A stretch of 64,000 bases of DNA from Candidatus Zixiibacteriota bacterium (GCA_040756055.1 JBFLZR010000002.1:150411-214410); one strand, 5' to 3'. Positions 1 through 64,000 are shown, counted from the first letter of the stretch. A program made the numbers and translations. Notes: generated from the sequence alone by a model not told the origin.

Positions 1-263
1 TACGTCAGCTCCGATGGCTCATGGTAAAGAGCTCGCCCCCCTGTAATGCGCCTTATTATAGGTGTCGCCCCGACTTTGCTTTTATCCAGAGCCCTGTCCC
101 AGCGCTGATTACAACCAAAGGTAATCGCCCCCTCGCTCCAGGAGTAAAGACGAAGAATAATTGAGCCGGGATGATTGAGGACTTCCGAAAACATCCATTC
201 ATCGAATGCCATATTTCTAAATGGATCCCACGCGAAATGCCTGTAGAAGCGATGTCTGACCAC
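1..263 (-). CDS. Lipoate-protein ligase A family protein, 5' part only
   Basis: The reading frame is open from about 263 down to the window edge, so the C-terminal two thirds are missing. Two family blocks are visible: NMAFDEW near residues 17-23 and RRITGGRA near 71-78, followed by a HEPSELTY block. They match the N-terminal lipoyl/octanoyl-binding core of the LplA/LipM/BPL family, which attaches or transfers lipoate or octanoate to E2 and H proteins. The start is uncertain: GTG at 263, TTG at 269 and ATG at 212 are all in frame, and none has a clear ribosome binding site. GTG 263 leaves the usual short leader before NMA. A lipA gene at 27474-28325 would act in the same pathway. Ligase and octanoyltransferase activities cannot be told apart from this fragment. 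Confidence 0.8.
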   Translation of the reverse strand, partial: MVRHRFYRHFAWDPFRNMAFDEWMFSEVLNHPGSIILRLYSWSEGAITFGCNQRWDRALDKSKVGATPIIRRITGGRALYHEPSELT

Positions 264-393
264 GGCCAAATCTAATCAAAGGGGACCATAATGTAAAGCG
301 GCTCAAAACAAATCTGACCACTTCGACAAGAACGCTACAACGCGGCAGATATGATGGGAAATTCAGCGGATGAGGATCAGCCGATGCAAACCC

Positions 394-3330
394 CTAGGAA
401 CTAACGTCGAGATTCCGAAGGTCGATGTTGTATTGCTTGATCTTCAGCCTGAGCGTCGATTCCGGAATATTCAAAAGCTCAGCGGCGTGCTTTTTGACGC
501 CTCTTTTCTCTCTAAGCGCCTTAATGATAAACCGCTTCTCGTGATACGCCAGATAATCGTAGAGAGAATAATTGGAGTCAAAAACGATATCGTCGGACTT
601 CTCCACTTCCCTGGCTTTTTCCGTTCTTATCGCCCGGCCGGAACTGAGCACCTTGCCCGAAAGAAACTCAGGGGTGATGACGCCGGAATTACCAGCCAAC
701 AGTACCAGCTTTTTCACCTCGTTTTCGAGCTCGCGAATATTGCCCGGCCAGTCATATTCGAACATGAGTTTCAGCAGATCAGGCGATATTTTCTTGCCGG
801 AATCGCCGAGGAAGTGATCAATCAAAAGAGGAATATCGTCGCGTCGCTCACGCAGTGACGGCAGCCGGAACGTCAGAGCCGAAAGACGATAATACAAGTC
901 CTGACGGAACAGCCCCTGCGACATCAACTCCTTGAGGTCCTTATTGGTGGCCGATACTATCCTCACATCAACCTGCCTGGGAGTCGTCTCCCCGAGCCTG
1001 ACCAGCTCTTTGGCCTCGAGAACCCGGAGCACCTTGGCCTGAATATTCAAAGGCATATCGCCTATCTCATCGAGGAAAAAGGTTCCGCCGTCAGCTTCCT
1101 CGAACAAGCCGGCCTTATCGCGGTCGGCGCCGGTGAAAGCGCCGCGCTTATAGCCGAATAACTCCGACTCCAGCAAAGTCTCCGGAAGCGCCGCGCAGTT
1201 GACCGAAATAAACCGCCGGTCGGCTCGCTCGGAGTTATAATGAATCGCTCTGACCAAAAGGTCCTTGCCGCAGCCGGTCTCACCTTCGATTGATATCGAT
1301 ATATTCGAGTTCACCACCTGCTGAACCTGATTCAGCAGCTCCAGCATCTCACTGTTTCGAGTGATTATGTTCGGAAAGGCGGCTTTTTCGCGAAGCTGAC
1401 TCTTCAGGCGGAGGTTATCCTCCATAAGCTTGTTTTTCTGAATCTCCGCCCACTTGAAAGCAATAAGATTGGAAAAGCCCACCGCGAAATTCAACTCGGA
1501 CTGACCAAATGGATTGAGCCCGTTATCCCGGCTCAGCTTATCAACATACAAATAGCTGGGCGAATTGTCGCTCATCCTGAAAGGCACCACCACAACACTG
1601 GCGACATTGTCCACCGAACCGGCTACCAGATCATTAATAAAAGGATCCCGGCGACAGTCGAGAATCAACGTTGGCTTCGATCGTGAAATCTCCTCGCCCA
1701 GAAGACTCTCGAAGCCTTCCTGGAATTTCTTCATCTGGTGGCTGCTCAAAGGCAGAGTAGCCTCGACCGGAGATGTATCAAAATCGGGGGAATAAACGAT
1801 TGCCCTGTCTCCACCGGTGCGCTTCAGCAGAACCTCAAGTATCTCCTCGATCCGGCTCGCTTTGATACTGGAAAGCTCAGATGACGAAATCAGGTTGCCG
1901 AAAATTTGAAATTCATTGTCCTGCGAAAGCGACAACGCCACCGCCTGATCACTCAGGGACTTGAGGAATTTATTTAGAGACTTAACCTTGGTTTTCTCAT
2001 TGAGCGCCGCGAACGCCTTTTCAGCCCGGCTGAGCTGGGAAAAACCACTCGAGAGATCGCCCGACTGACAGGCAAAAACTCCGGCGCGAAAATCGGTCTC
2101 GGCTATCCAGTAGTCCAGCCCCAACTCTCTGAACAGACGACGAGCCTTGTCAAAAATGCTCCTGATCTTCTCAACCTTGCCGGGGCGCGCCTTTGTTTTG
2201 ATATCCGCCTGCACCAGCAACGTGCGAGCCGTAACGAGCGGGTCATTGACCTCCTCCAGTATTTCCACGGCCTGATTTATGTGCTCAACCGCCTCCTCCA
2301 TATCCCCCTTGGCGGCAAAGGATTCAGCTATGACTCTGTGTGACAACCCCACCTCAGCCTTCTCACCGACTTTCAGGGAAATCTCAAGCGCCTTCTGACC
2401 ATACTTCATCGCCTCGTCAACGTTGTCCAAGGCCAACTCAACTTCGGCAAGCAACCTGGCCGACTGAGATACCAGTGAAGACTCGGGGGCAAGCAACAAA
2501 CCTTTTTCGTAAGCACTGCTCAGAATCGATTTTGCCTTGAAATTATCACCCTTTTCGAGCGAGAGCTCACCGGCATATTCGAGATAAATAACCTTCTCAC
2601 GCTTGAGCTCCAGACGACTGATTATCTCGAGAGCCTGATCAAACCACCGCTGCGCGAGAATGAACCGGCGACGACGGAGCTGCAGATAACCCAAGGTCAG
2701 ATGAAGACCAGCGGCTGCAATCTCATTTCCGTGCTCGGTGAAATACGCAAGAGCTTGTGACAATTCTTGCTCAGCCTGATCCCAATGATATGTGTGGGTT
2801 CGCAAACGTCCAATGTTAGCGTTCAGGACAGCTGTCTGTTCAGCACTCTCGCCAACCAGCTTGGCGGCGTCCTCAAGAAATCCCACTGCATCAACGTAAT
2901 TACAGCGAATGTAAGCTACCCTAGCAAGAAAATTCAGGGCATCAGCCTGACCGGCGATATCATTGCCTCGCCGGAAAAATGCCAGAGCATCCCGACCGCG
3001 CAGTTCCGCATTCTTCATGTCACCTACACCAGCATAGGCACCAGAGAGAACGAGCTGCACGCGACCGTATCTCTCGTTGAATGGGAAGTGCGCTAAAAGC
3101 TTGGCCGCCCGAAGACCGTCTTCAAGGGCCAACCTGTAACTGCCCTCATAGCGGCGAGTATCTGCGCGAAGAGCCAAAAACAGACCGAGTTCATGATCTC
3201 TGTCTTGAAAGTCCGACTCTGTCAGCGCTCTTAAATCCCGCACAACCTCACGGTAATTGCGTTGACGAATCAACTCTTCGGCGGCGAGCAGGCGGTTATC
3301 AATAGACAGCTTTGGTGAGGAGGAATCCAT
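394..3330 (-). CDS. TPR-GAF-AAA+ sigma-54-dependent transcriptional activator
   Basis: This 978-residue protein has three parts. Residues ~10-450 are helical TPR-type repeats and ~480-640 form a GAF-like sensor domain. The rest is a complete sigma-54 activator AAA+ module with Walker A (GETGCGKD), the sigma-54 contact loop GAFTGA, and Walker B (FFLDEIGD). The C-terminus is a Fis-type helix-turn-helix. The intact GAFTGA implies real sigma-54 activation. There is no receiver domain, so input probably comes through TPR-mediated protein contacts or a GAF ligand. It stands upstream of the lipoate ligase gene on the same strand. The Shine-Dalgarno before ATG 3330 is poor. It is one of two sigma-54 activators in the window and a candidate regulator of the sigma-54 promoters at 12326, 48424 and 49302; that link is inference. 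Confidence 0.93.
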   Translation of the reverse strand: MDSSSPKLSIDNRLLAAEELIRQRNYREVVRDLRALTESDFQDRDHELGLFLALRADTRRYEGSYRLALEDGLRAAKLLAHFPFNERYGRVQLVLSGAYAGVGDMKNAELRGRDALAFFRRGNDIAGQADALNFLARVAYIRCNYVDAVGFLEDAAKLVGESAEQTAVLNANIGRLRTHTYHWDQAEQELSQALAYFTEHGNEIAAAGLHLTLGYLQLRRRRFILAQRWFDQALEIISRLELKREKVIYLEYAGELSLEKGDNFKAKSILSSAYEKGLLLAPESSLVSQSARLLAEVELALDNVDEAMKYGQKALEISLKVGEKAEVGLSHRVIAESFAAKGDMEEAVEHINQAVEILEEVNDPLVTARTLLVQADIKTKARPGKVEKIRSIFDKARRLFRELGLDYWIAETDFRAGVFACQSGDLSSGFSQLSRAEKAFAALNEKTKVKSLNKFLKSLSDQAVALSLSQDNEFQIFGNLISSSELSSIKASRIEEILEVLLKRTGGDRAIVYSPDFDTSPVEATLPLSSHQMKKFQEGFESLLGEEISRSKPTLILDCRRDPFINDLVAGSVDNVASVVVVPFRMSDNSPSYLYVDKLSRDNGLNPFGQSELNFAVGFSNLIAFKWAEIQKNKLMEDNLRLKSQLREKAAFPNIITRNSEMLELLNQVQQVVNSNISISIEGETGCGKDLLVRAIHYNSERADRRFISVNCAALPETLLESELFGYKRGAFTGADRDKAGLFEEADGGTFFLDEIGDMPLNIQAKVLRVLEAKELVRLGETTPRQVDVRIVSATNKDLKELMSQGLFRQDLYYRLSALTFRLPSLRERRDDIPLLIDHFLGDSGKKISPDLLKLMFEYDWPGNIRELENEVKKLVLLAGNSGVITPEFLSGKVLSSGRAIRTEKAREVEKSDDIVFDSNYSLYDYLAYHEKRFIIKALREKRGVKKHAAELLNIPESTLRLKIKQYNIDLRNLDVSS

Positions 3331-3394
3331 CTTCTATTGCTTACTAATTAATGTTGTCGGTAATGTGCTTACTTCTTTTACATTCTGCTCAGAC

Positions 3395-3727
3395 TTATTT
3401 TCTAGCCTCAAGAATACGAGTGACAGAGACATCAGTGTCATTCGTAGCTGCTGCTTTCACCAACTCATGCTCGACGTACCAGTCTATAATCCACAGGTTG
3501 ATATTGGCGGTAATGACATTAATTGTGTTACCATTGGTGAACACATCTTGTCTTGTAAACCTGTTGAATACATCCTGGGCGCCCTTCTTGCCGCCGCCCA
3601 TATCCTCATCCTTGCCATACATCGGGGCCTCTTCGGTCCAAGGATGTTCAGCGTACGCTGGCGCAATAAAGACCAACATGGTAATCAGTAACAGCAGCGA
3701 AAGTCCGAGTAACCTAAGCCTTTTCAT
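3395..3727 (-). CDS. Small secreted protein of unknown function
   Basis: The start is set at ATG 3727 (110 residues) because AGGAG at 3736-3740 lies 8 nt upstream. The reading frame itself is open to 3826. Residues 1-26 form a clear Sec signal peptide (MKRL, a run of Leu/Ile, then AYA before EHPW). The mature part is about 84 residues and polar, with a GGGKKG stretch and a hydrophobic INLWIIDW segment. I do not recognise a family. A sigma-70-like promoter at 3830-3857 gives a leader of roughly 95 nt, so it appears to be a single-gene unit. Confidence 0.7.
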   Translation of the reverse strand: MKRLRLLGLSLLLLITMLVFIAPAYAEHPWTEEAPMYGKDEDMGGGKKGAQDVFNRFTRQDVFTNGNTINVITANINLWIIDWYVEHELVKAAATNDTDVSVTRILEARK

Positions 3728-3829
3728 AGCCATTACTCCTAGTTTATCTATACGATATTCTTTTGTTCGATATTCTGATTGGCGCATATTTAAGGTCCTA
3801 CTTGAAAAGACTATGCTGTGAGCCATTTT

Positions 3830-3857
3830 ATTTTAACTAATTTTACCTAAAAGTCAA
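3830..3857 (-). promoter_or_regulatory. Sigma-70-like promoter for the small secreted protein
   Basis: On the minus strand, TTGACT (3852-3857) and TAAAAT (3830-3835) are separated by 16 nt in an AT-rich tract about 100 nt before ATG 3727. Both boxes match the consensus at 5 of 6 positions. Prediction only. Confidence 0.5.
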
Positions 3858-3940
3858 GCGTTATCTGCTGCGACGCACAAACTGAGCCGTAAGGATCACA
3901 ACGACATACAGTTAGCACAAGATGACGACTGGCTGCGATC

Positions 3941-5074
3941 TTAACACCGAAACAGCCAGTCAACCATCCGCGATTTCCTGACCGAAATAGCTTGCCTCGG
4001 GCAGTTGGCAAGACCAGCCCAACAATTGATGCATAAATCTCTCTTTATGACCAACCGACTAGTCCCATCATCAAACCGCAACGCTCTGGTAGGACAAAAT
4101 TTAACACAAATTCCGCAATTGTCGCAAGAGAACTCATCGACGTCCGAACGCATCCACACATAAGGCTCGGAAACCGCCATTTTCAGACCGGGAATAAAAC
4201 CACTGAAAATCGACCCTCTGTCAGAACCGGTGTTCGCTCTCACCGACTCCACTGACTCGCCCTCAACCCTGATACCCTCCATCCAGCCAATCCCCAGCCC
4301 GGCATCCGCGGCGAATCGCGTGGTATAAATCCTGTGCGGATCACAACTCAGTATATCGCCCAATACAGTATCCACAGCTACCGCATCGCAGGCCCCAATC
4401 AAAAAGCCGCCGCCCGCCACCTTCCCGTTACCATTGGTGAGTTCCAGAGCATCGACAATGTTAATAGCCGGTCTGACCGCCGAGAACACATCAACCAGAA
4501 TCCTTGCCACCGACTTTGGGCTGGCGGCTTTCTTGAGCAGCAATCCCTTTTGGAAGCCGGGCAAAACACCTATCATATTTCTAATTGCCCCGGCAAATCC
4601 GGTCCATGGATCCCGTTTCAATCGCGGAATATTTATCACCACTTCTGCGTCCAGTGCGGCTCTCGATACATAATAAACGCGCGTCTCAACAGCGACAGCC
4701 TCACTGCCGGCCTGCTCGAAACTGACCAATTCCACACCCTCCCGGACGGCCAATTCTTCCAGACCGGTTCGCTGCCAGAAATCAGCCATCCCCTTGCCGA
4801 GGACAAACGGCGAGTCGCCCACAAAGACATGCCCGCCAAGTTTTCTAACGCGTCTGGCAACCGCGGCAATCAACTCAAGATGTGTGGTGGAGGTGTTCCC
4901 CGACGGATAACCCAGCATCAGGTCCGGCTTTATCAGGACCCTGGCTCCGTTCAAGTGAAGATCCGATGCTTCGCCGCTCAATCCAATCAGCCAGTCGACA
5001 ACTGCCTCAAGTTGCTGCGGTGACGACCGGTCGGTCTGCCTGATACCTACGGTGGGAACGAGATGCTTATCCAT
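3941..5074 (-). CDS. DUF362 domain protein with C-terminal ferredoxin domain
   Basis: This is a DUF362-family protein (large N-terminal domain with LIKPDLMLGYPSGNTSTTHL and NIPRLKRD segments) carrying a two-cluster ferredoxin tail. The first cluster motif is complete: C-x2-C-x2-C-x3-C-P in CDNCGICVKFCP. The second reads CINCWAGLANCP, where the third Cys is replaced by Gly, so one cluster is probably 3Fe-4S or absent. The family is iron-sulfur linked but of unclear function. The start is chosen at ATG 5074 (377 residues). An in-frame TTG at 5161 would add 29 residues and reduce the gap to the heptosyltransferase gene to 18 nt. Neither start has a good ribosome binding site. It is probably the last gene of the envelope operon. 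Confidence 0.82.
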   Translation of the reverse strand: MDKHLVPTVGIRQTDRSSPQQLEAVVDWLIGLSGEASDLHLNGARVLIKPDLMLGYPSGNTSTTHLELIAAVARRVRKLGGHVFVGDSPFVLGKGMADFWQRTGLEELAVREGVELVSFEQAGSEAVAVETRVYYVSRAALDAEVVINIPRLKRDPWTGFAGAIRNMIGVLPGFQKGLLLKKAASPKSVARILVDVFSAVRPAINIVDALELTNGNGKVAGGGFLIGACDAVAVDTVLGDILSCDPHRIYTTRFAADAGLGIGWMEGIRVEGESVESVRANTGSDRGSIFSGFIPGLKMAVSEPYVWMRSDVDEFSCDNCGICVKFCPTRALRFDDGTSRLVIKRDLCINCWAGLANCPRQAISVRKSRMVDWLFRC

Positions 5075-5179
5075 ATCAAACAAAATACGCTGACAGGGAA
5101 TAATCGCGTTGGAACGATTTTCATACCGACGTCGGTCTTCCGCCAACGCGGCTCTAACCAAAACTTGCTGCGCTAATGA

Positions 5180-6223
5180 TCACAATGTTCTCTGAAGCAG
5201 CCGCTCAATGGCCTGAGCCACCATTTCAACCGTGATACCGGTCATACATTGCATGTGATGTTGCTGCTTCAAGGGACACTTGTTTTTGACACAACTGATG
5301 CAGTCCAGATTATCCAGATACAGCAGTTCCTTCACGTGCGCCATTGGCGAGGTCGACTTCGGGTCATCCGCCCCCGATAAAACCACCACGGGAATACCCA
5401 CCGCCGCCGCGAGATGGGCCGGTCCGGAGTCATTGCCCACGAAAAACCGAGCCCGCGATAGAATCGATGCCACTTCGCGGATAGTCGTCTTGCCGGCAAG
5501 GTTCTTAACTTCCTTGGTCCCGGCCGCCTGGGCAATTGTGTCGCCCGTCTTACGGTCGTCCTCGCTTCCGATCAGGACAACCTTGAATTTGTAGCCTGCC
5601 ACCAATCGCTTGATCAGTCCGATATAATTGTCGGCCCCCCATCGACGCGACTCGGCAACCGCACGAAAAGCAACGACGGCATACTCCTCCCCCTCGCCGA
5701 TCCCGAAACCTTCAAGCAAACTGACCGCGCCGGCCACATCATCATCGTTCAGAAAGAGTTTCGGATGAACGTACTCCAGATCCACCCCGGCTCCACGCCG
5801 CAGCAAATTGAAATACAACTCACTGCGATGCTCGTCGTTGAGCGGACTGGGCAGAGTCAGCGGTTTGGTAAGAAGCAGCCGCCGCCCGTCAGCGATATAG
5901 CCGATTCTCTCCTTCACACCGGCCAATTTAAAGCCCGCGGCCGCCCCAAACGACGGCGGTAGAATATATCCGATGTCATACTCGCCTGAAGCAACCAGAT
6001 CCTTGATCTTCATGACGGCTATGAGACCGTGGACATGCTCTTTGGGAAGTGTGATTACATGGTCTATTGCCGGATTCGGATGAAACAGTTCGACCAAATT
6101 CTCGGGAACCAGCACCGTCACCTCTGACCCTGGATGAGCCTCGCGGGTTTCGTTGACCATCGGCAACGCCATGATACAGTCACCGAGATGATTCGGCGTA
6201 CGTATGAGTATCTTACCGGACAT
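5180..6223 (-). CDS. waaF: Glycosyltransferase family 9, heptosyltransferase II-like
   Basis: The protein has 347 residues, a normal length for WaaF. The N-terminus MSGKILIRTPNHLGDCIMALP is the GT9 opening motif. ESRRWGADNY and GNDSGPAHLAAAVGIPVVVL are the nucleotide-sugar-binding blocks, and the D-S-G-P-x-H motif is intact. These enzymes add ADP-heptose to the lipopolysaccharide inner core at the cytoplasmic face. The C-terminus carries a Cys cluster (DCISCVKNKCPLKQ) also found in many WaaF proteins. Its ATG overlaps the tolC-like stop (TGATG), implying translational coupling. Donor specificity cannot be read from the sequence. Confidence 0.88.
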   Translation of the reverse strand: MSGKILIRTPNHLGDCIMALPMVNETREAHPGSEVTVLVPENLVELFHPNPAIDHVITLPKEHVHGLIAVMKIKDLVASGEYDIGYILPPSFGAAAGFKLAGVKERIGYIADGRRLLLTKPLTLPSPLNDEHRSELYFNLLRRGAGVDLEYVHPKLFLNDDDVAGAVSLLEGFGIGEGEEYAVVAFRAVAESRRWGADNYIGLIKRLVAGYKFKVVLIGSEDDRKTGDTIAQAAGTKEVKNLAGKTTIREVASILSRARFFVGNDSGPAHLAAAVGIPVVVLSGADDPKSTSPMAHVKELLYLDNLDCISCVKNKCPLKQQHHMQCMTGITVEMVAQAIERLLQRTL

Positions 6224-7689
6224 CAGCTTGCGTACTTGCTTTCGATATCGATTTTTATCGTAAGATAGTTCTTCAACTCTTCAAGATACTTGTTTTGAGC
6301 TTCAAGGTAAAACACTTTAGAATCCAAATACTCAGGTTTCGAGATCTGACCGTCATCCAAGCGATACTGCGCAATCTCGAGCTTATTCTGGGCGATTTCA
6401 ATTTGTTTTTTCATCACCGAGAGCTTGCGGTAGCTGACATCGAGCCTGTTGATCAGGGCCACCAGTTCCGCCCGGGCCGATTTTCGCACCCGCTGATACT
6501 CCAACTCCGATTTTTGCGCCGTTATCCGCGCCGCCTTGATAGCGGCGCCTGTAGAACCACCATCCCACAGCGGAAGCGTGAAATTCACCGCCAGCTGCCA
6601 GCTATCGGTATTGTTGTCCGTGGTCACGCCCTCTACCTCAACGTCTCCTCGTCCCAGAGAATAGCTGGCCTCGAACGTCCCCCCCAGCCCGTGTGATGAA
6701 GCTGTGTAGTCCGCGGCCCGCTTCGCCTTCTTATATTCATACCAGGCTTTCCTGATCGGCACCGACTCCTCCCAGGCATTCACGAAAAATTTCTTCTGAG
6801 CGTCCGTCATATGCTCCGGAATCTCAGGAACCGACGTGTTTATGTCTTCGGTGAGATCAAAATCCAAAAGCAGGGCCAACTCGCGGTGCTTTTCTATCTG
6901 CTGGTTCTCCGTGTCGAACACCGCCAGTTCCGCGTCAAGTCGCGACGACGTGGACTCCAGCCAGGCTTCCTCGGATAACACGCCATCGGCGAATTTCATA
7001 GAATCGATTTCAGCCTTCAATCTCGCCGACTCTGCCTTGTCATTCGATATTTCAATGCTCAGTTCGGTTTCAAGCACACCGAAATAGGCTCCCGAGACTT
7101 CCTTTTTCAGACTCGCTGTCTCCTCCACTTTCGCCATCCTGGCAATCTCGAGATCGTCACGCTTATTATTGAGCTGATTCTTCGGCTCCGAAGGCTTCAA
7201 CAGCGGCTGCTGAAAAGTGAAATCGAAAACCCCCTGGTTGCTCGTCTCGGTGACATATTCGCCAAAAAGCGGATACTCACTCCTGCGGTTCCACAGGTTG
7301 CCCAGCATCGTCAGATTTCCGCCGGTTATCAGACTCTGCTTCAGTTCTATATTGGTTCTCAGGTCACGATCCGTCGTGCGAATAAGCTGTTTCTCGTCAA
7401 GTCCGCCAAAGAAACGAAACGACTCGCTGACATTATAGACAGGCAGATTGCCGTTTAAGGAAATCTCCGGGATATAAAAATTGATCTTCTCGGCAAAGTA
7501 ATTCTGCTCGGCCACCTCAAGGTCACCGTCGATTATTTCGCCCCTGCTGGACCGCTCCAGAGCTATCTGCATAGCATCCTTTAGAGTCAAGTCGATGCCC
7601 TGGACGCGCACGGGCATCAGCGTACCAGTCAAAAGAAATATAAACAACAGTATATATAGTGAGCGGTATCGTATGTTGATATTAATCAT
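6223..7689 (-). CDS. TolC family outer membrane efflux protein
   Basis: Start at ATG 7689 (488 residues), with GGAG 5 nt upstream. The longer frame to 7749 would run into the permease gene. A signal peptide (residues ~1-30, ending PVRVQG) is followed by LTLKDAMQIALERS, the usual TolC-family opening. Two long heptad-rich coiled-coil stretches come next, and TLPLWDGGSTGAAIKAARI lies in the second repeat. It should form the trimeric outer-membrane channel for the HlyD-like adaptor and permease encoded just upstream. It overlaps the next gene by 1 nt. Confidence 0.9.
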   Translation of the reverse strand: MININIRYRSLYILLFIFLLTGTLMPVRVQGIDLTLKDAMQIALERSSRGEIIDGDLEVAEQNYFAEKINFYIPEISLNGNLPVYNVSESFRFFGGLDEKQLIRTTDRDLRTNIELKQSLITGGNLTMLGNLWNRRSEYPLFGEYVTETSNQGVFDFTFQQPLLKPSEPKNQLNNKRDDLEIARMAKVEETASLKKEVSGAYFGVLETELSIEISNDKAESARLKAEIDSMKFADGVLSEEAWLESTSSRLDAELAVFDTENQQIEKHRELALLLDFDLTEDINTSVPEIPEHMTDAQKKFFVNAWEESVPIRKAWYEYKKAKRAADYTASSHGLGGTFEASYSLGRGDVEVEGVTTDNNTDSWQLAVNFTLPLWDGGSTGAAIKAARITAQKSELEYQRVRKSARAELVALINRLDVSYRKLSVMKKQIEIAQNKLEIAQYRLDDGQISKPEYLDSKVFYLEAQNKYLEELKNYLTIKIDIESKYAS

Positions 7690-7726
7690 AACCTCTCCAT
7701 ACTCAAAAGAAATCAACGGAACTTGT

Positions 7727-9019
7727 CTACTCATATCTGAGGGCGTCAATTACATCGAGCTTGGCCGCCTGATTCGCCGGATAGATGCCGAAGACTATGC
7801 CAACCGCCGTCGACACGCCAACCGCCAGCACGATCGAATACCACGATACTATCGTCGGCCAGTCGGCATAAAAAGAAATAACCCGGGCGAGAACCAGCCC
7901 CATAATAATGCCTGCCACACACCCGATCAGACAAATGGTAACCGCCTCTATCAGAAACTGGCGCAAAATGTCGGCGCGCGTGGCGCCCACCGCCCGACGG
8001 ACACCTATTTCCCGGGTACGCTCCAGAACCGTGGCCAGCATAATGTTCATAATCCCTATGCCACCGACTATAAGCGATATGCCCGCAATGGCCCCCATCA
8101 CAATATTGAAAATCTGCTGCGTTTTCTGTGACTGCCGAAGCAGCGATTCGGGAACCACTATCTCGTAATCATCAACTCCGAAATGACGGCGACTCAGCAT
8201 CCTGTCAACGAGCTTCGTCACCGCCGGAACATACTTCAAGTCCGTGACCGTAACGGTAAGCTGGTCGATCTCCGGGGTGTTGTACTTCTGTTCCTCTTCT
8301 TCTTGCCCTTGCCAGTGGTTACGCTCGGTCGCTTCGGGAACCCTGTCAAACTTCTTTACGGCCGTGTTAAAGGGAATATAGACATCCTCATTCAGGTTTT
8401 TCAACTCAAACCCTTCCACTTTGCCGCGACCGATATACTTATCCATCATCACGCCAACAACGGCAAAATTCAGATCGCCGATACGAACGATTTTGCCGAT
8501 CGGGTCCTCGAAGGCAAACAGCGCGCGCTTCGCCTTGGACCCCAGAACACAGACATTGGCGAAAGTCTCATTGTCAATATCCGTTATGAATCGACCACGC
8601 TCGACTTCAATTGATGATGCGTAGATATACGAAGGCAATGTGGCTACGACGCGAGCCGATGTTTCCTCGGAGCCGTTATAAACCGATGTAACCGCTTCAA
8701 AACGCTGCGGCACCACCCGCGCCACCATGTCGGTGAACTGAGCGATATTATTGCCATCGACCAGCGATAACCCGGGCGATCGCGCCAGACCTCTGTCCGA
8801 TGAGAGCCCCTCGTCCGGTATCTTGGCCTTTATAATCACATTGTTAATACCGAGGATGGATATCTGTTCGAGCGCTTCCTGCTTGGCTCCCTCGCCGATA
8901 GAAAGCATGGCAATAACCGCCCCAACACCGAAAATCACCCCGAGCATGGTCAGGAAGGTACGAAGCTTGTGAGCCGCGAGAGCGTCAAAAGCAATCTGAA
9001 TTATACGCCGGTCAACCAT
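7727..9019 (-). CDS. MacB/FtsX-type ABC transporter permease
   Basis: About 430 residues: an N-terminal transmembrane helix (FLTMLGVIFGVGAVIAML), a MacB-type periplasmic core domain (~50-300) and three C-terminal helices of the FtsX fold, starting at IVGGIGIMNIMLATVLERTREIGVRRAVGA. There is no ATP-binding cassette in this protein and none in the adjacent genes, so the ATPase must come from elsewhere. It lies between the HlyD adaptor and TolC genes, with 14- and 37-nt gaps. The start is taken as ATG 9019 with GGA upstream; TTG 9025 is an alternative. A type VII-like mechanotransmission exporter is likely; the substrate is unknown. Confidence 0.9.
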   Translation of the reverse strand: MVDRRIIQIAFDALAAHKLRTFLTMLGVIFGVGAVIAMLSIGEGAKQEALEQISILGINNVIIKAKIPDEGLSSDRGLARSPGLSLVDGNNIAQFTDMVARVVPQRFEAVTSVYNGSEETSARVVATLPSYIYASSIEVERGRFITDIDNETFANVCVLGSKAKRALFAFEDPIGKIVRIGDLNFAVVGVMMDKYIGRGKVEGFELKNLNEDVYIPFNTAVKKFDRVPEATERNHWQGQEEEEQKYNTPEIDQLTVTVTDLKYVPAVTKLVDRMLSRRHFGVDDYEIVVPESLLRQSQKTQQIFNIVMGAIAGISLIVGGIGIMNIMLATVLERTREIGVRRAVGATRADILRQFLIEAVTICLIGCVAGIIMGLVLARVISFYADWPTIVSWYSIVLAVGVSTAVGIVFGIYPANQAAKLDVIDALRYE

Positions 9020-9033
9020 CACCAATCCGAACT

Positions 9034-10314
9034 CTATCGCCCGCTGGGCGGGGGCGGCGGTTGAGATGTAACGTCTCGGTTCAATTCCGGCTCAGTAGCC
9101 TCCTCCCCCGGCAAGCCCGGCTCATCGAGAGTCGGGTCAATCAGGCAGATCTCTTCCCCTCCATCCAGTCCTTCCGCAATCTCGATCTGCATGTCATTCT
9201 TCTGACCAACCTTGACCTGCCGCTTATCCTTATTGGCAAGATACACAACCGTCTGACCTTCTTTCTCGAACACCGCCTCAATCGGAACGTGCACCACGTC
9301 GGGTATCTTGTCGACGATGATTTCCACGGCAGCCGACATTCCCGGCTTAAGATCGTCATCGTGGTCAAGAATCTTCACTTCAACATCAAACACATTAATC
9401 TTGCTGTTATAATCCTTCCGGCGGGCCAGCGTCCCCTTCTTGGTCACCTTTCCCCTGTAAGTGATATTCGGAAAAGCATCGAGCACGACATTCACTAGCT
9501 GTCCGGTGTCCACCTTGTTGGCGTCAACCTCGGAGACTGTCGTCTCAACCATCATCTCGGAAAGATCCGGAAGATTTATCAGTCCCATGCCGGGCCAGGG
9601 GGAATCCCCTTCCTGCACTTTGCTCATCGAACCGCCTTTCCAGATCTCGAGATAGACCACCAGGCCCGGAATCGGAGCGTTGATAGTCATCTGGGCCAGT
9701 TCTTTGCGGGCCAAATCCACCTTGTCGCTGGCTCGCTGCACTTCCACCTCGGCCTTTTCGACATCGGCCTTCAACTGTTCCAGTTTGGCGTCAAAATTCA
9801 ACTTGGCCAGCTCGAATTCCAACCGCGCTTCTTCGGCAACCCGCGGGGCCTCATGCTTTTTCTCGTCATAATTGCGCTTGGATTTTTCCAGGTCCAGCTG
9901 AAGTTGCTTTTCCTGAATTGTGTACTCCTGGCGCGCCCGCTCAAGGGCTGATTTGTTAATCTTCAACGTCGATTCGAAATCCGCCAGGTCGGCAATCTGT
10001 TGCGAAGCATCGAATTTAATTACCGGGTCACCTTCCTTCACCGTACTGCCCTCGGGAGCCAGCCACGTAATCTGAAGTCCGCGCACTCGCGGCGCCGAAA
10101 GCGTCATTGCCCGCGTAGCATCAACCGTCCCATTCTCATTGAGGGAAATAAGAAACTCGCCACGCTGCACCTTGGCCGTAGGAATGTCGTATGTTTTGGT
10201 GAATATGGCGTTGACGCCGTAGTAGCCGATCAGGATCAGCGCCAGAACTATCGCGATATAGTATATTTTTCTCACATCATCCTTTCTCGAGCCTGTTTGA
10301 TTCACAGGTGCCAC
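9034..10314 (-). CDS. HlyD/MacA-family periplasmic adaptor subunit
   Basis: 426 residues. One N-terminal transmembrane anchor (YYIAIVLALILIGYYGV) is followed by a split lipoyl-like domain (GEFLISLNENGTVDA and APIPGLVVYLE) around a long charged coiled-coil hairpin at ~120-210. Beta-barrel and membrane-proximal domains follow (GMSAAVEIIVD, VPIEAVFEKEG). The tail ends in a Pro run and is probably disordered. It links an inner-membrane permease to TolC. GTG 10314 is the start, with GGGAG about 8 nt upstream. It is in an operon with the permease and TolC genes. Confidence 0.9.
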   Translation of the reverse strand: MAPVNQTGSRKDDVRKIYYIAIVLALILIGYYGVNAIFTKTYDIPTAKVQRGEFLISLNENGTVDATRAMTLSAPRVRGLQITWLAPEGSTVKEGDPVIKFDASQQIADLADFESTLKINKSALERARQEYTIQEKQLQLDLEKSKRNYDEKKHEAPRVAEEARLEFELAKLNFDAKLEQLKADVEKAEVEVQRASDKVDLARKELAQMTINAPIPGLVVYLEIWKGGSMSKVQEGDSPWPGMGLINLPDLSEMMVETTVSEVDANKVDTGQLVNVVLDAFPNITYRGKVTKKGTLARRKDYNSKINVFDVEVKILDHDDDLKPGMSAAVEIIVDKIPDVVHVPIEAVFEKEGQTVVYLANKDKRQVKVGQKNDMQIEIAEGLDGGEEICLIDPTLDEPGLPGEEATEPELNRDVTSQPPPPPSGR

Positions 10315-10382
10315 TCATCGTCTCCCGCTTCAAATATAATCTATTTTACTGATTTTCCGTCATAAAGTTGCGGGCGGACTTA

Positions 10383-11264
10383 TCAGATTTTCCACCGCTT
10401 GTGAGTCCACATCCACTGATCGGGATACTTACTTATTGTCGTCTCCCAGAAACGCAGGTATCTTTTCGTGATGTGGACCATATTCTCCTGCTCATCCCCG
10501 CCTTCCGGCGCGTAAATCGGCTCACCGGCTATTACGACATGACGGTCAAATTGCTCGCGCACCAGCAACAGCGGCAGAATGGCACATCCGGTCCTTATAG
10601 CCAGTTGAGCCGGCCCCGAAGCCACTGCCGCCTTGCGACCGAAAAAATCCAGTTCCAGGTTGCGGGCCGGCGCGTGCTGGTCGGCGGCAAAACCCAAAAA
10701 GTGATTTGCCTTCAGAGCCTTGTACATTTGACGCATCGACGAAGTGGTTACCTCGATGATTCCGCTGCCCATCTCCTTGCGGCACCCGTTGATGAGGTCA
10801 TGCATCTTTCGGTTGTGCTGCACTCCCACAACGAGATCCATGTCATATCCCAGCGTTGTTACCCAGGCGCCCAGCATCTCCCAGTTGCCAAAGTGAGCCG
10901 TCAATATGATTCCGCCTTTGCGGCGCTCATGCGCCTGTCTTATGTAATCTTCCCCGGCGCCGACAACTATCTTCCTGAGGCCATCCTGCTTGAGCTTGCC
11001 AAAACGCGCCGTTTCGATAAAACTGCGTGAGACATTCTGAAACACTTTTCGCACGATAACATCGATATCCCCATCGCCGAGACTGCCGCCAAGAGCGCGC
11101 TTGATATTATCGAACGCCACTCGCCGCCGCGAGGCAAGTATCCGGTAGGCGAGATTTCCGATTGCGACCGCGAATAGATCCGCCTGTCTCGCTGACAATA
11201 AACTCACCAGTCCAAACCCGGCTCTCGCAGCCAAATACTCAAGGTCGTGCTTCAGGCTCGCCAT
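10383..11264 (-). CDS. Lysophospholipid / lipid A acyltransferase (LpxL-HtrB family)
   Basis: 293 residues, normal for LpxL-type enzymes. The catalytic HxxxxE motif is visible as HFGNWE in GIILTAHFGNWEMLG (~120-135), followed by the AADQHAP and FFGRKA blocks that shape the acyl pocket. These inner-membrane enzymes transfer a secondary acyl chain to lipid A precursors. The start overlaps the upstream peptidase gene by 13 nt, indicating coupled translation. With the heptosyltransferase downstream, this makes the cluster look envelope-dedicated. Acyl-chain specificity is unknown. Confidence 0.88.
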   Translation of the reverse strand: MASLKHDLEYLAARAGFGLVSLLSARQADLFAVAIGNLAYRILASRRRVAFDNIKRALGGSLGDGDIDVIVRKVFQNVSRSFIETARFGKLKQDGLRKIVVGAGEDYIRQAHERRKGGIILTAHFGNWEMLGAWVTTLGYDMDLVVGVQHNRKMHDLINGCRKEMGSGIIEVTTSSMRQMYKALKANHFLGFAADQHAPARNLELDFFGRKAAVASGPAQLAIRTGCAILPLLLVREQFDRHVVIAGEPIYAPEGGDEQENMVHITKRYLRFWETTISKYPDQWMWTHKRWKI

Positions 11265-12217
11265 GGCTCGTCATCATCCTCAACTTCTTCGGGATTATCC
11301 GGGTCACCCCAGTCAAAATCGGTTGATTCGAATTTCTCCTGCCGTTCCCACTTGCGGTAATACTGCCGTTTTTTACGCCAACGCAGAAAAGCCGCAATTA
11401 TGACAATCACCGCCAGGGCTATCCAGAAAAAAACCGTGTCCATGAACAAACTCGCTACGTTAAATCGGCCGTTCAAATGCGCCCTGAAATCCGCCTCAAA
11501 CTCCGCCTCGGTCGAACCGGTCGCGAGGTACAGCGCCTCGGCGCCATCGGATCCCGAAGCCAGGGCCCCAAGAAAGACATTAAGCGAATTTTCACCGTAA
11601 TTATCAAGCAGATATCTCACCGCCAGGTAGGCCTCAGCGTATGCCACATGAGCCTTGCTTTCATTGAACCTGTTCACCTCGTCAATGCCTGCCAGAGAGA
11701 TAAGCTGCCCGAAGACTGCCGCTTTGCTCATGGCCAGATTATCCGACCAGCTCCACTCCATTGAAACAAACATCGCTATCCCCTCATCGAACCAGCGGGG
11801 CGGCGTACCCAAACCGCTGGCCTGGGCCACCACGAGATGGCTGTATTCGTGCGCCAACAACTCATCGAGCGGACGGCTCACATTGAATTTGTCAACCGCC
11901 TTGATCGCGATCAGCCTTCTCTCGGGGAATGCCCCGGCCGCGCCCCAGTCAGGAAATTTTCCCCCGAGCAGCTGCTGGAAACGGGCAAGATCATCAACGA
12001 TGTATATCGCGGGCTTGTAGGAAAGGGTGTCCCCCGTCAAACGATATAACTTCTGACGTACCTGCGGGAGCACTCTGTCGGCAACAGTCACATACCGCGA
12101 ATTATCGAAATAATACACGAAATGTTCCCGTTCGAGCGGCTCAGCCGAAAACGCCGCCGCCAACGGAAACACGGTATAAAAGAAAACGAAAGTGAAAGCG
12201 AGCCGGGCCTGTCTCAC
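11252..12217 (-). CDS. Membrane-anchored metallopeptidase, peptidase MA-like
   Basis: The zinc motif HEYSH (in ELLAHEYSHLVVA) with a downstream WFDEGIAMF segment fits the gluzincin-like peptidase MA family. A C-terminal transmembrane helix (FFWIALAVIVIIAAF) and an acidic cytoplasmic tail follow. The start is chosen at GTG 12217 (321 residues), which gives a clean signal peptide ending AAAFSAEP. The frame is open to TTG 12343, but that start would cover the divergent ferritin-like gene's promoter. The active site should be periplasmic. It overlaps the acyltransferase gene by 13 nt. The substrate is unknown; envelope protein turnover is a guess. Confidence 0.8.
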   Translation of the reverse strand: MRQARLAFTFVFFYTVFPLAAAFSAEPLEREHFVYYFDNSRYVTVADRVLPQVRQKLYRLTGDTLSYKPAIYIVDDLARFQQLLGGKFPDWGAAGAFPERRLIAIKAVDKFNVSRPLDELLAHEYSHLVVAQASGLGTPPRWFDEGIAMFVSMEWSWSDNLAMSKAAVFGQLISLAGIDEVNRFNESKAHVAYAEAYLAVRYLLDNYGENSLNVFLGALASGSDGAEALYLATGSTEAEFEADFRAHLNGRFNVASLFMDTVFFWIALAVIVIIAAFLRWRKKRQYYRKWERQEKFESTDFDWGDPDNPEEVEDDDEPWRA

Positions 12218-12318
12218 AATCGAAAGATAGCCAAATCCGGTCCTAAGGCAAGTGCCGCCTGCAACGAGAACTAATCCACGCCAAAAAGTATTGAACCCCG
12301 CTGATTGGGGCGTTGTTA

Positions 12319-12347
12319 TTGACAAAGGCATGTTTTTTGCCAATTAT
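12319..12347 (+). promoter_or_regulatory. Promoter of ferritin-like gene: sigma-70-like and sigma-54-like boxes
   Basis: Two readings overlap. TTGACA (12319-12324) with AATTAT (12342-12347) at 17-nt spacing resembles sigma-70. AGGCAT-N5-TTGCC (12326-12341) has GG and GC exactly 10 nt apart, as sigma-54 requires. Either could drive the ATG at 12384. Confidence 0.45.
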
Positions 12348-12383
12348 AGCGATTATTGAATACCTTAATTGACAGGAGAAGAC

Positions 12384-12878
12384 ATGAACATTTTTGAGTA
12401 CGCCATGAAAATGGAGCTTGATGGCAAGCAGTACTATGAGGAAAGCGCCGCCAAAGTTGGCAACCCGGAGTTGAAACGCATTCTTATGGAACTCGCCGGC
12501 GATGAAGAAAAACACTATATGATATTCAGGGCTCTGCGCGACGGACTTCCCACCCAGTATGAAGAAGCTAAAAAGACAAAAATCCTCGCTGAAGTCAAAA
12601 ACGTCTTTGAAGCACTGAAAGCGCAGAATAAGGATTTCGAGTTTCCCAGAGAAGCTCAACGGGTCTGGGAACATGCTCGCAAGATCGAAAAGGAATCGGA
12701 AACTTTCTATCGCGAAAAAGCCAAAGAAGTTAAAGACGCCAACCAGAAGAATATTCTAAGTCGAATCGCCGACGAAGAATACAAACACTGGGTGACGATG
12801 GAAAACGTCATCAAATTTCTCGACCGCCCAAACCACTGGCTCGAAGACGCCGAGTGGAGCCATCTCGAAGACTATTAA
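12384..12878 (+). CDS. Ferritin-like / rubrerythrin-type di-iron protein
   Basis: 164 residues from ATG 12384, preceded by AGGAG at a 5-nt spacing; the frame is open to a TTG at 12369. It is a four-helix bundle with two E-x-x-H type iron ligand sets: MELDGKQYYEE with DEEKHY (~15-55), and EKESETFY with DEEYKHW (~95-140). There is no rubredoxin-like CxxC domain, so it is a short ferritin-like protein. Roles in peroxide reduction or iron handling are usual for the family. It is transcribed alone, divergent from the envelope operon, and followed by a hairpin at 12885-12913. Confidence 0.85.
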   Translation: MNIFEYAMKMELDGKQYYEESAAKVGNPELKRILMELAGDEEKHYMIFRALRDGLPTQYEEAKKTKILAEVKNVFEALKAQNKDFEFPREAQRVWEHARKIEKESETFYREKAKEVKDANQKNILSRIADEEYKHWVTMENVIKFLDRPNHWLEDAEWSHLEDY

Positions 12879-12884
12879 TAGACA

Positions 12885-12913
12885 ATGGGATGCCGCCTTT
12901 AGCGGCATCCCAT
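12885..12913 (+). terminator. Hairpin after ferritin-like gene
   Basis: A perfect 12-bp stem (12885-12896 with 12902-12913) and a 5-nt loop lie between convergent genes. No T-run follows on either strand, so it may be a weak terminator or an RNA 3'-end protector. Confidence 0.5.
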
Positions 12914-12952
12914 CTACCCCCTGCAGGTTCACAGCACATTCTCTATTCTCGA

Positions 12953-14473
12953 CTACAAACCCGCCATCATCTTCTTCGCTTTGTGCGTCGCAAACGCCTG
13001 GTTGAGACTGTTCAGGGCATTGAAGTTGGTGGTCATCTGACACATCTCTTTGGCCTTCGCCTTGTCTCCCTGCCCCTGATACACCGCCGCCATCCTGAAG
13101 ATATTCTGCGGGTTCTGCTGGTTGGACTTTAACAAATTGGCATGTGCCGTCTTATAATCCTTCTGCTCCATCGCTATCATACCTTGAAGCTCATGAGCCA
13201 ACCTTATCTCGTTGGAATTATTGATCTTAGTGGCTGCCGCGAGATACTGCTCCGCCTTGGTTCCGGCCGTAGCCAAATCACCTCGCATTACCGCCACCCG
13301 ACCCTCGTTATATAGATTGTTGCGCCTGGTAGCTTCCTTGACATCCTCGTCCAGATTGGACTCGTTGATCACCGTTACGGACTTCGTGAAGTGTGTCAGG
13401 GCCTTGTCATACTGCCCATCTTCGAGCAAAATATTACCCATAGTTACCAGGTCGCCCGACATAGACGCATGATCATTATTCTTCTGTGCGATGGTGTACA
13501 TCTTGTTGATCTCATCGAGAGCCGCCATCATGTTTCCTTCGTTAACATGCGACACTGCGGTGGCGAACAACGAAGCACGGCGTTGTCCGTCATCTGTGGC
13601 ATTGGCGTACATTGTCTGCAGCTGATCGCGAGCCTCCTTGTACTTACCCATGTAGTTGAGGTTGGTGGCAATGCCGATGTGAGAGGCCGCGAAGGTGGGA
13701 TTGAGCTTGAGCGCCTTACGATAGTTCTCGATCGACTCCTGATAACGACCCATTTTCATTAGAAGTTCCGCATATGAATCGTACGGATTCGGATCGTCCG
13801 GAATCAACGAAATGTAGGTCTGAAACGCTTTTTCGGCTTCATCATACTTCTCCAAAGTCCGGTAGGCATAACCCATCTGGTTGTATGCCTGTGAGAAATC
13901 AGGATTGATCTTGGTAACCGTTTTATACTCCTTAATCGCCTCATCCCACTCCTGTTGTCCAAAGTGGTTTGTTCCCAGCAAGTTATGGGCCCGTTCGTCA
14001 TTCGGATACATCCCGACGAGTTTCGTATAAATCTCTCTTTGTTTCATCGGATTCGCGCCGGCGCCTGCCTGGCTGCCAAGAATCATCAGCTTCTCACCCT
14101 CCGATACCTTGTCCGTAAGAGCGAGGGCTTTATCAAGATGCTCGAAAAAACCCCTGGCCGTTGGCTGCACCTGAGCCAGCAGAAGATGCGCGAGGGCGAA
14201 ATCCGGGTCCTCCGCTACAGCCTTCTCAAACCATGTCCGGGCTTCCGGAGCGCGGAGACGTTCCGCCAGATCGCGACCTTTGAGGAAATACTCCATGGCC
14301 TGCTTCGACGATGTCGTAATCGGGATCTTCCCCTCCATTGTCGTTTTCCCCTCCATACTCATCTTACCTTCAGTACCGGTCATCTGGGCCGTGACAACCG
14401 GGGTCATCAGCATGGCGCACAACGCAAATACCAGCGCCAGCCGAATTAAACTGCTGTTTTTCATCTGAGACAT
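12953..14473 (-). CDS. Secreted tetratricopeptide repeat protein
   Basis: 506 residues. A signal peptide (residues 1-29, ending VVTA) is followed by an odd MTGTEGKMSMEGKTTMEGK repeat-like linker (~30-50). At least ten TPR units follow, with typical A-x3-F-x8-P patterns such as NLLGTNHFGQQEWDEAIKEY and ASHIGIATNLNYMGKYKEA. No enzymatic motif is seen. It is probably a periplasmic scaffold. AGGA precedes the ATG by 8 nt. It is monocistronic, with a long region free of obvious genes upstream. Confidence 0.88.
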   Translation of the reverse strand: MSQMKNSSLIRLALVFALCAMLMTPVVTAQMTGTEGKMSMEGKTTMEGKIPITTSSKQAMEYFLKGRDLAERLRAPEARTWFEKAVAEDPDFALAHLLLAQVQPTARGFFEHLDKALALTDKVSEGEKLMILGSQAGAGANPMKQREIYTKLVGMYPNDERAHNLLGTNHFGQQEWDEAIKEYKTVTKINPDFSQAYNQMGYAYRTLEKYDEAEKAFQTYISLIPDDPNPYDSYAELLMKMGRYQESIENYRKALKLNPTFAASHIGIATNLNYMGKYKEARDQLQTMYANATDDGQRRASLFATAVSHVNEGNMMAALDEINKMYTIAQKNNDHASMSGDLVTMGNILLEDGQYDKALTHFTKSVTVINESNLDEDVKEATRRNNLYNEGRVAVMRGDLATAGTKAEQYLAAATKINNSNEIRLAHELQGMIAMEQKDYKTAHANLLKSNQQNPQNIFRMAAVYQGQGDKAKAKEMCQMTTNFNALNSLNQAFATHKAKKMMAGL

Positions 14474-15063
14474 CCTTTCCTATACGTGGATTTGTTTGAC
14501 AGAAAAAATCCAATTCATTGTTCACCAGTCGAAGTCAGGACAAACAATTGCCTAACACCGAAAAGTCTCTAATAAACTCTCGGTTCGAGAGGAACAATTG
14601 GTAGCGCCGGCCAATTAGACGGCATGCCCCCGTTTTTCTCTATCTGCTCCCAGTGACGGCCCGGAAATGTCAATTGGTGGGACACCCGTTTGAAGGTGCT
14701 GGATTAGCCTCAATTGCCTGAGGTAATACTCGCTTAAGGATACGCCCCTTTGCTGAGCGGTAACCCTTGAAACATCATCACTGCTGCCTGCGTCGGACTG
14801 GTCCGGCGGACCAATCAAACTTAGCCGCTTGTACAGTTCTCTCCACATACTCTACAATAAAAGTTAGCCTACAGGGAAGATTCTCTACCCCCGTCCCTGT
14901 AATCTATATTACGTGATGAATGCCCTAAGATTGGAATATTTATCCACAATTAACTGCCCCCTCGCATGCCTGTCAACCCCTTTGACCCTATTACCTCAAA
15001 ACATTCGAGCAATAACAAGTTAACTCGTTGGTAGAACATGCCATACGGTGAAAAATAAGAGTA
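14474..15063. other. 590-bp intergenic region with no clear gene
   Basis: No convincing RNA gene or promoter was found. The only coding hint is a weak 77-codon frame at 14615-14848, listed separately. The stretch at 14860-15060 is AT-rich and has a single TTATCCACA at 14940-14948. Confidence 0.5.
14615..14848 (-). pseudogene. Possible remnant of a ribbon-helix-helix antitoxin-like gene
   Basis: A 77-residue frame contains TAQQRGVSLSEYYLRQLRLI (~30-49), which resembles the helical half of VapB/FitA-type RHH antitoxins (a small-residue, R-G-x-S-L-S-E-Y pattern). The first half and the tail do not fit the family, there is no good ribosome binding site, and no PIN-domain toxin is next to it. It is either decayed or a chance match. 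Confidence 0.22.
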
Positions 15064-15828
15064 TTAGCCGGTCAGGCCAACCAGCTTTTTCAGATGAGAG
15101 ATTTCCTCGGAAGTCAACTTTCGCCATTTACCGAGCTTGAGACCTCGAACCGTTATGCCCGCGAAATCTGTCCGTCTGAGCTTCACAACCGGATGCCCCA
15201 CCGCCTTGCAAAGCTGCTTTACCTCCCGTTTGCGACCTTCGGTCAAAACGATCCGTATCCGGCTGATCCTGCCGGTGTGGCTCACGAGCTTAACCTGCCC
15301 CCTGCCAACAGCCCCATCCTCAAGCTCGATACCGCCTGCAATCCGGGCCGCGTCACTCTCGGTAAACTCCCCCTGCACCTTAACATCGTACATCTTCGGA
15401 ACCTGATACCTGGGGTGGGCCAATCGGTAAGCCAGATCTCCGTCATTGGTAAGAAGTAAAACACCCTCGGTGTCAAAATCCAAACGACCAACCGGATAAA
15501 CACGCGCGCCAAGATCTTCGAGAAAGTGCACTATGGTTTTGCGCCCGAACGGGTCAGCGAGAGTCGTCATGACATTGGGTGGTTTGTTGAGGACAACGTA
15601 GATAAGCTCTTCAACGGGATTGACCGACGTTCCGTCAACCGTCACCTCGTCGACCGCTTCATCAATAATCGTACCGACCTTATCGACTACGGCGCCGTTG
15701 ACCGAGACGCGGCCCTCCGCTATCAGAGAATCAGCGCCTCGCCGTGAGGTAACTCCGCAGATTGAGAGATATTTATTAAGGCGAATCAACTTCCTATCCC
15801 GGCTCAACCAAGGTCCTCTGCGATTCAC
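15064..15828 (-). CDS. rluB: 23S rRNA pseudouridine synthase, RluB/RsuA family
   Basis: 254 residues. The N-terminal S4 RNA-binding domain (LNKYLSICGVTSRRGADSLI, ~17-36) is followed by the RsuA/RluB catalytic domain. The motif GRLDFDTEGVLLLTNDG (~118-134) holds the catalytic Asp; R-Q-V/K-Q-L-C patterns (EVKQLCKAVGHPV) lie near 210. It isomerises uridine in 23S rRNA helix 89 in relatives. GTG 15828 is the start, without a strong ribosome binding site. It lies 36 nt after scpB, the common scpA-scpB-rluB arrangement. Confidence 0.92.
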   Translation of the reverse strand: MNRRGPWLSRDRKLIRLNKYLSICGVTSRRGADSLIAEGRVSVNGAVVDKVGTIIDEAVDEVTVDGTSVNPVEELIYVVLNKPPNVMTTLADPFGRKTIVHFLEDLGARVYPVGRLDFDTEGVLLLTNDGDLAYRLAHPRYQVPKMYDVKVQGEFTESDAARIAGGIELEDGAVGRGQVKLVSHTGRISRIRIVLTEGRKREVKQLCKAVGHPVVKLRRTDFAGITVRGLKLGKWRKLTSEEISHLKKLVGLTG

Positions 15829-15864
15829 CCAATATCGACCGGCACTCCTGAAAACTGTACGACA

Positions 15865-16689
15865 TCAAGTGGTATCGATGTCGATAATTACTCCGGCCTC
15901 CCCGCCGGACGGCGCCGATATTTCCGGCTCGCCGTCGTCAAGTTCCTGCTCATCCGGATCTTCCGTGATCTCCAGAACATTATCCGTCTCAGCAACGAGA
16001 TCTTCGATGTTGATGCGCCGCGTCGCATCGAAAGTACCATCGGACATATCCAGGTTCGCGGCTTGTTTCCCGTGACCGTTGCCGTTGCCATTGCCGTTTC
16101 CATTGCCATTGCCATCGGCGTCGTCGATCTCAATCTCATCACTGCTGTCCGGCTCGGCAATGGCTACCAGCTGCTCGATTTCCGACATCTTGGGAAGATC
16201 ATTGATACTGTTCAAACCGAAGAACTTCAGAAACTCCTCGGTGGTACCATACTGAAGCGGCTTGCCGACGCCTTCGGCACGGCCCTTGATAGTTATCATA
16301 TTCTTCTCGACCAGATTGTGAATAACCCCGTCCGAAGCTACCCCGCGAATCTGCTCGATTTCAACCCTGGTCACCGGCTGGCGGTAGGCAATGATAGCCA
16401 GCGTCTCCAATGCCGCCCGCGTCAGTCGCATCTTGCGGGTTCGAGCGAACAGTTCTTCAACGTAACCGGTGAATTCCGGCACAATATAAATCTGGTAACC
16501 ACCGGCTATCTCCCGGATGCGGAAAGAACAACCGCCCTCCAGATACCGGGTGTTAAGCTCCGCGACCGCTCTTCCCACTTTGGCCGGATTGAAACCATCG
16601 AGTACATCGGCAATCTTACGCGCCGGCAACGGCTCCGGGGAAGCCAGAAGCAGAGCTTCTATCGTCGAAAGCTGAAAACTGTTTTCCAT
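15865..16689 (-). CDS. scpB: Segregation and condensation protein B
   Basis: 274 residues, with two winged-helix domains typical of ScpB (IEALLLASPEPLPARKIADVL; RAALETLAIIAYRQPVTRVE) in the first ~180. It partners ScpA and SMC in chromosome condensation. The C-terminal ~80 residues are acidic and low complexity, with a run of Gly-Asn dipeptides (~190-205), beyond the usual ScpB core. ATG 16689 lies just after the scpA stop (16693-16695). Confidence 0.92.
   Translation of the reverse strand: MENSFQLSTIEALLLASPEPLPARKIADVLDGFNPAKVGRAVAELNTRYLEGGCSFRIREIAGGYQIYIVPEFTGYVEELFARTRKMRLTRAALETLAIIAYRQPVTRVEIEQIRGVASDGVIHNLVEKNMITIKGRAEGVGKPLQYGTTEEFLKFFGLNSINDLPKMSEIEQLVAIAEPDSSDEIEIDDADGNGNGNGNGNGNGHGKQAANLDMSDGTFDATRRINIEDLVAETDNVLEITEDPDEQELDDGEPEISAPSGGEAGVIIDIDTT
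16076..16116. repeat. Hexanucleotide repeat coding Gly-Asn in scpB
   Basis: Tandem imperfect copies of a GGCAAT-type unit (minus strand) encode about six Gly-Asn pairs ending Gly-His-Gly in the disordered tail of ScpB. The unit is a multiple of three, so copy-number change would not shift the frame. Confidence 0.75.
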
Positions 16690-16692
16690 CAA

Positions 16693-17493
16693 TTATACTT
16701 CCAGTGTTTCTTTTATGGCTGTTATGTCAATCAGGTCGATATCGCGCTTGGCGGCGCTGAATTCCGGACCGCGGTAAACCCTAAGCTCGGCAAAAGGAAC
16801 TGATTGATATACGGCAATCCGCCGTGAACGAACTAACTCCAACAGAGCGATAAACGTTACCACGGCGGCAATCTTGGTCGGAATATCCGTGAACAACTGC
16901 TGAAAAGTTGCGAACTCAACCGATTTCAAGTAGTTGACAACGTAGCGTATCCGGTCCTCAATATGGACTTCCTGGGTGACTACCTGATGTATGGTTTCCA
17001 CCTTCTTAGTCGTCATCACATCGCGAAAAGCCGTCAGCAAATCATACAACGTCGTGACCGGTTCAAGGTCGACCCGCCCCTCAATCTTCTCCACCGCGCT
17101 CGGAGGGACATATTTCTGCTCCTCCACCAGCGCCCGATCTCTCAGTATATCGCCGGCTTCTTTGTACTTTTTGTACTCTATCAGCGCGGCAATCAATTCC
17201 TCGCGCGGATCGGCCTCGTCGGAATCCTCTTCATCCCGCGGCAGAAGCATACGCGTCTTTATGCGAATTAACGTGGCCGCCATCAGAATGAAATCACCGG
17301 CAATCTCGAGATTCAAATCGCGCATCATCTCGATATACCTGAGATACTGCTTCGTTATCCGGGCGATCGGTATGTCGTAGATATCGACTTCTTCCTTCTT
17401 AATCAGATACAATAGCAGGTCGAGCGGCCCCTGAAAAACCGCCAGGTCCACGCGATAATCATCAGATATATTTTCAAGCACGGCAGCATCCAT
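16693..17493 (-). CDS. scpA: Segregation and condensation protein A
   Basis: 266 residues, the standard size. The N-terminal block FQGPLDLLLYLIKKEEVDIYDIPIA is the SMC-head-binding kleisin motif (this is the signature area ~19-43). A C-terminal winged helix (FIALLELVRSRRIAVYQ) follows. ScpA bridges the SMC heads together with ScpB. It is translated directly after trpS (2-nt gap) and directly before scpB, giving a trpS-scpA-scpB-rluB operon. Confidence 0.94.
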   Translation of the reverse strand: MDAAVLENISDDYRVDLAVFQGPLDLLLYLIKKEEVDIYDIPIARITKQYLRYIEMMRDLNLEIAGDFILMAATLIRIKTRMLLPRDEEDSDEADPREELIAALIEYKKYKEAGDILRDRALVEEQKYVPPSAVEKIEGRVDLEPVTTLYDLLTAFRDVMTTKKVETIHQVVTQEVHIEDRIRYVVNYLKSVEFATFQQLFTDIPTKIAAVVTFIALLELVRSRRIAVYQSVPFAELRVYRGPEFSAAKRDIDLIDITAIKETLEV

Positions 17494-17495
17494 AG

Positions 17496-18515
17496 CTATT
17501 TCTTCTCGCGATAATTGAGTTTCATCACCTCACGCACCTTCTCCATCACCCCCCGGGCCGTATTCCGGGCCCGGCCGGCGCCATCAGTCAACATGTCCCA
17601 GATGTCATCCGGTCGCTTGACCAGCTTGGCACGCCGCGTCCTGATCGGCGCCAGAGCGGCATTGAGATTAGCGGCCAGTTTCATCTTGCAGTCAACACAA
17701 CCCAGTTCACCGGTCCGACACGGCGGCGCGATCACGTTCTCAGCGTCATCGGTATAGACCCGGTGAAGCAGATAAACCGGGCACATATCCGGATTACCGG
17801 GATCCCCCTTACGAATCTTGTTAGGGTCGGTGAAGAAAGTCTTTATCCGCGCCGTAGTATCTTCTTCGCTGTAGTCTATTGGAATATGGTTGTCATACGA
17901 TTTGGACATCTTGCGCCTGTCACTGCCCAGAATGAGCGGCACCCTGGTGAAAAGCGCCTCGGGCAGCACGAAAGTATCGCCATAAAGACGGTTAAACCGC
18001 TTGGCGACATCGTTGGCCAACCAGATGTGCTTCTCCTGGTCCTTACCCACCGGCACCTTATGAGCGTTGTAAAGACAAATATCCGCCGCCTGCAAGACCG
18101 GGTAGCCCAGAAAGCCAAAAGAATCAAGGGCATCCTTCTTCTCTTGATAAGTTGGCAATCGCATCAGGGTCGGAACAGACACCAACAGGGAAAACAGCAG
18201 ATTCAATTCAGCGTGCTCTTTGACATCGGACTGAATAAATATCGCGCATTTTTCCGGGTCCAGACCGGCAGCCAGAAGATCAATCGCCATTTGAAAGATA
18301 TTTTCCTTCAGGTTGCCGGGGTCCTCAAACTCCGCCGTCAGCGCGTGCCAGTCGACAATACACAGGTACATATGAAAATCGTCTTGCAGATGTACCCAGT
18401 TGCGTACCGCCCCTTCGAGGTTGCCCACATGAACCGCGCCTGTCGGCTGCATACCGGATAAGATTGTCTCTTTGTTGCCCGCCGGTGTCTTGCCTGAGGT
18501 ATTAATCTTTGGCAC
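17496..18515 (-). CDS. trpS: Tryptophanyl-tRNA synthetase
   Basis: 339 residues, a normal TrpRS. The class I signatures are HVGN (HIGH-type, ~31-34, in PTGAVHVGNLEG) and KMSKS (RKMSKSYDN, ~200). A C-x2-C-type segment (CRTGELGCVDCK, ~270) occurs in many bacterial TrpRS. The start is unusual: the only strong Shine-Dalgarno, AAGGAG (18515-18520), abuts the GTG at 18515 and is 8 nt from an ATT codon at 18506. The protein may therefore begin at ATT or another codon. It is the first gene of the scp operon. Confidence 0.95.
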   Translation of the reverse strand: MPKINTSGKTPAGNKETILSGMQPTGAVHVGNLEGAVRNWVHLQDDFHMYLCIVDWHALTAEFEDPGNLKENIFQMAIDLLAAGLDPEKCAIFIQSDVKEHAELNLLFSLLVSVPTLMRLPTYQEKKDALDSFGFLGYPVLQAADICLYNAHKVPVGKDQEKHIWLANDVAKRFNRLYGDTFVLPEALFTRVPLILGSDRRKMSKSYDNHIPIDYSEEDTTARIKTFFTDPNKIRKGDPGNPDMCPVYLLHRVYTDDAENVIAPPCRTGELGCVDCKMKLAANLNAALAPIRTRRAKLVKRPDDIWDMLTDGAGRARNTARGVMEKVREVMKLNYREKK

Positions 18516-18678
18516 TCCTTCTATCGGGATAAAAACCGCATAATTTTACCCGCAAAGTTTAAGCTTAAACATATTTTAAATCAAATAAAACTTTTGGCAT
18601 TTTTCTCCATGAAAACAGCAATCAACACGGAAATTGCAATCGGTCTTGTCAAATGAGAGAAAAAGACAACCCGAAGGC

Positions 18679-19218
18679 TCAGGTCGTCATGCCGCCGATC
18701 GTGGAATCCATGAACAAATACGGTTTCCATCTATCGTCGACGCTGTGGTTGCGCTGAATGAACGTGATGTAAGTCGGCCGGGTGGGACGTTTGAGCAGCT
18801 TCATCTGTGACTGCTCCGGCGTGCGGTCACCTTTCAGGTTGTTGCACTTCGCACACGAGCATACCAGATTCTCCCAGCTTTCAGTGCCCCCCATTGTCTT
18901 TGGGATTACATGGTCAACCGTCATCGGGCCTTTGGATGTCCCGCAATACTGGCAACGGTTACCGTCGCGCGTGATTATGTTCTTGCGCGTCAACATAATC
19001 CTCTTGAACGGCACCTTCTTGTACTGCGAAAGCCTGACCACGGACGGAAGAGAGAAACTGCGCGAGATACTGCGAATCTTTAAACCATCAGCCGTCTCAA
19101 TCATCTCCGCCTTCCCCTGAAACAAAAGCACCACCGCCCGGCGAGCCGAGGTGATTGTCAGCGGCTCATAATTCTGATTCAGCATCAGAACACTTCGATT
19201 TATCAGAGAGTTCTCCAT
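18679..19218 (-). CDS. HNH endonuclease
   Basis: 179 residues. The HNH core is complete: CQYCG ... MTVDHVIPKTMGGTESWENLV ... CAKCNNLKGDRT (~90-140), with the two CxxC zinc pairs and the DH catalytic pair. The N-terminus (LNQNYEPLTITSARRAVVLL) is that of the widespread chromosomal single-copy HNH family whose cellular role is not settled. It is not tied here to a restriction or phage system. Confidence 0.88.
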   Translation of the reverse strand: MENSLINRSVLMLNQNYEPLTITSARRAVVLLFQGKAEMIETADGLKIRSISRSFSLPSVVRLSQYKKVPFKRIMLTRKNIITRDGNRCQYCGTSKGPMTVDHVIPKTMGGTESWENLVCSCAKCNNLKGDRTPEQSQMKLLKRPTRPTYITFIQRNHSVDDRWKPYLFMDSTIGGMTT

Positions 19219-19401
19219 GACCTATTTCTAATACACCCTCTTAACCGGCCGGGTTCGTCGGCCATATGTAAATCCGTAGTATCGAGGCACCGGTCAGCCC
19301 GCTGCCGGTCTTTTAGCCAACTTCCTGAAAAAATTATACCTTCGCCGCGAATTGTCAACAGGAATCTACAGACGACTTACCGGCCAATCCTCCGTCGCTA
19401 T

Positions 19402-19427
19402 AAAAAAACCGCCCGATAAGAGGGCGG
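19402..19427 (-). terminator. Rho-independent terminator of the NtrC-type regulator gene
   Basis: CCGCCC (19409-19414) pairs with GGGCGG (19422-19427). Read on the minus strand, the stem is followed by seven T, 22 nt after the stop at 19450. Confidence 0.8.
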
Positions 19428-19449
19428 CTTTTCCAAGTCTCTTTTAGCA

Positions 19450-20838
19450 CTACACCGGCGATTCCTCGTCGCTCAAGCTCTTTTCGATCTCGTACCTCTT
19501 TATCTTGTCAAAGAGCGTAGTGTAATCAATTTTGAGAATTTGCGAAGCCTTGCGCTTGTTGTTACGCACCTGCTTGAGTACTCTCATAATCGCCGATTTC
19601 TCCGCCGCCGCCTGCGCATGCGCGCCAATCTCCTTGAGACCGGCTCCCTCGCGAAGCTGAATCTCCCCCGAGCGACGAAGACGAATCGCCAGATGGTCCG
19701 GGGTGATCTTCTTGCCCTCGGCAAGTATCACCGCCCGTTCCACCGTGTTCTGAAGCTCGCGCACATTACCGGGCCAGTGATAAGTCTCAAGCAGCTTGAT
19801 AGCGTCACGCGAAAGCGACTTCGCCGGCTTGCGCATCTCGCGACAATACTTGTCGATAAAATAATCCGCCAACTCATGAATGTCATCCGGACGCTCGCGA
19901 AGCGATGGAATCTGAATCGGGAATACGGACAGGCGATAGTAAAGATCCTCACGGAACCTCTTGCCGCGAATCAGTTCGTTGAGGTCCATATTCGTGGCCG
20001 CGATAACGCGCACATCGACATCAACCGTCTTCGTACCGCCCAATCTCTCGAAGTTCTTCTGCTGCAAGACGCGAAGAAGCTTGGCCTGAAGAGCTATGTC
20101 CATATCGCCGATCTCATCGAGAAAGATCGTCCCGGTATGGGCTATCTCGAACTTACCCATCTTGCGCGCGTGAGCGCCCGTGAAAGCTCCCTTCTCGGAA
20201 CCGAACAACTCGTTCTCCAGAAGCTCCCCGGGGATGGCCGCGCAATTGATGGCTATATATGGCTTATCCTTGCGAAGAGACATGGTGTGAATGGCCCGGG
20301 CGAATAACTCCTTACCCGTTCCCGATTCTCCCTGGAGAAGAACCGACGCATCCGATACCGCTACCTTCTCCATCAAGCGGCATATCTCAAGCATCTTCTC
20401 ATTCTTGCCAATGATATTGCCGATACCGCTGTTGGCGAAAAGCTCCTGGCGAAGCAGCGTGTTCTCGGCGATCATCCGACGGTTCTCGAGCGCCCGGCCT
20501 ACCAGTACGCAAAGATGCTCCGTGTCGAACGGCTTGGTAACAAAATCGAATGCCCCCATCTTCATCGCCGTCACGGCGTCCTCAATCGTACCATACGCTG
20601 TCATCAGAATCACGGCCGTCTCGGAGTCCACCTCTTTTACCTCCGATAACACCTGCAATCCATCTATGTCAGGCATCTTAAGATCGGTGAGTACAAGATC
20701 GTAAGATTTGTTGCGAACCAGATCCACCGCCTTTTTGCCCGTGGCTGCCGAGTCTACCCGATGTCCTTCTTCAAGCAGAGTCTCGGTGAGCATATTGCGC
20801 ATGGAGTCTTTATCGTCCACCACAAGGATGTTTGGCAT
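19450..20838 (-). CDS. NtrC-family sigma-54-dependent response regulator
   Basis: 462 residues. The receiver domain (1-120) has the DD pair in LVVDDKDSM and the phosphoacceptor Asp in LVLTDLKMPD. The AAA+ domain has GESGTGKELF, the sigma-54 loop GAFTGA and FLDEIGDM. A Fis-type HTH sits at the C-terminus (KASQILKIDYTTLFDKI). All elements are intact. GAGGAG lies 5 nt before ATG 20838. No histidine kinase gene is adjacent, so its partner is elsewhere. It ends at a strong terminator. Confidence 0.94.
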   Translation of the reverse strand: MPNILVVDDKDSMRNMLTETLLEEGHRVDSAATGKKAVDLVRNKSYDLVLTDLKMPDIDGLQVLSEVKEVDSETAVILMTAYGTIEDAVTAMKMGAFDFVTKPFDTEHLCVLVGRALENRRMIAENTLLRQELFANSGIGNIIGKNEKMLEICRLMEKVAVSDASVLLQGESGTGKELFARAIHTMSLRKDKPYIAINCAAIPGELLENELFGSEKGAFTGAHARKMGKFEIAHTGTIFLDEIGDMDIALQAKLLRVLQQKNFERLGGTKTVDVDVRVIAATNMDLNELIRGKRFREDLYYRLSVFPIQIPSLRERPDDIHELADYFIDKYCREMRKPAKSLSRDAIKLLETYHWPGNVRELQNTVERAVILAEGKKITPDHLAIRLRRSGEIQLREGAGLKEIGAHAQAAAEKSAIMRVLKQVRNNKRKASQILKIDYTTLFDKIKRYEIEKSLSDEESPV

Positions 20839-20981
20839 GTTTACTCCTCTGGACTTGAAAGTACCTTCCTAACCGGTATCTCAAAAAAGCCCTAAAGTAA
20901 GGCTCTTTACGTATATCGGCTTTCAGTCGGCAGAATAAAGGAATTGCCCTGCGCAATTATTAGACAATCTTTGAAGGTAAG

Positions 20982-21470
20982 TTACCGGACGGTAAGTCGT
21001 TCCACGACTGTAAAGCCGCAGTACTCGGCCTTGAGGAAACAGATTCCGGCGGACGAAAGCCCCGGACTGATTTTGGCTACATTCACCGTGATCTTATAAT
21101 AACCGTAACCCAACCGGCGAACCACCAGTGGACGAATCACGGCCGAACGCTCGTCCAGAAGGTTGATCGACACAAAACAACCGCCCTGATCGATATGAAA
21201 CTCTATCGCCGGAGCCATCGGCTCCAAAGGATTAAGCGGCTCATCAACATAGAAAGAATCGATTCTTCTCGCTGAAATCAAAGTATAGAGGCTGTCCGAA
21301 GACAATATTTGGGGGTCGATCCAGGCTTTCTCATAATAACCCTGCGTGGATACCTCCGGCTGGTCATAGATGACAGTCTGACGTTTCCCGCAGCCATGCC
21401 CGATTATTACGATTGATAACAGAATAAAACCGATCAGCCCTGTCAGCAACCCCTGTTTCAATTCGAACAT
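20982..21470 (-). CDS. Putative lipoprotein of unknown function
   Basis: 162 residues. The hydrophobic leader (LIGFILLSIVIIGHGC, ~12-27) ends at a Cys that could be lipidated, although G-H-G-C is not a canonical lipobox. The remainder is beta-rich with paired aromatic residues (RRLGYGYYKITVNVAKI) and ends at the stop without a recognised domain. It is the last gene of a Rad50-like ATPase, nuclease, lipoprotein operon (15-nt gap to the nuclease gene). Confidence 0.7.
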   Translation of the reverse strand: MFELKQGLLTGLIGFILLSIVIIGHGCGKRQTVIYDQPEVSTQGYYEKAWIDPQILSSDSLYTLISARRIDSFYVDEPLNPLEPMAPAIEFHIDQGGCFVSINLLDERSAVIRPLVVRRLGYGYYKITVNVAKISPGLSSAGICFLKAEYCGFTVVERLTVR

Positions 21471-21485
21471 AATGTCCTCAATATC

Positions 21486-22148
21486 TCACGGTTTACAGTT
21501 CCGGCAAGGCGACAAGCCTTCCCGCAAACCCTCCTCCCGCGTCTTAAACCTCCGGTAAGTGCCTTCTTTAAGCTCGGCTACCGATGAACAACCCGGTCGA
21601 TGAAGCCGGAACGAACCGCTCTTCGCAATGTAATACTCTTCGGATCGCCGGGGCAAGGACCACACCCCAATTTTCCGGTCCATGGCCCGCCGCTGAGCCG
21701 CCAGAAGCTGGCTCGTCTCCGGCCGCCGCAAATCCTCGTCCTTGAACAAATAAAGATACCCCAGACCGTTCTCCAGAATCGCCTTGTTTACAAAAAGGCT
21801 GTCGATATAAAGATAACCCAGCAGCCTTCCATACCGGTCCCTTCGAGCCGATGTATACTCGATTTTCGCCACCCGGTTCAAACCAAGGTCGCCAACGAGA
21901 CTCTTCGCCTCTTCATAAAATGGCTCGTCCTTTTCGGGCGTATCAATAGACAGCAAACGAAGCCGGTCCCCCCCCAGCAACTCCACCGTGTCACCGTCGA
22001 GTATTCTCACGATGGTAAAGCGGTCATCCGGATGACGGTCAAAACCGATATCCTCGACCAGACGAACCGTCAGGATCAAAACCACCAGAACGGCGATTAT
22101 GACCAGACGGCGCAGAAGCTTGTTGCTTTTTTTAGACGCTCGCGCCAT
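21486..22148 (-). CDS. Membrane-anchored thermonuclease-family nuclease
   Basis: 220 residues. A single N-terminal transmembrane helix (LVIIAVLVVLILTVRLV, ~14-30) precedes a staphylococcal-nuclease domain. Catalytic positions are present: DGDTVELL with RLRLLSIDTPEKDEPF (Arg35/Asp40/Glu43 equivalents), and ARRDRYGRLLGYLY (Arg87 equivalent). The C-terminal ~45 residues (FRLHRPGCSS ... SPCRNCKP) form an Ada-like metal-binding motif often appended to such nucleases. The nuclease domain would face the periplasm. It overlaps the Rad50-like gene by 17 nt. Confidence 0.87.
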   Translation of the reverse strand: MARASKKSNKLLRRLVIIAVLVVLILTVRLVEDIGFDRHPDDRFTIVRILDGDTVELLGGDRLRLLSIDTPEKDEPFYEEAKSLVGDLGLNRVAKIEYTSARRDRYGRLLGYLYIDSLFVNKAILENGLGYLYLFKDEDLRRPETSQLLAAQRRAMDRKIGVWSLPRRSEEYYIAKSGSFRLHRPGCSSVAELKEGTYRRFKTREEGLREGLSPCRNCKP

Positions 22149-24540
22149 TCACCCTCACCTCTGACCACCCGCTGCCGGTCGGCAAAACCTCGATAATCTC
22201 TTCCACCCCGTCCTTGACATCTTCGATATGCGTAATCAGCAAAATCTGCGGAAACCGACTTTTGAGCTTCGCCATCGCCTGAAGTATAAGTTCCTTCCGC
22301 TGAGCATCCTGAGACCCGAAAACTTCATCGAGTATAACGAATGAACGCTGAAGACCCGCCGACTCGGTCAGCGCCAGCGAAATAGCCAGGCGCAGACAAA
22401 GATTAGCAAGGTCCTTTTCCCCGCCGCTGAATCTGTCAACTCCATAATAAGCGCCGCTATCCATTATTCTCAAATTGTATTTCTCGTCCAAATCGACCAG
22501 CGTGTACTTACCATCGGTCATATCACCGAATAACCTCGAAGATATCTCTGATAGCGACGGCCTGATTCCGGCAACAAGATTCTGGCGGAAGTCGGCGAAA
22601 AGCCTGGCAAGTTTCTCACCATAATAGTGTGCCGACCTCGACTGCTCCAGCTCAACGGCAGCCTTCTGGTAGCTCTTCAACTGGTCCAACCTGCTTTCCA
22701 ACTCTTTTTCATGAAGCTCTTTCTCTTTAACCTTGCTCATCAAATCCGTTTTCACCTTATCCAGCCTGTCGCGAACGGAATTGAACCTCTCAGACACCTT
22801 CATGAACTCCTGCTCGCTCGCCCCCAGAGTATCCAACTCACTGCGCCCCTGCGAAAGAGTCGCCTCAACGTCTGCGAATCTCTTACCGGTCTCTTCAAGA
22901 CCCTTCTGTGCAACCGGCAACCGGACCAGCCCGCCTTTTAACTGGTCGCTATGCTGTTTGATTCCCTCCAATTGCTCGGCCTGAACGGTCAACGCTTCAA
23001 ACTTGCTGCGGTCAAAAACCTCTCCTTCATATTTTTTGAGTTCCGCACTGATCTCACTCAGCTTCATCTGCGTTTTTTCATACGCGGCCGCCGCCAACTG
23101 CCTGGTCTTTTCGACCGCTTTAAGGTCAACATTCAGTTGGTAGATATCCCGCTGTACCCTCTCAAGCTGCGTCACCTCGGTTGCCAACTCCTCGCCCGAC
23201 TTCTTGCGAACCACCAACTCACCGTCGAGCCTCTTCATTTCCTGCTGAAGCTTCTCCAACTCACTGCCGAGATGTCCCCTGATACCGTCGTAATCCTCAC
23301 CGAACGGTCTCAGGCAGCGGTCGCAGATCGAATCCGGCCCAAGCTGCTCTATCGACAACAACTGTGACTTCAGCTTATCGGCCTCTTTCTGCAATGATGT
23401 CGCTTCCGCCTTTATCTTGCTGTACGCTTCTCGCGCCGATTCCAAATTCTCTTTCTTCTCCGCAAGTATCTTTTCGAAATCAGCGGGAAAAGAACCGAGC
23501 TTCGTTCTTATGCCGCCGATGCGCTCTTCGGATTTTTTGACATCCTCCTGCAGTTGGGCCAACTCGTCAGACATATCCTTCTTGCGCGACATCAGATCAT
23601 CTCTGACTGCCAGCCGACTCTTGATTTCCCTGAGTGATTCCAACTGTTTCTTTACTTCGGGGAAAACCACCAGTCGTTCGTTTAACTTCTGCAGTTCGCC
23701 CTGGTCGTTTGCCAGTTTCTGGATTTCTTCCCGATAACGGTCGGCCTGCTCATTCAGACTCTCAAGGGTCTGCTCATTAGCTTCAATCTGCGCCTTCAGG
23801 CGGGTCCATCGCTCCCTCTTGAGCTGAGCTTCATTAAACTCCTTCTCGACCGCCTTGAATTCCGCTTCGGCAGCACGCAACTCAGCCTGGAGCTTCCCCA
23901 CCGGCTCCGCCAGACCCGAAATCATTCCATTCAATTGCGCGATTCGGCTTTCTACCTGTACTTTATCCACCAGTTGATTCTCTATAAAGCGCGCCTTCTC
24001 CTGACTCAGCTTGGTATCTTCCTTCACCCTCTGTATGGCCTTGTCCAGCCGTTCGATACCGAGCATGCCCGCCAGATGGTCGCGTCGTTTCGATGGCTGC
24101 AAATCCGACAGGGCATTAAGCTCCTGCTGCCTTGCCAAAAAGGAGCTTAGAAACCCACGCCAGTCCAGCCCGAGCAATTGACCCACATACGCCTTGGTTT
24201 CGTTGACACCGACCGACTCCGATGAATCGCCCCGGTAAAGCTCCACCTCGGCCCTCTCCGACTTGCCCACCAACCGTCGGACAACTCTATACTTTTCCTC
24301 ATTAATAGAGAAGCCCAGGCTGACCTCGCAGTTATCGGTCGGGCGGGCAAACACTGACTTGATTTCATCGCGGCCGGTACGTGCCGCCTGGTTGCCATAG
24401 AGCGCCCACGCGACAGCCTCGATTATCGATGACTTCCCGGCGCCGTTCGGCCCGATTATACCTATCACCTTATCCGGAAATGTCAGGCTGACATTGCGGA
24501 TAACCCGAAAGTTACTGATTTCAAGAGAGATTAGACGCAT
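22132..24540 (-). CDS. SbcC/Rad50-like DNA repair ATPase
   Basis: 802 residues from ATG 24540, where MRLISLEISNFRV starts in the family-typical way; the frame is open to 24603. The P-loop is GPNGAGKSS (~30-40). Long coiled coils flank a zinc-hook CxxC (CDRC, ~400). The C-terminal ABC signature FSGGEKDLA and Walker B FVILDEVFGSQD are intact. Rad50/SbcC proteins work with an Mre11/SbcD nuclease, but no such gene is adjacent; a thermonuclease-like gene takes that place. It is shorter than E. coli SbcC and close to archaeal Rad50 length. Confidence 0.88.
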   Translation of the reverse strand: MRLISLEISNFRVIRNVSLTFPDKVIGIIGPNGAGKSSIIEAVAWALYGNQAARTGRDEIKSVFARPTDNCEVSLGFSINEEKYRVVRRLVGKSERAEVELYRGDSSESVGVNETKAYVGQLLGLDWRGFLSSFLARQQELNALSDLQPSKRRDHLAGMLGIERLDKAIQRVKEDTKLSQEKARFIENQLVDKVQVESRIAQLNGMISGLAEPVGKLQAELRAAEAEFKAVEKEFNEAQLKRERWTRLKAQIEANEQTLESLNEQADRYREEIQKLANDQGELQKLNERLVVFPEVKKQLESLREIKSRLAVRDDLMSRKKDMSDELAQLQEDVKKSEERIGGIRTKLGSFPADFEKILAEKKENLESAREAYSKIKAEATSLQKEADKLKSQLLSIEQLGPDSICDRCLRPFGEDYDGIRGHLGSELEKLQQEMKRLDGELVVRKKSGEELATEVTQLERVQRDIYQLNVDLKAVEKTRQLAAAAYEKTQMKLSEISAELKKYEGEVFDRSKFEALTVQAEQLEGIKQHSDQLKGGLVRLPVAQKGLEETGKRFADVEATLSQGRSELDTLGASEQEFMKVSERFNSVRDRLDKVKTDLMSKVKEKELHEKELESRLDQLKSYQKAAVELEQSRSAHYYGEKLARLFADFRQNLVAGIRPSLSEISSRLFGDMTDGKYTLVDLDEKYNLRIMDSGAYYGVDRFSGGEKDLANLCLRLAISLALTESAGLQRSFVILDEVFGSQDAQRKELILQAMAKLKSRFPQILLITHIEDVKDGVEEIIEVLPTGSGWSEVRVNGASV

Positions 24541-24692
24541 CCCGTCACCACAAAAATCAGAATCACCCACAAAGTCAAGGACTTCTTGGAAACGCCATGT
24601 CACATATACAATTGGCCTCCGGCATCAAGGGACGAACCACCAACAGGTTTTTTATGTTCTCATCTGAAAAGGTTGTTGTATAATAGGACACC

Positions 24693-25874
24693 ATGTCACA
24701 GACTGAACAGAACAACAAGATTAACACCATTTCAAGGCTTCTCGAAGATTTGTTCGAGGTCGGCGCCATCTACGAACAGGCCGACCATCTCGTCATCAAC
24801 CTGTCCAACCGCTTTGACAAAGAGACCTCGATAAAACTCGTTTCCGACCGGCTGGAACTGGCCGGCTATACTTTCAAAATATCCGACAACAACGGCGAAC
24901 TGTATATAAGAATCGATCCGAAAGCCCGCCTTAAGATTCCGACCATTAACATTGTCCTGTTCTTGGTTACATTGCTTACGGTCTATGTGGTGCCTGTTCT
25001 CTACCTCCAGTCAGAAGTTGCCTATTACAGCTATCGCTGGAACGCAGGAATCCTGCCCGGCGAGGATCTCTCTGCGTGGGAGAGTTTGAAAATCACGATC
25101 GTTTCGTTTCCTGACACCATGGTGCGCACGCTGGATGCTCTTGCCCACGGGGCCGGCATCCAATTCACACTAGCCATGATATCCATCCTGTTCGTTCATG
25201 AGATGGGACATTTCGTTGCCAGCCGCCGTCGCAAGATTATAACTTCGTGGCCCTATTTCATCCCAGCGCCGAACATCATTGGTACTTTCGGGGCAATCAT
25301 AAAAGCGAAGTCACCATTCTGGAATCGCAGAGACCTCATTGAGGTGGGGGCGGCAGGACCCATCGCCGGTTGGCTGGTAGCTATTGCCTGGCTTTGGTAT
25401 GGACTTTCTCGGTCAGTGTTGCTTCCACAGGATGTTGCGCGGGTGGGCGACTATCCCTTTTACCTATACGGGGAATCATTACTGATGAGACTGTCAGCAA
25501 TCACTATTGTCGGCCAACCGCCAGCGAACTTCGAGTACCTACTAACAGAGGCTGCTTTCGCCGGCTGGGTGGGATTGCTGGTAACAGCCATCAATCTTTT
25601 GCCGATAGGACAGCTAGACGGCGGCCACATCATATACGGGTTAGGACGACGCTGGCAATACTACTTTGGGATGGCGGCGATGGGAGCACTCCTCGTCATG
25701 GGTTATTACTCGCCGATCTGGTGGGTCTTCGCCGCTTTCGGATTGATCTTCGGCGTGAAGCATCCTCCGACACTGAATGATTACAAAAAACCCGGTGGAG
25801 TGGCCACTGGGATGGGAATACTCGCGCTGATAGTTCTCGTGATTTCGTTTACACCGATACCTTTTGGTTTGTGA
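24693..25874 (+). CDS. Site-2 protease family (M50) intramembrane metalloprotease
   Basis: 393 residues. The zinc motif HEMGH (FVHEMGHFVASR, ~170) and the second ligand region LLPIGQLDGGHIIYG (~305) are intact within six or more transmembrane segments. An N-terminal soluble region (~1-90) precedes the first helix. The family cleaves membrane-embedded regulators. AGGA precedes ATG 24693 by 4-5 nt and a TATAAT box lies at about 24678. The 3' end overlaps the convergent HD-GYP gene by 26 nt. Confidence 0.9.
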   Translation: MSQTEQNNKINTISRLLEDLFEVGAIYEQADHLVINLSNRFDKETSIKLVSDRLELAGYTFKISDNNGELYIRIDPKARLKIPTINIVLFLVTLLTVYVVPVLYLQSEVAYYSYRWNAGILPGEDLSAWESLKITIVSFPDTMVRTLDALAHGAGIQFTLAMISILFVHEMGHFVASRRRKIITSWPYFIPAPNIIGTFGAIIKAKSPFWNRRDLIEVGAAGPIAGWLVAIAWLWYGLSRSVLLPQDVARVGDYPFYLYGESLLMRLSAITIVGQPPANFEYLLTEAAFAGWVGLLVTAINLLPIGQLDGGHIIYGLGRRWQYYFGMAAMGALLVMGYYSPIWWVFAAFGLIFGVKHPPTLNDYKKPGGVATGMGILALIVLVISFTPIPFGL

Positions 25875-27363
25875 GAATCTCTTCGATGCTCGATACATCC
25901 TCCGTGTGACCATACATCTCTCTGAAATTAACCTTCCCCTTTCTAACGACCTCAAAGAATATCTGGACTACCACCGGATCGAATTGCGAACCACTGTACT
26001 TGACCAGCTCCGAAATCGCGGTCTCAAAGCTGCGGCCTTTGCGATAAGGACGATCCGACATAATCGCGTCGAACGTATCCGCGACCGCCAACAGCCGTCC
26101 CTCTATCGGAATATCATCACCCCTGAGACCGCCGGGATAGCCCGAACCATCATACCACTCATGGTGCGCCATGATATACGGAATCGCCGGACGGAAAAGG
26201 TCGATTTCGCTGATGATCTTCAGGCCCACTTCGGGATGCTGCTGCATTCTGAACCGTTCTTCGTCGGTAAGCGATGCCGGCTTGTTGAGTATTGAATCCG
26301 GCACTCCGATTTTGCCGATGTCGTGCAGCGTGCAACCCATCTGCAGACTTGATATCCTGCCCTTGGTCCAGCCCATCTCCTCGGCAATCAATTCCGCCAG
26401 TCGGCCGACTCTGTCGGTATGGCCGGCCGTATATTCGTCGCGCGCTTCAATCGCGTTGGCCAATCCCCGAATAGCCTCCAGATAAGAACGTTCGAGGTTC
26501 TTGTAAAGACGGCTGTTGGCTATTGCCGACGCCGCCGCGTTGCTCAATATCGTGAGCACATCGAGCTGTCCGCGCGTCAATTCGTCAAACCGCCGCACCA
26601 ACAGCAAATCAATTATACCGTGAAGATGCCCCCTGATGGATATCGGCTGTGATATGAATATCTTGGTCGCCGGCTTGCCATGACATTCCACCAGCTCCCG
26701 CCGGATTAGCGGACGATTGAGACTTCCGGACTTCAAAGAACGTTGCTTCGATTCCTCCGCCAGCGCCTCAAGACACTCTTCGCGCTCACAATCACAGAAC
26801 TCCGTTACCACCTCGCCCGTCTCCGGGTCGAGCTCCGTTATGCACACCGCCTGCGCCGATAGTTCCTTCTTGCACGATTCAACGACCAGCTTGAGAAAAC
26901 TCGTCATGTTCTCTTCAGCCACCGCCGCGTTGGCCACCTTGAGAAACTCGATTTGTCCCTTCAAATTGACTACATCGCGCCTCACCCTCTGGTGCTCCAG
27001 ACCGCGCTCAATGGCGGCCTTGAGAATATCCAGCTTGAAAGGCTTAACCAGAAAATCGTAAGCGCCTTTCTTAAGCACCGATATAGCCGTCTGAACCGTC
27101 GGATGAGCCGTCATAAGGATCACTATGGCGTCGGGATGATGCGCGTGCGTGCGCTCCATCACCTGGATACCCGAATGGTCCCCCATAACCAGATCGGTCA
27201 GAACCAGATCCACGGCGTTATTCTCGATGTGTTCCAGACACTGAGAAGGATCACAAAACGAAACCACGTTGTATGGCTCTGAAGAAAGTGCTTCGGTGAT
27301 GATACCGCAGATATACTTCTCATCATCGACGACGACGATATTCGTCTGGCGGCTGTTTACCAT
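25849..27363 (-). CDS. Receiver-GAF-HD-GYP response regulator, c-di-GMP phosphodiesterase-like
   Basis: 504 residues from ATG 27363 (AAGGA 5 nt upstream; the frame is open to 27405). The receiver domain carries DDEKY and LVLTDLVMGD. A GAF-like domain spans ~150-300. The HD-GYP domain (~310-490) has HTDRV, the HDIGKIGVPD metal site, the MAHHEWYDGSGYPGGL signature including G-Y-P, and ADTFDAIMSDRPY. It should hydrolyse cyclic di-GMP on phosphorylation. It lies 110 nt downstream of lipA on the same strand and ends in a convergent overlap with the M50 gene. Confidence 0.92.
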   Translation of the reverse strand: MVNSRQTNIVVVDDEKYICGIITEALSSEPYNVVSFCDPSQCLEHIENNAVDLVLTDLVMGDHSGIQVMERTHAHHPDAIVILMTAHPTVQTAISVLKKGAYDFLVKPFKLDILKAAIERGLEHQRVRRDVVNLKGQIEFLKVANAAVAEENMTSFLKLVVESCKKELSAQAVCITELDPETGEVVTEFCDCEREECLEALAEESKQRSLKSGSLNRPLIRRELVECHGKPATKIFISQPISIRGHLHGIIDLLLVRRFDELTRGQLDVLTILSNAAASAIANSRLYKNLERSYLEAIRGLANAIEARDEYTAGHTDRVGRLAELIAEEMGWTKGRISSLQMGCTLHDIGKIGVPDSILNKPASLTDEERFRMQQHPEVGLKIISEIDLFRPAIPYIMAHHEWYDGSGYPGGLRGDDIPIEGRLLAVADTFDAIMSDRPYRKGRSFETAISELVKYSGSQFDPVVVQIFFEVVRKGKVNFREMYGHTEDVSSIEEILTNQKVSV

Positions 27364-27473
27364 GGGTGTCCTTTCTGTCTTCAGGTCAATCTTTTTATCG
27401 GACAACCTTGTACCTTTGCACAGCCGATTGGAAATTTCTGTATAATAATTGAGCTTGGACTTTCTTGACGATC

Positions 27474-28325
27474 TTAAGCGGAAAACATATCGGCCAGATA
27501 AGATGATCTGACCAGTGGAGCCGACAGGACCTTCGGTATCCCCGATGCTTCAGCCATCTCTTTCAATTGGGCAAACTCATCCGGATGAAGATATTTCCTG
27601 ACCGGATAATGAGCCTTCGATGGAGCCAGATATTGACCAATGGTTAAGATTGAAACATTATTATTGGCGAGATCCCCGAACACCTCTTTCAACTCATCAA
27701 AGGTCTCCCCCAGCCCGACCATCAACCCGGACTTCGTCACAATACCCGAATTGTCAGCGACATATTTCAAAAGGGCCAGCGACGATTTATAACTCGCCTG
27801 CGGCCTCACTTCGCTGTAAAGAGCCGGCACCGTCTCCACATTATGATTAAACACATCCGGAGCCGAAGCTACAATCGTGTCGGCGGCCCCCACTTTACCC
27901 AGAAAGTCGGGCGTGAGTATTTCCACCTTCACACCCGGGACCTCCGCTCTTAACAATCTCACCACTTCCGCGAAATGCCCCGCCCCGCCATCAGGCAGGT
28001 CATCGCGGGTAACCGACGTAACGACAACATACTTTAACTCAAGCTCTTTCGCCACCTGGGCCACCCGATACGGCTCGTCAGCATCCCGCGGCGCAGGCTG
28101 TCCCGGATTAATATCGCAAAACCGGCAATTGCGCGTGCAAACGGGCCCGAGAATCAAAAATGTCGCCGTCCCACGATTAAAGCACTCACCGCGGTTAGGA
28201 CAATTCGCAGCCTGACACACCGTGTTGAGCCGGTGCTCTTTCAGAAGATGACTCACGTGGTCAAACTCGCTCCCACTAAAAGCCTTCACCCGAAGCCACG
28301 ATGGTTTTCTCTGTAAGTCACTCAT
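27474..28325 (-). CDS. lipA: Lipoyl synthase
   Basis: 283 residues from ATG 28325 (GGTGGAG 11 nt upstream). It has both iron-sulfur sets of LipA: the auxiliary CQAANCPNRGEC (~40-52) and the radical-SAM CTRNCRFC (~65-72), plus the C-terminal RSSYLAD serine ligand (L-V-R-S-S-Y). It inserts two sulfurs into octanoyl groups on carrier proteins. The pathway partner of the lipoate ligase family is the truncated gene at the left edge of the window. Confidence 0.95.
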   Translation of the reverse strand: MSDLQRKPSWLRVKAFSGSEFDHVSHLLKEHRLNTVCQAANCPNRGECFNRGTATFLILGPVCTRNCRFCDINPGQPAPRDADEPYRVAQVAKELELKYVVVTSVTRDDLPDGGAGHFAEVVRLLRAEVPGVKVEILTPDFLGKVGAADTIVASAPDVFNHNVETVPALYSEVRPQASYKSSLALLKYVADNSGIVTKSGLMVGLGETFDELKEVFGDLANNNVSILTIGQYLAPSKAHYPVRKYLHPDEFAQLKEMAEASGIPKVLSAPLVRSSYLADMFSA

Positions 28326-28419
28326 AACGCGATAATCTCCACCAATTGAATCAAGTATATCAAAAATCGCTCGATAATCAAGAGAAAGAGACAAAATCAA
28401 CCGATTCTACGGGGTAACG

Positions 28420-30525
28420 ATGTCGCATCCTACGAAAGTACTCACCACCGCCGTCCTGGCTTTACTGTTTACAGCCCAACCGGCTCTCTCCACCGATCGC
28501 AAGCCGGTAATCCAAAAAGTTCATACCGACAGCCTCGAAAACATGACTCAAATCCGTTTGAAATCCTATAGAGACGAAACACCGGTTCGCGAAATACGGA
28601 CCGTCGAACATCCCTCATACCACCTCACCGGCTGGGTTAACGGCAACGAACTCTACAAAGGCTACATAGATCCTTCCGCCTCCTGCGAGAATCCCTATCC
28701 CTTCCGCGTCACGGAAATCAGCATGCCCATGTACTTTTCCTCATCCTCCAGAATGTACGTCTCGGTCGACATTGAAGATGTCTACAATCCCACTCCAGGA
28801 TGCCCCTGGCCAGGAGCCGTGCTGGCGATATCGGTCGATTACGAACTCTATATCCCCGAACCTGGCTATTACGATATCTGGATTCCGCTGGACACACCGA
28901 TTGTCGTCAACGGTCCCTTCTTCGCCGGTTTCTTCATCGGAAGCACCGTAAACCCCGATGCTGGCGCCGCCCTGCTGACCTCCGATGATCCGACTGCCCT
29001 GTGCCGTTCGTACGAAATTTGGGACGAACAAATCGGCTTTATCGACTTGCTCAACAACAGTGTCTTCAATTTCCCCGGTCAGTTGGCTATCGGCGCGGCC
29101 GGTATTCCACAGCAATTGCTGCCTCAACAGCCGCCGCCACAAATCACCATTCTCTCCCCCAATGACAGCGACAAACTGCTTGGCAGCGGTTACATCTGGG
29201 CGTACGAATCCTCCGGCTCAAACATTATCGACTACGTATCGTTCGAGTACTCAACCGGAAACGGGTTTGTCGAAATCGGCCGCGACTATGATGGCTCCTC
29301 CAAATTACGAAACGATGCAGACGCTACGGGCGACGGCGACGGTTACAGCCAGATATGGAACTTCGCGAACCTCAAAGAAGGTAACTACCTGCTCAGGGTC
29401 ACGGCCGTCGATACTCTGGGTAGAACCGCGTCTGAACAGATATCCGTTTATGTAGAGCCATCTCCGCCTCTCGCTCAGATTATCTCCTTTGAAGATGGAT
29501 CCGATATTTGTGACCAAACAACAATTTTGATGTCTTGCTCCAACAGGGATATGTCCCACGTGAGTCTGTATATAAAAGAAGCCGATCTCGAATACTCGGC
29601 CGGAATGGTACCACTGCAAAAACAGAACTTCCCGACCTACTACAGCGGTCCAATGGCCGCCGCCCAAGCCATTCAACTGTGGAACAACCGCGGCTATACA
29701 TCGCTGATGTCCGACGGCGGAAATGATACCTCTCTCGATGAACTGGTCGAGCAGATGGCCGCCCGGTTTAAGACACCGGAAAATCAAGGGACCATCGATG
29801 AACTCCTTTTCAGCGGCCTGTGCCGGTTCAGTCATGAACACGGCGACGCTCTCAGGATAGAACCCGTCAGATACCCGGACTATGCCGTAATACGAAAAGC
29901 AGTTGAAGAGCAGGAAAAGGCTGTTCTTATCGCCATCAGTGGAACATCGGGTAGCTGGCTGGCAGTCGATGGGTTCAGCGGATGGCTTCAGCCCGGCAGC
30001 ACCTACCTTGTCTCTGTTTGCAGCCCGGCAAGCGGCGCAGTCGAAGTCATACCCGTCCGCCAGCTCAAAACCAGGAGCGAAATCTTTTTCGAAGATTCCT
30101 GGCACGCGATCGACCTCATGGTCTCGATTGGCGCGGCTGACTGGCAGGTGCAACGGATTATGATCGGGCAGGACAACGACGCCTCCGATGGGTGGTCGCT
30201 GCCATGGTCCCCATCTGATCTCGTACCGGACACGAGATATTTCATCCGGGCCGAGGGAATCGATGGCTCCGGGAGCAAGTGCGCCTCAACTACGATTGTA
30301 AATTACGATTGTTCGAATACATTCGGTCAGGGAGATTATGATCACGACGGCAACTCCAATCTCATAGATCTTGTCTATTTGACCGATTTTGTGACAAATG
30401 ACGGTGATGCTCCTGCTGGGGGTGCGTGGCGGGGGGATGCCAACGGAGACACCTATGTCAACATCACGGACCTTGTCTACTATCTCAACTACCTTTATGG
30501 TATGGCGGGACCTCCGCGCTATTAA
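28420..30525 (+). CDS. Secreted protein with C39-like domain and C-terminal dockerin
   Basis: 701 residues. A signal peptide (1-25) precedes a beta-rich N-terminal region (~60-220), an Ig/FN3-like segment (~230-340) and a papain-like region (~390-560). That region resembles C39_2 peptidases, but the expected catalytic Cys of the Y-C-G-P block is Ser (YYSGPMAAAQ), and the G-H-W-L-type His block reads GSWLAVDGF. It is probably non-catalytic. The last ~60 residues are a type I dockerin with two calcium loops (GDYDHDGNSNLIDLVYLTDF and DANGDTYVNITDLVYYLNYL). GGGG lies 5 nt before the ATG. Dockerins of this form are common in Zixibacteria-like genomes. Confidence 0.8.
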   Translation: MSHPTKVLTTAVLALLFTAQPALSTDRKPVIQKVHTDSLENMTQIRLKSYRDETPVREIRTVEHPSYHLTGWVNGNELYKGYIDPSASCENPYPFRVTEISMPMYFSSSSRMYVSVDIEDVYNPTPGCPWPGAVLAISVDYELYIPEPGYYDIWIPLDTPIVVNGPFFAGFFIGSTVNPDAGAALLTSDDPTALCRSYEIWDEQIGFIDLLNNSVFNFPGQLAIGAAGIPQQLLPQQPPPQITILSPNDSDKLLGSGYIWAYESSGSNIIDYVSFEYSTGNGFVEIGRDYDGSSKLRNDADATGDGDGYSQIWNFANLKEGNYLLRVTAVDTLGRTASEQISVYVEPSPPLAQIISFEDGSDICDQTTILMSCSNRDMSHVSLYIKEADLEYSAGMVPLQKQNFPTYYSGPMAAAQAIQLWNNRGYTSLMSDGGNDTSLDELVEQMAARFKTPENQGTIDELLFSGLCRFSHEHGDALRIEPVRYPDYAVIRKAVEEQEKAVLIAISGTSGSWLAVDGFSGWLQPGSTYLVSVCSPASGAVEVIPVRQLKTRSEIFFEDSWHAIDLMVSIGAADWQVQRIMIGQDNDASDGWSLPWSPSDLVPDTRYFIRAEGIDGSGSKCASTTIVNYDCSNTFGQGDYDHDGNSNLIDLVYLTDFVTNDGDAPAGGAWRGDANGDTYVNITDLVYYLNYLYGMAGPPRY

Positions 30526-30545
30526 TTTTCTCTCGTAGACAAGTA

Positions 30546-30576
30546 AAAGAAAGCCGCCCCCCGGGCGGCTTTCTTT
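30546..30576. terminator. Bidirectional rho-independent terminator
   Basis: A perfect 14-bp stem (30546-30559 with 30563-30576) with a 3-nt loop and T-rich arms on both strands. It sits between the dockerin gene and the convergent phage-like block. Confidence 0.88.
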
Positions 30577-30586
30577 GTTATGCTCG

Positions 30587-30895
30587 CTACTTGCGACGGG
30601 CTACCGCCGCGTTGATGGCCCGACGGGCTATCTCTGCTTCGATATCGCAGATCGATATCAGACTGTCGATAGCTTCATCGATGTGCTTCAACCACTCCGT
30701 CTCCGGATACCTCTGCCTCAAATCATCGGTCACCTCATCGGCAATCATCGCGATAAGCTCGGCATACCGCCGCTTCTTGCCCGCCTTCAGATAAGGAATA
30801 ACATACTTGTTAGCCACGTGGCTGATTAATACCAGCCCAATCGAACCCAGCGCGCCCAAAAACGAGCCGGAATCAAATATGGATGCTTCCAACAT
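30587..30895 (-). CDS. Holin-like small membrane protein
   Basis: 102 residues. One N-terminal transmembrane segment (SFLGALGSIGLVLISHVAN) is followed by a basic turn (KAGKKRR) and a long amphipathic helical domain ending in an I-N-A-A-V motif. This layout recalls the LL-H family of phage holins, whose C-terminus ends in a similar I-E-A-A-V motif. GGAGGTGAA precedes the ATG. It is the last gene of the phage-like block, where lysis genes often sit, but no endolysin gene is beside it. Confidence 0.5.
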   Translation of the reverse strand: MLEASIFDSGSFLGALGSIGLVLISHVANKYVIPYLKAGKKRRYAELIAMIADEVTDDLRQRYPETEWLKHIDEAIDSLISICDIEAEIARRAINAAVARRK

Positions 30896-30931
30896 TTCAC
30901 CTCCCTTGTATTTCAGGTTTACTTGATTTCT

Positions 30932-32317
30932 TCACCAGCTCAACCGCCACTGCGTCTCGTCTGGCACCTCCAACCTCTGCCGGAGGATCACCCCGTCGGA
31001 CCGGGCAATCGTAAATTCATACTTCGTGCCGGATGGCTCCAAAAGTGCTGACGGAATCAGGTCGAGATAGAAATATCCCTGTTCGTCCGTCGTCGTAGTC
31101 AGCGCCGAAGGCGATACTATCACACCGTTATAAAGAACCGTCCCCGACGCCAGGCTCGCCGTAACCGTCGCGTCATCTTCCGCCTCCCCGCCGGAAGTAT
31201 ACACGTATCCATAAACACGGCACAGCCCCGGCGACGGAGGAGCACCCGGATCAAACTGATCCCCGAAAACCGTATCAACCGTCGGACCATTCACTACGAC
31301 CGTGTCATGCGCGGCAAAAACGTATCCTGCTGCCGAGGCGATCGCCAGGTAGCTGCCATCATCGAGATTGAACGACACTCTACCATCCGAGTCGGTCAAC
31401 CCGGTTGCGATGAGCGACGTTTGTTCGAGATTGCGAATAACAACCGCTACTCCCCCAATCGCGGCGTCGACGCTGGTGTCGGCCGCCTGGACAACGCACG
31501 CATATGTCCCGCTGCCACTGCCGATGCCGGAAATCTCGGCGTCAAGATTACCGCCGAAAGTCCCGTTCACGATATGATTTAGCTGCGGCGTGTTCCAGAC
31601 CCACGAAGCAATCGAGGCCGAATCCGCCCCTCCGCCGACCGCCCCCGAATCGGCATGCACCGACAACTTGTGCCAGAAACCATCCGCGTACAAACTGGAG
31701 TCCCGGCCGGTAATCGTATCGGCCATCTCGGAAAACTCTCCCGCATCCAGAACGACCGGCGTCGCCAGTGGATCGAACGATGACACCCAGTCATCATGAT
31801 TCTGGATACTGTCCAGCAGGGCATAGAGGCTGTCGATTACCTTCGCCTGCCATATCAGCGTATCATACAGCTTCGCCGCGAATGCCGCCGAATCACCGAT
31901 ATCATCAAGCCCCCAGCCCACCACCTGAAACTCGAAACCGGCGCGTGAGTAAAGCCCCAGTGAGGTATTCTTGGCGATAAATTCACCGGCGTAGGCGCCG
32001 GGCATCCCCGCGCCATCAATGTCCGCCACCAACCGATGGTAATAATAGACAGTCTTACCGGCCACCCTGGTTGTGTCCAACCCGACCATGGAGGTGAGCC
32101 CCGAATCCTTGAACACTACGTCATCGGTGTGTGACTTCAACACCACCACCCAGAAACTGTCAGCGCTAATCGGATTACATCCGGCAGAGTCCCAGTTCAC
32201 CAGCGAGACTGTTATGGAATCCTGTCCCGACATCCCCGTATTGCCGACAATCCCTCCATAGCCTGCCTGAACCAATACCAGCGCCACGAAAAACACCGTC
32301 ACTAATACCCTTTGCAT
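30932..32317 (-). CDS. Exported protein with carboxypeptidase-regulatory-like repeats, phage-block gene
   Basis: 461 residues with a signal peptide (1-21, ending QAGYG). A helical middle (~135-165) precedes a fibre-like stretch around ADSASIASWVWNTPQLNHIV. Two regions with carboxypeptidase-regulatory/Ig-like character follow (IGGVAVVIRNLEQTSLIATG ... DGRVSFNLDDGSYLAIASA; and EDDATVTASLASGTVLYNG). It looks like an adhesin or tail-fibre-type protein, yet it carries a Sec leader, which phage virion proteins normally lack. AGGAGG precedes the ATG. It overlaps the upstream gene by 16 nt. Confidence 0.7.
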   Translation of the reverse strand: MQRVLVTVFFVALVLVQAGYGGIVGNTGMSGQDSITVSLVNWDSAGCNPISADSFWVVVLKSHTDDVVFKDSGLTSMVGLDTTRVAGKTVYYYHRLVADIDGAGMPGAYAGEFIAKNTSLGLYSRAGFEFQVVGWGLDDIGDSAAFAAKLYDTLIWQAKVIDSLYALLDSIQNHDDWVSSFDPLATPVVLDAGEFSEMADTITGRDSSLYADGFWHKLSVHADSGAVGGGADSASIASWVWNTPQLNHIVNGTFGGNLDAEISGIGSGSGTYACVVQAADTSVDAAIGGVAVVIRNLEQTSLIATGLTDSDGRVSFNLDDGSYLAIASAAGYVFAAHDTVVVNGPTVDTVFGDQFDPGAPPSPGLCRVYGYVYTSGGEAEDDATVTASLASGTVLYNGVIVSPSALTTTTDEQGYFYLDLIPSALLEPSGTKYEFTIARSDGVILRQRLEVPDETQWRLSW

Positions 32318-33570
32318 CCGCCCTCCTTATGCCCGATCATCTGTTTCCTTCGCCCTGATACCGTCTCATCGGCGACAACCTGCTCCGTATAAGTCGCGTA
32401 CATCGAGAAATTAAACGAAGTCAGCGATGAATGCGTCCACCCATCCCAGTCCAGACCGCAGTAAGTGTTGTCCGTCGATACGGCGTTGGTGACACCGTTG
32501 TAGTAGATGGTCCCGCCGCTGCGCGGGGCACAACTGACCGCCACTCCGTACTCATTTCCTTCAGATAGCTCCTGCTCCAATATCGCGCTGCTAAACCACG
32601 CGGGAGTACCACCCGAAATAGTCACATTCACCCGGTCGCCGACCCTGCTCTGCGGTGTACCACTGACAATCTCGAACGCCGCCATGCTGACACTCATGTC
32701 CCCCGACCCGGTTTCGCAGCCATAAACGGAATACTGGGTGATCGTGGCTGTCTTCCCCGATGGCACCTGGTACGTATTGACACCCGCGAGCCTGTGACAA
32801 TAAGCATAAAGCAGATTCCAGCTCATGGTCGAACCGCCCACCGAGGTGTTTCCGAAAGTCGGATCAATTGTTACAGGATAATCCGCCGATTCGAGCCACA
32901 TCTTATCTAAGACTATCTCGAACCGTCCTCTCTTTACATCAATGTTCAAATCGCACCACACCGTGTCATTGCCGCTCCAGGCCTTTGGACGATACACGAT
33001 AAATGCCTGCCCGGTGCGGTACTCATTTACCAGTGTGTCACCACCCGACACAGACAGAATGTTGTCGGACCTCAACGCATGGTAGGCGACCCACGCCCCG
33101 ACCACCGAGTCCGGCCGAATCGCCCCAAGAACATCCCGCTCGAACACGCTAAGGCTGTCCTGGTAATAAAACCTGAGATTCTTGACACTCATCGCGTATT
33201 CGAGAACGTTCGAAGCAGGCCTCCGCTTAAGCACAATCTCCCATTCCAGGCCGGACTCATTGCGATAAAACCGGTGCCCGATATCATCACTTAACGCCTC
33301 AATGGTGTCACCTTCTACCCGGTAACCAGACGGCCCGGCACCGCAAGCAATCTCGAGCCGACACTCCCCCTGCCACAGGTCCAGACTAAGCCGGCAACCA
33401 CTTGCGTCCTTGCTGATGTTCGCTGTCATGCAACGGCGGTTGTGATTCGATATTGCTTCACCGTCGTAAAGCCTGATCGTATGCTCATCGCCCGCTACCA
33501 ACGTTGACCACACCATCAACACCGACAATACCGCAAGACACAGTCCATAAACCTTCCCACTGCTACCCAT
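32302..33570 (-). CDS. Exported beta-rich protein with YPVTIDPTFG motif, phage-block gene
   Basis: 422 residues. A signal peptide (~1-26, ending TLVAG) is followed by a beta-rich region. The segment ADYPVTIDPTFGNTSVGG (~230) is a motif I associate with large secreted and Rhs-like surface proteins and with some phage-encoded structural proteins. The C-terminal half has repeated Gly/Ser/Thr-rich strands. No catalytic motif is visible. It overlaps both neighbours slightly (8 and 16 nt), so it is cotranslated with the structural genes. Its function is unknown; a virion-surface or cell-surface adhesin is a guess. Confidence 0.65.
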   Translation of the reverse strand: MGSSGKVYGLCLAVLSVLMVWSTLVAGDEHTIRLYDGEAISNHNRRCMTANISKDASGCRLSLDLWQGECRLEIACGAGPSGYRVEGDTIEALSDDIGHRFYRNESGLEWEIVLKRRPASNVLEYAMSVKNLRFYYQDSLSVFERDVLGAIRPDSVVGAWVAYHALRSDNILSVSGGDTLVNEYRTGQAFIVYRPKAWSGNDTVWCDLNIDVKRGRFEIVLDKMWLESADYPVTIDPTFGNTSVGGSTMSWNLLYAYCHRLAGVNTYQVPSGKTATITQYSVYGCETGSGDMSVSMAAFEIVSGTPQSRVGDRVNVTISGGTPAWFSSAILEQELSEGNEYGVAVSCAPRSGGTIYYNGVTNAVSTDNTYCGLDWDGWTHSSLTSFNFSMYATYTEQVVADETVSGRRKQMIGHKEGGCKGY

Positions 33571-33853
33571 CCTGACGTTTCACTTTCTTTGACGGCTTCA
33601 AAGGTTCCTTGCCATCACTCGGCAGATTTTTCCGCCGGATGTCGTCCAGCATCTTCCAGAATTTCTCCTGGTCGGCCTGCGACGGCATCAGTTTCTTTCT
33701 CATTTCAACCATCTTCAAAAAATCCCCTATTTTGATATCCTCGCTTTTGACACGTATCAGTTTTTCGTAGTAATTCTTGATTAGGCCATCCAGCACGTCA
33801 ACCCCAACCGGATGCTGCCCGCTGTCATCGGCGGATTTCTTTTTTCCTGTCAC
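33563..33853 (-). CDS. Small charged helical protein, phage-block gene
   Basis: 96 residues, very rich in Lys, Asp and Glu. A predicted helix spans ~20-75 (KSEDIKIGDFLKMVEMRKK) and the tail is basic (KPSKKVKRQ). No family is recognised. Small proteins of this kind in head gene clusters can be head-tail joining proteins or small terminase-like proteins, but nothing decisive is seen. It lies between the 124-residue gene and the exported YPVTIDPT protein with almost no spacing. Confidence 0.6.
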   Translation of the reverse strand: MTGKKKSADDSGQHPVGVDVLDGLIKNYYEKLIRVKSEDIKIGDFLKMVEMRKKLMPSQADQEKFWKMLDDIRRKNLPSDGKEPLKPSKKVKRQDG

Positions 33854-33854
33854 C

Positions 33855-34229
33855 TCAATCGCCCATCTCCACTACCAGAAGGTCAACCGTCACCGGTCCG
33901 CCGGCCGATTGGTCCCGTGCGATTTTAAACCCGCTCGATATTTCACTTCCAACCACATACGCCGACAGCTCACTCCTGGGACGCACAAAAACACGCGGAT
34001 TGGTAAGGCTCGCCGGAAGATGATTGCCGCGAAAATCCGTCAACTGCTCAAAAGCGACCGATTGCGCGCTATCGCCAACATCAACACTACCGAAGAAAAC
34101 CGACTTGACCGAATCAACGCTCTCCACGGTGAGAAACTCAATCTCACTCCAGCCCGATGTCCCCCAGACGCTCACGTCAGGCACGAACCACACTCTTCTG
34201 CCCGTCACATTCACCAATGCCGTTAACAT
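33855..34229 (-). CDS. Small beta-rich structural protein, phage-block gene
   Basis: Start at ATG 34229 (124 residues), because AGGAGGT lies directly upstream and the start falls 8 nt after the preceding stop; the frame itself is open to 34337. The protein is almost entirely beta strand (RRVWFVPDVSVWG, VTVDLLVVEMGD) and has no signal peptide. Its size, position and fold character would suit a neck, head-completion or tail-terminator protein, but there is no direct motif. Confidence 0.62.
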   Translation of the reverse strand: MLTALVNVTGRRVWFVPDVSVWGTSGWSEIEFLTVESVDSVKSVFFGSVDVGDSAQSVAFEQLTDFRGNHLPASLTNPRVFVRPRSELSAYVVGSEISSGFKIARDQSAGGPVTVDLLVVEMGD

Positions 34230-34237
34230 GTCACCTC

Positions 34238-35050
34238 CTAATTCTTGACCGGGGCGGCCGGTCCGGTATAAGGCGCGCGGAAACTGCTGAGCAATTGTTC
34301 GGAGCGCTCCGCGAAGTGGTCCCCGAGCTTCATCCACGCCAGCGCCGCTTTGTCACTCTTGTTGAGTCCCAGCAGCTCTTTGGCGGCCGTCGCCCTGCCG
34401 ACTATCTCCAGAGCGCGATAAGTCGCCGCGGCCTGCAACGCGATATCCGCCCCGAACTGCCCCTCCGGATCAACCGCCGCCTCAATCAAAGCGTTGGCGT
34501 CAGCAACCGCCTGAATGATCATCTCCTCGATATAACCGGCCAGCAGCGGCGAGTAATCGATATAGACCGACTCGCCATCGCATATATCACCCGACGGCAA
34601 CCTCCGTATCGACCCCCGGTCGTAGTCCGCGTGATAATCGACACCGTCAACATAGACCCGGTAGGTCATATACCACACCACTACCGTTTGCCCAGTACCG
34701 AGAAGTCCGCTCTCTTTCAGAAGCAGGCTGCTGTTTGCATAATCAATTGAGTAATCGGTCCCCTCCGTGAAGATCGTCCCCAGCGAGCTGTCCGATGCCA
34801 CCAGTACCGACCCCGGCACGAGAGGCAAGTTTACAATCCGTGTAGACAACGCCGTCAGGTTTAGATTCACCCTCACCGGCTTTACCGCGACCACTCCCTT
34901 AACGACCAGCGAGCTTTCGTCGACAGCCCCTCCGTAGAACACCAGGTCATCCGTGCCGCGCATTATTACAGCTTGATCACGAACATTACTTTGCGCCGGA
35001 TAAGGCGTGCCCAAATACCTGCGGACCAGTTCTATATTCGTATACGACAC
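34238..35050 (-). CDS. Connector/neck-like protein, phage-block gene
   Basis: 270 residues from GTG 35050, which has GGAGG 5 nt upstream. The opening MSYTNIELVRRYLG resembles the start of phage head-tail connector proteins. The middle is beta-rich with repeats of Y-x-V-x-Y-x-x-G-x-x-L (FTEGTDYSIDYANSSLLLKE; VYVDGVDYHADYDRGSI). The last ~100 residues are helical (EEMIIQAVADANALIEAA). It follows the beta-propeller gene by 2 nt. Assignment rests on position and general fold. Confidence 0.55.
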   Translation of the reverse strand: MSYTNIELVRRYLGTPYPAQSNVRDQAVIMRGTDDLVFYGGAVDESSLVVKGVVAVKPVRVNLNLTALSTRIVNLPLVPGSVLVASDSSLGTIFTEGTDYSIDYANSSLLLKESGLLGTGQTVVVWYMTYRVYVDGVDYHADYDRGSIRRLPSGDICDGESVYIDYSPLLAGYIEEMIIQAVADANALIEAAVDPEGQFGADIALQAAATYRALEIVGRATAAKELLGLNKSDKAALAWMKLGDHFAERSEQLLSSFRAPYTGPAAPVKN

Positions 35051-35052
35051 CT

Positions 35053-36465
35053 CTACCTCCCCACCGAGAGTTCACGCAGATCCGACTGCGAGGTTATCCT
35101 GCTGCCGACCGGCCCGCTCGTGAATGCCGAGCCTGCTTCCACCCTGACCCAGAACATGCTGCCGCCGTTGACGGTACACTTTTGCCAGTCTGCCGGAATC
35201 GAGTTGAGATCGCTCCAGAAAATCAGATTCTTGCTGATAGCGTCGAAATTGAACGCACCGCCCACCAAAGCGAACGCCTTCCAGTTCACACCATCAAAAT
35301 ATGAATACGTGACAGCCCCCCCGGCCCCCGCCGTTGACAGAATCACATTCGCATTCCGAAACTTCCGTGACAACCCGAAATAAACCGCGTCACCGATATT
35401 CTTCAGCAAAACCCCTGTCTGTGGATGAAACACATCTCCCGCTGTTTCCGATGAAGACGCCGCTGTCAGATCCGCGTACGAACAGGACACAGCGTCATAG
35501 GCCACCACACTCTCGAAATCTCCGGTACTGCTGTCGAGAATGGCGGGCGATGAGAACTCACCCGTTGCCCGATGACTGTACTTGACAACGCTCTGGTTAT
35601 CACCCTCGTCACTCAAATAGACCACCACCGGGATATTGTTCTCGAACTTGAGTTGGGGAAATTCTACTTCCGACTCATCGAGAGTTATCAGCGAACTCCA
35701 GTTGCTGCCATCGTACTCCCGATACTTGAGCTGCTGCGCGTCGAACACTACGCCGAGAAGACCCTCACCTGAAACGGCCGCGTCAAAATGTTCATCGATG
35801 CCTGAGCCGGAGGCTATGACAAACTCGCCTGACCAGCTTCCCCCGGCAATAGACTGTGACTGTACGAACAAATCCGTCCCGGTTCCACAGTAGACCACGT
35901 GGACTTTTGAAGGACCCGCGACGACTTTCGATGTACCGGCCGGAAGTCCCGTCCGAAGACTGTCGCCAGCATCGCCCGGCCCCGTTCCCCAAGTTTGACC
36001 GGAGTCACTCGATGATTTGACCTGGATATCGAAATAGCCCGCGGACAACCGTGAAAAGCTCACCAGAAGTTTCCCGCCCGATGTCCTGGCTATCGATGGC
36101 GCTACACTCACGCCGCCGTTATAAACATAAACCGCATCACCCACTGTCCAGATACCGGCGCTGAAAGACAGCTTTTTGAGCACGATATAGTTTGTCGTCT
36201 GTTCGCAGTAGACGACATAAACGTTACCGCTGTCGTCCATCAGGGCGTCAAAACCGAAGTCCGCCGTCTGTGAGGTCACCTCCGCCAGCGTACTCCACGC
36301 GCTGTATGGTCTGTCGGCGTAAGCGAAACGGATCTGGTTATTCTCGGTCTGAAGCAACACTATAGCTCTTCCCGCGAACTCCCCCGATGAAACCTTAAGA
36401 AGCTGTCGTGTCGGCGGGCCTCCAAACACCTGCGAAGCGGTAGTATCCGCAATTTTTACCTGCAT
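35053..36465 (-). CDS. Beta-propeller (sialidase/BNR-like) protein, phage-block gene
   Basis: Start at ATG 36465 (469 residues; AAGGA 5 nt upstream; the frame is open to 36507). Residues ~40-330 hold repeated blades with S-x-D-G/S-S-x-x-W motifs (KSSSDSGQTWGTG, DDSGNVYVVYC, YDGSNWSSL), as in sialidase or exo-glycosidase propellers. The C-terminal ~100 residues (FDGVNWKAFAL ... ADWQKCTVNGGSMFWVRVE) look like a separate beta sandwich. No signal peptide is present, unlike the two exported proteins downstream. It may bind or process glycans on a virion. A hairpin separates it from the capsid gene. Confidence 0.68.
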   Translation of the reverse strand: MQVKIADTTASQVFGGPPTRQLLKVSSGEFAGRAIVLLQTENNQIRFAYADRPYSAWSTLAEVTSQTADFGFDALMDDSGNVYVVYCEQTTNYIVLKKLSFSAGIWTVGDAVYVYNGGVSVAPSIARTSGGKLLVSFSRLSAGYFDIQVKSSSDSGQTWGTGPGDAGDSLRTGLPAGTSKVVAGPSKVHVVYCGTGTDLFVQSQSIAGGSWSGEFVIASGSGIDEHFDAAVSGEGLLGVVFDAQQLKYREYDGSNWSSLITLDESEVEFPQLKFENNIPVVVYLSDEGDNQSVVKYSHRATGEFSSPAILDSSTGDFESVVAYDAVSCSYADLTAASSSETAGDVFHPQTGVLLKNIGDAVYFGLSRKFRNANVILSTAGAGGAVTYSYFDGVNWKAFALVGGAFNFDAISKNLIFWSDLNSIPADWQKCTVNGGSMFWVRVEAGSAFTSGPVGSRITSQSDLRELSVGR

Positions 36466-36480
36466 ATCGTTCCTTAAATC

Positions 36481-36503
36481 AAGGCCCGGAAAAACCGGGC
36501 CTT
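36481..36503. terminator. Hairpin between capsid gene and beta-propeller gene
   Basis: A perfect 9-bp stem (36481-36489 with 36495-36503) with a 5-nt A loop, 8 nt after the capsid stop. There is no strong T-run, so partial attenuation or 3'-end protection is likelier than full termination. Confidence 0.5.
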
Positions 36504-36510
36504 TCAATTG

Positions 36511-37611
36511 TTAGTGATTGGTTGTCAGGATTACCGCTGCCTGCTTGAGCACCTTGGCAAAAGTAACCGACTCCGAGATAACGGCCTCTTCGAACCGCTG
36601 GTCGATCACCTTGTCGTACTCGATCATCAGCGGCTGAGTGATCACTTCCTCCACCGCGAAACGGTTGTCCAGGCCGATAACATAGTCGCTGGAAACTTCA
36701 TCCGAACGAACCAGCGATGCCCCCAGCGGGCTGAACAACTGACCGGTGCTCTGAAAACGATAACCGGCCATCGGATCGCGGAACTCGTCGAGCGTGAGAA
36801 TCGCCTTGAGCTTGTCGCGGTGACACACTATCGTGTTAAGCTCAAACGGCGAGAAACTCGCCCACAGACTGATAAGATCATCATAGGTCAACACGCCGGT
36901 ATCCGCCGAGTTGATGATTGTCGCGGCGTTGTCGTTGCCGTCGCCGCTGACAATCGTGTCAACCAGCATCCCGATCTTGTCCGACTGAATCTTGAACCCG
37001 ATATACCACAAGAGCACCCGAAACTGCGCCGTCGTCCGATAACGAAGCGCCCGGTAACTGGTCTTGAGGGCCAGCCCGTAGTCGGCCACATTCACCGCGT
37101 GATTCTGCTCGGTCACGATCAACTGCGGGATCTCCGCCCCCTCGCCGATCGGCCTCAGAGAAAATCGGCTGTCGTTGTCGGTATCGATATTGAACGGCGT
37201 GTACTTGTTGCTCGCCACGGTTGTGCTGCTCGCGATCAGCCGGTCGAGATCCGGACGCATCGCCTGCCCCTTCTTGATCTCCCGGAGCATGAATTCGGGA
37301 AGAAGCGATGGCGCCTGCTGGTAGAACTGCTCCACTGTCGTCGGCGACTTACCGCCGATCCGTATGCCCGCCAGCACCAGCTGACGCTCGAAAGCGTCAA
37401 GAACGCTGCCGTTCGGCGACGGATCATATTCGTCGCATTCCAGAAGCTCCGACACCGACATCCCCCTGGCCTCGGCTTCGCTATACAGCTCCTTGTCCAC
37501 CTCTATGCCGCTGGCCCGACTCAGATCAACCGAAGAATGATTGATCAATTTCGAATCGTCCTGCTGAAGATTCTCGACGGCTCCCGACTGAATGAAATCG
37601 TTGAAATCCAC
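36511..37611 (-). CDS. HK97-fold major capsid protein
   Basis: 366 residues from GTG 37611, chosen because GGGGGAG lies just upstream and the start clears the decoration gene's stop. The frame extends to 37644. The N-terminal ~90 residues are charged and helical, like a delta/scaffold segment. From ~100 the order E-loop, P-domain and A-domain fits HK97-type capsids (FNIDTDNDSRFSLRPIGEGA, YGLALKTSYRALRYRT, NTIVCHRDKLKAILTLDEFR, DNRFAVEEVI). Capsid identity is supported by its place after protease, scaffold-like and decoration genes. Confidence 0.82.
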   Translation of the reverse strand: MDFNDFIQSGAVENLQQDDSKLINHSSVDLSRASGIEVDKELYSEAEARGMSVSELLECDEYDPSPNGSVLDAFERQLVLAGIRIGGKSPTTVEQFYQQAPSLLPEFMLREIKKGQAMRPDLDRLIASSTTVASNKYTPFNIDTDNDSRFSLRPIGEGAEIPQLIVTEQNHAVNVADYGLALKTSYRALRYRTTAQFRVLLWYIGFKIQSDKIGMLVDTIVSGDGNDNAATIINSADTGVLTYDDLISLWASFSPFELNTIVCHRDKLKAILTLDEFRDPMAGYRFQSTGQLFSPLGASLVRSDEVSSDYVIGLDNRFAVEEVITQPLMIEYDKVIDQRFEEAVISESVTFAKVLKQAAVILTTNH

Positions 37612-37624
37612 CTGCTCCCCCTTT

Positions 37625-38044
37625 CTAATTGAGAAGTATGACACAGTCGATTGTGCCGTTCACATCAAGCACCGTCCCGCGGGCGATATTCCCGCCAGCC
37701 GGATCACCCGCCACCGTCGGCGCCTGCTTGACCGTTCCGCTTGTGCCGCCCACTACCCTGTTACCGACCAACGGCGCCGGCGCGCTTACCGCCAGACGAC
37801 AAATTCCGCCAACCTGCACCGTGGCCACCCGCTGACCATCATCGGCGTCCGTAAGAGTCAGGCTGATGAGTTTGCCCAAAAGCTGACCATCGGCCGCCAG
37901 CGGACCAACCTCACAGTTGCCGCTCAACGCCACCGGCCCGCCAATGTCAGCATCCTTCAAATCATCCACACCCGATGTCTGGTGAATCTTGAATGTCGCC
38001 AGCATCGGAGCGATTGTCTCGAGATTATGATCTCTGATCGTCAT
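37625..38044 (-). CDS. Capsid decoration-like protein
   Basis: 139 residues, almost all beta strand and rich in Gly, Ala and Val, with no signal peptide. The C-terminal block AGGNIARGTVLDVNGTIDCVILLN resembles DUF2190-type and lambda-D-like capsid cement proteins, which end in a similar G-x-V-L-x-V-x-G block. GAGGGG precedes the ATG. Its position immediately before the capsid gene is the usual place for decoration proteins. Confidence 0.68.
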   Translation of the reverse strand: MTIRDHNLETIAPMLATFKIHQTSGVDDLKDADIGGPVALSGNCEVGPLAADGQLLGKLISLTLTDADDGQRVATVQVGGICRLAVSAPAPLVGNRVVGGTSGTVKQAPTVAGDPAGGNIARGTVLDVNGTIDCVILLN

Positions 38045-38121
38045 AATTTCCCCTCATTAAGTTTTATGGATTACTCTGGCCGGGATAATTTCCCACGGGC
38101 CGGGATCAAAATCCCACGTGG

Positions 38122-38532
38122 TTACTTGTATTCACTCGGTCTGTATTGATTCGATGATTTTCGCGAACGCACTCTATCCGCGAAACTCGCCGGAAACGTA
38201 TCGCGCATCCTCGCCTGCGCTTTTCGATACCTCGAAAGCAACTGCTCCGCGTCGAGACCCGACAGTTCCTCGATAGCCAGCAGCGCCGATTCTACGCCAT
38301 CACGGCTTCTTCGCGCCACCGCAATCGCCTTCTCCATACCGGAAAGTCGCTTGATAATGTCTTCGCGAAACAGATCTCGCTCTTGCTTCACCAGTTGAAA
38401 CTCGCCCAGGATAGTCAATACATCCGACAGCGTCGCCCTGAGCTGATCAAAATCCAGTTCGCCTATCGACTCACTCTCGATACAAGCTGTCAGCCGTTCG
38501 AGAAATTCTTTGTGCCTGTCAATTTTTTCCAA
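38122..38532 (-). CDS. Coiled-coil scaffold-like protein, phage-block gene
   Basis: 136 residues, almost wholly alpha-helical with heptad patterns (LRATLSDVLTILGEFQLVKQ) and a basic C-terminus (RVRSRKSS). A helical protein with a basic tail between protease and capsid genes is what a capsid scaffolding protein looks like; this is a position-based inference. It starts at TTG 38532, overlapping the preceding gene by 14 nt. Confidence 0.58.
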   Translation of the reverse strand: MEKIDRHKEFLERLTACIESESIGELDFDQLRATLSDVLTILGEFQLVKQERDLFREDIIKRLSGMEKAIAVARRSRDGVESALLAIEELSGLDAEQLLSRYRKAQARMRDTFPASFADRVRSRKSSNQYRPSEYK

Positions 38533-38833
38533 GGTCCTGCCCTCGCCCTTCTTTGAGGTAAAACTCTATGCGCGACAGCCGCGCCTCAACGTCTTTCGAA
38601 AACTCATAAAACTGCTCGCGGCTCACCACACTCTCCTTTAATACCACCTCGATATTCGCCAGCCTCTTGTCGAGCGACTCGACCACTGTATCCTCGGCCT
38701 TCGCCGCCAGTTCTATCTTCAATGACTGAATTGTCAGAAAATAGGCCGCCGCCAGGCTCAAAATCACCCCGATAAACTTGAGCATCGCCGCGCTCAACCT
38801 GAATCCGCCCTCTTTATAGTCCAGCACTACCAT
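38519..38833 (-). CDS. Small membrane-anchored coiled-coil protein, phage-block gene
   Basis: 104 residues. One hydrophobic helix (LKFIGVILSLAAAYFLTI, ~18-35) is followed by a coiled coil (ESLDKRLANIEVVLKESVV ... DVEARLSRIEFYL). The form recalls small phage membrane proteins near lysis or head genes, such as i-spanin-like proteins, but the position between protease and scaffold is unusual for those. It overlaps both neighbours (20 and 14 nt), so translation is coupled. Confidence 0.58.
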   Translation of the reverse strand: MVVLDYKEGGFRLSAAMLKFIGVILSLAAAYFLTIQSLKIELAAKAEDTVVESLDKRLANIEVVLKESVVSREQFYEFSKDVEARLSRIEFYLKEGRGQDLGKN

Positions 38834-40343
38834 TGCCTTCGGACTCCTCGCTTAGAGATTTGATATCCGCTACCCGGCGAATCAAACACCTCGTCACACC
38901 GTTAATCTTGATCGGACAGATCGCCATCACACCCTCGATCCCGCCCGATATCTCGAGAAGCAGCACGCCATCGCGAAGTCCCGCCGCCAGAAGTTCACCA
39001 TGCGCTAAGGTAGCGAGCGCGGCCGTGCTGCAAACATCTACCTCGTCAGCGATAAACCGCGCGCCCTTCATGAAACGACTGAAATGAAATTGCCTGATAA
39101 CAAACTGATGTGTCTTCCCACCCCGGTAAAGACACAGCACCGCGTTGCTGCCGTCGGGCTGACCGAACAGAGCAAACCGACCACAACCCTCGCGACTCTC
39201 AGTTGCCGGTTTGTACAGATAGCCGCGATGGCCGGATGATGATTCACCCCTCGGATACACGCGAACGCCCCCTCTGGTCCGCATCTTACCCGCGCACTCC
39301 TCAAGACCGGAAACCCCGCTGTACGCATGACGAATCTGTTTTATTGTCAGTGCGTCCGTGACAATATCCACACTGCCCTGTTCAACCCCTTCCTGCGGAT
39401 ATAACCGCAACTCCAGCCGTGTCACCCGGCCGGTTCCCTTCTCAAGGTACTTCTCGAGATCCGCCTGTGAGCACCGCTCTTTTCCGCGAAATCCGATCAA
39501 TACACCACTCGCGCCGCTCAAATCGCGTAAGCCGGCAACTGCGATATGCTCCTCCCCGTGAAACTTGACCGTTTCGCCATCGTGAGTGGCCATCGACAGT
39601 CTCCCATCCGCGCATTCCACTGTCACCTCAATTCCATCATAATGAGGCACCACCAGATACTCCACCGATGGATCCAGTACGGCCGTGCTGCTGATAACTG
39701 TCGCTGTGTCGCCCCCGAAATCGTGATCGCTCTCGTCGAGCTGACGGGAAATCGATGTATCCCGGACCGCCCCGCGATAGACCAGCGATGTCTCCAGCAC
39801 CCGTTCTATCTGACGGTAATTGAAATGACAGCTCGCCCCGCTTTCATTGTCCGGATACTTTTGAAAAGGCTCATGCCGGCACGTCCTGATATCTTCGCCG
39901 CAGATCGAACACTCCGGAAAGAGATACGTGAACCCGATTGAGCACTCCTTGTAGATACCCCCATCGATATTCTCTTTGAGATCCAGGGCACCCTTCGCCG
40001 ATTTGAGCCAGTAGAAATAACTTTTGACCCACGTCTTGTCGCCGCGGTTAACTATTTCCGCGTGAAAAGTCCTCGCTACCGGCAGCTTATCCTTGCGGTG
40101 TCCTACCAGAACCGGCGAGTCTACGAGAAGCTCTATCAGCCGCTCCAACTCCTCCGCCGGAAACCTGCCGCCGAAACTGTTGACCTCATCGGAAACGATA
40201 TACATGGCGCGGATTAGTACGTCCGATGACCGTACCGGGCTGGGGGGATTGATATTTACATTAATGTAGTCGATCAGTTCACTTAGCCGCTCATCGGTCG
40301 GCTCGGCCAACTCGGCCCTGATCCTTGAAAAACTGGCGTCCAT
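38814..40343 (-). CDS. XkdF-like prohead protease with long C-terminal extension
   Basis: 509 residues; phage prohead proteases are usually 150-300. The N-terminal ~200 contain VNSFGGRFPAEELERLIELL, SPVLVGHRKDKLPVARTFHA (putative catalytic His) and KECSIGFTYLFPECSICGED (putative catalytic Ser and a CxxC-H zinc-like knuckle), matching XkdF-type serine proteases. Residues ~230-500 are extra. They include VVPHYDGIEVTVECADGRLS and a DGETVKF strand, reminiscent of the Y-D-G core of DNA ligase/nucleotidyltransferase folds but with His where the catalytic Lys would be. GGAGGTCAG precedes the ATG. It is the first head gene after the cargo region. Confidence 0.72.
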   Translation of the reverse strand: MDASFSRIRAELAEPTDERLSELIDYINVNINPPSPVRSSDVLIRAMYIVSDEVNSFGGRFPAEELERLIELLVDSPVLVGHRKDKLPVARTFHAEIVNRGDKTWVKSYFYWLKSAKGALDLKENIDGGIYKECSIGFTYLFPECSICGEDIRTCRHEPFQKYPDNESGASCHFNYRQIERVLETSLVYRGAVRDTSISRQLDESDHDFGGDTATVISSTAVLDPSVEYLVVPHYDGIEVTVECADGRLSMATHDGETVKFHGEEHIAVAGLRDLSGASGVLIGFRGKERCSQADLEKYLEKGTGRVTRLELRLYPQEGVEQGSVDIVTDALTIKQIRHAYSGVSGLEECAGKMRTRGGVRVYPRGESSSGHRGYLYKPATESREGCGRFALFGQPDGSNAVLCLYRGGKTHQFVIRQFHFSRFMKGARFIADEVDVCSTAALATLAHGELLAAGLRDGVLLLEISGGIEGVMAICPIKINGVTRCLIRRVADIKSLSEESEGNGSAGL

Positions 40344-40402
40344 CTGACCTCCATCTTGGGCTGTTTACCAAAGATTCCGGCCAGACCTTTTCCTCGAATC
40401 TT

Positions 40403-40460
40403 CCTGCATTTTTGCGCAGGACGTTACTCTTTTTTGTAGTGATTTTGTTGTTGTGCCCTG
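40403..40460 (+). repeat. Direct repeat copy A flanking the cargo
   Basis: It matches 44611-44672 at about 41 of 52 aligned positions, plus an identical GCCCTG end after a 4-nt gap. The shared core includes CTCTTTTTTG and ATTTTGTTG. Both copies are in the same orientation and enclose about 4.15 kb. Confidence 0.8.
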
Positions 40461-40563
40461 TGGGCGCGGGTCTTCCGTAGCAGTCTTCCGTAGGGCAGGA
40501 GCCTTCTTAGTCTCCTGCCAACTACGGGTCCGCCCTCGAACCCGCCATGATCAGTCTTCGTAG

Positions 40564-40615
40564 GTCGAAATCCCCTGCCCGATAGGGTCTCCGCCACCGG
40601 CGGAGAGGTTTCGAC
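40564..40615. repeat. Nested inverted repeat
   Basis: An outer arm GTCGAAA/TTTCGAC (40564-40570, 40609-40615) encloses a perfect CTCCGCC/GGCGGAG stem (40589-40595, 40599-40605) with a 3-nt loop. It could fold in DNA or RNA. Confidence 0.6.
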
Positions 40616-40671
40616 ATGTCTCAATGCTTTGTAGTAAAATTCTCTTGTTTGCTCCGCAAGCAGGGCGGCAA

Positions 40672-40703
40672 CCGTAGGGCGGGTCCGTCTTCGAACCCGC
40701 CAT
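40672..40703. repeat. Palindromic element, copy 2 of GGCGGGT family
   Basis: GGCGGGT (40678-40684) pairs with ACCCGCC (40695-40701). A partial copy lies at 40525-40548 and another at 40781-40833. Copies 2 and 3 share the GCAACCG-Y-AGGGCGGGTCC lead-in. Confidence 0.7.
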
Positions 40704-40780
40704 TATCTTGTGGGCGGCAGAAACTTGTGCGTGGATGCTCCATCCCGCCCTTGGCGGGACTGTGGGATTTTGCGGGCAGC

Positions 40781-40833
40781 AACCGCAGGGCGGGTCCTTC
40801 CCTGTCCGCCATTGGAGGATTAGAACCCGCCAT
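40781..40833. repeat. Palindromic element, copy 3 of GGCGGGT family
   Basis: GGCGGGT (40789-40795) and ACCCGCC (40825-40831) with a longer, partly palindromic loop. It has the same lead-in as copy 2. Confidence 0.65.
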
Positions 40834-40862
40834 CTTGATTCACGAATCACTACTTTTTGTTG

Positions 40863-40891
40863 TTGCCGAAGCGCGAATATGCGGGTATACT
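40863..40891 (+). promoter_or_regulatory. Sigma-70-like promoter of the cargo membrane protein gene
   Basis: TTGCCG (40863-40868), a 17-nt spacer and TATACT (40886-40891), about 30 nt before ATG 40923. It gives the cargo gene its own transcription against the phage-block direction. Confidence 0.55.
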
Positions 40892-40922
40892 TTGGTTTAT
40901 TCAGAAATAGGAGAGGGTATTC

Positions 40923-41618
40923 ATGGAAAAGAACAACTGGAAGAGAATCATAGCTAAGGAGTGGCTTTTCCTGCTCGGATTCGTCGCTAGTGGAGCCGCT
41001 GCTGCCTTATTGGTACATCTTGCCTTCAGCCCAGAGCCAGTTTTAGATCCTGGGCCCAAACCCACCGCGATAGCAGAAACGCGCTACTTCTCAGGGCCAA
41101 GTCGGCCTGTTAAGATGGCCACCTTCCTACTGTTCGATGTGATCCCAGATACCGTTATATGTCGATTTCTGGATAGCATCGGATATCAAAATGCCACTTA
41201 CGACAGCGCCAGTTACACGCGGTCCAGAGAAGCTGAAGCAAACCTAGGGCTGTCCGATTATGACAGGTACCTGCTATACACTTACCTCTCAGACTACGTG
41301 ACGGCAGGCGAATCCGTAGCTGTGGAGGTTCTTCGAAGCAGAGAGGCGAACGATTACGAAATACTCGTGATCTCTGATTGGATTCATAGTCTTCAAGACG
41401 TTCAATCGCCGAAGCCGGACGTTCTGCCCACCGAGGCCTTCGCACAATACAGACATGACCGGTGGGAGGATGACTATAGGCGGTACATCGACTATTCCAA
41501 GAAAAAAATGCTCGCCGAGATTTTTACGGCGGGCTTTCTTATCCTCCCCTATCCAATGTTTGTGTTCCTTCGCACAATCCTCTGGTCAGTTAGGCAGATA
41601 AGAGCGCGGAATTCGTAG
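40923..41618 (+). CDS. Membrane protein of unknown function, cargo gene
   Basis: 231 residues. Transmembrane helices at ~13-33 (FLLGFVASGAAAALLVHLAF) and ~200-220 (IFTAGFLILPYPMFVFLRTI) flank a ~165-residue charged helical loop, probably outside the membrane. No known domain is recognised. GGAGAGG lies upstream of the ATG with a promoter at 40863. It is on the plus strand, opposite to the phage-block genes on both sides, which supports acquisition as cargo. Confidence 0.7.
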   Translation: MEKNNWKRIIAKEWLFLLGFVASGAAAALLVHLAFSPEPVLDPGPKPTAIAETRYFSGPSRPVKMATFLLFDVIPDTVICRFLDSIGYQNATYDSASYTRSREAEANLGLSDYDRYLLYTYLSDYVTAGESVAVEVLRSREANDYEILVISDWIHSLQDVQSPKPDVLPTEAFAQYRHDRWEDDYRRYIDYSKKKMLAEIFTAGFLILPYPMFVFLRTILWSVRQIRARNS

Positions 41619-41672
41619 GTCGGTGTTCCGCCGGAGTCGAAGGCTTTTCAAATCAAGTATTGCGCTGTCGTA

Positions 41673-42503
41673 TCATCTCAATCTAACTGCGGAGCGCATC
41701 GGGGTGTGCACGCCTCCGCAAATATGGGCCGCCCCTACCCGAGTATCCGTACCATGCTTCAGATGATACTCAATACCGTGCGATTCGCAAAAAGATACAA
41801 CTTGGGAACAAAGATCGTTATAATAATCTCGGTGACCTTCATACTCCTTTGATCTCACGTTGTAGTTTAGTCTACCAAAAACAATCTTATCCACGAAGCC
41901 AATGCGTTCCAGCAATTCGTTAATGTCCTGATCCGCGATGTTTGGCGTTGGATACGGCTCCATACTGACCCAAGTCTTTGCCCCTTGGTTGCTTAGGCGC
42001 TCCAAGCTCCTGACGCGCATAAACCACTTAGCAGAGTATGGCTCATACTCTCTTAAGTATGAAGCGCTATTTGATACAAAACTGATTCCATACTCGTTTT
42101 GATCCAGCGTACCATAATGTAATATATCTGCCGGATAAATTCCTTTTGTGAGAGTAGTTACCTTGATGCCATGATCGTTAAGAAGTCGAATGATCCTAAG
42201 TGACATGTCGGTCACGTCGGGATAACCGACCATAAAGGGATCCGACATAAAGCACAAATGGACAAAGCGAATCTTATCTTTCATCCTTGGAATTTCTCTG
42301 TGCAGTAGCTCTATAGCATTACCAACAAGCTTCGGCTTTCTCCAGTCTTGATATGTATTAGTTCGACCGAATCGCTTTGACATCAGCATAGCGTAACACG
42401 GATACCTACACCCGTGGGCACAACCCTCAATATGGTTTATGGAGTAGTCTCCATACTCCACGCCCGTTTTGTACAGCAGAGTCTTTCTCAGAATCTGTTT
42501 CAT
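41673..42503 (-). CDS. Three-Cys-motif radical-SAM-like protein, TcmP partner (DUF5131/Gp37-like)
   Basis: 276 residues. Near residue 28 there is a C-x3-C-x3-C motif (CAHGCRYPC) within IEGCAHGCRYPCYAM, close to but not the same as the radical SAM C-x3-C-x2-C. A TIM-barrel-like pattern follows (HLCFMSDPFMVG, VTTLTKGIYPADI, WVSMEPYPTPN). Proteins of this kind regularly occur beside TcmP proteins; the gene for one starts only 15 nt upstream here. The biochemical role is not established. The start at 42503 has no strong ribosome binding site, so coupling to tcmP is likely. Confidence 0.8.
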   Translation of the reverse strand: MKQILRKTLLYKTGVEYGDYSINHIEGCAHGCRYPCYAMLMSKRFGRTNTYQDWRKPKLVGNAIELLHREIPRMKDKIRFVHLCFMSDPFMVGYPDVTDMSLRIIRLLNDHGIKVTTLTKGIYPADILHYGTLDQNEYGISFVSNSASYLREYEPYSAKWFMRVRSLERLSNQGAKTWVSMEPYPTPNIADQDINELLERIGFVDKIVFGRLNYNVRSKEYEGHRDYYNDLCSQVVSFCESHGIEYHLKHGTDTRVGAAHICGGVHTPMRSAVRLR

Positions 42504-42518
42504 TGCAACAACGCTATT

Positions 42519-43379
42519 CTATAGCAGTCCCAGTTCGAGATTCTTATGTTTGGCCTCTCTCCAGAATTTGAGACCGAGAGAATGTTTACTGGCAAATATC
42601 AGATAATAGATATCCGCCTTGGTCTTTGTCTTGACCTTGACCTTTTGTTCGAGGTCATCCTCCACTGCCGTGAAACCGAGCGCCTTCAGCCTATCCATGT
42701 AAAACGGTAGCCATTCTAGGTCTCTATCAGGCCATGTTTCGCACCCAAAAAACTGGTTCGCCTTTTCGTGCTTGCCGCTGGAATAATTCGCAAGGTTCCT
42801 TTTAAGGTCTGAAACACCGAAATTGATAATGACATCAAGTTTAGGAAACTGCGACAACAACTTGAGAGTGTTGTAGTGAATGTCTAGTCCATTGGGATCC
42901 AGAAAGGCCACCGATAATGACTTAGCCCCGTTCACATGTTTAAGAATCCTGGCAACATCTTGATTCGCGTCCACGTTGAGAATGTTAATTCTCTCTATTA
43001 ATTCCGGCGCCAGCCGTTCACATCTCTTGTGCAGAATATCAGATGTCTTGGAGTCGGCATCAACAAAAATGTAGTTCGTAAAAGGGTTTTTCAACGTAAG
43101 CGCAATCAGAGAAGATCCGAGTCTTTCTTCACCATTCTCACGATTGATACAAAGCCCTGGCCCGGAAAAGAGATCAATGAAATTGAGTTCTTTGTGGTGA
43201 GATTTCATTGCTACAGAAAATATTTTAAGGTAGTAGTCGAGCACTTCCAGTTTTAGGAACGACTGCGAATGTACGCACCGCACCGGTAAACCGTCTGACG
43301 TATCGACGCCATCGCACAAGAAACGCTTTCTTTTTCGTGCTTCAGGGTTACAATCCTGACACATGAGCGGTTGGGCCAT
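42519..43379 (-). CDS. tcmP: Three-Cys-motif partner protein TcmP
   Basis: 286 residues. The N-terminus is Cys-rich (CQDC, ~7-10, then FLCDG and RCVHS) and is followed by the TcmP core (FIDLFSGPGLCINR ~68-82; IFVDADSKTSD; VAFLDPNGLDIHYNTL; VIINFGVSDLKRN). The D-L-F-S-G-P-G and D-P-x-G-L blocks look like a Rossmann methyltransferase-like fold. It forms a two-gene unit with the three-Cys protein; GAGG precedes the ATG. Such pairs are often found in accessory and phage-linked regions. A defence role is a hypothesis only. Confidence 0.85.
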   Translation of the reverse strand: MAQPLMCQDCNPEARKRKRFLCDGVDTSDGLPVRCVHSQSFLKLEVLDYYLKIFSVAMKSHHKELNFIDLFSGPGLCINRENGEERLGSSLIALTLKNPFTNYIFVDADSKTSDILHKRCERLAPELIERINILNVDANQDVARILKHVNGAKSLSVAFLDPNGLDIHYNTLKLLSQFPKLDVIINFGVSDLKRNLANYSSGKHEKANQFFGCETWPDRDLEWLPFYMDRLKALGFTAVEDDLEQKVKVKTKTKADIYYLIFASKHSLGLKFWREAKHKNLELGLL

Positions 43380-43510
43380 TATCCATCCTCATTTTAGATA
43401 CAGCGCCATTAGACAATATACGGAACCACATGCTCAACAATCAACTACGTATTCACCCAGTGGCCAAATGTTTGCGGTGGGAATAGACTCGGGTTTATGC
43501 CCCGCGAGGC

Positions 43511-44437
43511 TCATCCGGTGTCCGACCTATTTCTACTTTCGATCTTCGCATCTAGGCTCACCAAGTACCCAAGCCCGACGTTAGAAAGCAGTTTGCGCGT
43601 CGATAGATCATCGTCAAAAGCTTGAGCGGCAATGCTGCCACCGACTTTCGCCGCATCAATTGCCGCTGATATCCCACCACCCGTGAACCATTTAAGAGTA
43701 ATGCTTGGAAGGTGGCTTCCAACTTTACCGATCAGCCTGCGCCAACGGGCTCCGCGCTCAAACACCAGGCGGCGCTTTAGTTCCTCGAGCCGAGGCAGTA
43801 TATCCGTCTCAGCGATGTATTTGGCTTCCCTGTATATTTCGGCAGGTGGTGCATCGGAGTCTATTGCGGAACGAACTTTCGGCGCAAGCGCTAACATTGC
43901 GGCTCTGAACGGCGTGAGTTGATCCCTCAACGACTCCCTTGTCTCTAATATGTCTTGAGAGCTTAATGTCGCAAACGCCGGCAAGATTAACTCAAGAGAT
44001 TGAACCGCTAAGGCGCTAGCCTGAAAAGCGGCAGCGCGTCTGATGTCGACTTGTGTCAGAACAGATAACGGAAGCGGTGCATCGACTTTGTCAGTAACTG
44101 GTACGGCCCCCTCGACCACACAACACTTCAGCGCCATTCCAGTCACGTGAAAATCCCAGATTTTGTCAAGTTCCACTTCTTCAAGCGAAGGAAACTGTCG
44201 GCGGAAATCATCTTCAATGTCATCCAGAGGATACTCCTCTCTCAAGTCCAGCACGCCCTCTTGAACGAGGGGGTCACTGGAGAACATTTCCGTCATCCCA
44301 TGGCCGCCTCCACAGGCCATTCCGCCCAAAGCAAAGTGAACAACGACCTTATCGTAGATCAAGCAGAGCACAGTCTTCAATCTCTGGTCATTAACAAGAT
44401 CAGAGGGGTAGTAGGCGCCAATCCATCCTTCTTTCAT
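43511..44437 (-). CDS. Protein of unknown function, cargo gene
   Basis: 308 residues from ATG 44437 (AGGTG just upstream; the frame is open to 44482). The N-terminus GWIGAYYPSDLVNDQRLKTV precedes a Gly/His/Cys-rich patch (GGMACGGGHGMTEMF). A helical middle and a Gly/Ala-rich C-terminal segment (GGGISAAIDAAKVGGSIAAQ) that could insert in a membrane follow. I do not recognise a family. It shares strand and neighbourhood with the TcmP pair (131-nt gap). Confidence 0.6.
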   Translation of the reverse strand: MKEGWIGAYYPSDLVNDQRLKTVLCLIYDKVVVHFALGGMACGGGHGMTEMFSSDPLVQEGVLDLREEYPLDDIEDDFRRQFPSLEEVELDKIWDFHVTGMALKCCVVEGAVPVTDKVDAPLPLSVLTQVDIRRAAAFQASALAVQSLELILPAFATLSSQDILETRESLRDQLTPFRAAMLALAPKVRSAIDSDAPPAEIYREAKYIAETDILPRLEELKRRLVFERGARWRRLIGKVGSHLPSITLKWFTGGGISAAIDAAKVGGSIAAQAFDDDLSTRKLLSNVGLGYLVSLDAKIESRNRSDTG

Positions 44438-44796
44438 CTTCACCTGCTGGCCCACAGCCTGCTGTGGGAACCTTTCACACATTCTTCCCGAGTTTATTCA
44501 CCATCCTGTCAAATCAAAGCTGTGCGGGGCAAAGGCAAACCCTCCCGCTATCCAATAGAAAATATATACCCTCTTATCCAGAATTGGTCAATTACATTTT
44601 CCTCCGCCGACCTGCGCTTTTGCGCAAACAGTTGCTCTTTTTTGCAGCCATTTTGTTGCTGTTCAAGCCCTGCGCAAAGCCCCTAAACCCAACAAAATCA
44701 TACCGTTAGCCCACGGCGGCACGGCCCCGGCAATATCGGCACAGCGGTTGCACTCAGGTAGGTCAAAAGGCACAATAACCGGAAGGTAGGAAAAAC
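44438..44796. other. Intergenic region holding repeat copy B
   Basis: Besides the repeat copy B at 44611-44672, nothing is supported. The frames here are short and lack ribosome binding sites. Confidence 0.6.
44611..44672 (+). repeat. Direct repeat copy B flanking the cargo
   Basis: It is the partner of 40403-40460, in the same orientation, about 79 percent identical over the first 52 aligned positions and carrying an extra TCAA before the common GCCCTG end. Confidence 0.8.
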
Positions 44797-44913
44797 ATGA
44801 CAATCTATAAGAAAAAAGCTACCGGCAGATTCAGATGGGTCTTAGCCATTATAGTCTTCGTGCTCGGCATGACCATCACGTTCTCCGATGTCTACGGCTC
44901 CATACTGTTCTAA
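44797..44913 (+). CDS. 38-residue single-pass membrane peptide
   Basis: A small frame beginning ATG 44797, with GGAAGGTAGG about 7-16 nt upstream, encodes 38 residues. A basic N-terminus (IYKKKATGRFR) is followed by one hydrophobic helix (WVLAIIVFVLGMTITF) and a short SDVYGS tail. A strong terminator lies at 45046-45086. The ribosome binding site, basic-then-hydrophobic design and terminator support a real gene. Function unknown; the form resembles small toxic or regulatory membrane peptides. Confidence 0.55.
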   Translation: MTIYKKKATGRFRWVLAIIVFVLGMTITFSDVYGSILF

Positions 44914-45045
44914 GACTGCTTCGGGTGCGCCGGCTTGATATAGACTACGTTAGGCTGTCTGGTTATAAAACGAGGCAAACCACAGACATCATCGAAACGG
45001 CATACAAAAGCGTTCGACATCTCTGAAACGCCTCTCCTTGGATTG

Positions 45046-45086
45046 ACGCCCTTTAAGACTCCTCCCTTAAAGGGCGTTTTTATTTT
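45046..45086 (+). terminator. Rho-independent terminator after the small membrane peptide gene
   Basis: A perfect 12-bp stem (45046-45057 with 45066-45077) with an 8-nt loop, followed on the plus strand by TTTTATTTT. Confidence 0.85.
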
Positions 45087-45112
45087 ATCGATTGTACGAA
45101 CCCAGCGAACAG

Positions 45113-45514
45113 CTACTCACCGATGAAAATCTGAAACTCCACCTCGCGTTCCACCGAGGTAGAATCCCACGGGCGAAGATACTCCAGGGCCACCGATGTC
45201 GACCCGGCCGCTATCGCCTCGAAAAGCCACTCATCATGACCCCCGCGTCCAACCACTTTCTCCGGATTGGGCTTGGCGATATACTGATGCTCCATCAGCT
45301 TCAAAAGAGATGAATCGACATCGCTGACAAACCGCCATCCATACCCGGTCGATGGATTCGACTCGAGCGCGATCTTGAACCGCTCGCCCATCTTTACACT
45401 GACAGTATCTGCGGAATCTGCATAGACCTTGGGATCACTGCTCTGACTGCTGCAGGCCAGACTTATCGACAGGGTCAGTATGACCGCATAAACAATACTC
45501 TTCGCTTTCCACAT
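45113..45514 (-). CDS. Chagasin-family (I42) cysteine protease inhibitor-like lipoprotein
   Basis: 133 residues from ATG 45514, with GGAGG 6 nt upstream (frame open to 45538). The signal peptide ends in a lipobox (L-S-L-A-C, ~16-20). The diagnostic loop NPSTGYGW (~52-59) and later RPWDS element match the NPTTGY and RPW loops of chagasin-type inhibitors of papain-like proteases. It should sit in the periplasm or outer membrane. It lies immediately downstream of the terminase gene, as a cargo or moron gene within the phage-like block. Confidence 0.82.
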   Translation of the reverse strand: MWKAKSIVYAVILTLSISLACSSQSSDPKVYADSADTVSVKMGERFKIALESNPSTGYGWRFVSDVDSSLLKLMEHQYIAKPNPEKVVGRGGHDEWLFEAIAAGSTSVALEYLRPWDSTSVEREVEFQIFIGE

Positions 45515-45598
45515 ATCACACCTCCCGGGCAATGACAATTTACGATTTCACAAACTACACCCATGATACGGAAATTCATTGCCCGCAACAACGCTTTT

Positions 45599-46864
45599 TC
45601 AGAAACGTCCAATCCTCGGCTGAAGTACAACTCCCCCCTGCTTTCTAAGAGGCCACAACGCCAGAGCAAGCGCCATCACACTGTCGCAGTCGCTGTTGTC
45701 ATCCCACCGGGCCCGGCGAAGTTCATCCTCAAGCGACCACATCTTCCCCGATTTGTCGACAAGCTCCCACCGCTGGTAAACAATCCTGCCGCGCGCGTGA
45801 AATAACTCCAGATTCGTCAAAAGCTCCGCCTTCGTCTTCTCCGTGAACAGCACGGCCTGGGGATGATACTCCGCCAGTTGCTCCACGATAACATCGCCCA
45901 ACCCGGTAGCATCGATTACCATCTCCCCCGGATACACTAACTGACGTTGCTTTATCTTCGCGGTTACGATATTCCAGTCGAATCGCTGGAGCCGGTCAAG
46001 TTCCACCACCCGTACTGTCTCACCGTCGTACGCAACCGTAATCCCCACTGTCGCTGTCTGCTTGCGCGCCAGATCCCAACCCGATATGAACTTCAGGCTC
46101 CGCGTCTCCTGCGCCGCCTGAACGCCGGCGAACTCCGAGAGGGCACGATCCACATATTCACCACGAAGAATCTCCCCGCCGCAATCCACGAACTGCCCCA
46201 TGATATTCTGCTGCACCCTGCGCTCGGAAAAATTCCGCATTCGCTCGCCCAGCGCCCGCTTTGAGATGAAACTGTTTTCCCGGCTGTCCCCCGACTGAAA
46301 ATAACCTTCCCGCTTCCCCTCGATTATCTCCCGCGCCCTCAGATAAAACCAGTTCTTGCCGTTCGGCGTCGACACCAGATCCAGCCTCCCCTCACGATCC
46401 GCCAGACGCATCTGGATGACCTCTTCGACCACATACTCCGGATCCGTCTCGAAAGCAACCTCATCGAATATGAATAAATCATAATCGTTGCCCAGAAGAT
46501 ACTCACCCCGGTTTTGTGTCGACCGCGCCTCAATCACGGATCCGTTCGAAAACACGAGCCGCGGATACGGGGTGCGCGTTATCGATTCCACCAGGCACTC
46601 CAGAATCGGCGAACTTCTCACGATCCGCACCACCTGGTTGAATATGATATTGGCCTGATCCTGAGTAATCGACGCTGTAACGATCCGGTACCTGCCCGCG
46701 TTGTCGTACGAAAGATCCCTTACGCGGTAGATAGCGTGATGAATAATTTTCAACGCCGACACGAATGACTTCCCCCACCGGTTGCCGGTGACCAAAGCAT
46801 TCTCGCGGCAGCGCGAACCCTCCAGCCACTTCTTCTGACCCTCGTGGCAGGATATTCCCAGCAC
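45599..46864 (-). CDS. Phage terminase large subunit
   Basis: 421 residues from GTG 46864. The ATPase part has Walker A TGNRWGKSF (~27-35) and Walker B LFIFDEVAF (~130-138). The RNase-H-like nuclease has the acidic residues in ISGWDLARKQ, VIDATGLGD and DSVMALALA. Coding similarity probably continues upstream to about 46939: the frame reads INWGRGLKDPAYFADAVLG, a typical terminase opening, but contains no ATG, GTG or TTG. A rare start such as ATT 46939, overlapping the portal stop, or a frameshift may be used. It packages DNA through the portal. Confidence 0.88.
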   Translation of the reverse strand: MLGISCHEGQKKWLEGSRCRENALVTGNRWGKSFVSALKIIHHAIYRVRDLSYDNAGRYRIVTASITQDQANIIFNQVVRIVRSSPILECLVESITRTPYPRLVFSNGSVIEARSTQNRGEYLLGNDYDLFIFDEVAFETDPEYVVEEVIQMRLADREGRLDLVSTPNGKNWFYLRAREIIEGKREGYFQSGDSRENSFISKRALGERMRNFSERRVQQNIMGQFVDCGGEILRGEYVDRALSEFAGVQAAQETRSLKFISGWDLARKQTATVGITVAYDGETVRVVELDRLQRFDWNIVTAKIKQRQLVYPGEMVIDATGLGDVIVEQLAEYHPQAVLFTEKTKAELLTNLELFHARGRIVYQRWELVDKSGKMWSLEDELRRARWDDNSDCDSVMALALALWPLRKQGGVVLQPRIGRF

Positions 46865-46929
46865 CGCGTCAGCGAAATAGGCGGGATCCTTCAGACCCCG
46901 CCCCCAGTTGATTTTCGCGATATCGTCTA

Positions 46930-48198
46930 TTATAACAATTCCCCGGCGCGCTCTTGTGCTGTCTTTTTGTCAATCAGGCCGGCCTCAAAGAGCTTCAGAA
47001 TATTGCCAATCCTACTCGACTCTATCTCCGCCTTTTCATTGGCCTGGTACGCGAAAGTATTATCGAACTGCCAGCGACAGGTCTGCTTAAAGCCTCCCAG
47101 GGCCAGATCAATATTGCCGATCCATTCCAGAAACGACGCCATCTGCGCCTGAACCGACTTCACCTGACGCATCACCAGATCAAACTTGAACGACGACCAG
47201 CTCGTGGTCGCGCCGTAAGAATAGCCCAGCAGAAATGGAGCCAGATTGGTGCCGCAGCAAATCTCCTCGATCATCGAACGATGATTCACAAACCAGGAAT
47301 TGGTCACCGTCCTCACATTGTTCGGCCCGATATACTCGATAGCGATATTATCCCACGTCACCGGATTCTCATCGACCCGGCACGACTTTATCATCGAGAC
47401 CGTGGAATCAAAGTAGCTGTTGACCCGCTCTATATACGCCTGCTCGGACTCCCCGCTCATTCGCTCCGGCGGCGTGACCTTTACATGAAGACGATGATAA
47501 CCGGAATTGTGACTCGACCTTCGCATATCATCAACGAGCTGCTGCTCGATAAACGAAACAAACGGCACCGACTGTAAAATCGATTTCCCCAGCGGCCGGC
47601 TTATGTCGCTGTTTAACGGCACGAAATAGAAATCCGGACGCTCCAAATCCAGCGAACTGTCAGCCCCCTCCAGCACCAGTCTCGGCCTGCCGTTCACGAT
47701 TTGAATCGCGAGATCCGACGAGTCAATTGAGATGAATTTATCCACCCCGCTTTCATCGCGCTTGACCGTCAGAAATCCACCGAATACTCCGTCACGGTAT
47801 AAGCCCGTGAACAGGTCCGCTACCAGTGCAATCAGACTTCCCCCCGACGTGTGCGCGCTGTCCCACATACTCTCCGACAAGCGCTCAAGGCGCTCAGCAG
47901 CTTCATCAGCGCCACCCTTGTGGCCGCCCTCGATTGTGAATCTCCCGGGCGCCGCGCTCAACCTGACCCAGGTTGACACACAGGCGCTTATGATCGGAAC
48001 ATTATCCGACAGAAACCGGTAAAGCCCCATGCGGTGCCGTCCGGCCGCGACCTCCGAAGTCTGCCATTTGATCTCCCTCTTAATAACTGAGGTTGTCGCC
48101 AACCCCTCTGCTTCGGGCGCACGTACTCTGGCAGCCAATCTGTCGGTCAGGCACTGCGAAACGATCTCTTTTCCCCGGTTTTTTCGAAACAGCCTCAT
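46930..48198 (-). CDS. Phage portal protein
   Basis: 422 residues. Portal-type features include SDNVPIISACVSTWVRL (~64-80), the beta-rich DGVFGGFLTVKRDESG wing and a long C-terminal stem/crown helix region (SYGATTSWSSFKFDLVMRQV ... ALGGF). GGAGGAATA precedes ATG 48198. It is the first gene of the block and is followed by the terminase; the usual order is terminase then portal. The dodecameric portal is the DNA gate of the procapsid. Confidence 0.78.
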   Translation of the reverse strand: MRLFRKNRGKEIVSQCLTDRLAARVRAPEAEGLATTSVIKREIKWQTSEVAAGRHRMGLYRFLSDNVPIISACVSTWVRLSAAPGRFTIEGGHKGGADEAAERLERLSESMWDSAHTSGGSLIALVADLFTGLYRDGVFGGFLTVKRDESGVDKFISIDSSDLAIQIVNGRPRLVLEGADSSLDLERPDFYFVPLNSDISRPLGKSILQSVPFVSFIEQQLVDDMRRSSHNSGYHRLHVKVTPPERMSGESEQAYIERVNSYFDSTVSMIKSCRVDENPVTWDNIAIEYIGPNNVRTVTNSWFVNHRSMIEEICCGTNLAPFLLGYSYGATTSWSSFKFDLVMRQVKSVQAQMASFLEWIGNIDLALGGFKQTCRWQFDNTFAYQANEKAEIESSRIGNILKLFEAGLIDKKTAQERAGELL

Positions 48199-48270
48199 TA
48201 TTCCTCCTTTTTACCTGACAAACACCCCTATGCGTTAACCTCCGTTTTTGTAGCGTTTTTGCCGCGAAGC

Positions 48271-48283
48271 CTTGAGACTCAAG
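48271..48283. promoter_or_regulatory. Perfect palindrome upstream of the portal gene
   Basis: CTTGAG-A-CTCAAG, 73-85 nt before the portal ATG, in the intergenic region between the divergent phage block and the PEP-CTERM genes. It is a possible operator for a dimeric repressor. Confidence 0.35.
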
Positions 48284-48338
48284 ACATTAAATGCACACAG
48301 TACGCTGCTTAAAATATGCACACCCTTGCGACATCGCC

Positions 48339-48392
48339 TGACACATCCAGTGTCATAACACGTCGAAAAGTGTTAAGTGATTGACTGTCAAT
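48339..48392. promoter_or_regulatory. Three inverted repeats, candidate sigma-54 activator sites
   Basis: TGACAC-N5-GTGTCA (48339-48355), TAACAC-N8-GTGTTA (48356-48375) and ATTGAC-T-GTCAAT (48380-48392) lie 32-86 nt upstream of the GG of the sigma-54 promoter. This is within the range where enhancer-binding proteins act. Confidence 0.5.
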
Positions 48393-48423
48393 ATATTTTT
48401 AAAGGACAAAATAAACCGTGTTT

Positions 48424-48439
48424 TGGTATTGAAATTGCT
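48424..48439 (+). promoter_or_regulatory. Sigma-54 promoter of first PEP-CTERM gene
   Basis: TGGTAT-N5-TTGCT: GG at 48425-48426 and GC at 48437-48438 are exactly 10 nt apart, and all key consensus bases are present. The distance from GC to ATG 48492 is 53 nt. Confidence 0.72.
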
Positions 48440-48491
48440 CAGGAGATGACGGGGCGTTATAATCTGAAAGGACGCAGAGGCAAAACAAAAT

Positions 48492-49097
48492 ATGAGCAGA
48501 CATTTCAAAAACGTGATCCTGGTGGCAATTGCGCTGTTGATACCGGCAACATTGTCCGCCTTCTCATTCGTTGAATCAGTTCAAGATTACGGTATCGATG
48601 CGGGCGGTTACAACTATGTTTCGACCGTAAACTTCGAATGCGGCACTGTTTTCTGGGGGCAAACCGCCAATTGGTGGCACACTCTAAGCTCCGACTATAT
48701 GCCTGTCCCGGGAGCCTACCAGGTAAACCAGGCAGTGCTGGAAATTCAGGGCTGGCAGATGCTCGGTTTTGGCGGTGAAATCGTACAGGTCGGTGGAACC
48801 GCTTACTGGACGCCTATTCATGGATGGAGCTTCTATAACACCAGCAGCGCCATCTTCGATCTCTCTGAAACCGCCGACAGCTATTGGAACTCTCCCTTCT
48901 TGAATGTCTCCTTCACCCCGGTATTCGAATTGGGCGCTTCCCTGACCCGCTCCACTCTTAGAATCGATTACGATCGCGTCCTCACGGCAGGTGACGGCGG
49001 CACAACCATTGCCACGCCGGAACCAACGTCAGTTTTGCTCATGGGCTTAGGTCTCATGGGCGGCAAAATCCTCACACGAAGAAGAAAGAGCTCTTGA
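48492..49097 (+). CDS. PEP-CTERM sorting domain protein
   Basis: 201 residues. A signal peptide (1-22, ending LSA) precedes a beta-rich passenger and a C-terminal sorting signal: Pro-Glu-Pro (ATPEPTSV, ~175), a hydrophobic helix (LLMGLGLMGG) and a basic tail (TRRRKSS). This tripartite signal is processed by an exosortase; none is in the window. It is a clear paralogue of the next gene: both share G-Y-N-Y, W-x-HSL/HTL, GW and Y/FWNS blocks along the whole length. It is driven by a sigma-54 promoter. The ribosome binding site is weak. Confidence 0.88.
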   Translation: MSRHFKNVILVAIALLIPATLSAFSFVESVQDYGIDAGGYNYVSTVNFECGTVFWGQTANWWHTLSSDYMPVPGAYQVNQAVLEIQGWQMLGFGGEIVQVGGTAYWTPIHGWSFYNTSSAIFDLSETADSYWNSPFLNVSFTPVFELGASLTRSTLRIDYDRVLTAGDGGTTIATPEPTSVLLMGLGLMGGKILTRRRKSS

Positions 49098-49109
49098 CTC
49101 TCCAGAATT

Positions 49110-49139
49110 AAAGCCCGCTGATAAAAGCGGGCTTTTTCT
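49110..49139 (+). terminator. Rho-independent terminator of first PEP-CTERM gene
   Basis: AAAGCCCGC (49110-49118) pairs with GCGGGCTTT (49127-49135) and is followed by TT-C-TTT. Confidence 0.85.
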
Positions 49140-49301
49140 TTGCCTTCTATGAATCCAATGCTCCAATCATGCATAATACTGTCGATGTTGCGAATACCAA
49201 TGCAGTTGTGACTTCGAATCGCAGGTAAGACGCAAAAGATCTAATGGCGTAAGTAACTATATATCAACCAAGTACCTTTATCGCCCCGTACTTTCCCATG
49301 G

Positions 49302-49318
49302 CGGTACCTAATTTGCTA
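49302..49318 (+). promoter_or_regulatory. Sigma-54 promoter of second PEP-CTERM gene
   Basis: CGGTAC-N5-TTGCT: GG at 49303-49304 and GC at 49315-49316 are exactly 10 nt apart. The distance from GC to ATG 49371 is 54 nt, nearly the same as for the first paralogue. Confidence 0.72.
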
Positions 49319-49370
49319 ACCATTAATGAGAGAAATTATAATCTTAAGCAGCATCTATAAGGAATGTGGT

Positions 49371-49976
49371 ATGGTGAGGGTAACACGTTTACTACTTTTA
49401 CTTCTTGTGCTGGCTCTGCCGGCATCCATTTTTGGTTTAGACCTGACGATTGGCTCCGAAGTAATAAGCTACTCTGGTACTGATATCTATGACTACTCGG
49501 GCTATAACTACCAGTCGTACATCACGTTCGACAACGAATATGTCCCCGCCGGCGAAATCGGCATCTGGGGTCACAGCCTCGATCCAGCCTTCATGACTGT
49601 TCCCGATGACTTCACGGTCATCAGAGCCACTCTCCAGATAACTGGATGGGCTCCGAACGGTGTCGGCGATGGTATCGTTACTGTCCAGCAGGATTATCGC
49701 TGGACCGGACCGACCGGCTGGACCTGCCTGACTGACTACAGCGACAAATTCTTTGAGCTGACTGACATTGATGACCACTTCTGGAATTCAAGCCCTCTGT
49801 ATGTCGAGATAGCCCAACCCGCCGCTGTCGGCGTCACACTGACCAGTTCGAGACTTCTGGTGGAGTACAGCCCGGCCGACCCGGGTACTGCCATTCCAGA
49901 ACCCACGACCGTCGTTCTGTTCGGCGCCGGCCTGCTTGGGGCAGGAATTTACCTGCGCAAGAAGGTCTTTGCCTGA
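49371..49976 (+). CDS. PEP-CTERM sorting domain protein, paralogue of the preceding gene
   Basis: 201 residues from ATG 49371 (AAGGA 7 nt upstream; the frame is open to 49326). It has a signal peptide with a Leu run (RLLLLLLVLALPASIFG) and a beta-rich passenger. The C-terminal signal consists of IPEPTTVV, a hydrophobic helix (FGAGLLGAGIYL) and a basic end (RKKVFA). It has the same length as its neighbour and aligns to it throughout. It is monocistronic, with its own sigma-54 promoter and terminator. A role as an exported matrix or surface protein is usual for the class. Confidence 0.88.
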   Translation: MVRVTRLLLLLLVLALPASIFGLDLTIGSEVISYSGTDIYDYSGYNYQSYITFDNEYVPAGEIGIWGHSLDPAFMTVPDDFTVIRATLQITGWAPNGVGDGIVTVQQDYRWTGPTGWTCLTDYSDKFFELTDIDDHFWNSSPLYVEIAQPAAVGVTLTSSRLLVEYSPADPGTAIPEPTTVVLFGAGLLGAGIYLRKKVFA

Positions 49977-49997
49977 GTCTTGTCGAAATAGGCTTTG

Positions 49998-50028
49998 AAC
50001 CGTCCGCCGACCGCGGACGGTTTTTTTT
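49998..50028 (+). terminator. Rho-independent terminator of second PEP-CTERM gene
   Basis: A perfect 10-bp stem (49998-50007 with 50013-50022) with a 5-nt loop, ending in a run of eight T. Confidence 0.92.
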
Positions 50029-50138
50029 GAGCGACCACGGACCGGTTCATATCAAAAATGCTCTTGTGAGACCACCCCAAATGGCCTATATTCTCATCGC
50101 TATTTGCGGTAACCCTGTGTATTTCCGAATCTATTGAA

Positions 50139-51647
50139 ATGAAACACGTTACTAAAGCGCTACTCATCCTGTGCCCCTTACTGGCACTCTTGGTGATATC
50201 CTGCTCGGATAACCCCGCCGTTAGAATGCGCTATGAAGCGGAAAAGAAGCTGTATCAGGCCGACAAACAAACTCAGCGCCTGCAGGCCTTCGGTCAGAAT
50301 CTCTCCCCAGAACAAATCCGACAGGTATACCCGGCTTATCGCGAGGCCGTCGATTTCTGTTATTCAGCGCTTGATTCAATCGATCCTCTGGCTTTCCCCC
50401 ATGAAACCAACGAACTGAAATACCTCACTTACGAATCATCGACCAGACTCGCCCGGCTGCTTCTGTCCGCCCAACAGTACGACAGTTCCATAGCCATTCT
50501 TGACCGCCTGATAAAGAATGTTGAACTTGATGAAAGACAACTTCTGCCAACCTATCTCAACCTGGGGCAAACACTCCAGCTTTCCGGCCGATGGGATTCC
50601 GCCCTCGTTGTCTACAACTTCACCATTAATGGATTCTTCCCGCCCGTTGGCGACGATGGGACAATTATGGTGGAAGCATTTAACCTGCCGCTGCATCTGT
50701 ACAGAATGACAGCCATGATAAACGATCCTGCCGCCGTCCAAAAAGAATTTGACCGCGCCAGACTTTACTATACCGATTTATTGAGCCAGTACCCGGGCAC
50801 ACCACTGGCTTCCGCCAGTCACATCGCCCTGGCCGATCTATACGAAGCCGCCGGCATGTACGACTCGGAGTTGCAGCAGTTATCCGCCGTCCTCGATCCT
50901 GCCGAGACGGACTATCAGTCTCTCCGGTTGAGAATGGCAGGCATCATGGCCGGCCGCCTGAAAAAATACGACAGCGCTATCTCCATCTACAACGACATCC
51001 TCAACAGGCTGGACCCCAATGACTCTACTGCGGCCCCCGACATCAAATTCAGGATCGCTCTCGCTTTGCTCGACCAGCAGAAATATGAGCAGGCTCGTGA
51101 AATTGTCTTCAACATCAAAAAACAATACCCGCGCTTCTACGAAGCCACCCCGGTTCCGCAATATACCGTAGCGCGGTCACTCGAACTCCAGGGCAACTGG
51201 CGCCGGGCCGAACAGGAATATAATCTTCTGATAGAAAAATACCCCAATTCCGACGAAGCTATGATGGCGCATCTTAATGCCATCGACTTCCTGAAAAAAC
51301 AAAAACGACAACCCGAAGCCGACCTCTGGTACGCAAAAGCGGACAAATACCTTGACGATATCGCCCTGAAAAACCTCGGCACGGCCGGCGAAGCCAAAGC
51401 CCTCTTTTACAGGGCCGAACTCCGAAGACGCGCCGGCAAACTAGCTGAAACTGCCGAAATCCTGACATCCGTCTTCCGAAAATTCCCCGATTCAGAACCC
51501 GGACGCAGAGCTATAATGGGTGCGGCATCGATTTATCGTGAAAACCTCAACAACCCCCAAAAAGCCGATTCCCTGACCGAAGCCCTCAAAGAGCACCTCG
51601 CCAGGGAAACTGACGTCGCTCAAAAGAAGGATCTTTTCGCCGATTAA
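50139..51647 (+). CDS. Tetratricopeptide repeat lipoprotein
   Basis: 502 residues. The signal peptide ends in a lipobox (L-V-I-S-C, ~18-22) followed by Ser, which would favour outer-membrane sorting by the usual rules. The remainder is a chain of TPR/BamD-like helical pairs, for example ATYNLG-type LPTYLNLGQTLQLSGRWDSA, ADLYEAAGMYDSELQQLSAV and EYNLLIEKYPNSDEAMMAHL. No catalytic motif is present. It lies 39 nt before the cohesin-like secreted protein gene on the same strand, probably in one transcript ending at 52289. Confidence 0.87.
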   Translation: MKHVTKALLILCPLLALLVISCSDNPAVRMRYEAEKKLYQADKQTQRLQAFGQNLSPEQIRQVYPAYREAVDFCYSALDSIDPLAFPHETNELKYLTYESSTRLARLLLSAQQYDSSIAILDRLIKNVELDERQLLPTYLNLGQTLQLSGRWDSALVVYNFTINGFFPPVGDDGTIMVEAFNLPLHLYRMTAMINDPAAVQKEFDRARLYYTDLLSQYPGTPLASASHIALADLYEAAGMYDSELQQLSAVLDPAETDYQSLRLRMAGIMAGRLKKYDSAISIYNDILNRLDPNDSTAAPDIKFRIALALLDQQKYEQAREIVFNIKKQYPRFYEATPVPQYTVARSLELQGNWRRAEQEYNLLIEKYPNSDEAMMAHLNAIDFLKKQKRQPEADLWYAKADKYLDDIALKNLGTAGEAKALFYRAELRRRAGKLAETAEILTSVFRKFPDSEPGRRAIMGAASIYRENLNNPQKADSLTEALKEHLARETDVAQKKDLFAD

Positions 51648-51686
51648 AAAGTAAAAGATAAGACGTTACCAATAGACGGAGGAAAA

Positions 51687-52259
51687 ATGAAATTCTCGCT
51701 AAAATTAGCTCTCGCTCTTTCGCTGATTCTCCTATTGCCCGCCATAGCTTTAGGTCAAAAAGACAACTTCGGCGCTCTCGACACAGTTTACGCCGATGTA
51801 CAAAAAATCGATAACCTCAATTGGGCCGTTACGGTCTCATACTCCAACGACCAGAATGTCGTCGGACTGTCCATACCCCTCAAGCTCGGTGCCGTTGATA
51901 ACTATGTCGTCGCCGACTCGGCCGTCTACACCGGAGGCCGTGCCGAACACTTCACCTTCAAGGGATTCCGTCCGGACACCTCCGTCCAGTGCGTCACCCT
52001 GGGGCTTATCGCCAACCTCGGTCCAACAAACAAAACCATGGAACCGGGCAAAGGACGCGTGGTCACCGTTTTCGTTTCTTCCCTCGATGATAAACCCATC
52101 GAAGCACTCACTGTTGACACCACCACCACCCATCCTCATAACACGCTCATGATGGTGGCTGATCGCTTCCAGGGCGGGGAATACCCCGATTCCATCCCCA
52201 TGGAGAACAGACGAATACTGGAGATTCGCCCGGTCTTCGTCGTCCGCTACTCCCAATGA
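51687..52259 (+). CDS. Secreted cohesin-like beta-sandwich protein
   Basis: 190 residues. A signal peptide (1-23, ending IALG) precedes a beta-rich domain with an SNDQNVVGLSIPLKLG block. The later FKGFRPDTSVQCVTLGLIAN and PGKGRVVTVFVSS segments complete a cohesin-like/CBM-like jelly-roll pattern. Such domains are abundant in dockerin-containing candidate-phylum genomes, and the window has a dockerin protein at 28420. Whether the two interact is unknown. GGAGG precedes the ATG. Confidence 0.75.
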   Translation: MKFSLKLALALSLILLLPAIALGQKDNFGALDTVYADVQKIDNLNWAVTVSYSNDQNVVGLSIPLKLGAVDNYVVADSAVYTGGRAEHFTFKGFRPDTSVQCVTLGLIANLGPTNKTMEPGKGRVVTVFVSSLDDKPIEALTVDTTTTHPHNTLMMVADRFQGGEYPDSIPMENRRILEIRPVFVVRYSQ

Positions 52260-52288
52260 TTTCTCGGATGAAAAGCTGCACATAAACA

Positions 52289-52313
52289 AAAAGCCCGGAT
52301 CGTCCGGGCTTTT
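52289..52313. terminator. Bidirectional rho-independent terminator
   Basis: A perfect 11-bp stem (52289-52299 with 52303-52313) with a TCG loop, AAAA and TTTT edges. It lies between convergent genes. Confidence 0.88.
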
Positions 52314-52343
52314 CCGTTTTCAGGACCATTTTATGCGGGTGTC

Positions 52344-53579
52344 TCAGTCGCTGTCGTCCTCCGACTCGTTACTCAACGTGGCCGTAACCCGGCTTTCTTC
52401 CTTCTCGATTACGAAATTCTTCAATTTCTCCAGTTGCTCGTCATTAAGACGCCTCTTCGAATAAACACTGCGCATCAAACCATTACCGTCTACCACGAAA
52501 TAATCATCCAGACCCAGCTCTCGACAAGCAGCCGAAAATTCCGCGAAAGCCCCCGGATCATCCGTCTTCGTCACGAACTTCTCCTTACGCGAAAAACGTA
52601 CCGAAATTTTCCCCATCGCGCTCTCGAACCGCGACATATCCATCTGCCGCGCAACCTCGATGAGATTCGCCTTCAGCGCCTCTAACTCCGATTTTATTTC
52701 CTTCTGCCGGGCGTACAACTTCAAATATTCATCGGCCATCTGGCGGATCTGCTCCGCCGTCAACGCCTGCTGCGTCTCGGCCTGCTGCTGTGCCTCCAAC
52801 AACCGACGATGCGCTTTCGCCGGGCAAAGATGTTGATAATCGCAATAACTGCAGTGAGTCCCCTCGCGGGCAGGAAAATCGTCCAGCCGCGTCGCGCGTA
52901 TTGTCTCCACAATGGCTACCCGCATGTCCTCTATCAGCAATTCCACCTCTTCCCCCGACAAAGTCCGGCTGATAATCTCGTCCTGCCTCAGCCAATGCTG
53001 GCTCAACTCGACTTTGTTGAACTGCGGATAATTTGCCTGCACCGCCAGCTGATACAATCCCATCTGGTAAAAAAATCGCGGATCCGACGGCTGAATCAAC
53101 GATTGCCCCGTCTTGTAGTCGACGATCTCAACCGTGCCGTCCTCGAGCTTCGTCAAACGATCTATATAGCTCTTGAACGCATACGGCGTCCCCGGCAAAC
53201 CGAATGTCAATAGGAGCTCAGCGCCCAGAAGCGTGCCGCGCTTGAACGGCCGATATTTCTCGTAATGCCTGACAAGCATCTCCTGCCCGATTCTTACATA
53301 ATCATCGACCGTGTAAAATTCCGATGTTACCGAGATCTGATTGCGATCAAGCTTGTCCCACTGCTCGCGGTAAAGACCCACCACCTGACCCGGCTCCATG
53401 ACAATTCCATCCGCCGCCAAAGCATAAAGCTGCCTGAGGACACGATGAACCGCCGTCCCGAGATAAGTGTCGGCGGTGACACCCGGACGGGTCGGGGCTT
53501 TCTCGACATAAGTGAACTTGAACTTGCGCGGACACGTCCGATAAGTATCCAGTGAACTGTAACTGTAGGTAGATAACAC
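52344..53579 (-). CDS. PD-(D/E)XK nuclease with Cas4/AddB-type Fe-S cysteines
   Basis: 411 residues from GTG 53579 (GGAG 6 nt upstream; the frame is open to 53654). The RecB-like nuclease core shows YIDRLTK ... VEIVDYKTG (~170-190). Four cysteines, one N-terminal (RTCPRKF) and three C-terminal (CSYCDYQHLC), match the Fe-S cluster of Cas4 and AddB nucleases. A coiled-coil C-terminal region with an acidic tail follows. There are no CRISPR or helicase genes nearby. It is the gene after the GT2 glycosyltransferase. Confidence 0.88.
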   Translation of the reverse strand: MLSTYSYSSLDTYRTCPRKFKFTYVEKAPTRPGVTADTYLGTAVHRVLRQLYALAADGIVMEPGQVVGLYREQWDKLDRNQISVTSEFYTVDDYVRIGQEMLVRHYEKYRPFKRGTLLGAELLLTFGLPGTPYAFKSYIDRLTKLEDGTVEIVDYKTGQSLIQPSDPRFFYQMGLYQLAVQANYPQFNKVELSQHWLRQDEIISRTLSGEEVELLIEDMRVAIVETIRATRLDDFPAREGTHCSYCDYQHLCPAKAHRRLLEAQQQAETQQALTAEQIRQMADEYLKLYARQKEIKSELEALKANLIEVARQMDMSRFESAMGKISVRFSRKEKFVTKTDDPGAFAEFSAACRELGLDDYFVVDGNGLMRSVYSKRRLNDEQLEKLKNFVIEKEESRVTATLSNESEDDSD

Positions 53580-53604
53580 CTTGATCTCCAGAAAAGCGGC
53601 TGTC

Positions 53605-54621
53605 TTAGGAATCAGCCTCGTGGAACTTACCGGCCATTCCCTTGAGGAATCCAACCCCGAGTCCGAAATGAATGGCCGGGAATATTACCGGCCCGTAAAG
53701 CAAACAACCGATCCTTTTCTCTCTCAAAGACAGCACCAGCGAAAAAAGAACCACGATCAGAATATAAAACGCCAGCATCGTCCTCAACACTTCAGCCACG
53801 GGCGATGAAACCAATGACAGAACCAACATCAGCGCGAGAAACAGCACCGCCAACCCTGCAAACCACTGGAGCGGCGAGAATATCTGATGCTTCTGGGTAA
53901 AATTGAACCGGCCCGCCCCGATACGGGTCATCTGGTTCCAAAGACTCTGTATCGTCCCCCGCGGATAATGAAATACCTTCAACTTCGGCGACAGGTATGA
54001 CTTCAGCCCGAAAATCCTCACTCGATGATTGAACTCAACATCGTTACAAATATCGAATGCTTCATCGAACAAACCTACCTTCGTGAAAACCTCCCGGCGA
54101 TACATGGCTCCCGTCGACGTAGGATCAACGTATCCTTCAAAATCGGTGTACGCCTGCGATACCGGGTTATGCCCCAGCGCCGAACCCCGGCAGACCGCCA
54201 CCGCCCACTCGAATTCATTTATGTCCGGCGGTGTAAGCGGACGGGCCCGGCACAGACAGTCGGCTCCGGTAGCTTCAAACGTGGCAATAATATCCTTCAG
54301 GAAATTCTTGCTGGGAATGTAAGTATGACCATTCAGAAAAACGATATACGGCGCTGTCGTATGCTGCACCCCGATATTGCGGCCCGAAGACGAAATCCGG
54401 CGCGGATTATCCAGAACCTTTAACGACCCGAAACGACTCTTGAACGATTCGGCAATCCCACGGGTACGGTCCCTGGAACCGCCATCAACCACCGCCACCT
54501 CCAGACTGTCCATCGGAAAGTCCTGCAAATAAAGCTGGTCGAGAGTCTGGTCAAGAAATCGCTCTTCGTCCCGAACCGGTATGATTACCGCCAGCCTGAA
54601 TTTGGTTTCCGTATCACCCAT
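53605..54621 (-). CDS. Glycosyltransferase family 2
   Basis: 338 residues from ATG 54621 (the frame is open to 54732 through a hydrophobic stretch). The GT-A domain has RLAVIIPVRDEERFLDQTLD (~8-27), the DGGSRDRT block and the metal-binding D-x-D-like region. The last ~80 residues hold two or three transmembrane helices (WFAGLAVLFLALMLVLSLV). This ExoA-like layout fits exopolysaccharide or lipid-linked sugar assembly at the inner membrane. It lies 14 nt... after the GT4 gene stop in the same operon, with a gap of about 125 nt. Confidence 0.87.
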   Translation of the reverse strand: MGDTETKFRLAVIIPVRDEERFLDQTLDQLYLQDFPMDSLEVAVVDGGSRDRTRGIAESFKSRFGSLKVLDNPRRISSSGRNIGVQHTTAPYIVFLNGHTYIPSKNFLKDIIATFEATGADCLCRARPLTPPDINEFEWAVAVCRGSALGHNPVSQAYTDFEGYVDPTSTGAMYRREVFTKVGLFDEAFDICNDVEFNHRVRIFGLKSYLSPKLKVFHYPRGTIQSLWNQMTRIGAGRFNFTQKHQIFSPLQWFAGLAVLFLALMLVLSLVSSPVAEVLRTMLAFYILIVVLFSLVLSLREKRIGCLLYGPVIFPAIHFGLGVGFLKGMAGKFHEADS

Positions 54622-54745
54622 TAGAACAACCCCATCATGGTGAATACTCCAAAAAAAACTCGATAACTGATTACGACGGAAAATATAGATAATCGAAGGA
54701 AATATCAGCAACAAAAAACCAGTGGCCGGCAAAACCGCGGACGGT

Positions 54746-56131
54746 TCAGGCCAACCGACCGATGAGATCGCGATACAACGATGAATAGCCGCCCTCGCCG
54801 GCCTTCTGGATCAGGCGATCGGCAATCTCTACCGAACGACGAGAAAGCATCTCAGTAAGCGCCGGATCCTCTACCAACTCAATGATCCGATCGGCAACGC
54901 CGGTATGATGATTGAAGTCCACTCTCATAATGTCGCGCCTGTCACGCCATACATCACCGCCCCCTCCGCACGGCGTCGAAACAACGGGCAGTCCGGACGC
55001 AAAGGCCTCTATGGTAGCCGCCGACAGGAAATCAACCGAAGAACAGTTTACATACACGTCCGCCGAAGCCAACACCTTCTGCCTCTCGCGATAACCGGAT
55101 CCGTCAACAAAATGCACCCCGTTTAGCTTACGCCCCAATACGAAACTTTCAAGACCTCGGCGTTGACGTCCAACGCCGACAATGGTGAGTTCAGTGCGCG
55201 GATACTTTCTCTTCACCAACTCAAAGGCACGAATGGCGCAGGCTACGTTGTGCTCCCGTTCCAGGTCGGTGCATACCGCCAGATGCGGCTGCACCCGTGA
55301 AACCACACGGGGTACGATATTTCCCACGTGGAGCAATGGCTGCTGGTAAAATGCCCGCCCGCCAAAGCTGTTGACCAACTGCTGCAAATACACCGAAGGT
55401 ACCACCACCCTGTCGCAGACGCGCCACAGCCTCGGGAGCAGCCGGCTTCGACCAATCCGACGATACAACCCCACGGGCGACTGGTAATCAAGAATCACCT
55501 GCTTACCAAAAAATCTGCCAATCAAAATCACTGGGACCAAAAACAATACCAGACTCTCCCCATAACCGCAAAACACGTGAAGCACTCGGAAACGCGATAC
55601 CCTGGCAACAATCTTTCTCAGATACTTCACCTGGGCATACACCCGCCGCAGAAATCCCGCTACAGAACCGGTGGCAAGCCCTGCCTCCGGAACATCGAGA
55701 GGTAAACAAACTCCAACTCTCTGACGCAGACTGCTAAGAACCAGCTCAACCATCTCCATCTCGCCACCGACCGAACCCCTGCCACCAACCAGCAATACGC
55801 CAGCCCCCCCGCCATGCTCCCCAGCATCGGGCCGTGCCGCCCCCTTAACAGGCAAAAAGGGCAAAGTCAACTGATGTAATCTACTGTTTCTGATGGTCAC
55901 ATTCCTCGACTGAAACCTCTCCACTTCCCCCCAATCCCTTGTACCACTGAGCGCCGCGAAAGTCTCAACTAATACCTCTGTATCGGCCGCCAATGCGGTC
56001 AACCGCGCCAAAACCGACACGAAATATGGTTGAAGAAAAGCCGAATAGCCCCTTTTTTCTCCAACCAATCTGCCTATAATTAGCATAACCCCCTTTGAGA
56101 CAAGAATATACAAAAAGGTAAAAATATCCAT
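54746..56131 (-). CDS. Glycosyltransferase family 4-like
   Basis: 461 residues. The C-terminal GT-B domain is clear: ELTIVGVGRQRRGLE (~300), a YVNCSSVDFLSAATIEAFAS block with E-x7-E character and GLPVVSTPCGGGGDVW. The N-terminal domain is more divergent, with a hydrophobic region around FLVPVILIGRFFGKQVILDY. The start is uncertain between 56131 (no ribosome binding site) and ATG 56086 (GGGGG only 2 nt upstream). It probably works with the GT2 enzyme downstream in polysaccharide synthesis and is divergent from the hydrogenase operon. Confidence 0.85.
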   Translation of the reverse strand: MDIFTFLYILVSKGVMLIIGRLVGEKRGYSAFLQPYFVSVLARLTALAADTEVLVETFAALSGTRDWGEVERFQSRNVTIRNSRLHQLTLPFLPVKGAARPDAGEHGGGAGVLLVGGRGSVGGEMEMVELVLSSLRQRVGVCLPLDVPEAGLATGSVAGFLRRVYAQVKYLRKIVARVSRFRVLHVFCGYGESLVLFLVPVILIGRFFGKQVILDYQSPVGLYRRIGRSRLLPRLWRVCDRVVVPSVYLQQLVNSFGGRAFYQQPLLHVGNIVPRVVSRVQPHLAVCTDLEREHNVACAIRAFELVKRKYPRTELTIVGVGRQRRGLESFVLGRKLNGVHFVDGSGYRERQKVLASADVYVNCSSVDFLSAATIEAFASGLPVVSTPCGGGGDVWRDRRDIMRVDFNHHTGVADRIIELVEDPALTEMLSRRSVEIADRLIQKAGEGGYSSLYRDLIGRLA

Positions 56132-56157
56132 TTTGTGAATTTTTTCTCAATTTTTCC

Positions 56158-56185
56158 TTGACATTTCCGATACCCTGTATAGATT
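56158..56185 (+). promoter_or_regulatory. Sigma-70-like promoter of the hydrogenase operon
   Basis: A consensus TTGACA (56158-56163), a 16-nt spacer and TAGATT (56180-56185) lie about 135 nt before ATG 56323. Confidence 0.55.
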
Positions 56186-56322
56186 TGCGCTAAAACTAGT
56201 CGTAAAGGAGCCGGACTTAGACATGTGTCAATCTGTTGTTTCACCGGTACCTGTCCAGGAAAATACCGCTCAATGGCTCCGTCTTTTCAAGAGTACAACT
56301 AAAACAGAAAAGGCTTTCTGCC

Positions 56323-57489
56323 ATGACTGACACCACCAATAAAATCGGCGAAAAGCTTGTTTTAACCCGCGACCAACTGCCGCAACTATTCAAGGCTCTC
56401 CAGAAATCGGGTTACACCCTCATCGGGCCAACCATCCGCGATCACGCCATCGTTAACCAGGAAATTGACAACTGTGTTGACCTGCCCGAAGGCTACTCCG
56501 ATCAGCAGGATGCCGCGGCCTACCGCTTGAGCAAAACCGATAAGACCGCCCTGTTCGATTACAATGTCGCCACCCAATCCTTTAAGAGATTCCTCTTCAT
56601 ACCGCGGCACACTATCCTGCGCGCGAAAAGAAAGAAAAAGACATTCGAGGTCGCCGATAACAAATACTCACCCTCAAAGATGGCCTTCATCGGTGTCCGG
56701 CCATGCGAACTGCACGCCATTTACATACAGGACCGCGTCTTCACAGCCGGCGAATTCATCGATGAACAATACCAGAAACAACGCGACCAGATTTTTCTCG
56801 TGGTGGTCAACTGCACCAAAGCCTCGAAATCATGCTTCTGCACATCGATGGAAACCGGACCGCAGGCAACCACCGGCTTCGATCTGGCCCTGACCGAAAT
56901 CGCCCAACCCGGTAAACACTTCTTTGTACTCGAAATCGGCAGCGAACAGGCCAGGACAATTCTCAGCGGCATAAAATGTAAACCTGCCTCGCAATCCGAT
57001 ATCGATGCTGCCGATGCCGCCGTCGCCAGTGCGGCCGCCCAGATCGAAAGAACCCTCGATACCACCGGCATAAAAGAACTCTTCCTGCGCAATATCGATA
57101 ACGTCTATTGGGACAAAGTCGGCGGCCGATGTATGTCCTGCGCCAACTGCACTCTCGTCTGCCCGACCTGCTTCTGTTCCACCGTCGAAGATGTTACCGA
57201 CCTCTCCGGAGATAACGCCGAAAGGGCCAGGCGATGGGACTCCTGCTTCACTATGGACTTCTCCTACATCCACGGCGGCTCCGTGAGACCCTCGTCAAAA
57301 GCTCGCTACCGCCAGTGGATAACCCACAAGCTGGCCGCCTGGCAGGACCAGTTCGGCAGCTCCGGCTGCGTCGGCTGCGGGCGCTGTATCACCTGGTGCC
57401 CCGTTGGCATTGATATAACCGAGGAGGCTCGCACCATCCGCGAGCGAGATATAAAGCCCGCCACTGTCACGGAAAAAACGGAGGTATGA
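56323..57489 (+). CDS. hydB: Group 3b NiFe hydrogenase (sulfhydrogenase) beta subunit, 4Fe-4S protein
   Basis: 388 residues from ATG 56323 (the frame is open to 56236). Two C-terminal [4Fe-4S] motifs are visible: [16 protein letters not shown] (~266-281) and [12 protein letters not shown] (~345-356). The N-terminal part carries [14 protein letters not shown], common to HydB and AsrA proteins. It passes electrons between the diaphorase (gamma) and hydrogenase (delta/alpha) subunits. It is the first gene of a hydB-CNB-hydG-hydD-hydA-protease operon. Confidence 0.9.
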
Positions 57490-57494
57490 AAAAT

Positions 57495-57968
57495 ATGAAC
57501 AACGTACAGACGCTCGAACCTTATCTGGCCGAGCATCCCTTTCTCAAGGGCATGGAAAAAAGGCACATCGAGTTGCTCGTCGGCTGCGCCTCGAATGTGC
57601 GCTTTGAAGCCGGTCAGTACATTTTCCGTGAGGGTGACGAAGCCAACGAATTCTACTTCATTCGTCACGGCAAAATGGCCCTGGAAATCTTCCGCCCCCA
57701 CAAAGGCGGAATCGTAGTGCAAACAATTAAACCCGGCGATGTCGTCGGCTGGGCATGGCTGTTTCCTCCCCACCTCAGACATTTCGACTGCCGCGCCATC
57801 GAACTCACCCGCGCTATCGCCCTCGACGGTACCTGTCTGCGTAACAAATGCGAACAGGACCATGAACTTGGATACGAAATAATGCGGCGCTTCGCGGCCC
57901 TGATGGAAGACGAGCTGCTGGCGCTCAGATTACAACTTCTGGATATATATGGTGTACAACAAACCTGA
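57495..57968 (+). CDS. Cyclic-nucleotide-binding domain protein in the hydrogenase operon
   Basis: 157 residues from ATG 57495 (GGAGG 10 nt upstream; ATG 57486 is only 1 nt from GGAGG). It is a CRP/FNR-type cNMP domain: [40 protein letters not shown] and [15 protein letters not shown]. The protein ends with the dimerisation helix and lacks the DNA-binding HTH, so it is not a normal transcription factor. Similar proteins occur in other group 3b hydrogenase operons. It may regulate or dock on the enzyme. Confidence 0.88.
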
Positions 57969-58818
57969 CAACACGGTTAGTTACCAAAACGGCGTCGCGG
58001 CCATGATGCCACACCCGTTTGTAATTAAGAAAATAATCAAATGCACCGAAGACACGTTCACGCTCGAACTCAAGAGCGCTGACAATTCGAGCGGCCTTGA
58101 ATTCGCCCCCGGCCAGTTCAACATGCTCTATGTCTACGGTGTCGGCGAAGTACCGGTCTCCATCAGCGGCGACCCAACCTCGACCAAAACCCTCGTGCAC
58201 ACTATTCGCGTCGTCGGCACCGTCACCCGCGCCCTCCGCCGACTCACTGTCGGCGAAATAGTCGGCGTGCGCGGTCCCTACGGTTCCGCATGGCCGGTGA
58301 AAAGAGCCGAGGGTTGCGATGTCGTTATTGTCGCCGGAGGTATCGGCCTGGCCCCTCTCAGACCAGCCATATACTACCTGCTCGCCAAGAGGAAAAAATA
58401 TGGCCGAATAGTCCTGCTCTATGGCACCAGAACCCCCGCCGATATCCTCTTCCGAAACGAACTCGAACAGTGGCGCGCCCGATTCGACCTCGAAGTCGAA
58501 GTAACCGTGGACCGCGGCGATGACGCCTGGTGGGGCAACGTCGGCGTCGTCCCCACCCTTATACCCGGCGCCAGTTTCGACCCGCTCAATACTGTCGCCA
58601 TGACCTGCGGCCCCGAGGTCATGATGCGTTTCACGGTCATGGCTCTGCGCAAAAAAGGCGTCGACGTTAAAGACATCTACGTCTCCATGGAACGAAACAT
58701 GAAATGCGCCATCGGACTTTGCGGCCACTGCCAGTTCGGCGGGAAATTCATCTGCAAAGACGGCCCCGTCTTCAGCTATGATCAGGTTATGGACTTGTTC
58801 AACAAGCGAGAAATATAA
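57949..58818 (+). CDS. hydG: Group 3b hydrogenase gamma subunit, FAD/NAD(P)-binding oxidoreductase
   Basis: 289 residues. The FAD domain includes [20 protein letters not shown] (~42-61). The NAD(P) domain includes [19 protein letters not shown] and MTCGPEVMM. The C-terminal [2Fe-2S] ligands lie in [17 protein letters not shown] (~258-274). It is related to PyrK and AsrB and should exchange electrons with NADPH or NADH. The start overlaps the CNB gene by 20 nt; ATG 58003 is a possible later start. Confidence 0.9.
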
Positions 58819-58819
58819 A

Positions 58820-59588
58820 ATGAAGCAAAACGGAAAAGCAAAACTGGCGGTCTTCAAATTCGCCTCCTGCGACGGATGCCAGCTCAGCATACTGGACTGC
58901 GAAGACGAACTCCTGGCTGTCGCCGGAGCCGTCGAAATCGCCAACTTCCCCGAAGCATCGCGCGCCGTCGTCAAAGGACCATACCAGGTCTCCCTTGTTG
59001 AAGGTTCCATAACGACCCCGCATGATGCCGAGCGAATTCACAAAATCCGCCGCGCCTCAAAATTCCTGGTAACGATCGGCGCCTGCGCCACCGCCGGCGG
59101 CATACAGGCCCTGCGAAACTATAAAGACGTAAAACAGTTCACTTCTGCCGTCTATGCCAACCCGAGCTATATCAGCACGCTGCAAAATTCAACGCCGATC
59201 TCCGACCACGTCCCTGTCGACTACGAACTGCGCGGGTGCCCGGTCAACAAGTATCAACTGGTAGAAGTTCTCAACGCCTACCTCAATCGGCGCAAACCGA
59301 ACATCTCACCACACAGCGTCTGCATGGAGTGCAAAATGCGCGGCACCACCTGCGTCATGGTCGCCCAGGGCATACCCTGCCTCGGACCCATCACCCACGC
59401 CGGCTGCGGCGCCATATGCCCGTCCTACAACCGCGGTTGTTACAGCTGCTTCGGACCAAAGGAAACCTGCAACACCAAAGCCCTCGCCAAAAGATTCAAG
59501 GTGATGGGCCTTCAAGGACACGAACTCGTGCGACTGTTCCGCAGTTTCAATGCCGAGGCTGACGAATTCAAAAAGGAAAGTGTTTTCC

Positions 59589-59605
<17 letters not shown>
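58820..59605 (+). CDS. hydD: Group 3b NiFe hydrogenase small (delta) subunit
   Basis: 261 residues from ATG 58820, 1 nt after the hydG stop (the frame is open to 58778). The proximal cluster ligands are in [16 protein letters not shown] (~13-28), with [12 protein letters not shown] and LRGCPVN (~136-142). Further Cys clusters follow in [11 protein letters not shown] and [15 protein letters not shown]. It relays electrons from the NiFe site. It overlaps hydA by 17 nt. Confidence 0.92.
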
Positions 59606-60884
<1,279 letters not shown>

Positions 60885-60888
60885 AAAG

Positions 60889-61380
60889 ATGATCAACAAA
60901 TCCGGCACACTCGTGATTGGAATCGGGAATGAGTATCGCGGCGATGACGCTGTCGGCCTCTATGTCGCCCGAAAACTATCCGGCTTCAGACTCCAGTCAT
61001 GTGCCATCAAGGAATCACCCGGCGAGGGAACTTATCTTATGCACAGCTGGGAAGGCTTTGAACACGTGATTATAATCGACGCCGTCAAGTCCGCCTCGAA
61101 ACCGGGGACAATCCACCGTATCGACATCCCCCGGCAGGAGATCCCCTCCGACTGGTTTCCGGCGTCGTCACATCTGATCAGCCTCCCCGAGGCGATCAAA
61201 CTGAGCCAGGCCCTCGGAACTCTCCCCGCTTCGCTGGTCGTCTATGGCATAGAGGGCAACCTGTTTGACACCGGCGTGAAACTGACGCCTCCCGTCAAAG
61301 AAGCGGCCGATTCCCTGATCGCCGCATTACTGAACGACATAAGCAGCCGCAAGGAAAACGGCCGTCCAACTCCCTGCTGA
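60889..61380 (+). CDS. Hydrogenase maturation protease (HycI/HyaD family)
   Basis: 163 residues. The opening GIGNEYRGDDAVGLYVARKL (~9-28) has the Glu and Asp that bind the Ni of the precursor. A second acidic residue lies in VIIIDAVKS (~62-70), and a late His in ASSHLISLPEAI. It should clip the C-terminal tail of HydA after Ni insertion. It starts 4 nt after the hydA stop. Confidence 0.92.
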   Translation: MINKSGTLVIGIGNEYRGDDAVGLYVARKLSGFRLQSCAIKESPGEGTYLMHSWEGFEHVIIIDAVKSASKPGTIHRIDIPRQEIPSDWFPASSHLISLPEAIKLSQALGTLPASLVVYGIEGNLFDTGVKLTPPVKEAADSLIAALLNDISSRKENGRPTPC

Positions 61381-61423
61381 ACGGCCTCCAACTTGTTACG
61401 CCCATGGAAAGAACGGATTTCGC

Positions 61424-62086
61424 TTATGGCTCCGGTACCCGATGCCTGACAATCTCCCCGTTTATCATATATATCACGTCCTCGGCGATATTTGTCGCGT
61501 GGTCGGCGATACGCTCCAGATGACGCGATACCGCGAGCATGTGAATTAACTGATCCACCTGTGATGGATCATCCAGAATCGCCTTCTTTATTACCGTGTA
61601 CGTATCCCGGTGCATGGCATCGATCTTATTGTCATCCGCGCCCACATCCTTGGCCAGCCTGACGTCGAGATTCACAAGGGCGTCAAGGCTCCTGCGAAGC
61701 ATCGACTTGGCGATATCCGCCATCGCCTGAACATCGAACACGATCTCTTTCATGGGAAGCTTCGCCAGCGAAATACATCTCTCGGCAATGTTCACCGCCA
61801 AGTCGCCAATCCGTTCAAGGTCATTGTTAATCTTTAACACCGCTATCAAGAACCTCAGGTCGATCGCCACCGGTTGATGAAGCGCCATGATCTTAAGACA
61901 ATCTTCCTCAACCTCCACCTCGACTTGGTCGATCTCCGAGTCACGCTCAACCACCTGATTAGCCAACTGTTCATCCCGCTCCAAAATCGACCTCACCGCC
62001 ATATGAACACTCTCTTCAACCAGCGCACTCAAGGAAAGCATGTTCCTTTTCAGCCGGTCTATTTCGCGTTGAAAATGCCTCGTCAT
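61424..62086 (-). CDS. phoU: Phosphate transport system regulator PhoU
   Basis: 220 residues from ATG 62086; the frame is open to 62389 through an unrelated shadow of pstB. Two three-helix PhoU repeats carry E-x3-D-x2-E-type metal motifs (ERDSEIDQVEVEVEEDCL and ADDNKIDAMHRDTYTV). PhoU links the Pst transporter to the PhoR/PhoB phosphate response. Its start is 14 nt after the pstB stop. Confidence 0.93.
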   Translation of the reverse strand: MTRHFQREIDRLKRNMLSLSALVEESVHMAVRSILERDEQLANQVVERDSEIDQVEVEVEEDCLKIMALHQPVAIDLRFLIAVLKINNDLERIGDLAVNIAERCISLAKLPMKEIVFDVQAMADIAKSMLRRSLDALVNLDVRLAKDVGADDNKIDAMHRDTYTVIKKAILDDPSQVDQLIHMLAVSRHLERIADHATNIAEDVIYMINGEIVRHRVPEP

Positions 62087-62100
62087 ACGATAACTTCCTC

Positions 62101-62946
62101 TTATCCGAACCTTCCCGTAATATAATCCTCGGTCCTCTTCTTGTCCGGCTTGGTAAATATCTTCTTTGTTGGCCCGGATTCTATGAGAACTCCTTCGTAG
62201 AAGAATCCCGTCGTATCCGAGACACGAGCCGCCTGTTGCATATTGTGTGTGACAATCACGATAGTATAGTTCTTTTTCAATTCCGCGATCAAGTCTTCTA
62301 TCTTGGTCGTCGATATCGGGTCCAGCGCCGAAGCCGGCTCGTCCATAAGCAGCACTTCCGGACGGACCGCCAGCGCCCGAGCGATACACAAACGTTGCTG
62401 CTGCCCGCCGGACAACATATAAGCGCTCTTGCCCATCTTGTCTTTGACCTCTTCCCAGAGATACGCTTTCCTGAGCGTCTCTTCAACCGCCTCCGCAATC
62501 ACCTGCTTGTCGCTAATGCCGTTTACCCGCAAACCGTAAGCAACATTGTCGAAAATGGACTTCGGAAACGGATTGCTCTTCTGAAACACCATGCCCACCC
62601 GCGTCCGCAGAACCGACGCGTCTCTGAAATCCCTGTAAACATCCACCCCGTCCAATAGCACTCTACCATTCATGCGGGTGTTTGGAATCGTTTCGTTCAT
62701 CCTGTTGAGAGTCCGAAGAAATGTCGACTTGCCGCAACCCGAGGGACCAATCAGCGCCGTCACCCGGTTCTTCTCTATCTTAAGCGAGATATCCTTCAGC
62801 GCCTGCTGCGTCCCATAAAAGAAATCCACGTTATCGATAACCATCTTATATTCAGCGGCGGCATCCGGCTTGATACCATCGCTCTCCCCGTTGTAGGCGA
62901 TGTTCATCGTGATGCGTTCGGTATCATTCTCTCGTTTATCAGGCAC
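62101..62946 (-). CDS. pstB: Phosphate ABC transporter ATP-binding protein
   Basis: 281 residues from GTG 62946 (AGGAGG about 7 nt upstream). It has Walker [10 protein letters not shown] (~72-80), the PstB-typical [15 protein letters not shown] block, signature LSGGQQQRL and Walker [14 protein letters not shown]. The N-terminal ~33 residues extend beyond the usual PstB start, so an internal start is possible. It overlaps pstA by 8 nt. Confidence 0.95.
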
Positions 62947-63898
62947 TTACTCGCCTCCTTCTCAATCGCGAGCGTATAAAAATGGCCGTGAAATTCAACA
63001 TGAAGGTCAAAACCAGCAATACCAACACCGTTCCGTATAGTATGGGCTTGGTCGCCTCCACGTCGGGCGATTGCGTCGCCATTACATAAATGTGATAACC
63101 CAACTCCATGAACTGATCATACAACTTACTTGGCAAATACGGTAGATAATACGCCGCGCCGGTAAACATGATCGGGGCCACCTCACCGGCCCCCCTGCTG
63201 ACCGCCAGTATAGCCCCGGTCAGTATCCCCGGCATCGCTTGCGGAATTATGATGCGCACGATCGTCTGGAGCTTCGTGGCGCCAAGAGCATAACTCGCTT
63301 CCTTCAATTCCCGCGGAATCGTCCTCAAAGCCTCCTCGGTCGAAATTATCACCACCGGCAGCGTCAACAAAGCCATCGTCAACGACGCCCAGATGATGGC
63401 CGGTTGGCCCCACACCGGCGAGGTTCCATCGGTAAGAAGTTTATCCATCCCGTTGCCGACAAAGCCAATGAAAAAACCCAGGCCAAACAGCCCGAACACA
63501 ATCGACGGTACACCCGCAAGGTTATTTATTGCCAGTCTGATTATCCTGGTCAAAGGCGAGGTACCCGTCGTATATTCGCCAAGATAAATGGCCGTCATGA
63601 CCCCTACCGGGACCACCGCAATCGTCATAAGTATCACCAGCGCCACGGTGCCGAAAATCGCCGGGAAAATACCGCCCGCCTCCATACCGTTTTCCGGCGG
63701 ATGCGTCAGAAACTCCCAGCTAATCGTCCCCACCCCTCCATAAATTATATTCCCGAGTATAACGGCAAGCATCGCCGCAATGATTACTACCGCCGCCAGC
63801 GTTAATCCCTTGGGAATCAGCCCGCGCGACTTGGGCTTGAAATCATGATGAATCGCCTCTGTCGCCGCAACAGCAGCTTCGTGCTTCATAATACTCAT
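62939..63898 (-). CDS. pstA: Phosphate ABC transporter permease PstA
   Basis: 319 residues with six transmembrane segments. The cytoplasmic coupling motif is [25 protein letters not shown] (residues ~195-219), and [15 protein letters not shown] and [20 protein letters not shown] are PstA-typical. The ATG overlaps the pstC stop (ATGA-type overlap at 63895-63898). It forms the phosphate channel with PstC. Confidence 0.94.
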
Positions 63899-64000
63899 GA
63901 CATCGATCCCTGAAGCTTTTCTTTCAGTTTTATCAGAACTAACTCACCACCGAGGTTAATCAGAAAAGTGAAAACGAAAAGAAGCGTGCCGATGAAAAAC
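63895..64000 (-). CDS. pstC: Phosphate ABC transporter permease PstC, C-terminal end only
   Basis: The last 34 codons (FFIGTLLFVFTFLINLGGEL and a charged tail ending QGSMS) are open to the window edge. A final transmembrane helix followed by a short basic tail, directly before pstA with a 4-nt overlap, identifies it as PstC. The rest lies outside the window. Confidence 0.8.
   Translation of the reverse strand, partial: FFIGTLLFVFTFLINLGGELVLIKLKEKLQGSMS

Follow-up and report, generated by a model that had tools for sequence, protein, structure and literature searches.

Why would a bacterial chromosome carry the genes for a phage head and for filling it with DNA when no gene for a tail, for integration or for replication can be recognised beside them? 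This question is raised by a 64,000-nucleotide stretch (the window) of a genome from Candidatus Zixiibacteriota, also known as candidate division Zixibacteria, GN15 or RBG-1; the genome comprises 3.3 Mb on 12 contigs and is 97.7% complete. On the basis of ORFs, PHROG and Pfam matches and predicted structures, positions 30587-48198 of the minus strand hold an intact HK97-type head and packaging module. Every gene that the original prediction had named there on one strand (portal, terminase, protease, scaffold-like, decoration, capsid, connector-like and holin-like) proved to be a true minus-strand ORF at its given position, and from the protease to the holin gene neighbours overlap or are separated by gaps of at most 77 nt. 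Promoter and terminator scans returned chance level only. The features are as follows.

30587..30895, minus strand: holin-like membrane protein of a conserved family (phrog_6918, weak match, E 0.0068)
30932..32317, minus strand: exported protein with a CarboxypepD_reg domain (PF13620, 1.1e-8) and a conserved C-terminus (50/58 loci, signal peptide conserved)
32302..33570, minus strand: exported protein with an N-terminal hydrophobic signal peptide, in a variable slot filled by differing signal-peptide proteins in most genomes
33563..33853, minus strand: p96, small helical protein of 96 aa, candidate small terminase from the position of its homologues (PHROG support weak)
33855..34226, minus strand: p160, small beta protein of 123 aa, putative receptor-binding or fibre head protein (AF2 pLDDT 90)
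34238..35050, minus strand: predicted head-to-tail (portal) adaptor with an Ig-like insert, 270 aa (AF2 pLDDT 86; VIA-align)
35053..36507, minus strand: probable beta-propeller/fibre-like surface protein, 484 aa (Asp-box SxDxGxTW; weak PDB profile match to 4irt, E 3e-5; 55/58 loci)
36511..37644, minus strand: major capsid protein (phrog_3922, 3.4e-62; single copy, 111/132 genomes)
37625..38044, minus strand: decoration/virion structural protein (phrog_4588, 6.3e-7; 55/58 loci)
38122..38532, minus strand: scaffold-like helical protein between the protease and decoration genes (weak match, E 0.004, to the protein that phage cousins encode at this position)
38519..38833, minus strand: single-TM coiled-coil protein with a hydrophobic segment (HMM family at 49/58 loci)
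38814..40343, minus strand: prohead protease of HK97 type whose C-terminal extension varies (phrog_16951, 1.4e-15)
41673..44482, minus strand: inserted cargo, confined to this genome, namely an unknown 323-aa protein, TcmP and a DUF5131 radical SAM protein (TIGR04474, 2.4e-42; PADLOC PDC-M41A/B)
45113..45538, minus strand: chagasin-like protease inhibitor I42 (PF09394, E 1.8e-25)
45599..46864, minus strand: large terminase TerL (phrog_2, E 1.7e-31; Pfam Terminase_6N; single copy)
46930..48198, minus strand: portal protein (phrog_3753, E 7.6e-13; conserved in Zixiibacteriota)

The catalytic residues of the packaging and maturation enzymes are intact. In TerL, the Walker A motif GNRWGKS, the Walker B DE and the nuclease Asp are invariant in all aligned sequences phylum-wide; its start was called at a GTG, although the open frame extends upstream of it and homologues begin ~20-25 aa earlier. 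Among phage records, TerL is matched best by a Thermus phage terminase, and other Thermus and Meiothermus phages were also matched. Among the protease homologues, His82 (53/53) and Ser135 (54/54) are invariant and accompany a Cys/His zinc-type motif. The capsid profile gave no match when run against PDB sequences.

Downstream of the capsid gene, predicted structures sharpened several assignments. The "connector-like" gene at 34238-35050 is indeed of neck type, and its AF2 fold (a helix at the N-terminus, a pair of beta domains and a bundle of three helices) points to a head-to-tail adaptor: VIA-align gave Z scores of 9.2 with T4 gp13, 8.9 with the P74-26 neck and 8.0-8.8 with several podovirus adaptors, although a Z below 8 may reflect no more than an arrangement that is common, and tail proteins are matched by the beta parts of the adaptor too. 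The alignment of this protein across relatives is highly variable, and the adaptor of the window had no match in phage records. The next gene was originally drawn at 33855-34337; the ORF is real, and its start probably lies at ~34226, matching relatives. The best BFVD matches of its product, p160, are receptor-binding and tail-fibre proteins (weak, E ~0.06 at prob ~1), there was no significant match to PDB folds, and PHROG scans of p160 and of the 484-aa family returned nothing useful. The Asp-box found in the 484-aa protein is typical of beta-propellers. The placement of p96 homologues in some families (L062, L065, L073 and L078), where they separate portal from TerL, makes p96 a candidate small terminase. 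The products of the genes at 32302-33570 and 30932-32317 carry signal peptides at the N-terminus, which the original prediction had not remarked on, and export is predicted for both; they could serve surface docking or adhesion. No endolysin was found, and Amidase_2 had no match anywhere in the genome. Just outside the block, at 48492-49976 of the window, lie genes for two neighbouring secreted proteins with PEP-CTERM-like ends, homologues of which recur close to the cassette in many relatives.

The block was originally taken as one cassette from 30587 to 48198, and this holds for its head and packaging genes; positions 41673-45538, which carry TcmP, DUF5131, the unknown gene and the chagasin-like inhibitor, lie outside the conserved cassette and are mostly a later insertion. 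The TcmP and DUF5131 genes (41673-43379) occur between TerL and protease in this genome only, relatives being devoid of both at that place, and the pair corresponds to PDC-M41, listed by PADLOC as a candidate anti-phage defence system. The chagasin-like gene at 45113..45538 is found at this position only here and in genome G025, a genus-level insertion. Between the insertion and the protease gene, 1.3 kb (40343-41673) include short repeats that are dispersed to dozens of other genomic places.

We then asked how far the cassette extends through the phylum. The capsid gene was found in 111 of 132 Zixiibacteriota genomes, including 73 of the 78 good ones, and always as one copy, three genomes with two capsid matches having a single gene in two pieces. 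Profile searches detected TerL, also single-copy, in 115/132 genomes (71/78 good ones), such that 76 of the 78 good genomes carry capsid and/or TerL and only G011 and G055 are without both. Capsids are present in 18 of 19 families, the 19th being represented by one incomplete genome. The order portal-TerL-protease-TM-scaffold-decoration-capsid-fibre-adaptor-p160-p96-exported-exported-holin is kept in ~57 loci; in some families adaptor and p160 are swapped locally and p96 has moved, and in several distant genomes portal-TerL is detached (59 kb away in G128 and 91 kb in G114). A host gene of TPR type (tpr) adjoins the portal gene in 22 of 39 portal-bearing loci, and since it does so across orders, the locus is orthologous. 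The element is chromosomal and lies between conserved host genes, which fits the trait "fully endogenized, often multilocus" of gene transfer agents (GTAs). Two genomes depart from this picture in ways that may be real or may reflect assembly. In RBG-1 (G010, locus L071) TerL is missing and the fibre gene is in two frames, by decay or through assembly errors; the lost TerL and split fibre gene imply that loss is tolerated there. In the single-contig genome G027 the capsid gene is in two pieces ~600 kb apart (C1:1725304 and C1:2322220) with TerL near one of them, a rearrangement or a misassembly.

If the cassette descended with its hosts, its gene trees should mirror theirs. Indeed, across 41 genomes the capsid and rpoB trees have 30 of 38 bipartitions in common, compared with a mean of 0.3 and a maximum of 2 for shuffled labels, and a Mantel r of 0.845; the corresponding figures are 12/24 for TerL and 13/25 for portal, with the other genes intermediate. 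Capsid distances are ~1.4x rpoB distances. In a tree of 138 capsids, all Zixiibacteriota sequences form one clade (support 0.89) that is sister to L169, a contig from the IMG/VR virus collection, and the sole IMG/VR member of the Zixiibacteriota clade, L159, is a Zixiibacteriota cassette itself. The cassette has therefore co-diversified with its host and does not show the patchy, host-discordant spread of prophages. It is also under purifying selection: by the Nei-Gojobori method and from pairs with usable dS, the capsid dN/dS is 0.014-0.12 in most pairs and 0.19 in one, and portal, TerL and adaptor mostly score 0.05-0.25, portal and TerL on their own 0.05-0.2. Because dS is saturated in some pairs, only near pairs are trustworthy. 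Values are looser for the exported proteins, p96 and the scaffold, and the pair G127/G128 exhibits weak constraint in all genes, p160 reaching a dN/dS of 0.75.

Tape measure, tube, sheath, integrase and replication genes were not recognised in the block, nor were tail, integrase or replication genes in the ~57 syntenic loci. Likewise, PhageMin_Tail and TMP_3 (two tape-measure families) and Phage_sheath_1 had no match across the 97.7% complete genome, with the proviso that HMM searches could miss divergent tail proteins. This agrees with the original report of missing tail genes and, by Pfam and PHROG scans of the block and inspection of the ~57 loci, of a conserved cassette devoid of recognisable integrase, repressor and replication genes. 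Structure searches, from which hidden tail genes might have been expected to surface, yielded a neck adaptor and receptor-binding-like folds; tube, sheath and tape measure folds did not turn up, and the flanks of the block had no recognised integrase. Tails do occur in the phage cousins of the capsid (a sheath in L163, 9e-13, and a tape measure in L209, 3e-28), so loss of a tail present in the ancestor is probable; unrecognised tail genes elsewhere are possible.

On these grounds we consider it likely that the block is a GTA-like element with a single domestication close to the base of the sampled Zixiibacteriota and vertical inheritance ever since. Domestication itself is strongly supported: the original prediction favoured a domesticated packaging particle over decay and looked to purifying selection, kept synteny and the lack of an integrase in relatives for evidence of it, all of which we observed, along with one copy per genome throughout the phylum and gene trees that track the host tree. 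ICTV counts endogenization and co-diversification with the host among the traits of GTAs (PMC9662315). Another such trait, proteins derived from caudoviricetes, is evident from the PHROG and Pfam matches of portal, TerL, capsid and decoration protein and from the adaptor fold. The head genes of an ancient virus, tail excluded, have persisted across the phylum as one set of genes inherited vertically, probably as a machine for packing and passing on the DNA of the cell itself.

We infer that particles form, take up host DNA, are released and deliver it, and the gene content suggests how this might proceed. Capsid, decoration protein, scaffold-like protein and protease would form a small head of HK97 type on the portal, into which TerL, possibly with p96 as its small subunit, would pump DNA. 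The locus lacks genes for replication or excision, so the cargo should be pieces of the host chromosome. The adaptor (34238-35050) would close or decorate the portal vertex, adhesion in place of a tail may fall to p160 and the beta-propeller protein, and the holin-like protein may help lytic release of particles. DNA might enter recipients via the ComEC uptake system, as RcGTA DNA does; ComEC is present in 121/132 genomes. ComEC and DprA serve the recipients of RcGTA (PMC10883770), and GTAs are able to act as repair templates (PMC9632790). Our more specific proposal, to which we would give somewhat less than an even chance, is that of an ancestral, nearly universal and tail-less DNA-delivery particle, that is, a GTA with its tail lost in which small neck adhesins, perhaps together with exported docking proteins and DNA-uptake machinery, do the work of the tail.

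Two other readings of a head without a tail bear on this proposal. One, a sub-case of the GTA-like reading with which its probability overlaps, holds that a full tail is encoded elsewhere by genes too divergent for the models. Split loci are known in the phylum, as the portal-TerL pairs 59-91 kb off in G128 and G114 attest, and the second operon of the Faecalibacterium element FpGTA lies ~125 kb away; we nonetheless regard distant tail genes as unlikely, given that two tape-measure families and a sheath family were unmatched in the genome and that in the sister cassettes L169, L313 and L314, too, no tail gene can be recognised from the head to the lysis genes. The other sees in the locus a domesticated capsid that packs DNA for some purpose besides transfer, be it getting rid of DNA, serving as a signalling particle or hindering phages through capsid competition. 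The lack of a tail for injection and the exported proteins encoded in the same gene run would suit such a purpose, but purifying selection on TerL, portal and adaptor alike fits DNA filling and a functional exit vertex, and the receptor-binding-like proteins are likewise kept, which leaves this reading quite improbable in our estimation.

Readings that do without domestication fare worse. A capsid-forming satellite of the PICI type, with its own capsid and tails borrowed from a helper, would combine head and packaging genes with the lack of a tail, yet the conserved cassette contains no integrase or satellite regulator and its near-universal, vertical distribution is unlike that of mobile satellites; we rejected this reading as highly improbable. 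Decay of a prophage, which could explain the missing tail, integrase and replication genes as well as the partly lost RBG-1 copy, is so improbable as to be ruled out: as originally argued from the intact frames, simple decay does not fit, and dN/dS is low, one orthologous copy occurs in nearly all genomes and the trees are host-congruent. An active or cryptic prophage or a recent integration was rejected on the same host-congruent spread and on the lack of recognised integrase, repressor and replication genes in the conserved cassette at ~57 loci, and an encapsulin nanocompartment, an HK97 shell without packaging machinery, because portal, TerL, protease and adaptor are conserved with the capsid. 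The original alternative of an unusual phage group becomes much less likely because of vertical inheritance.

The GTA-like reading, if true, would have consequences beyond this locus. Few GTAs have been characterised, most of them from Alphaproteobacteria. For an uncultured phylum (we know of no cultured Zixiibacteriota host), a capsid gene retained once per genome in nearly every good genome sampled would rank among the deepest bacterial virus domestications. Particle-borne gene exchange would cease to be an oddity and count among the core traits of a phylum, and the lack of a tail poses the mechanistic question of the minimum needed for DNA transfer between cells. In PMC, whose coverage leaves out most subscription papers and bioRxiv, no paper paired "gene transfer agent" or "capsid" with "Zixibacteria".

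Judged by description, the closest published analogue appears to be FpGTA, whose head operon of TerS, TerL, portal, scaffold and capsid occurs in all Faecalibacterium genomes examined and whose 40 nm particles have no identifiable tail, with a second locus ~125 kb away (PMC12946183). GTA-like packaging by Ruminococcaceae has also been published from faecal virus-particle DNA (PMC12946183). A short head operon is common to FpGTA and the Zixiibacteriota element, and neither has an identified tail, in the particles of the former and among the genes of the latter. However, FpGTA is a genus-level element of Firmicutes with baseplate/fibre and lysis genes in its operon II, whereas the Zixiibacteriota element is phylum-wide and has no recognisable baseplate or endolysin gene. 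With RcGTA and the alphaproteobacterial type I GTAs (Rhodogtaviriformidae) it has in common the HK97 head, vertical inheritance and a multilocus organisation (PMC9662315, PMC10883770). By contrast, RcGTA particles carry a 49 nm tail (PMC9662315), and the Zixiibacteriota element has no recognised tail genes and is phylum-wide.

Relatives of the capsid also reside in sequences filed as viral. MT835508 and its relatives, unannotated scaffolds that come from human faeces and are labelled "Bacteriophage sp.", encode capsids with 32-36% identity, and MT835508.1 (L309), deposited as a bacteriophage, is a piece of bacterial chromosome, with RnfC, RpoA, SecY, Adk and S13 around a TerL-portal-protease-capsid run. 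Both MT835508, probably from Clostridia, and the Zixiibacteriota locus thus present a head-gene run flanked by host genes; several gut and rumen relatives of MT835508, unlike the Zixiibacteriota element, carry contractile-tail (sheath-like) or baseplate-like genes, as identified by eye. A scan of IMG/VR with a single capsid sequence found nothing, whereas one with the capsid alignment obtained matches. Among these, L159 (3300027896_005586) is listed as a virus and is the Zixiibacteriota cassette, with a capsid 59% identical and the same gene order including portal-TerL-protease, so the element may affect virome counts. In the phage relatives L163 (4715-9514), L202, L212 and L213, the capsid gene is likewise followed directly by genes for fibre-like proteins with a signal peptide or a membrane anchor; exporting such proteins may characterise this capsid lineage. 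Finally, the IMG/VR contigs L169, L313 and L314 bear homologues of adaptor, portal and protease beside a different TerL, followed by signal-peptide proteins and, in L313 and L314, by a holin-like protein and an Amidase_2 endolysin, no recognised tail genes lying between head and lysis genes in any of the three. Although their gene order and TerL differ from those of Zixiibacteriota, they have the head-only run and the exported proteins in common with them and are perhaps another GTA lineage; such sister head-only cassettes with exported and lysis genes suggest that the same design exists in other phyla too.
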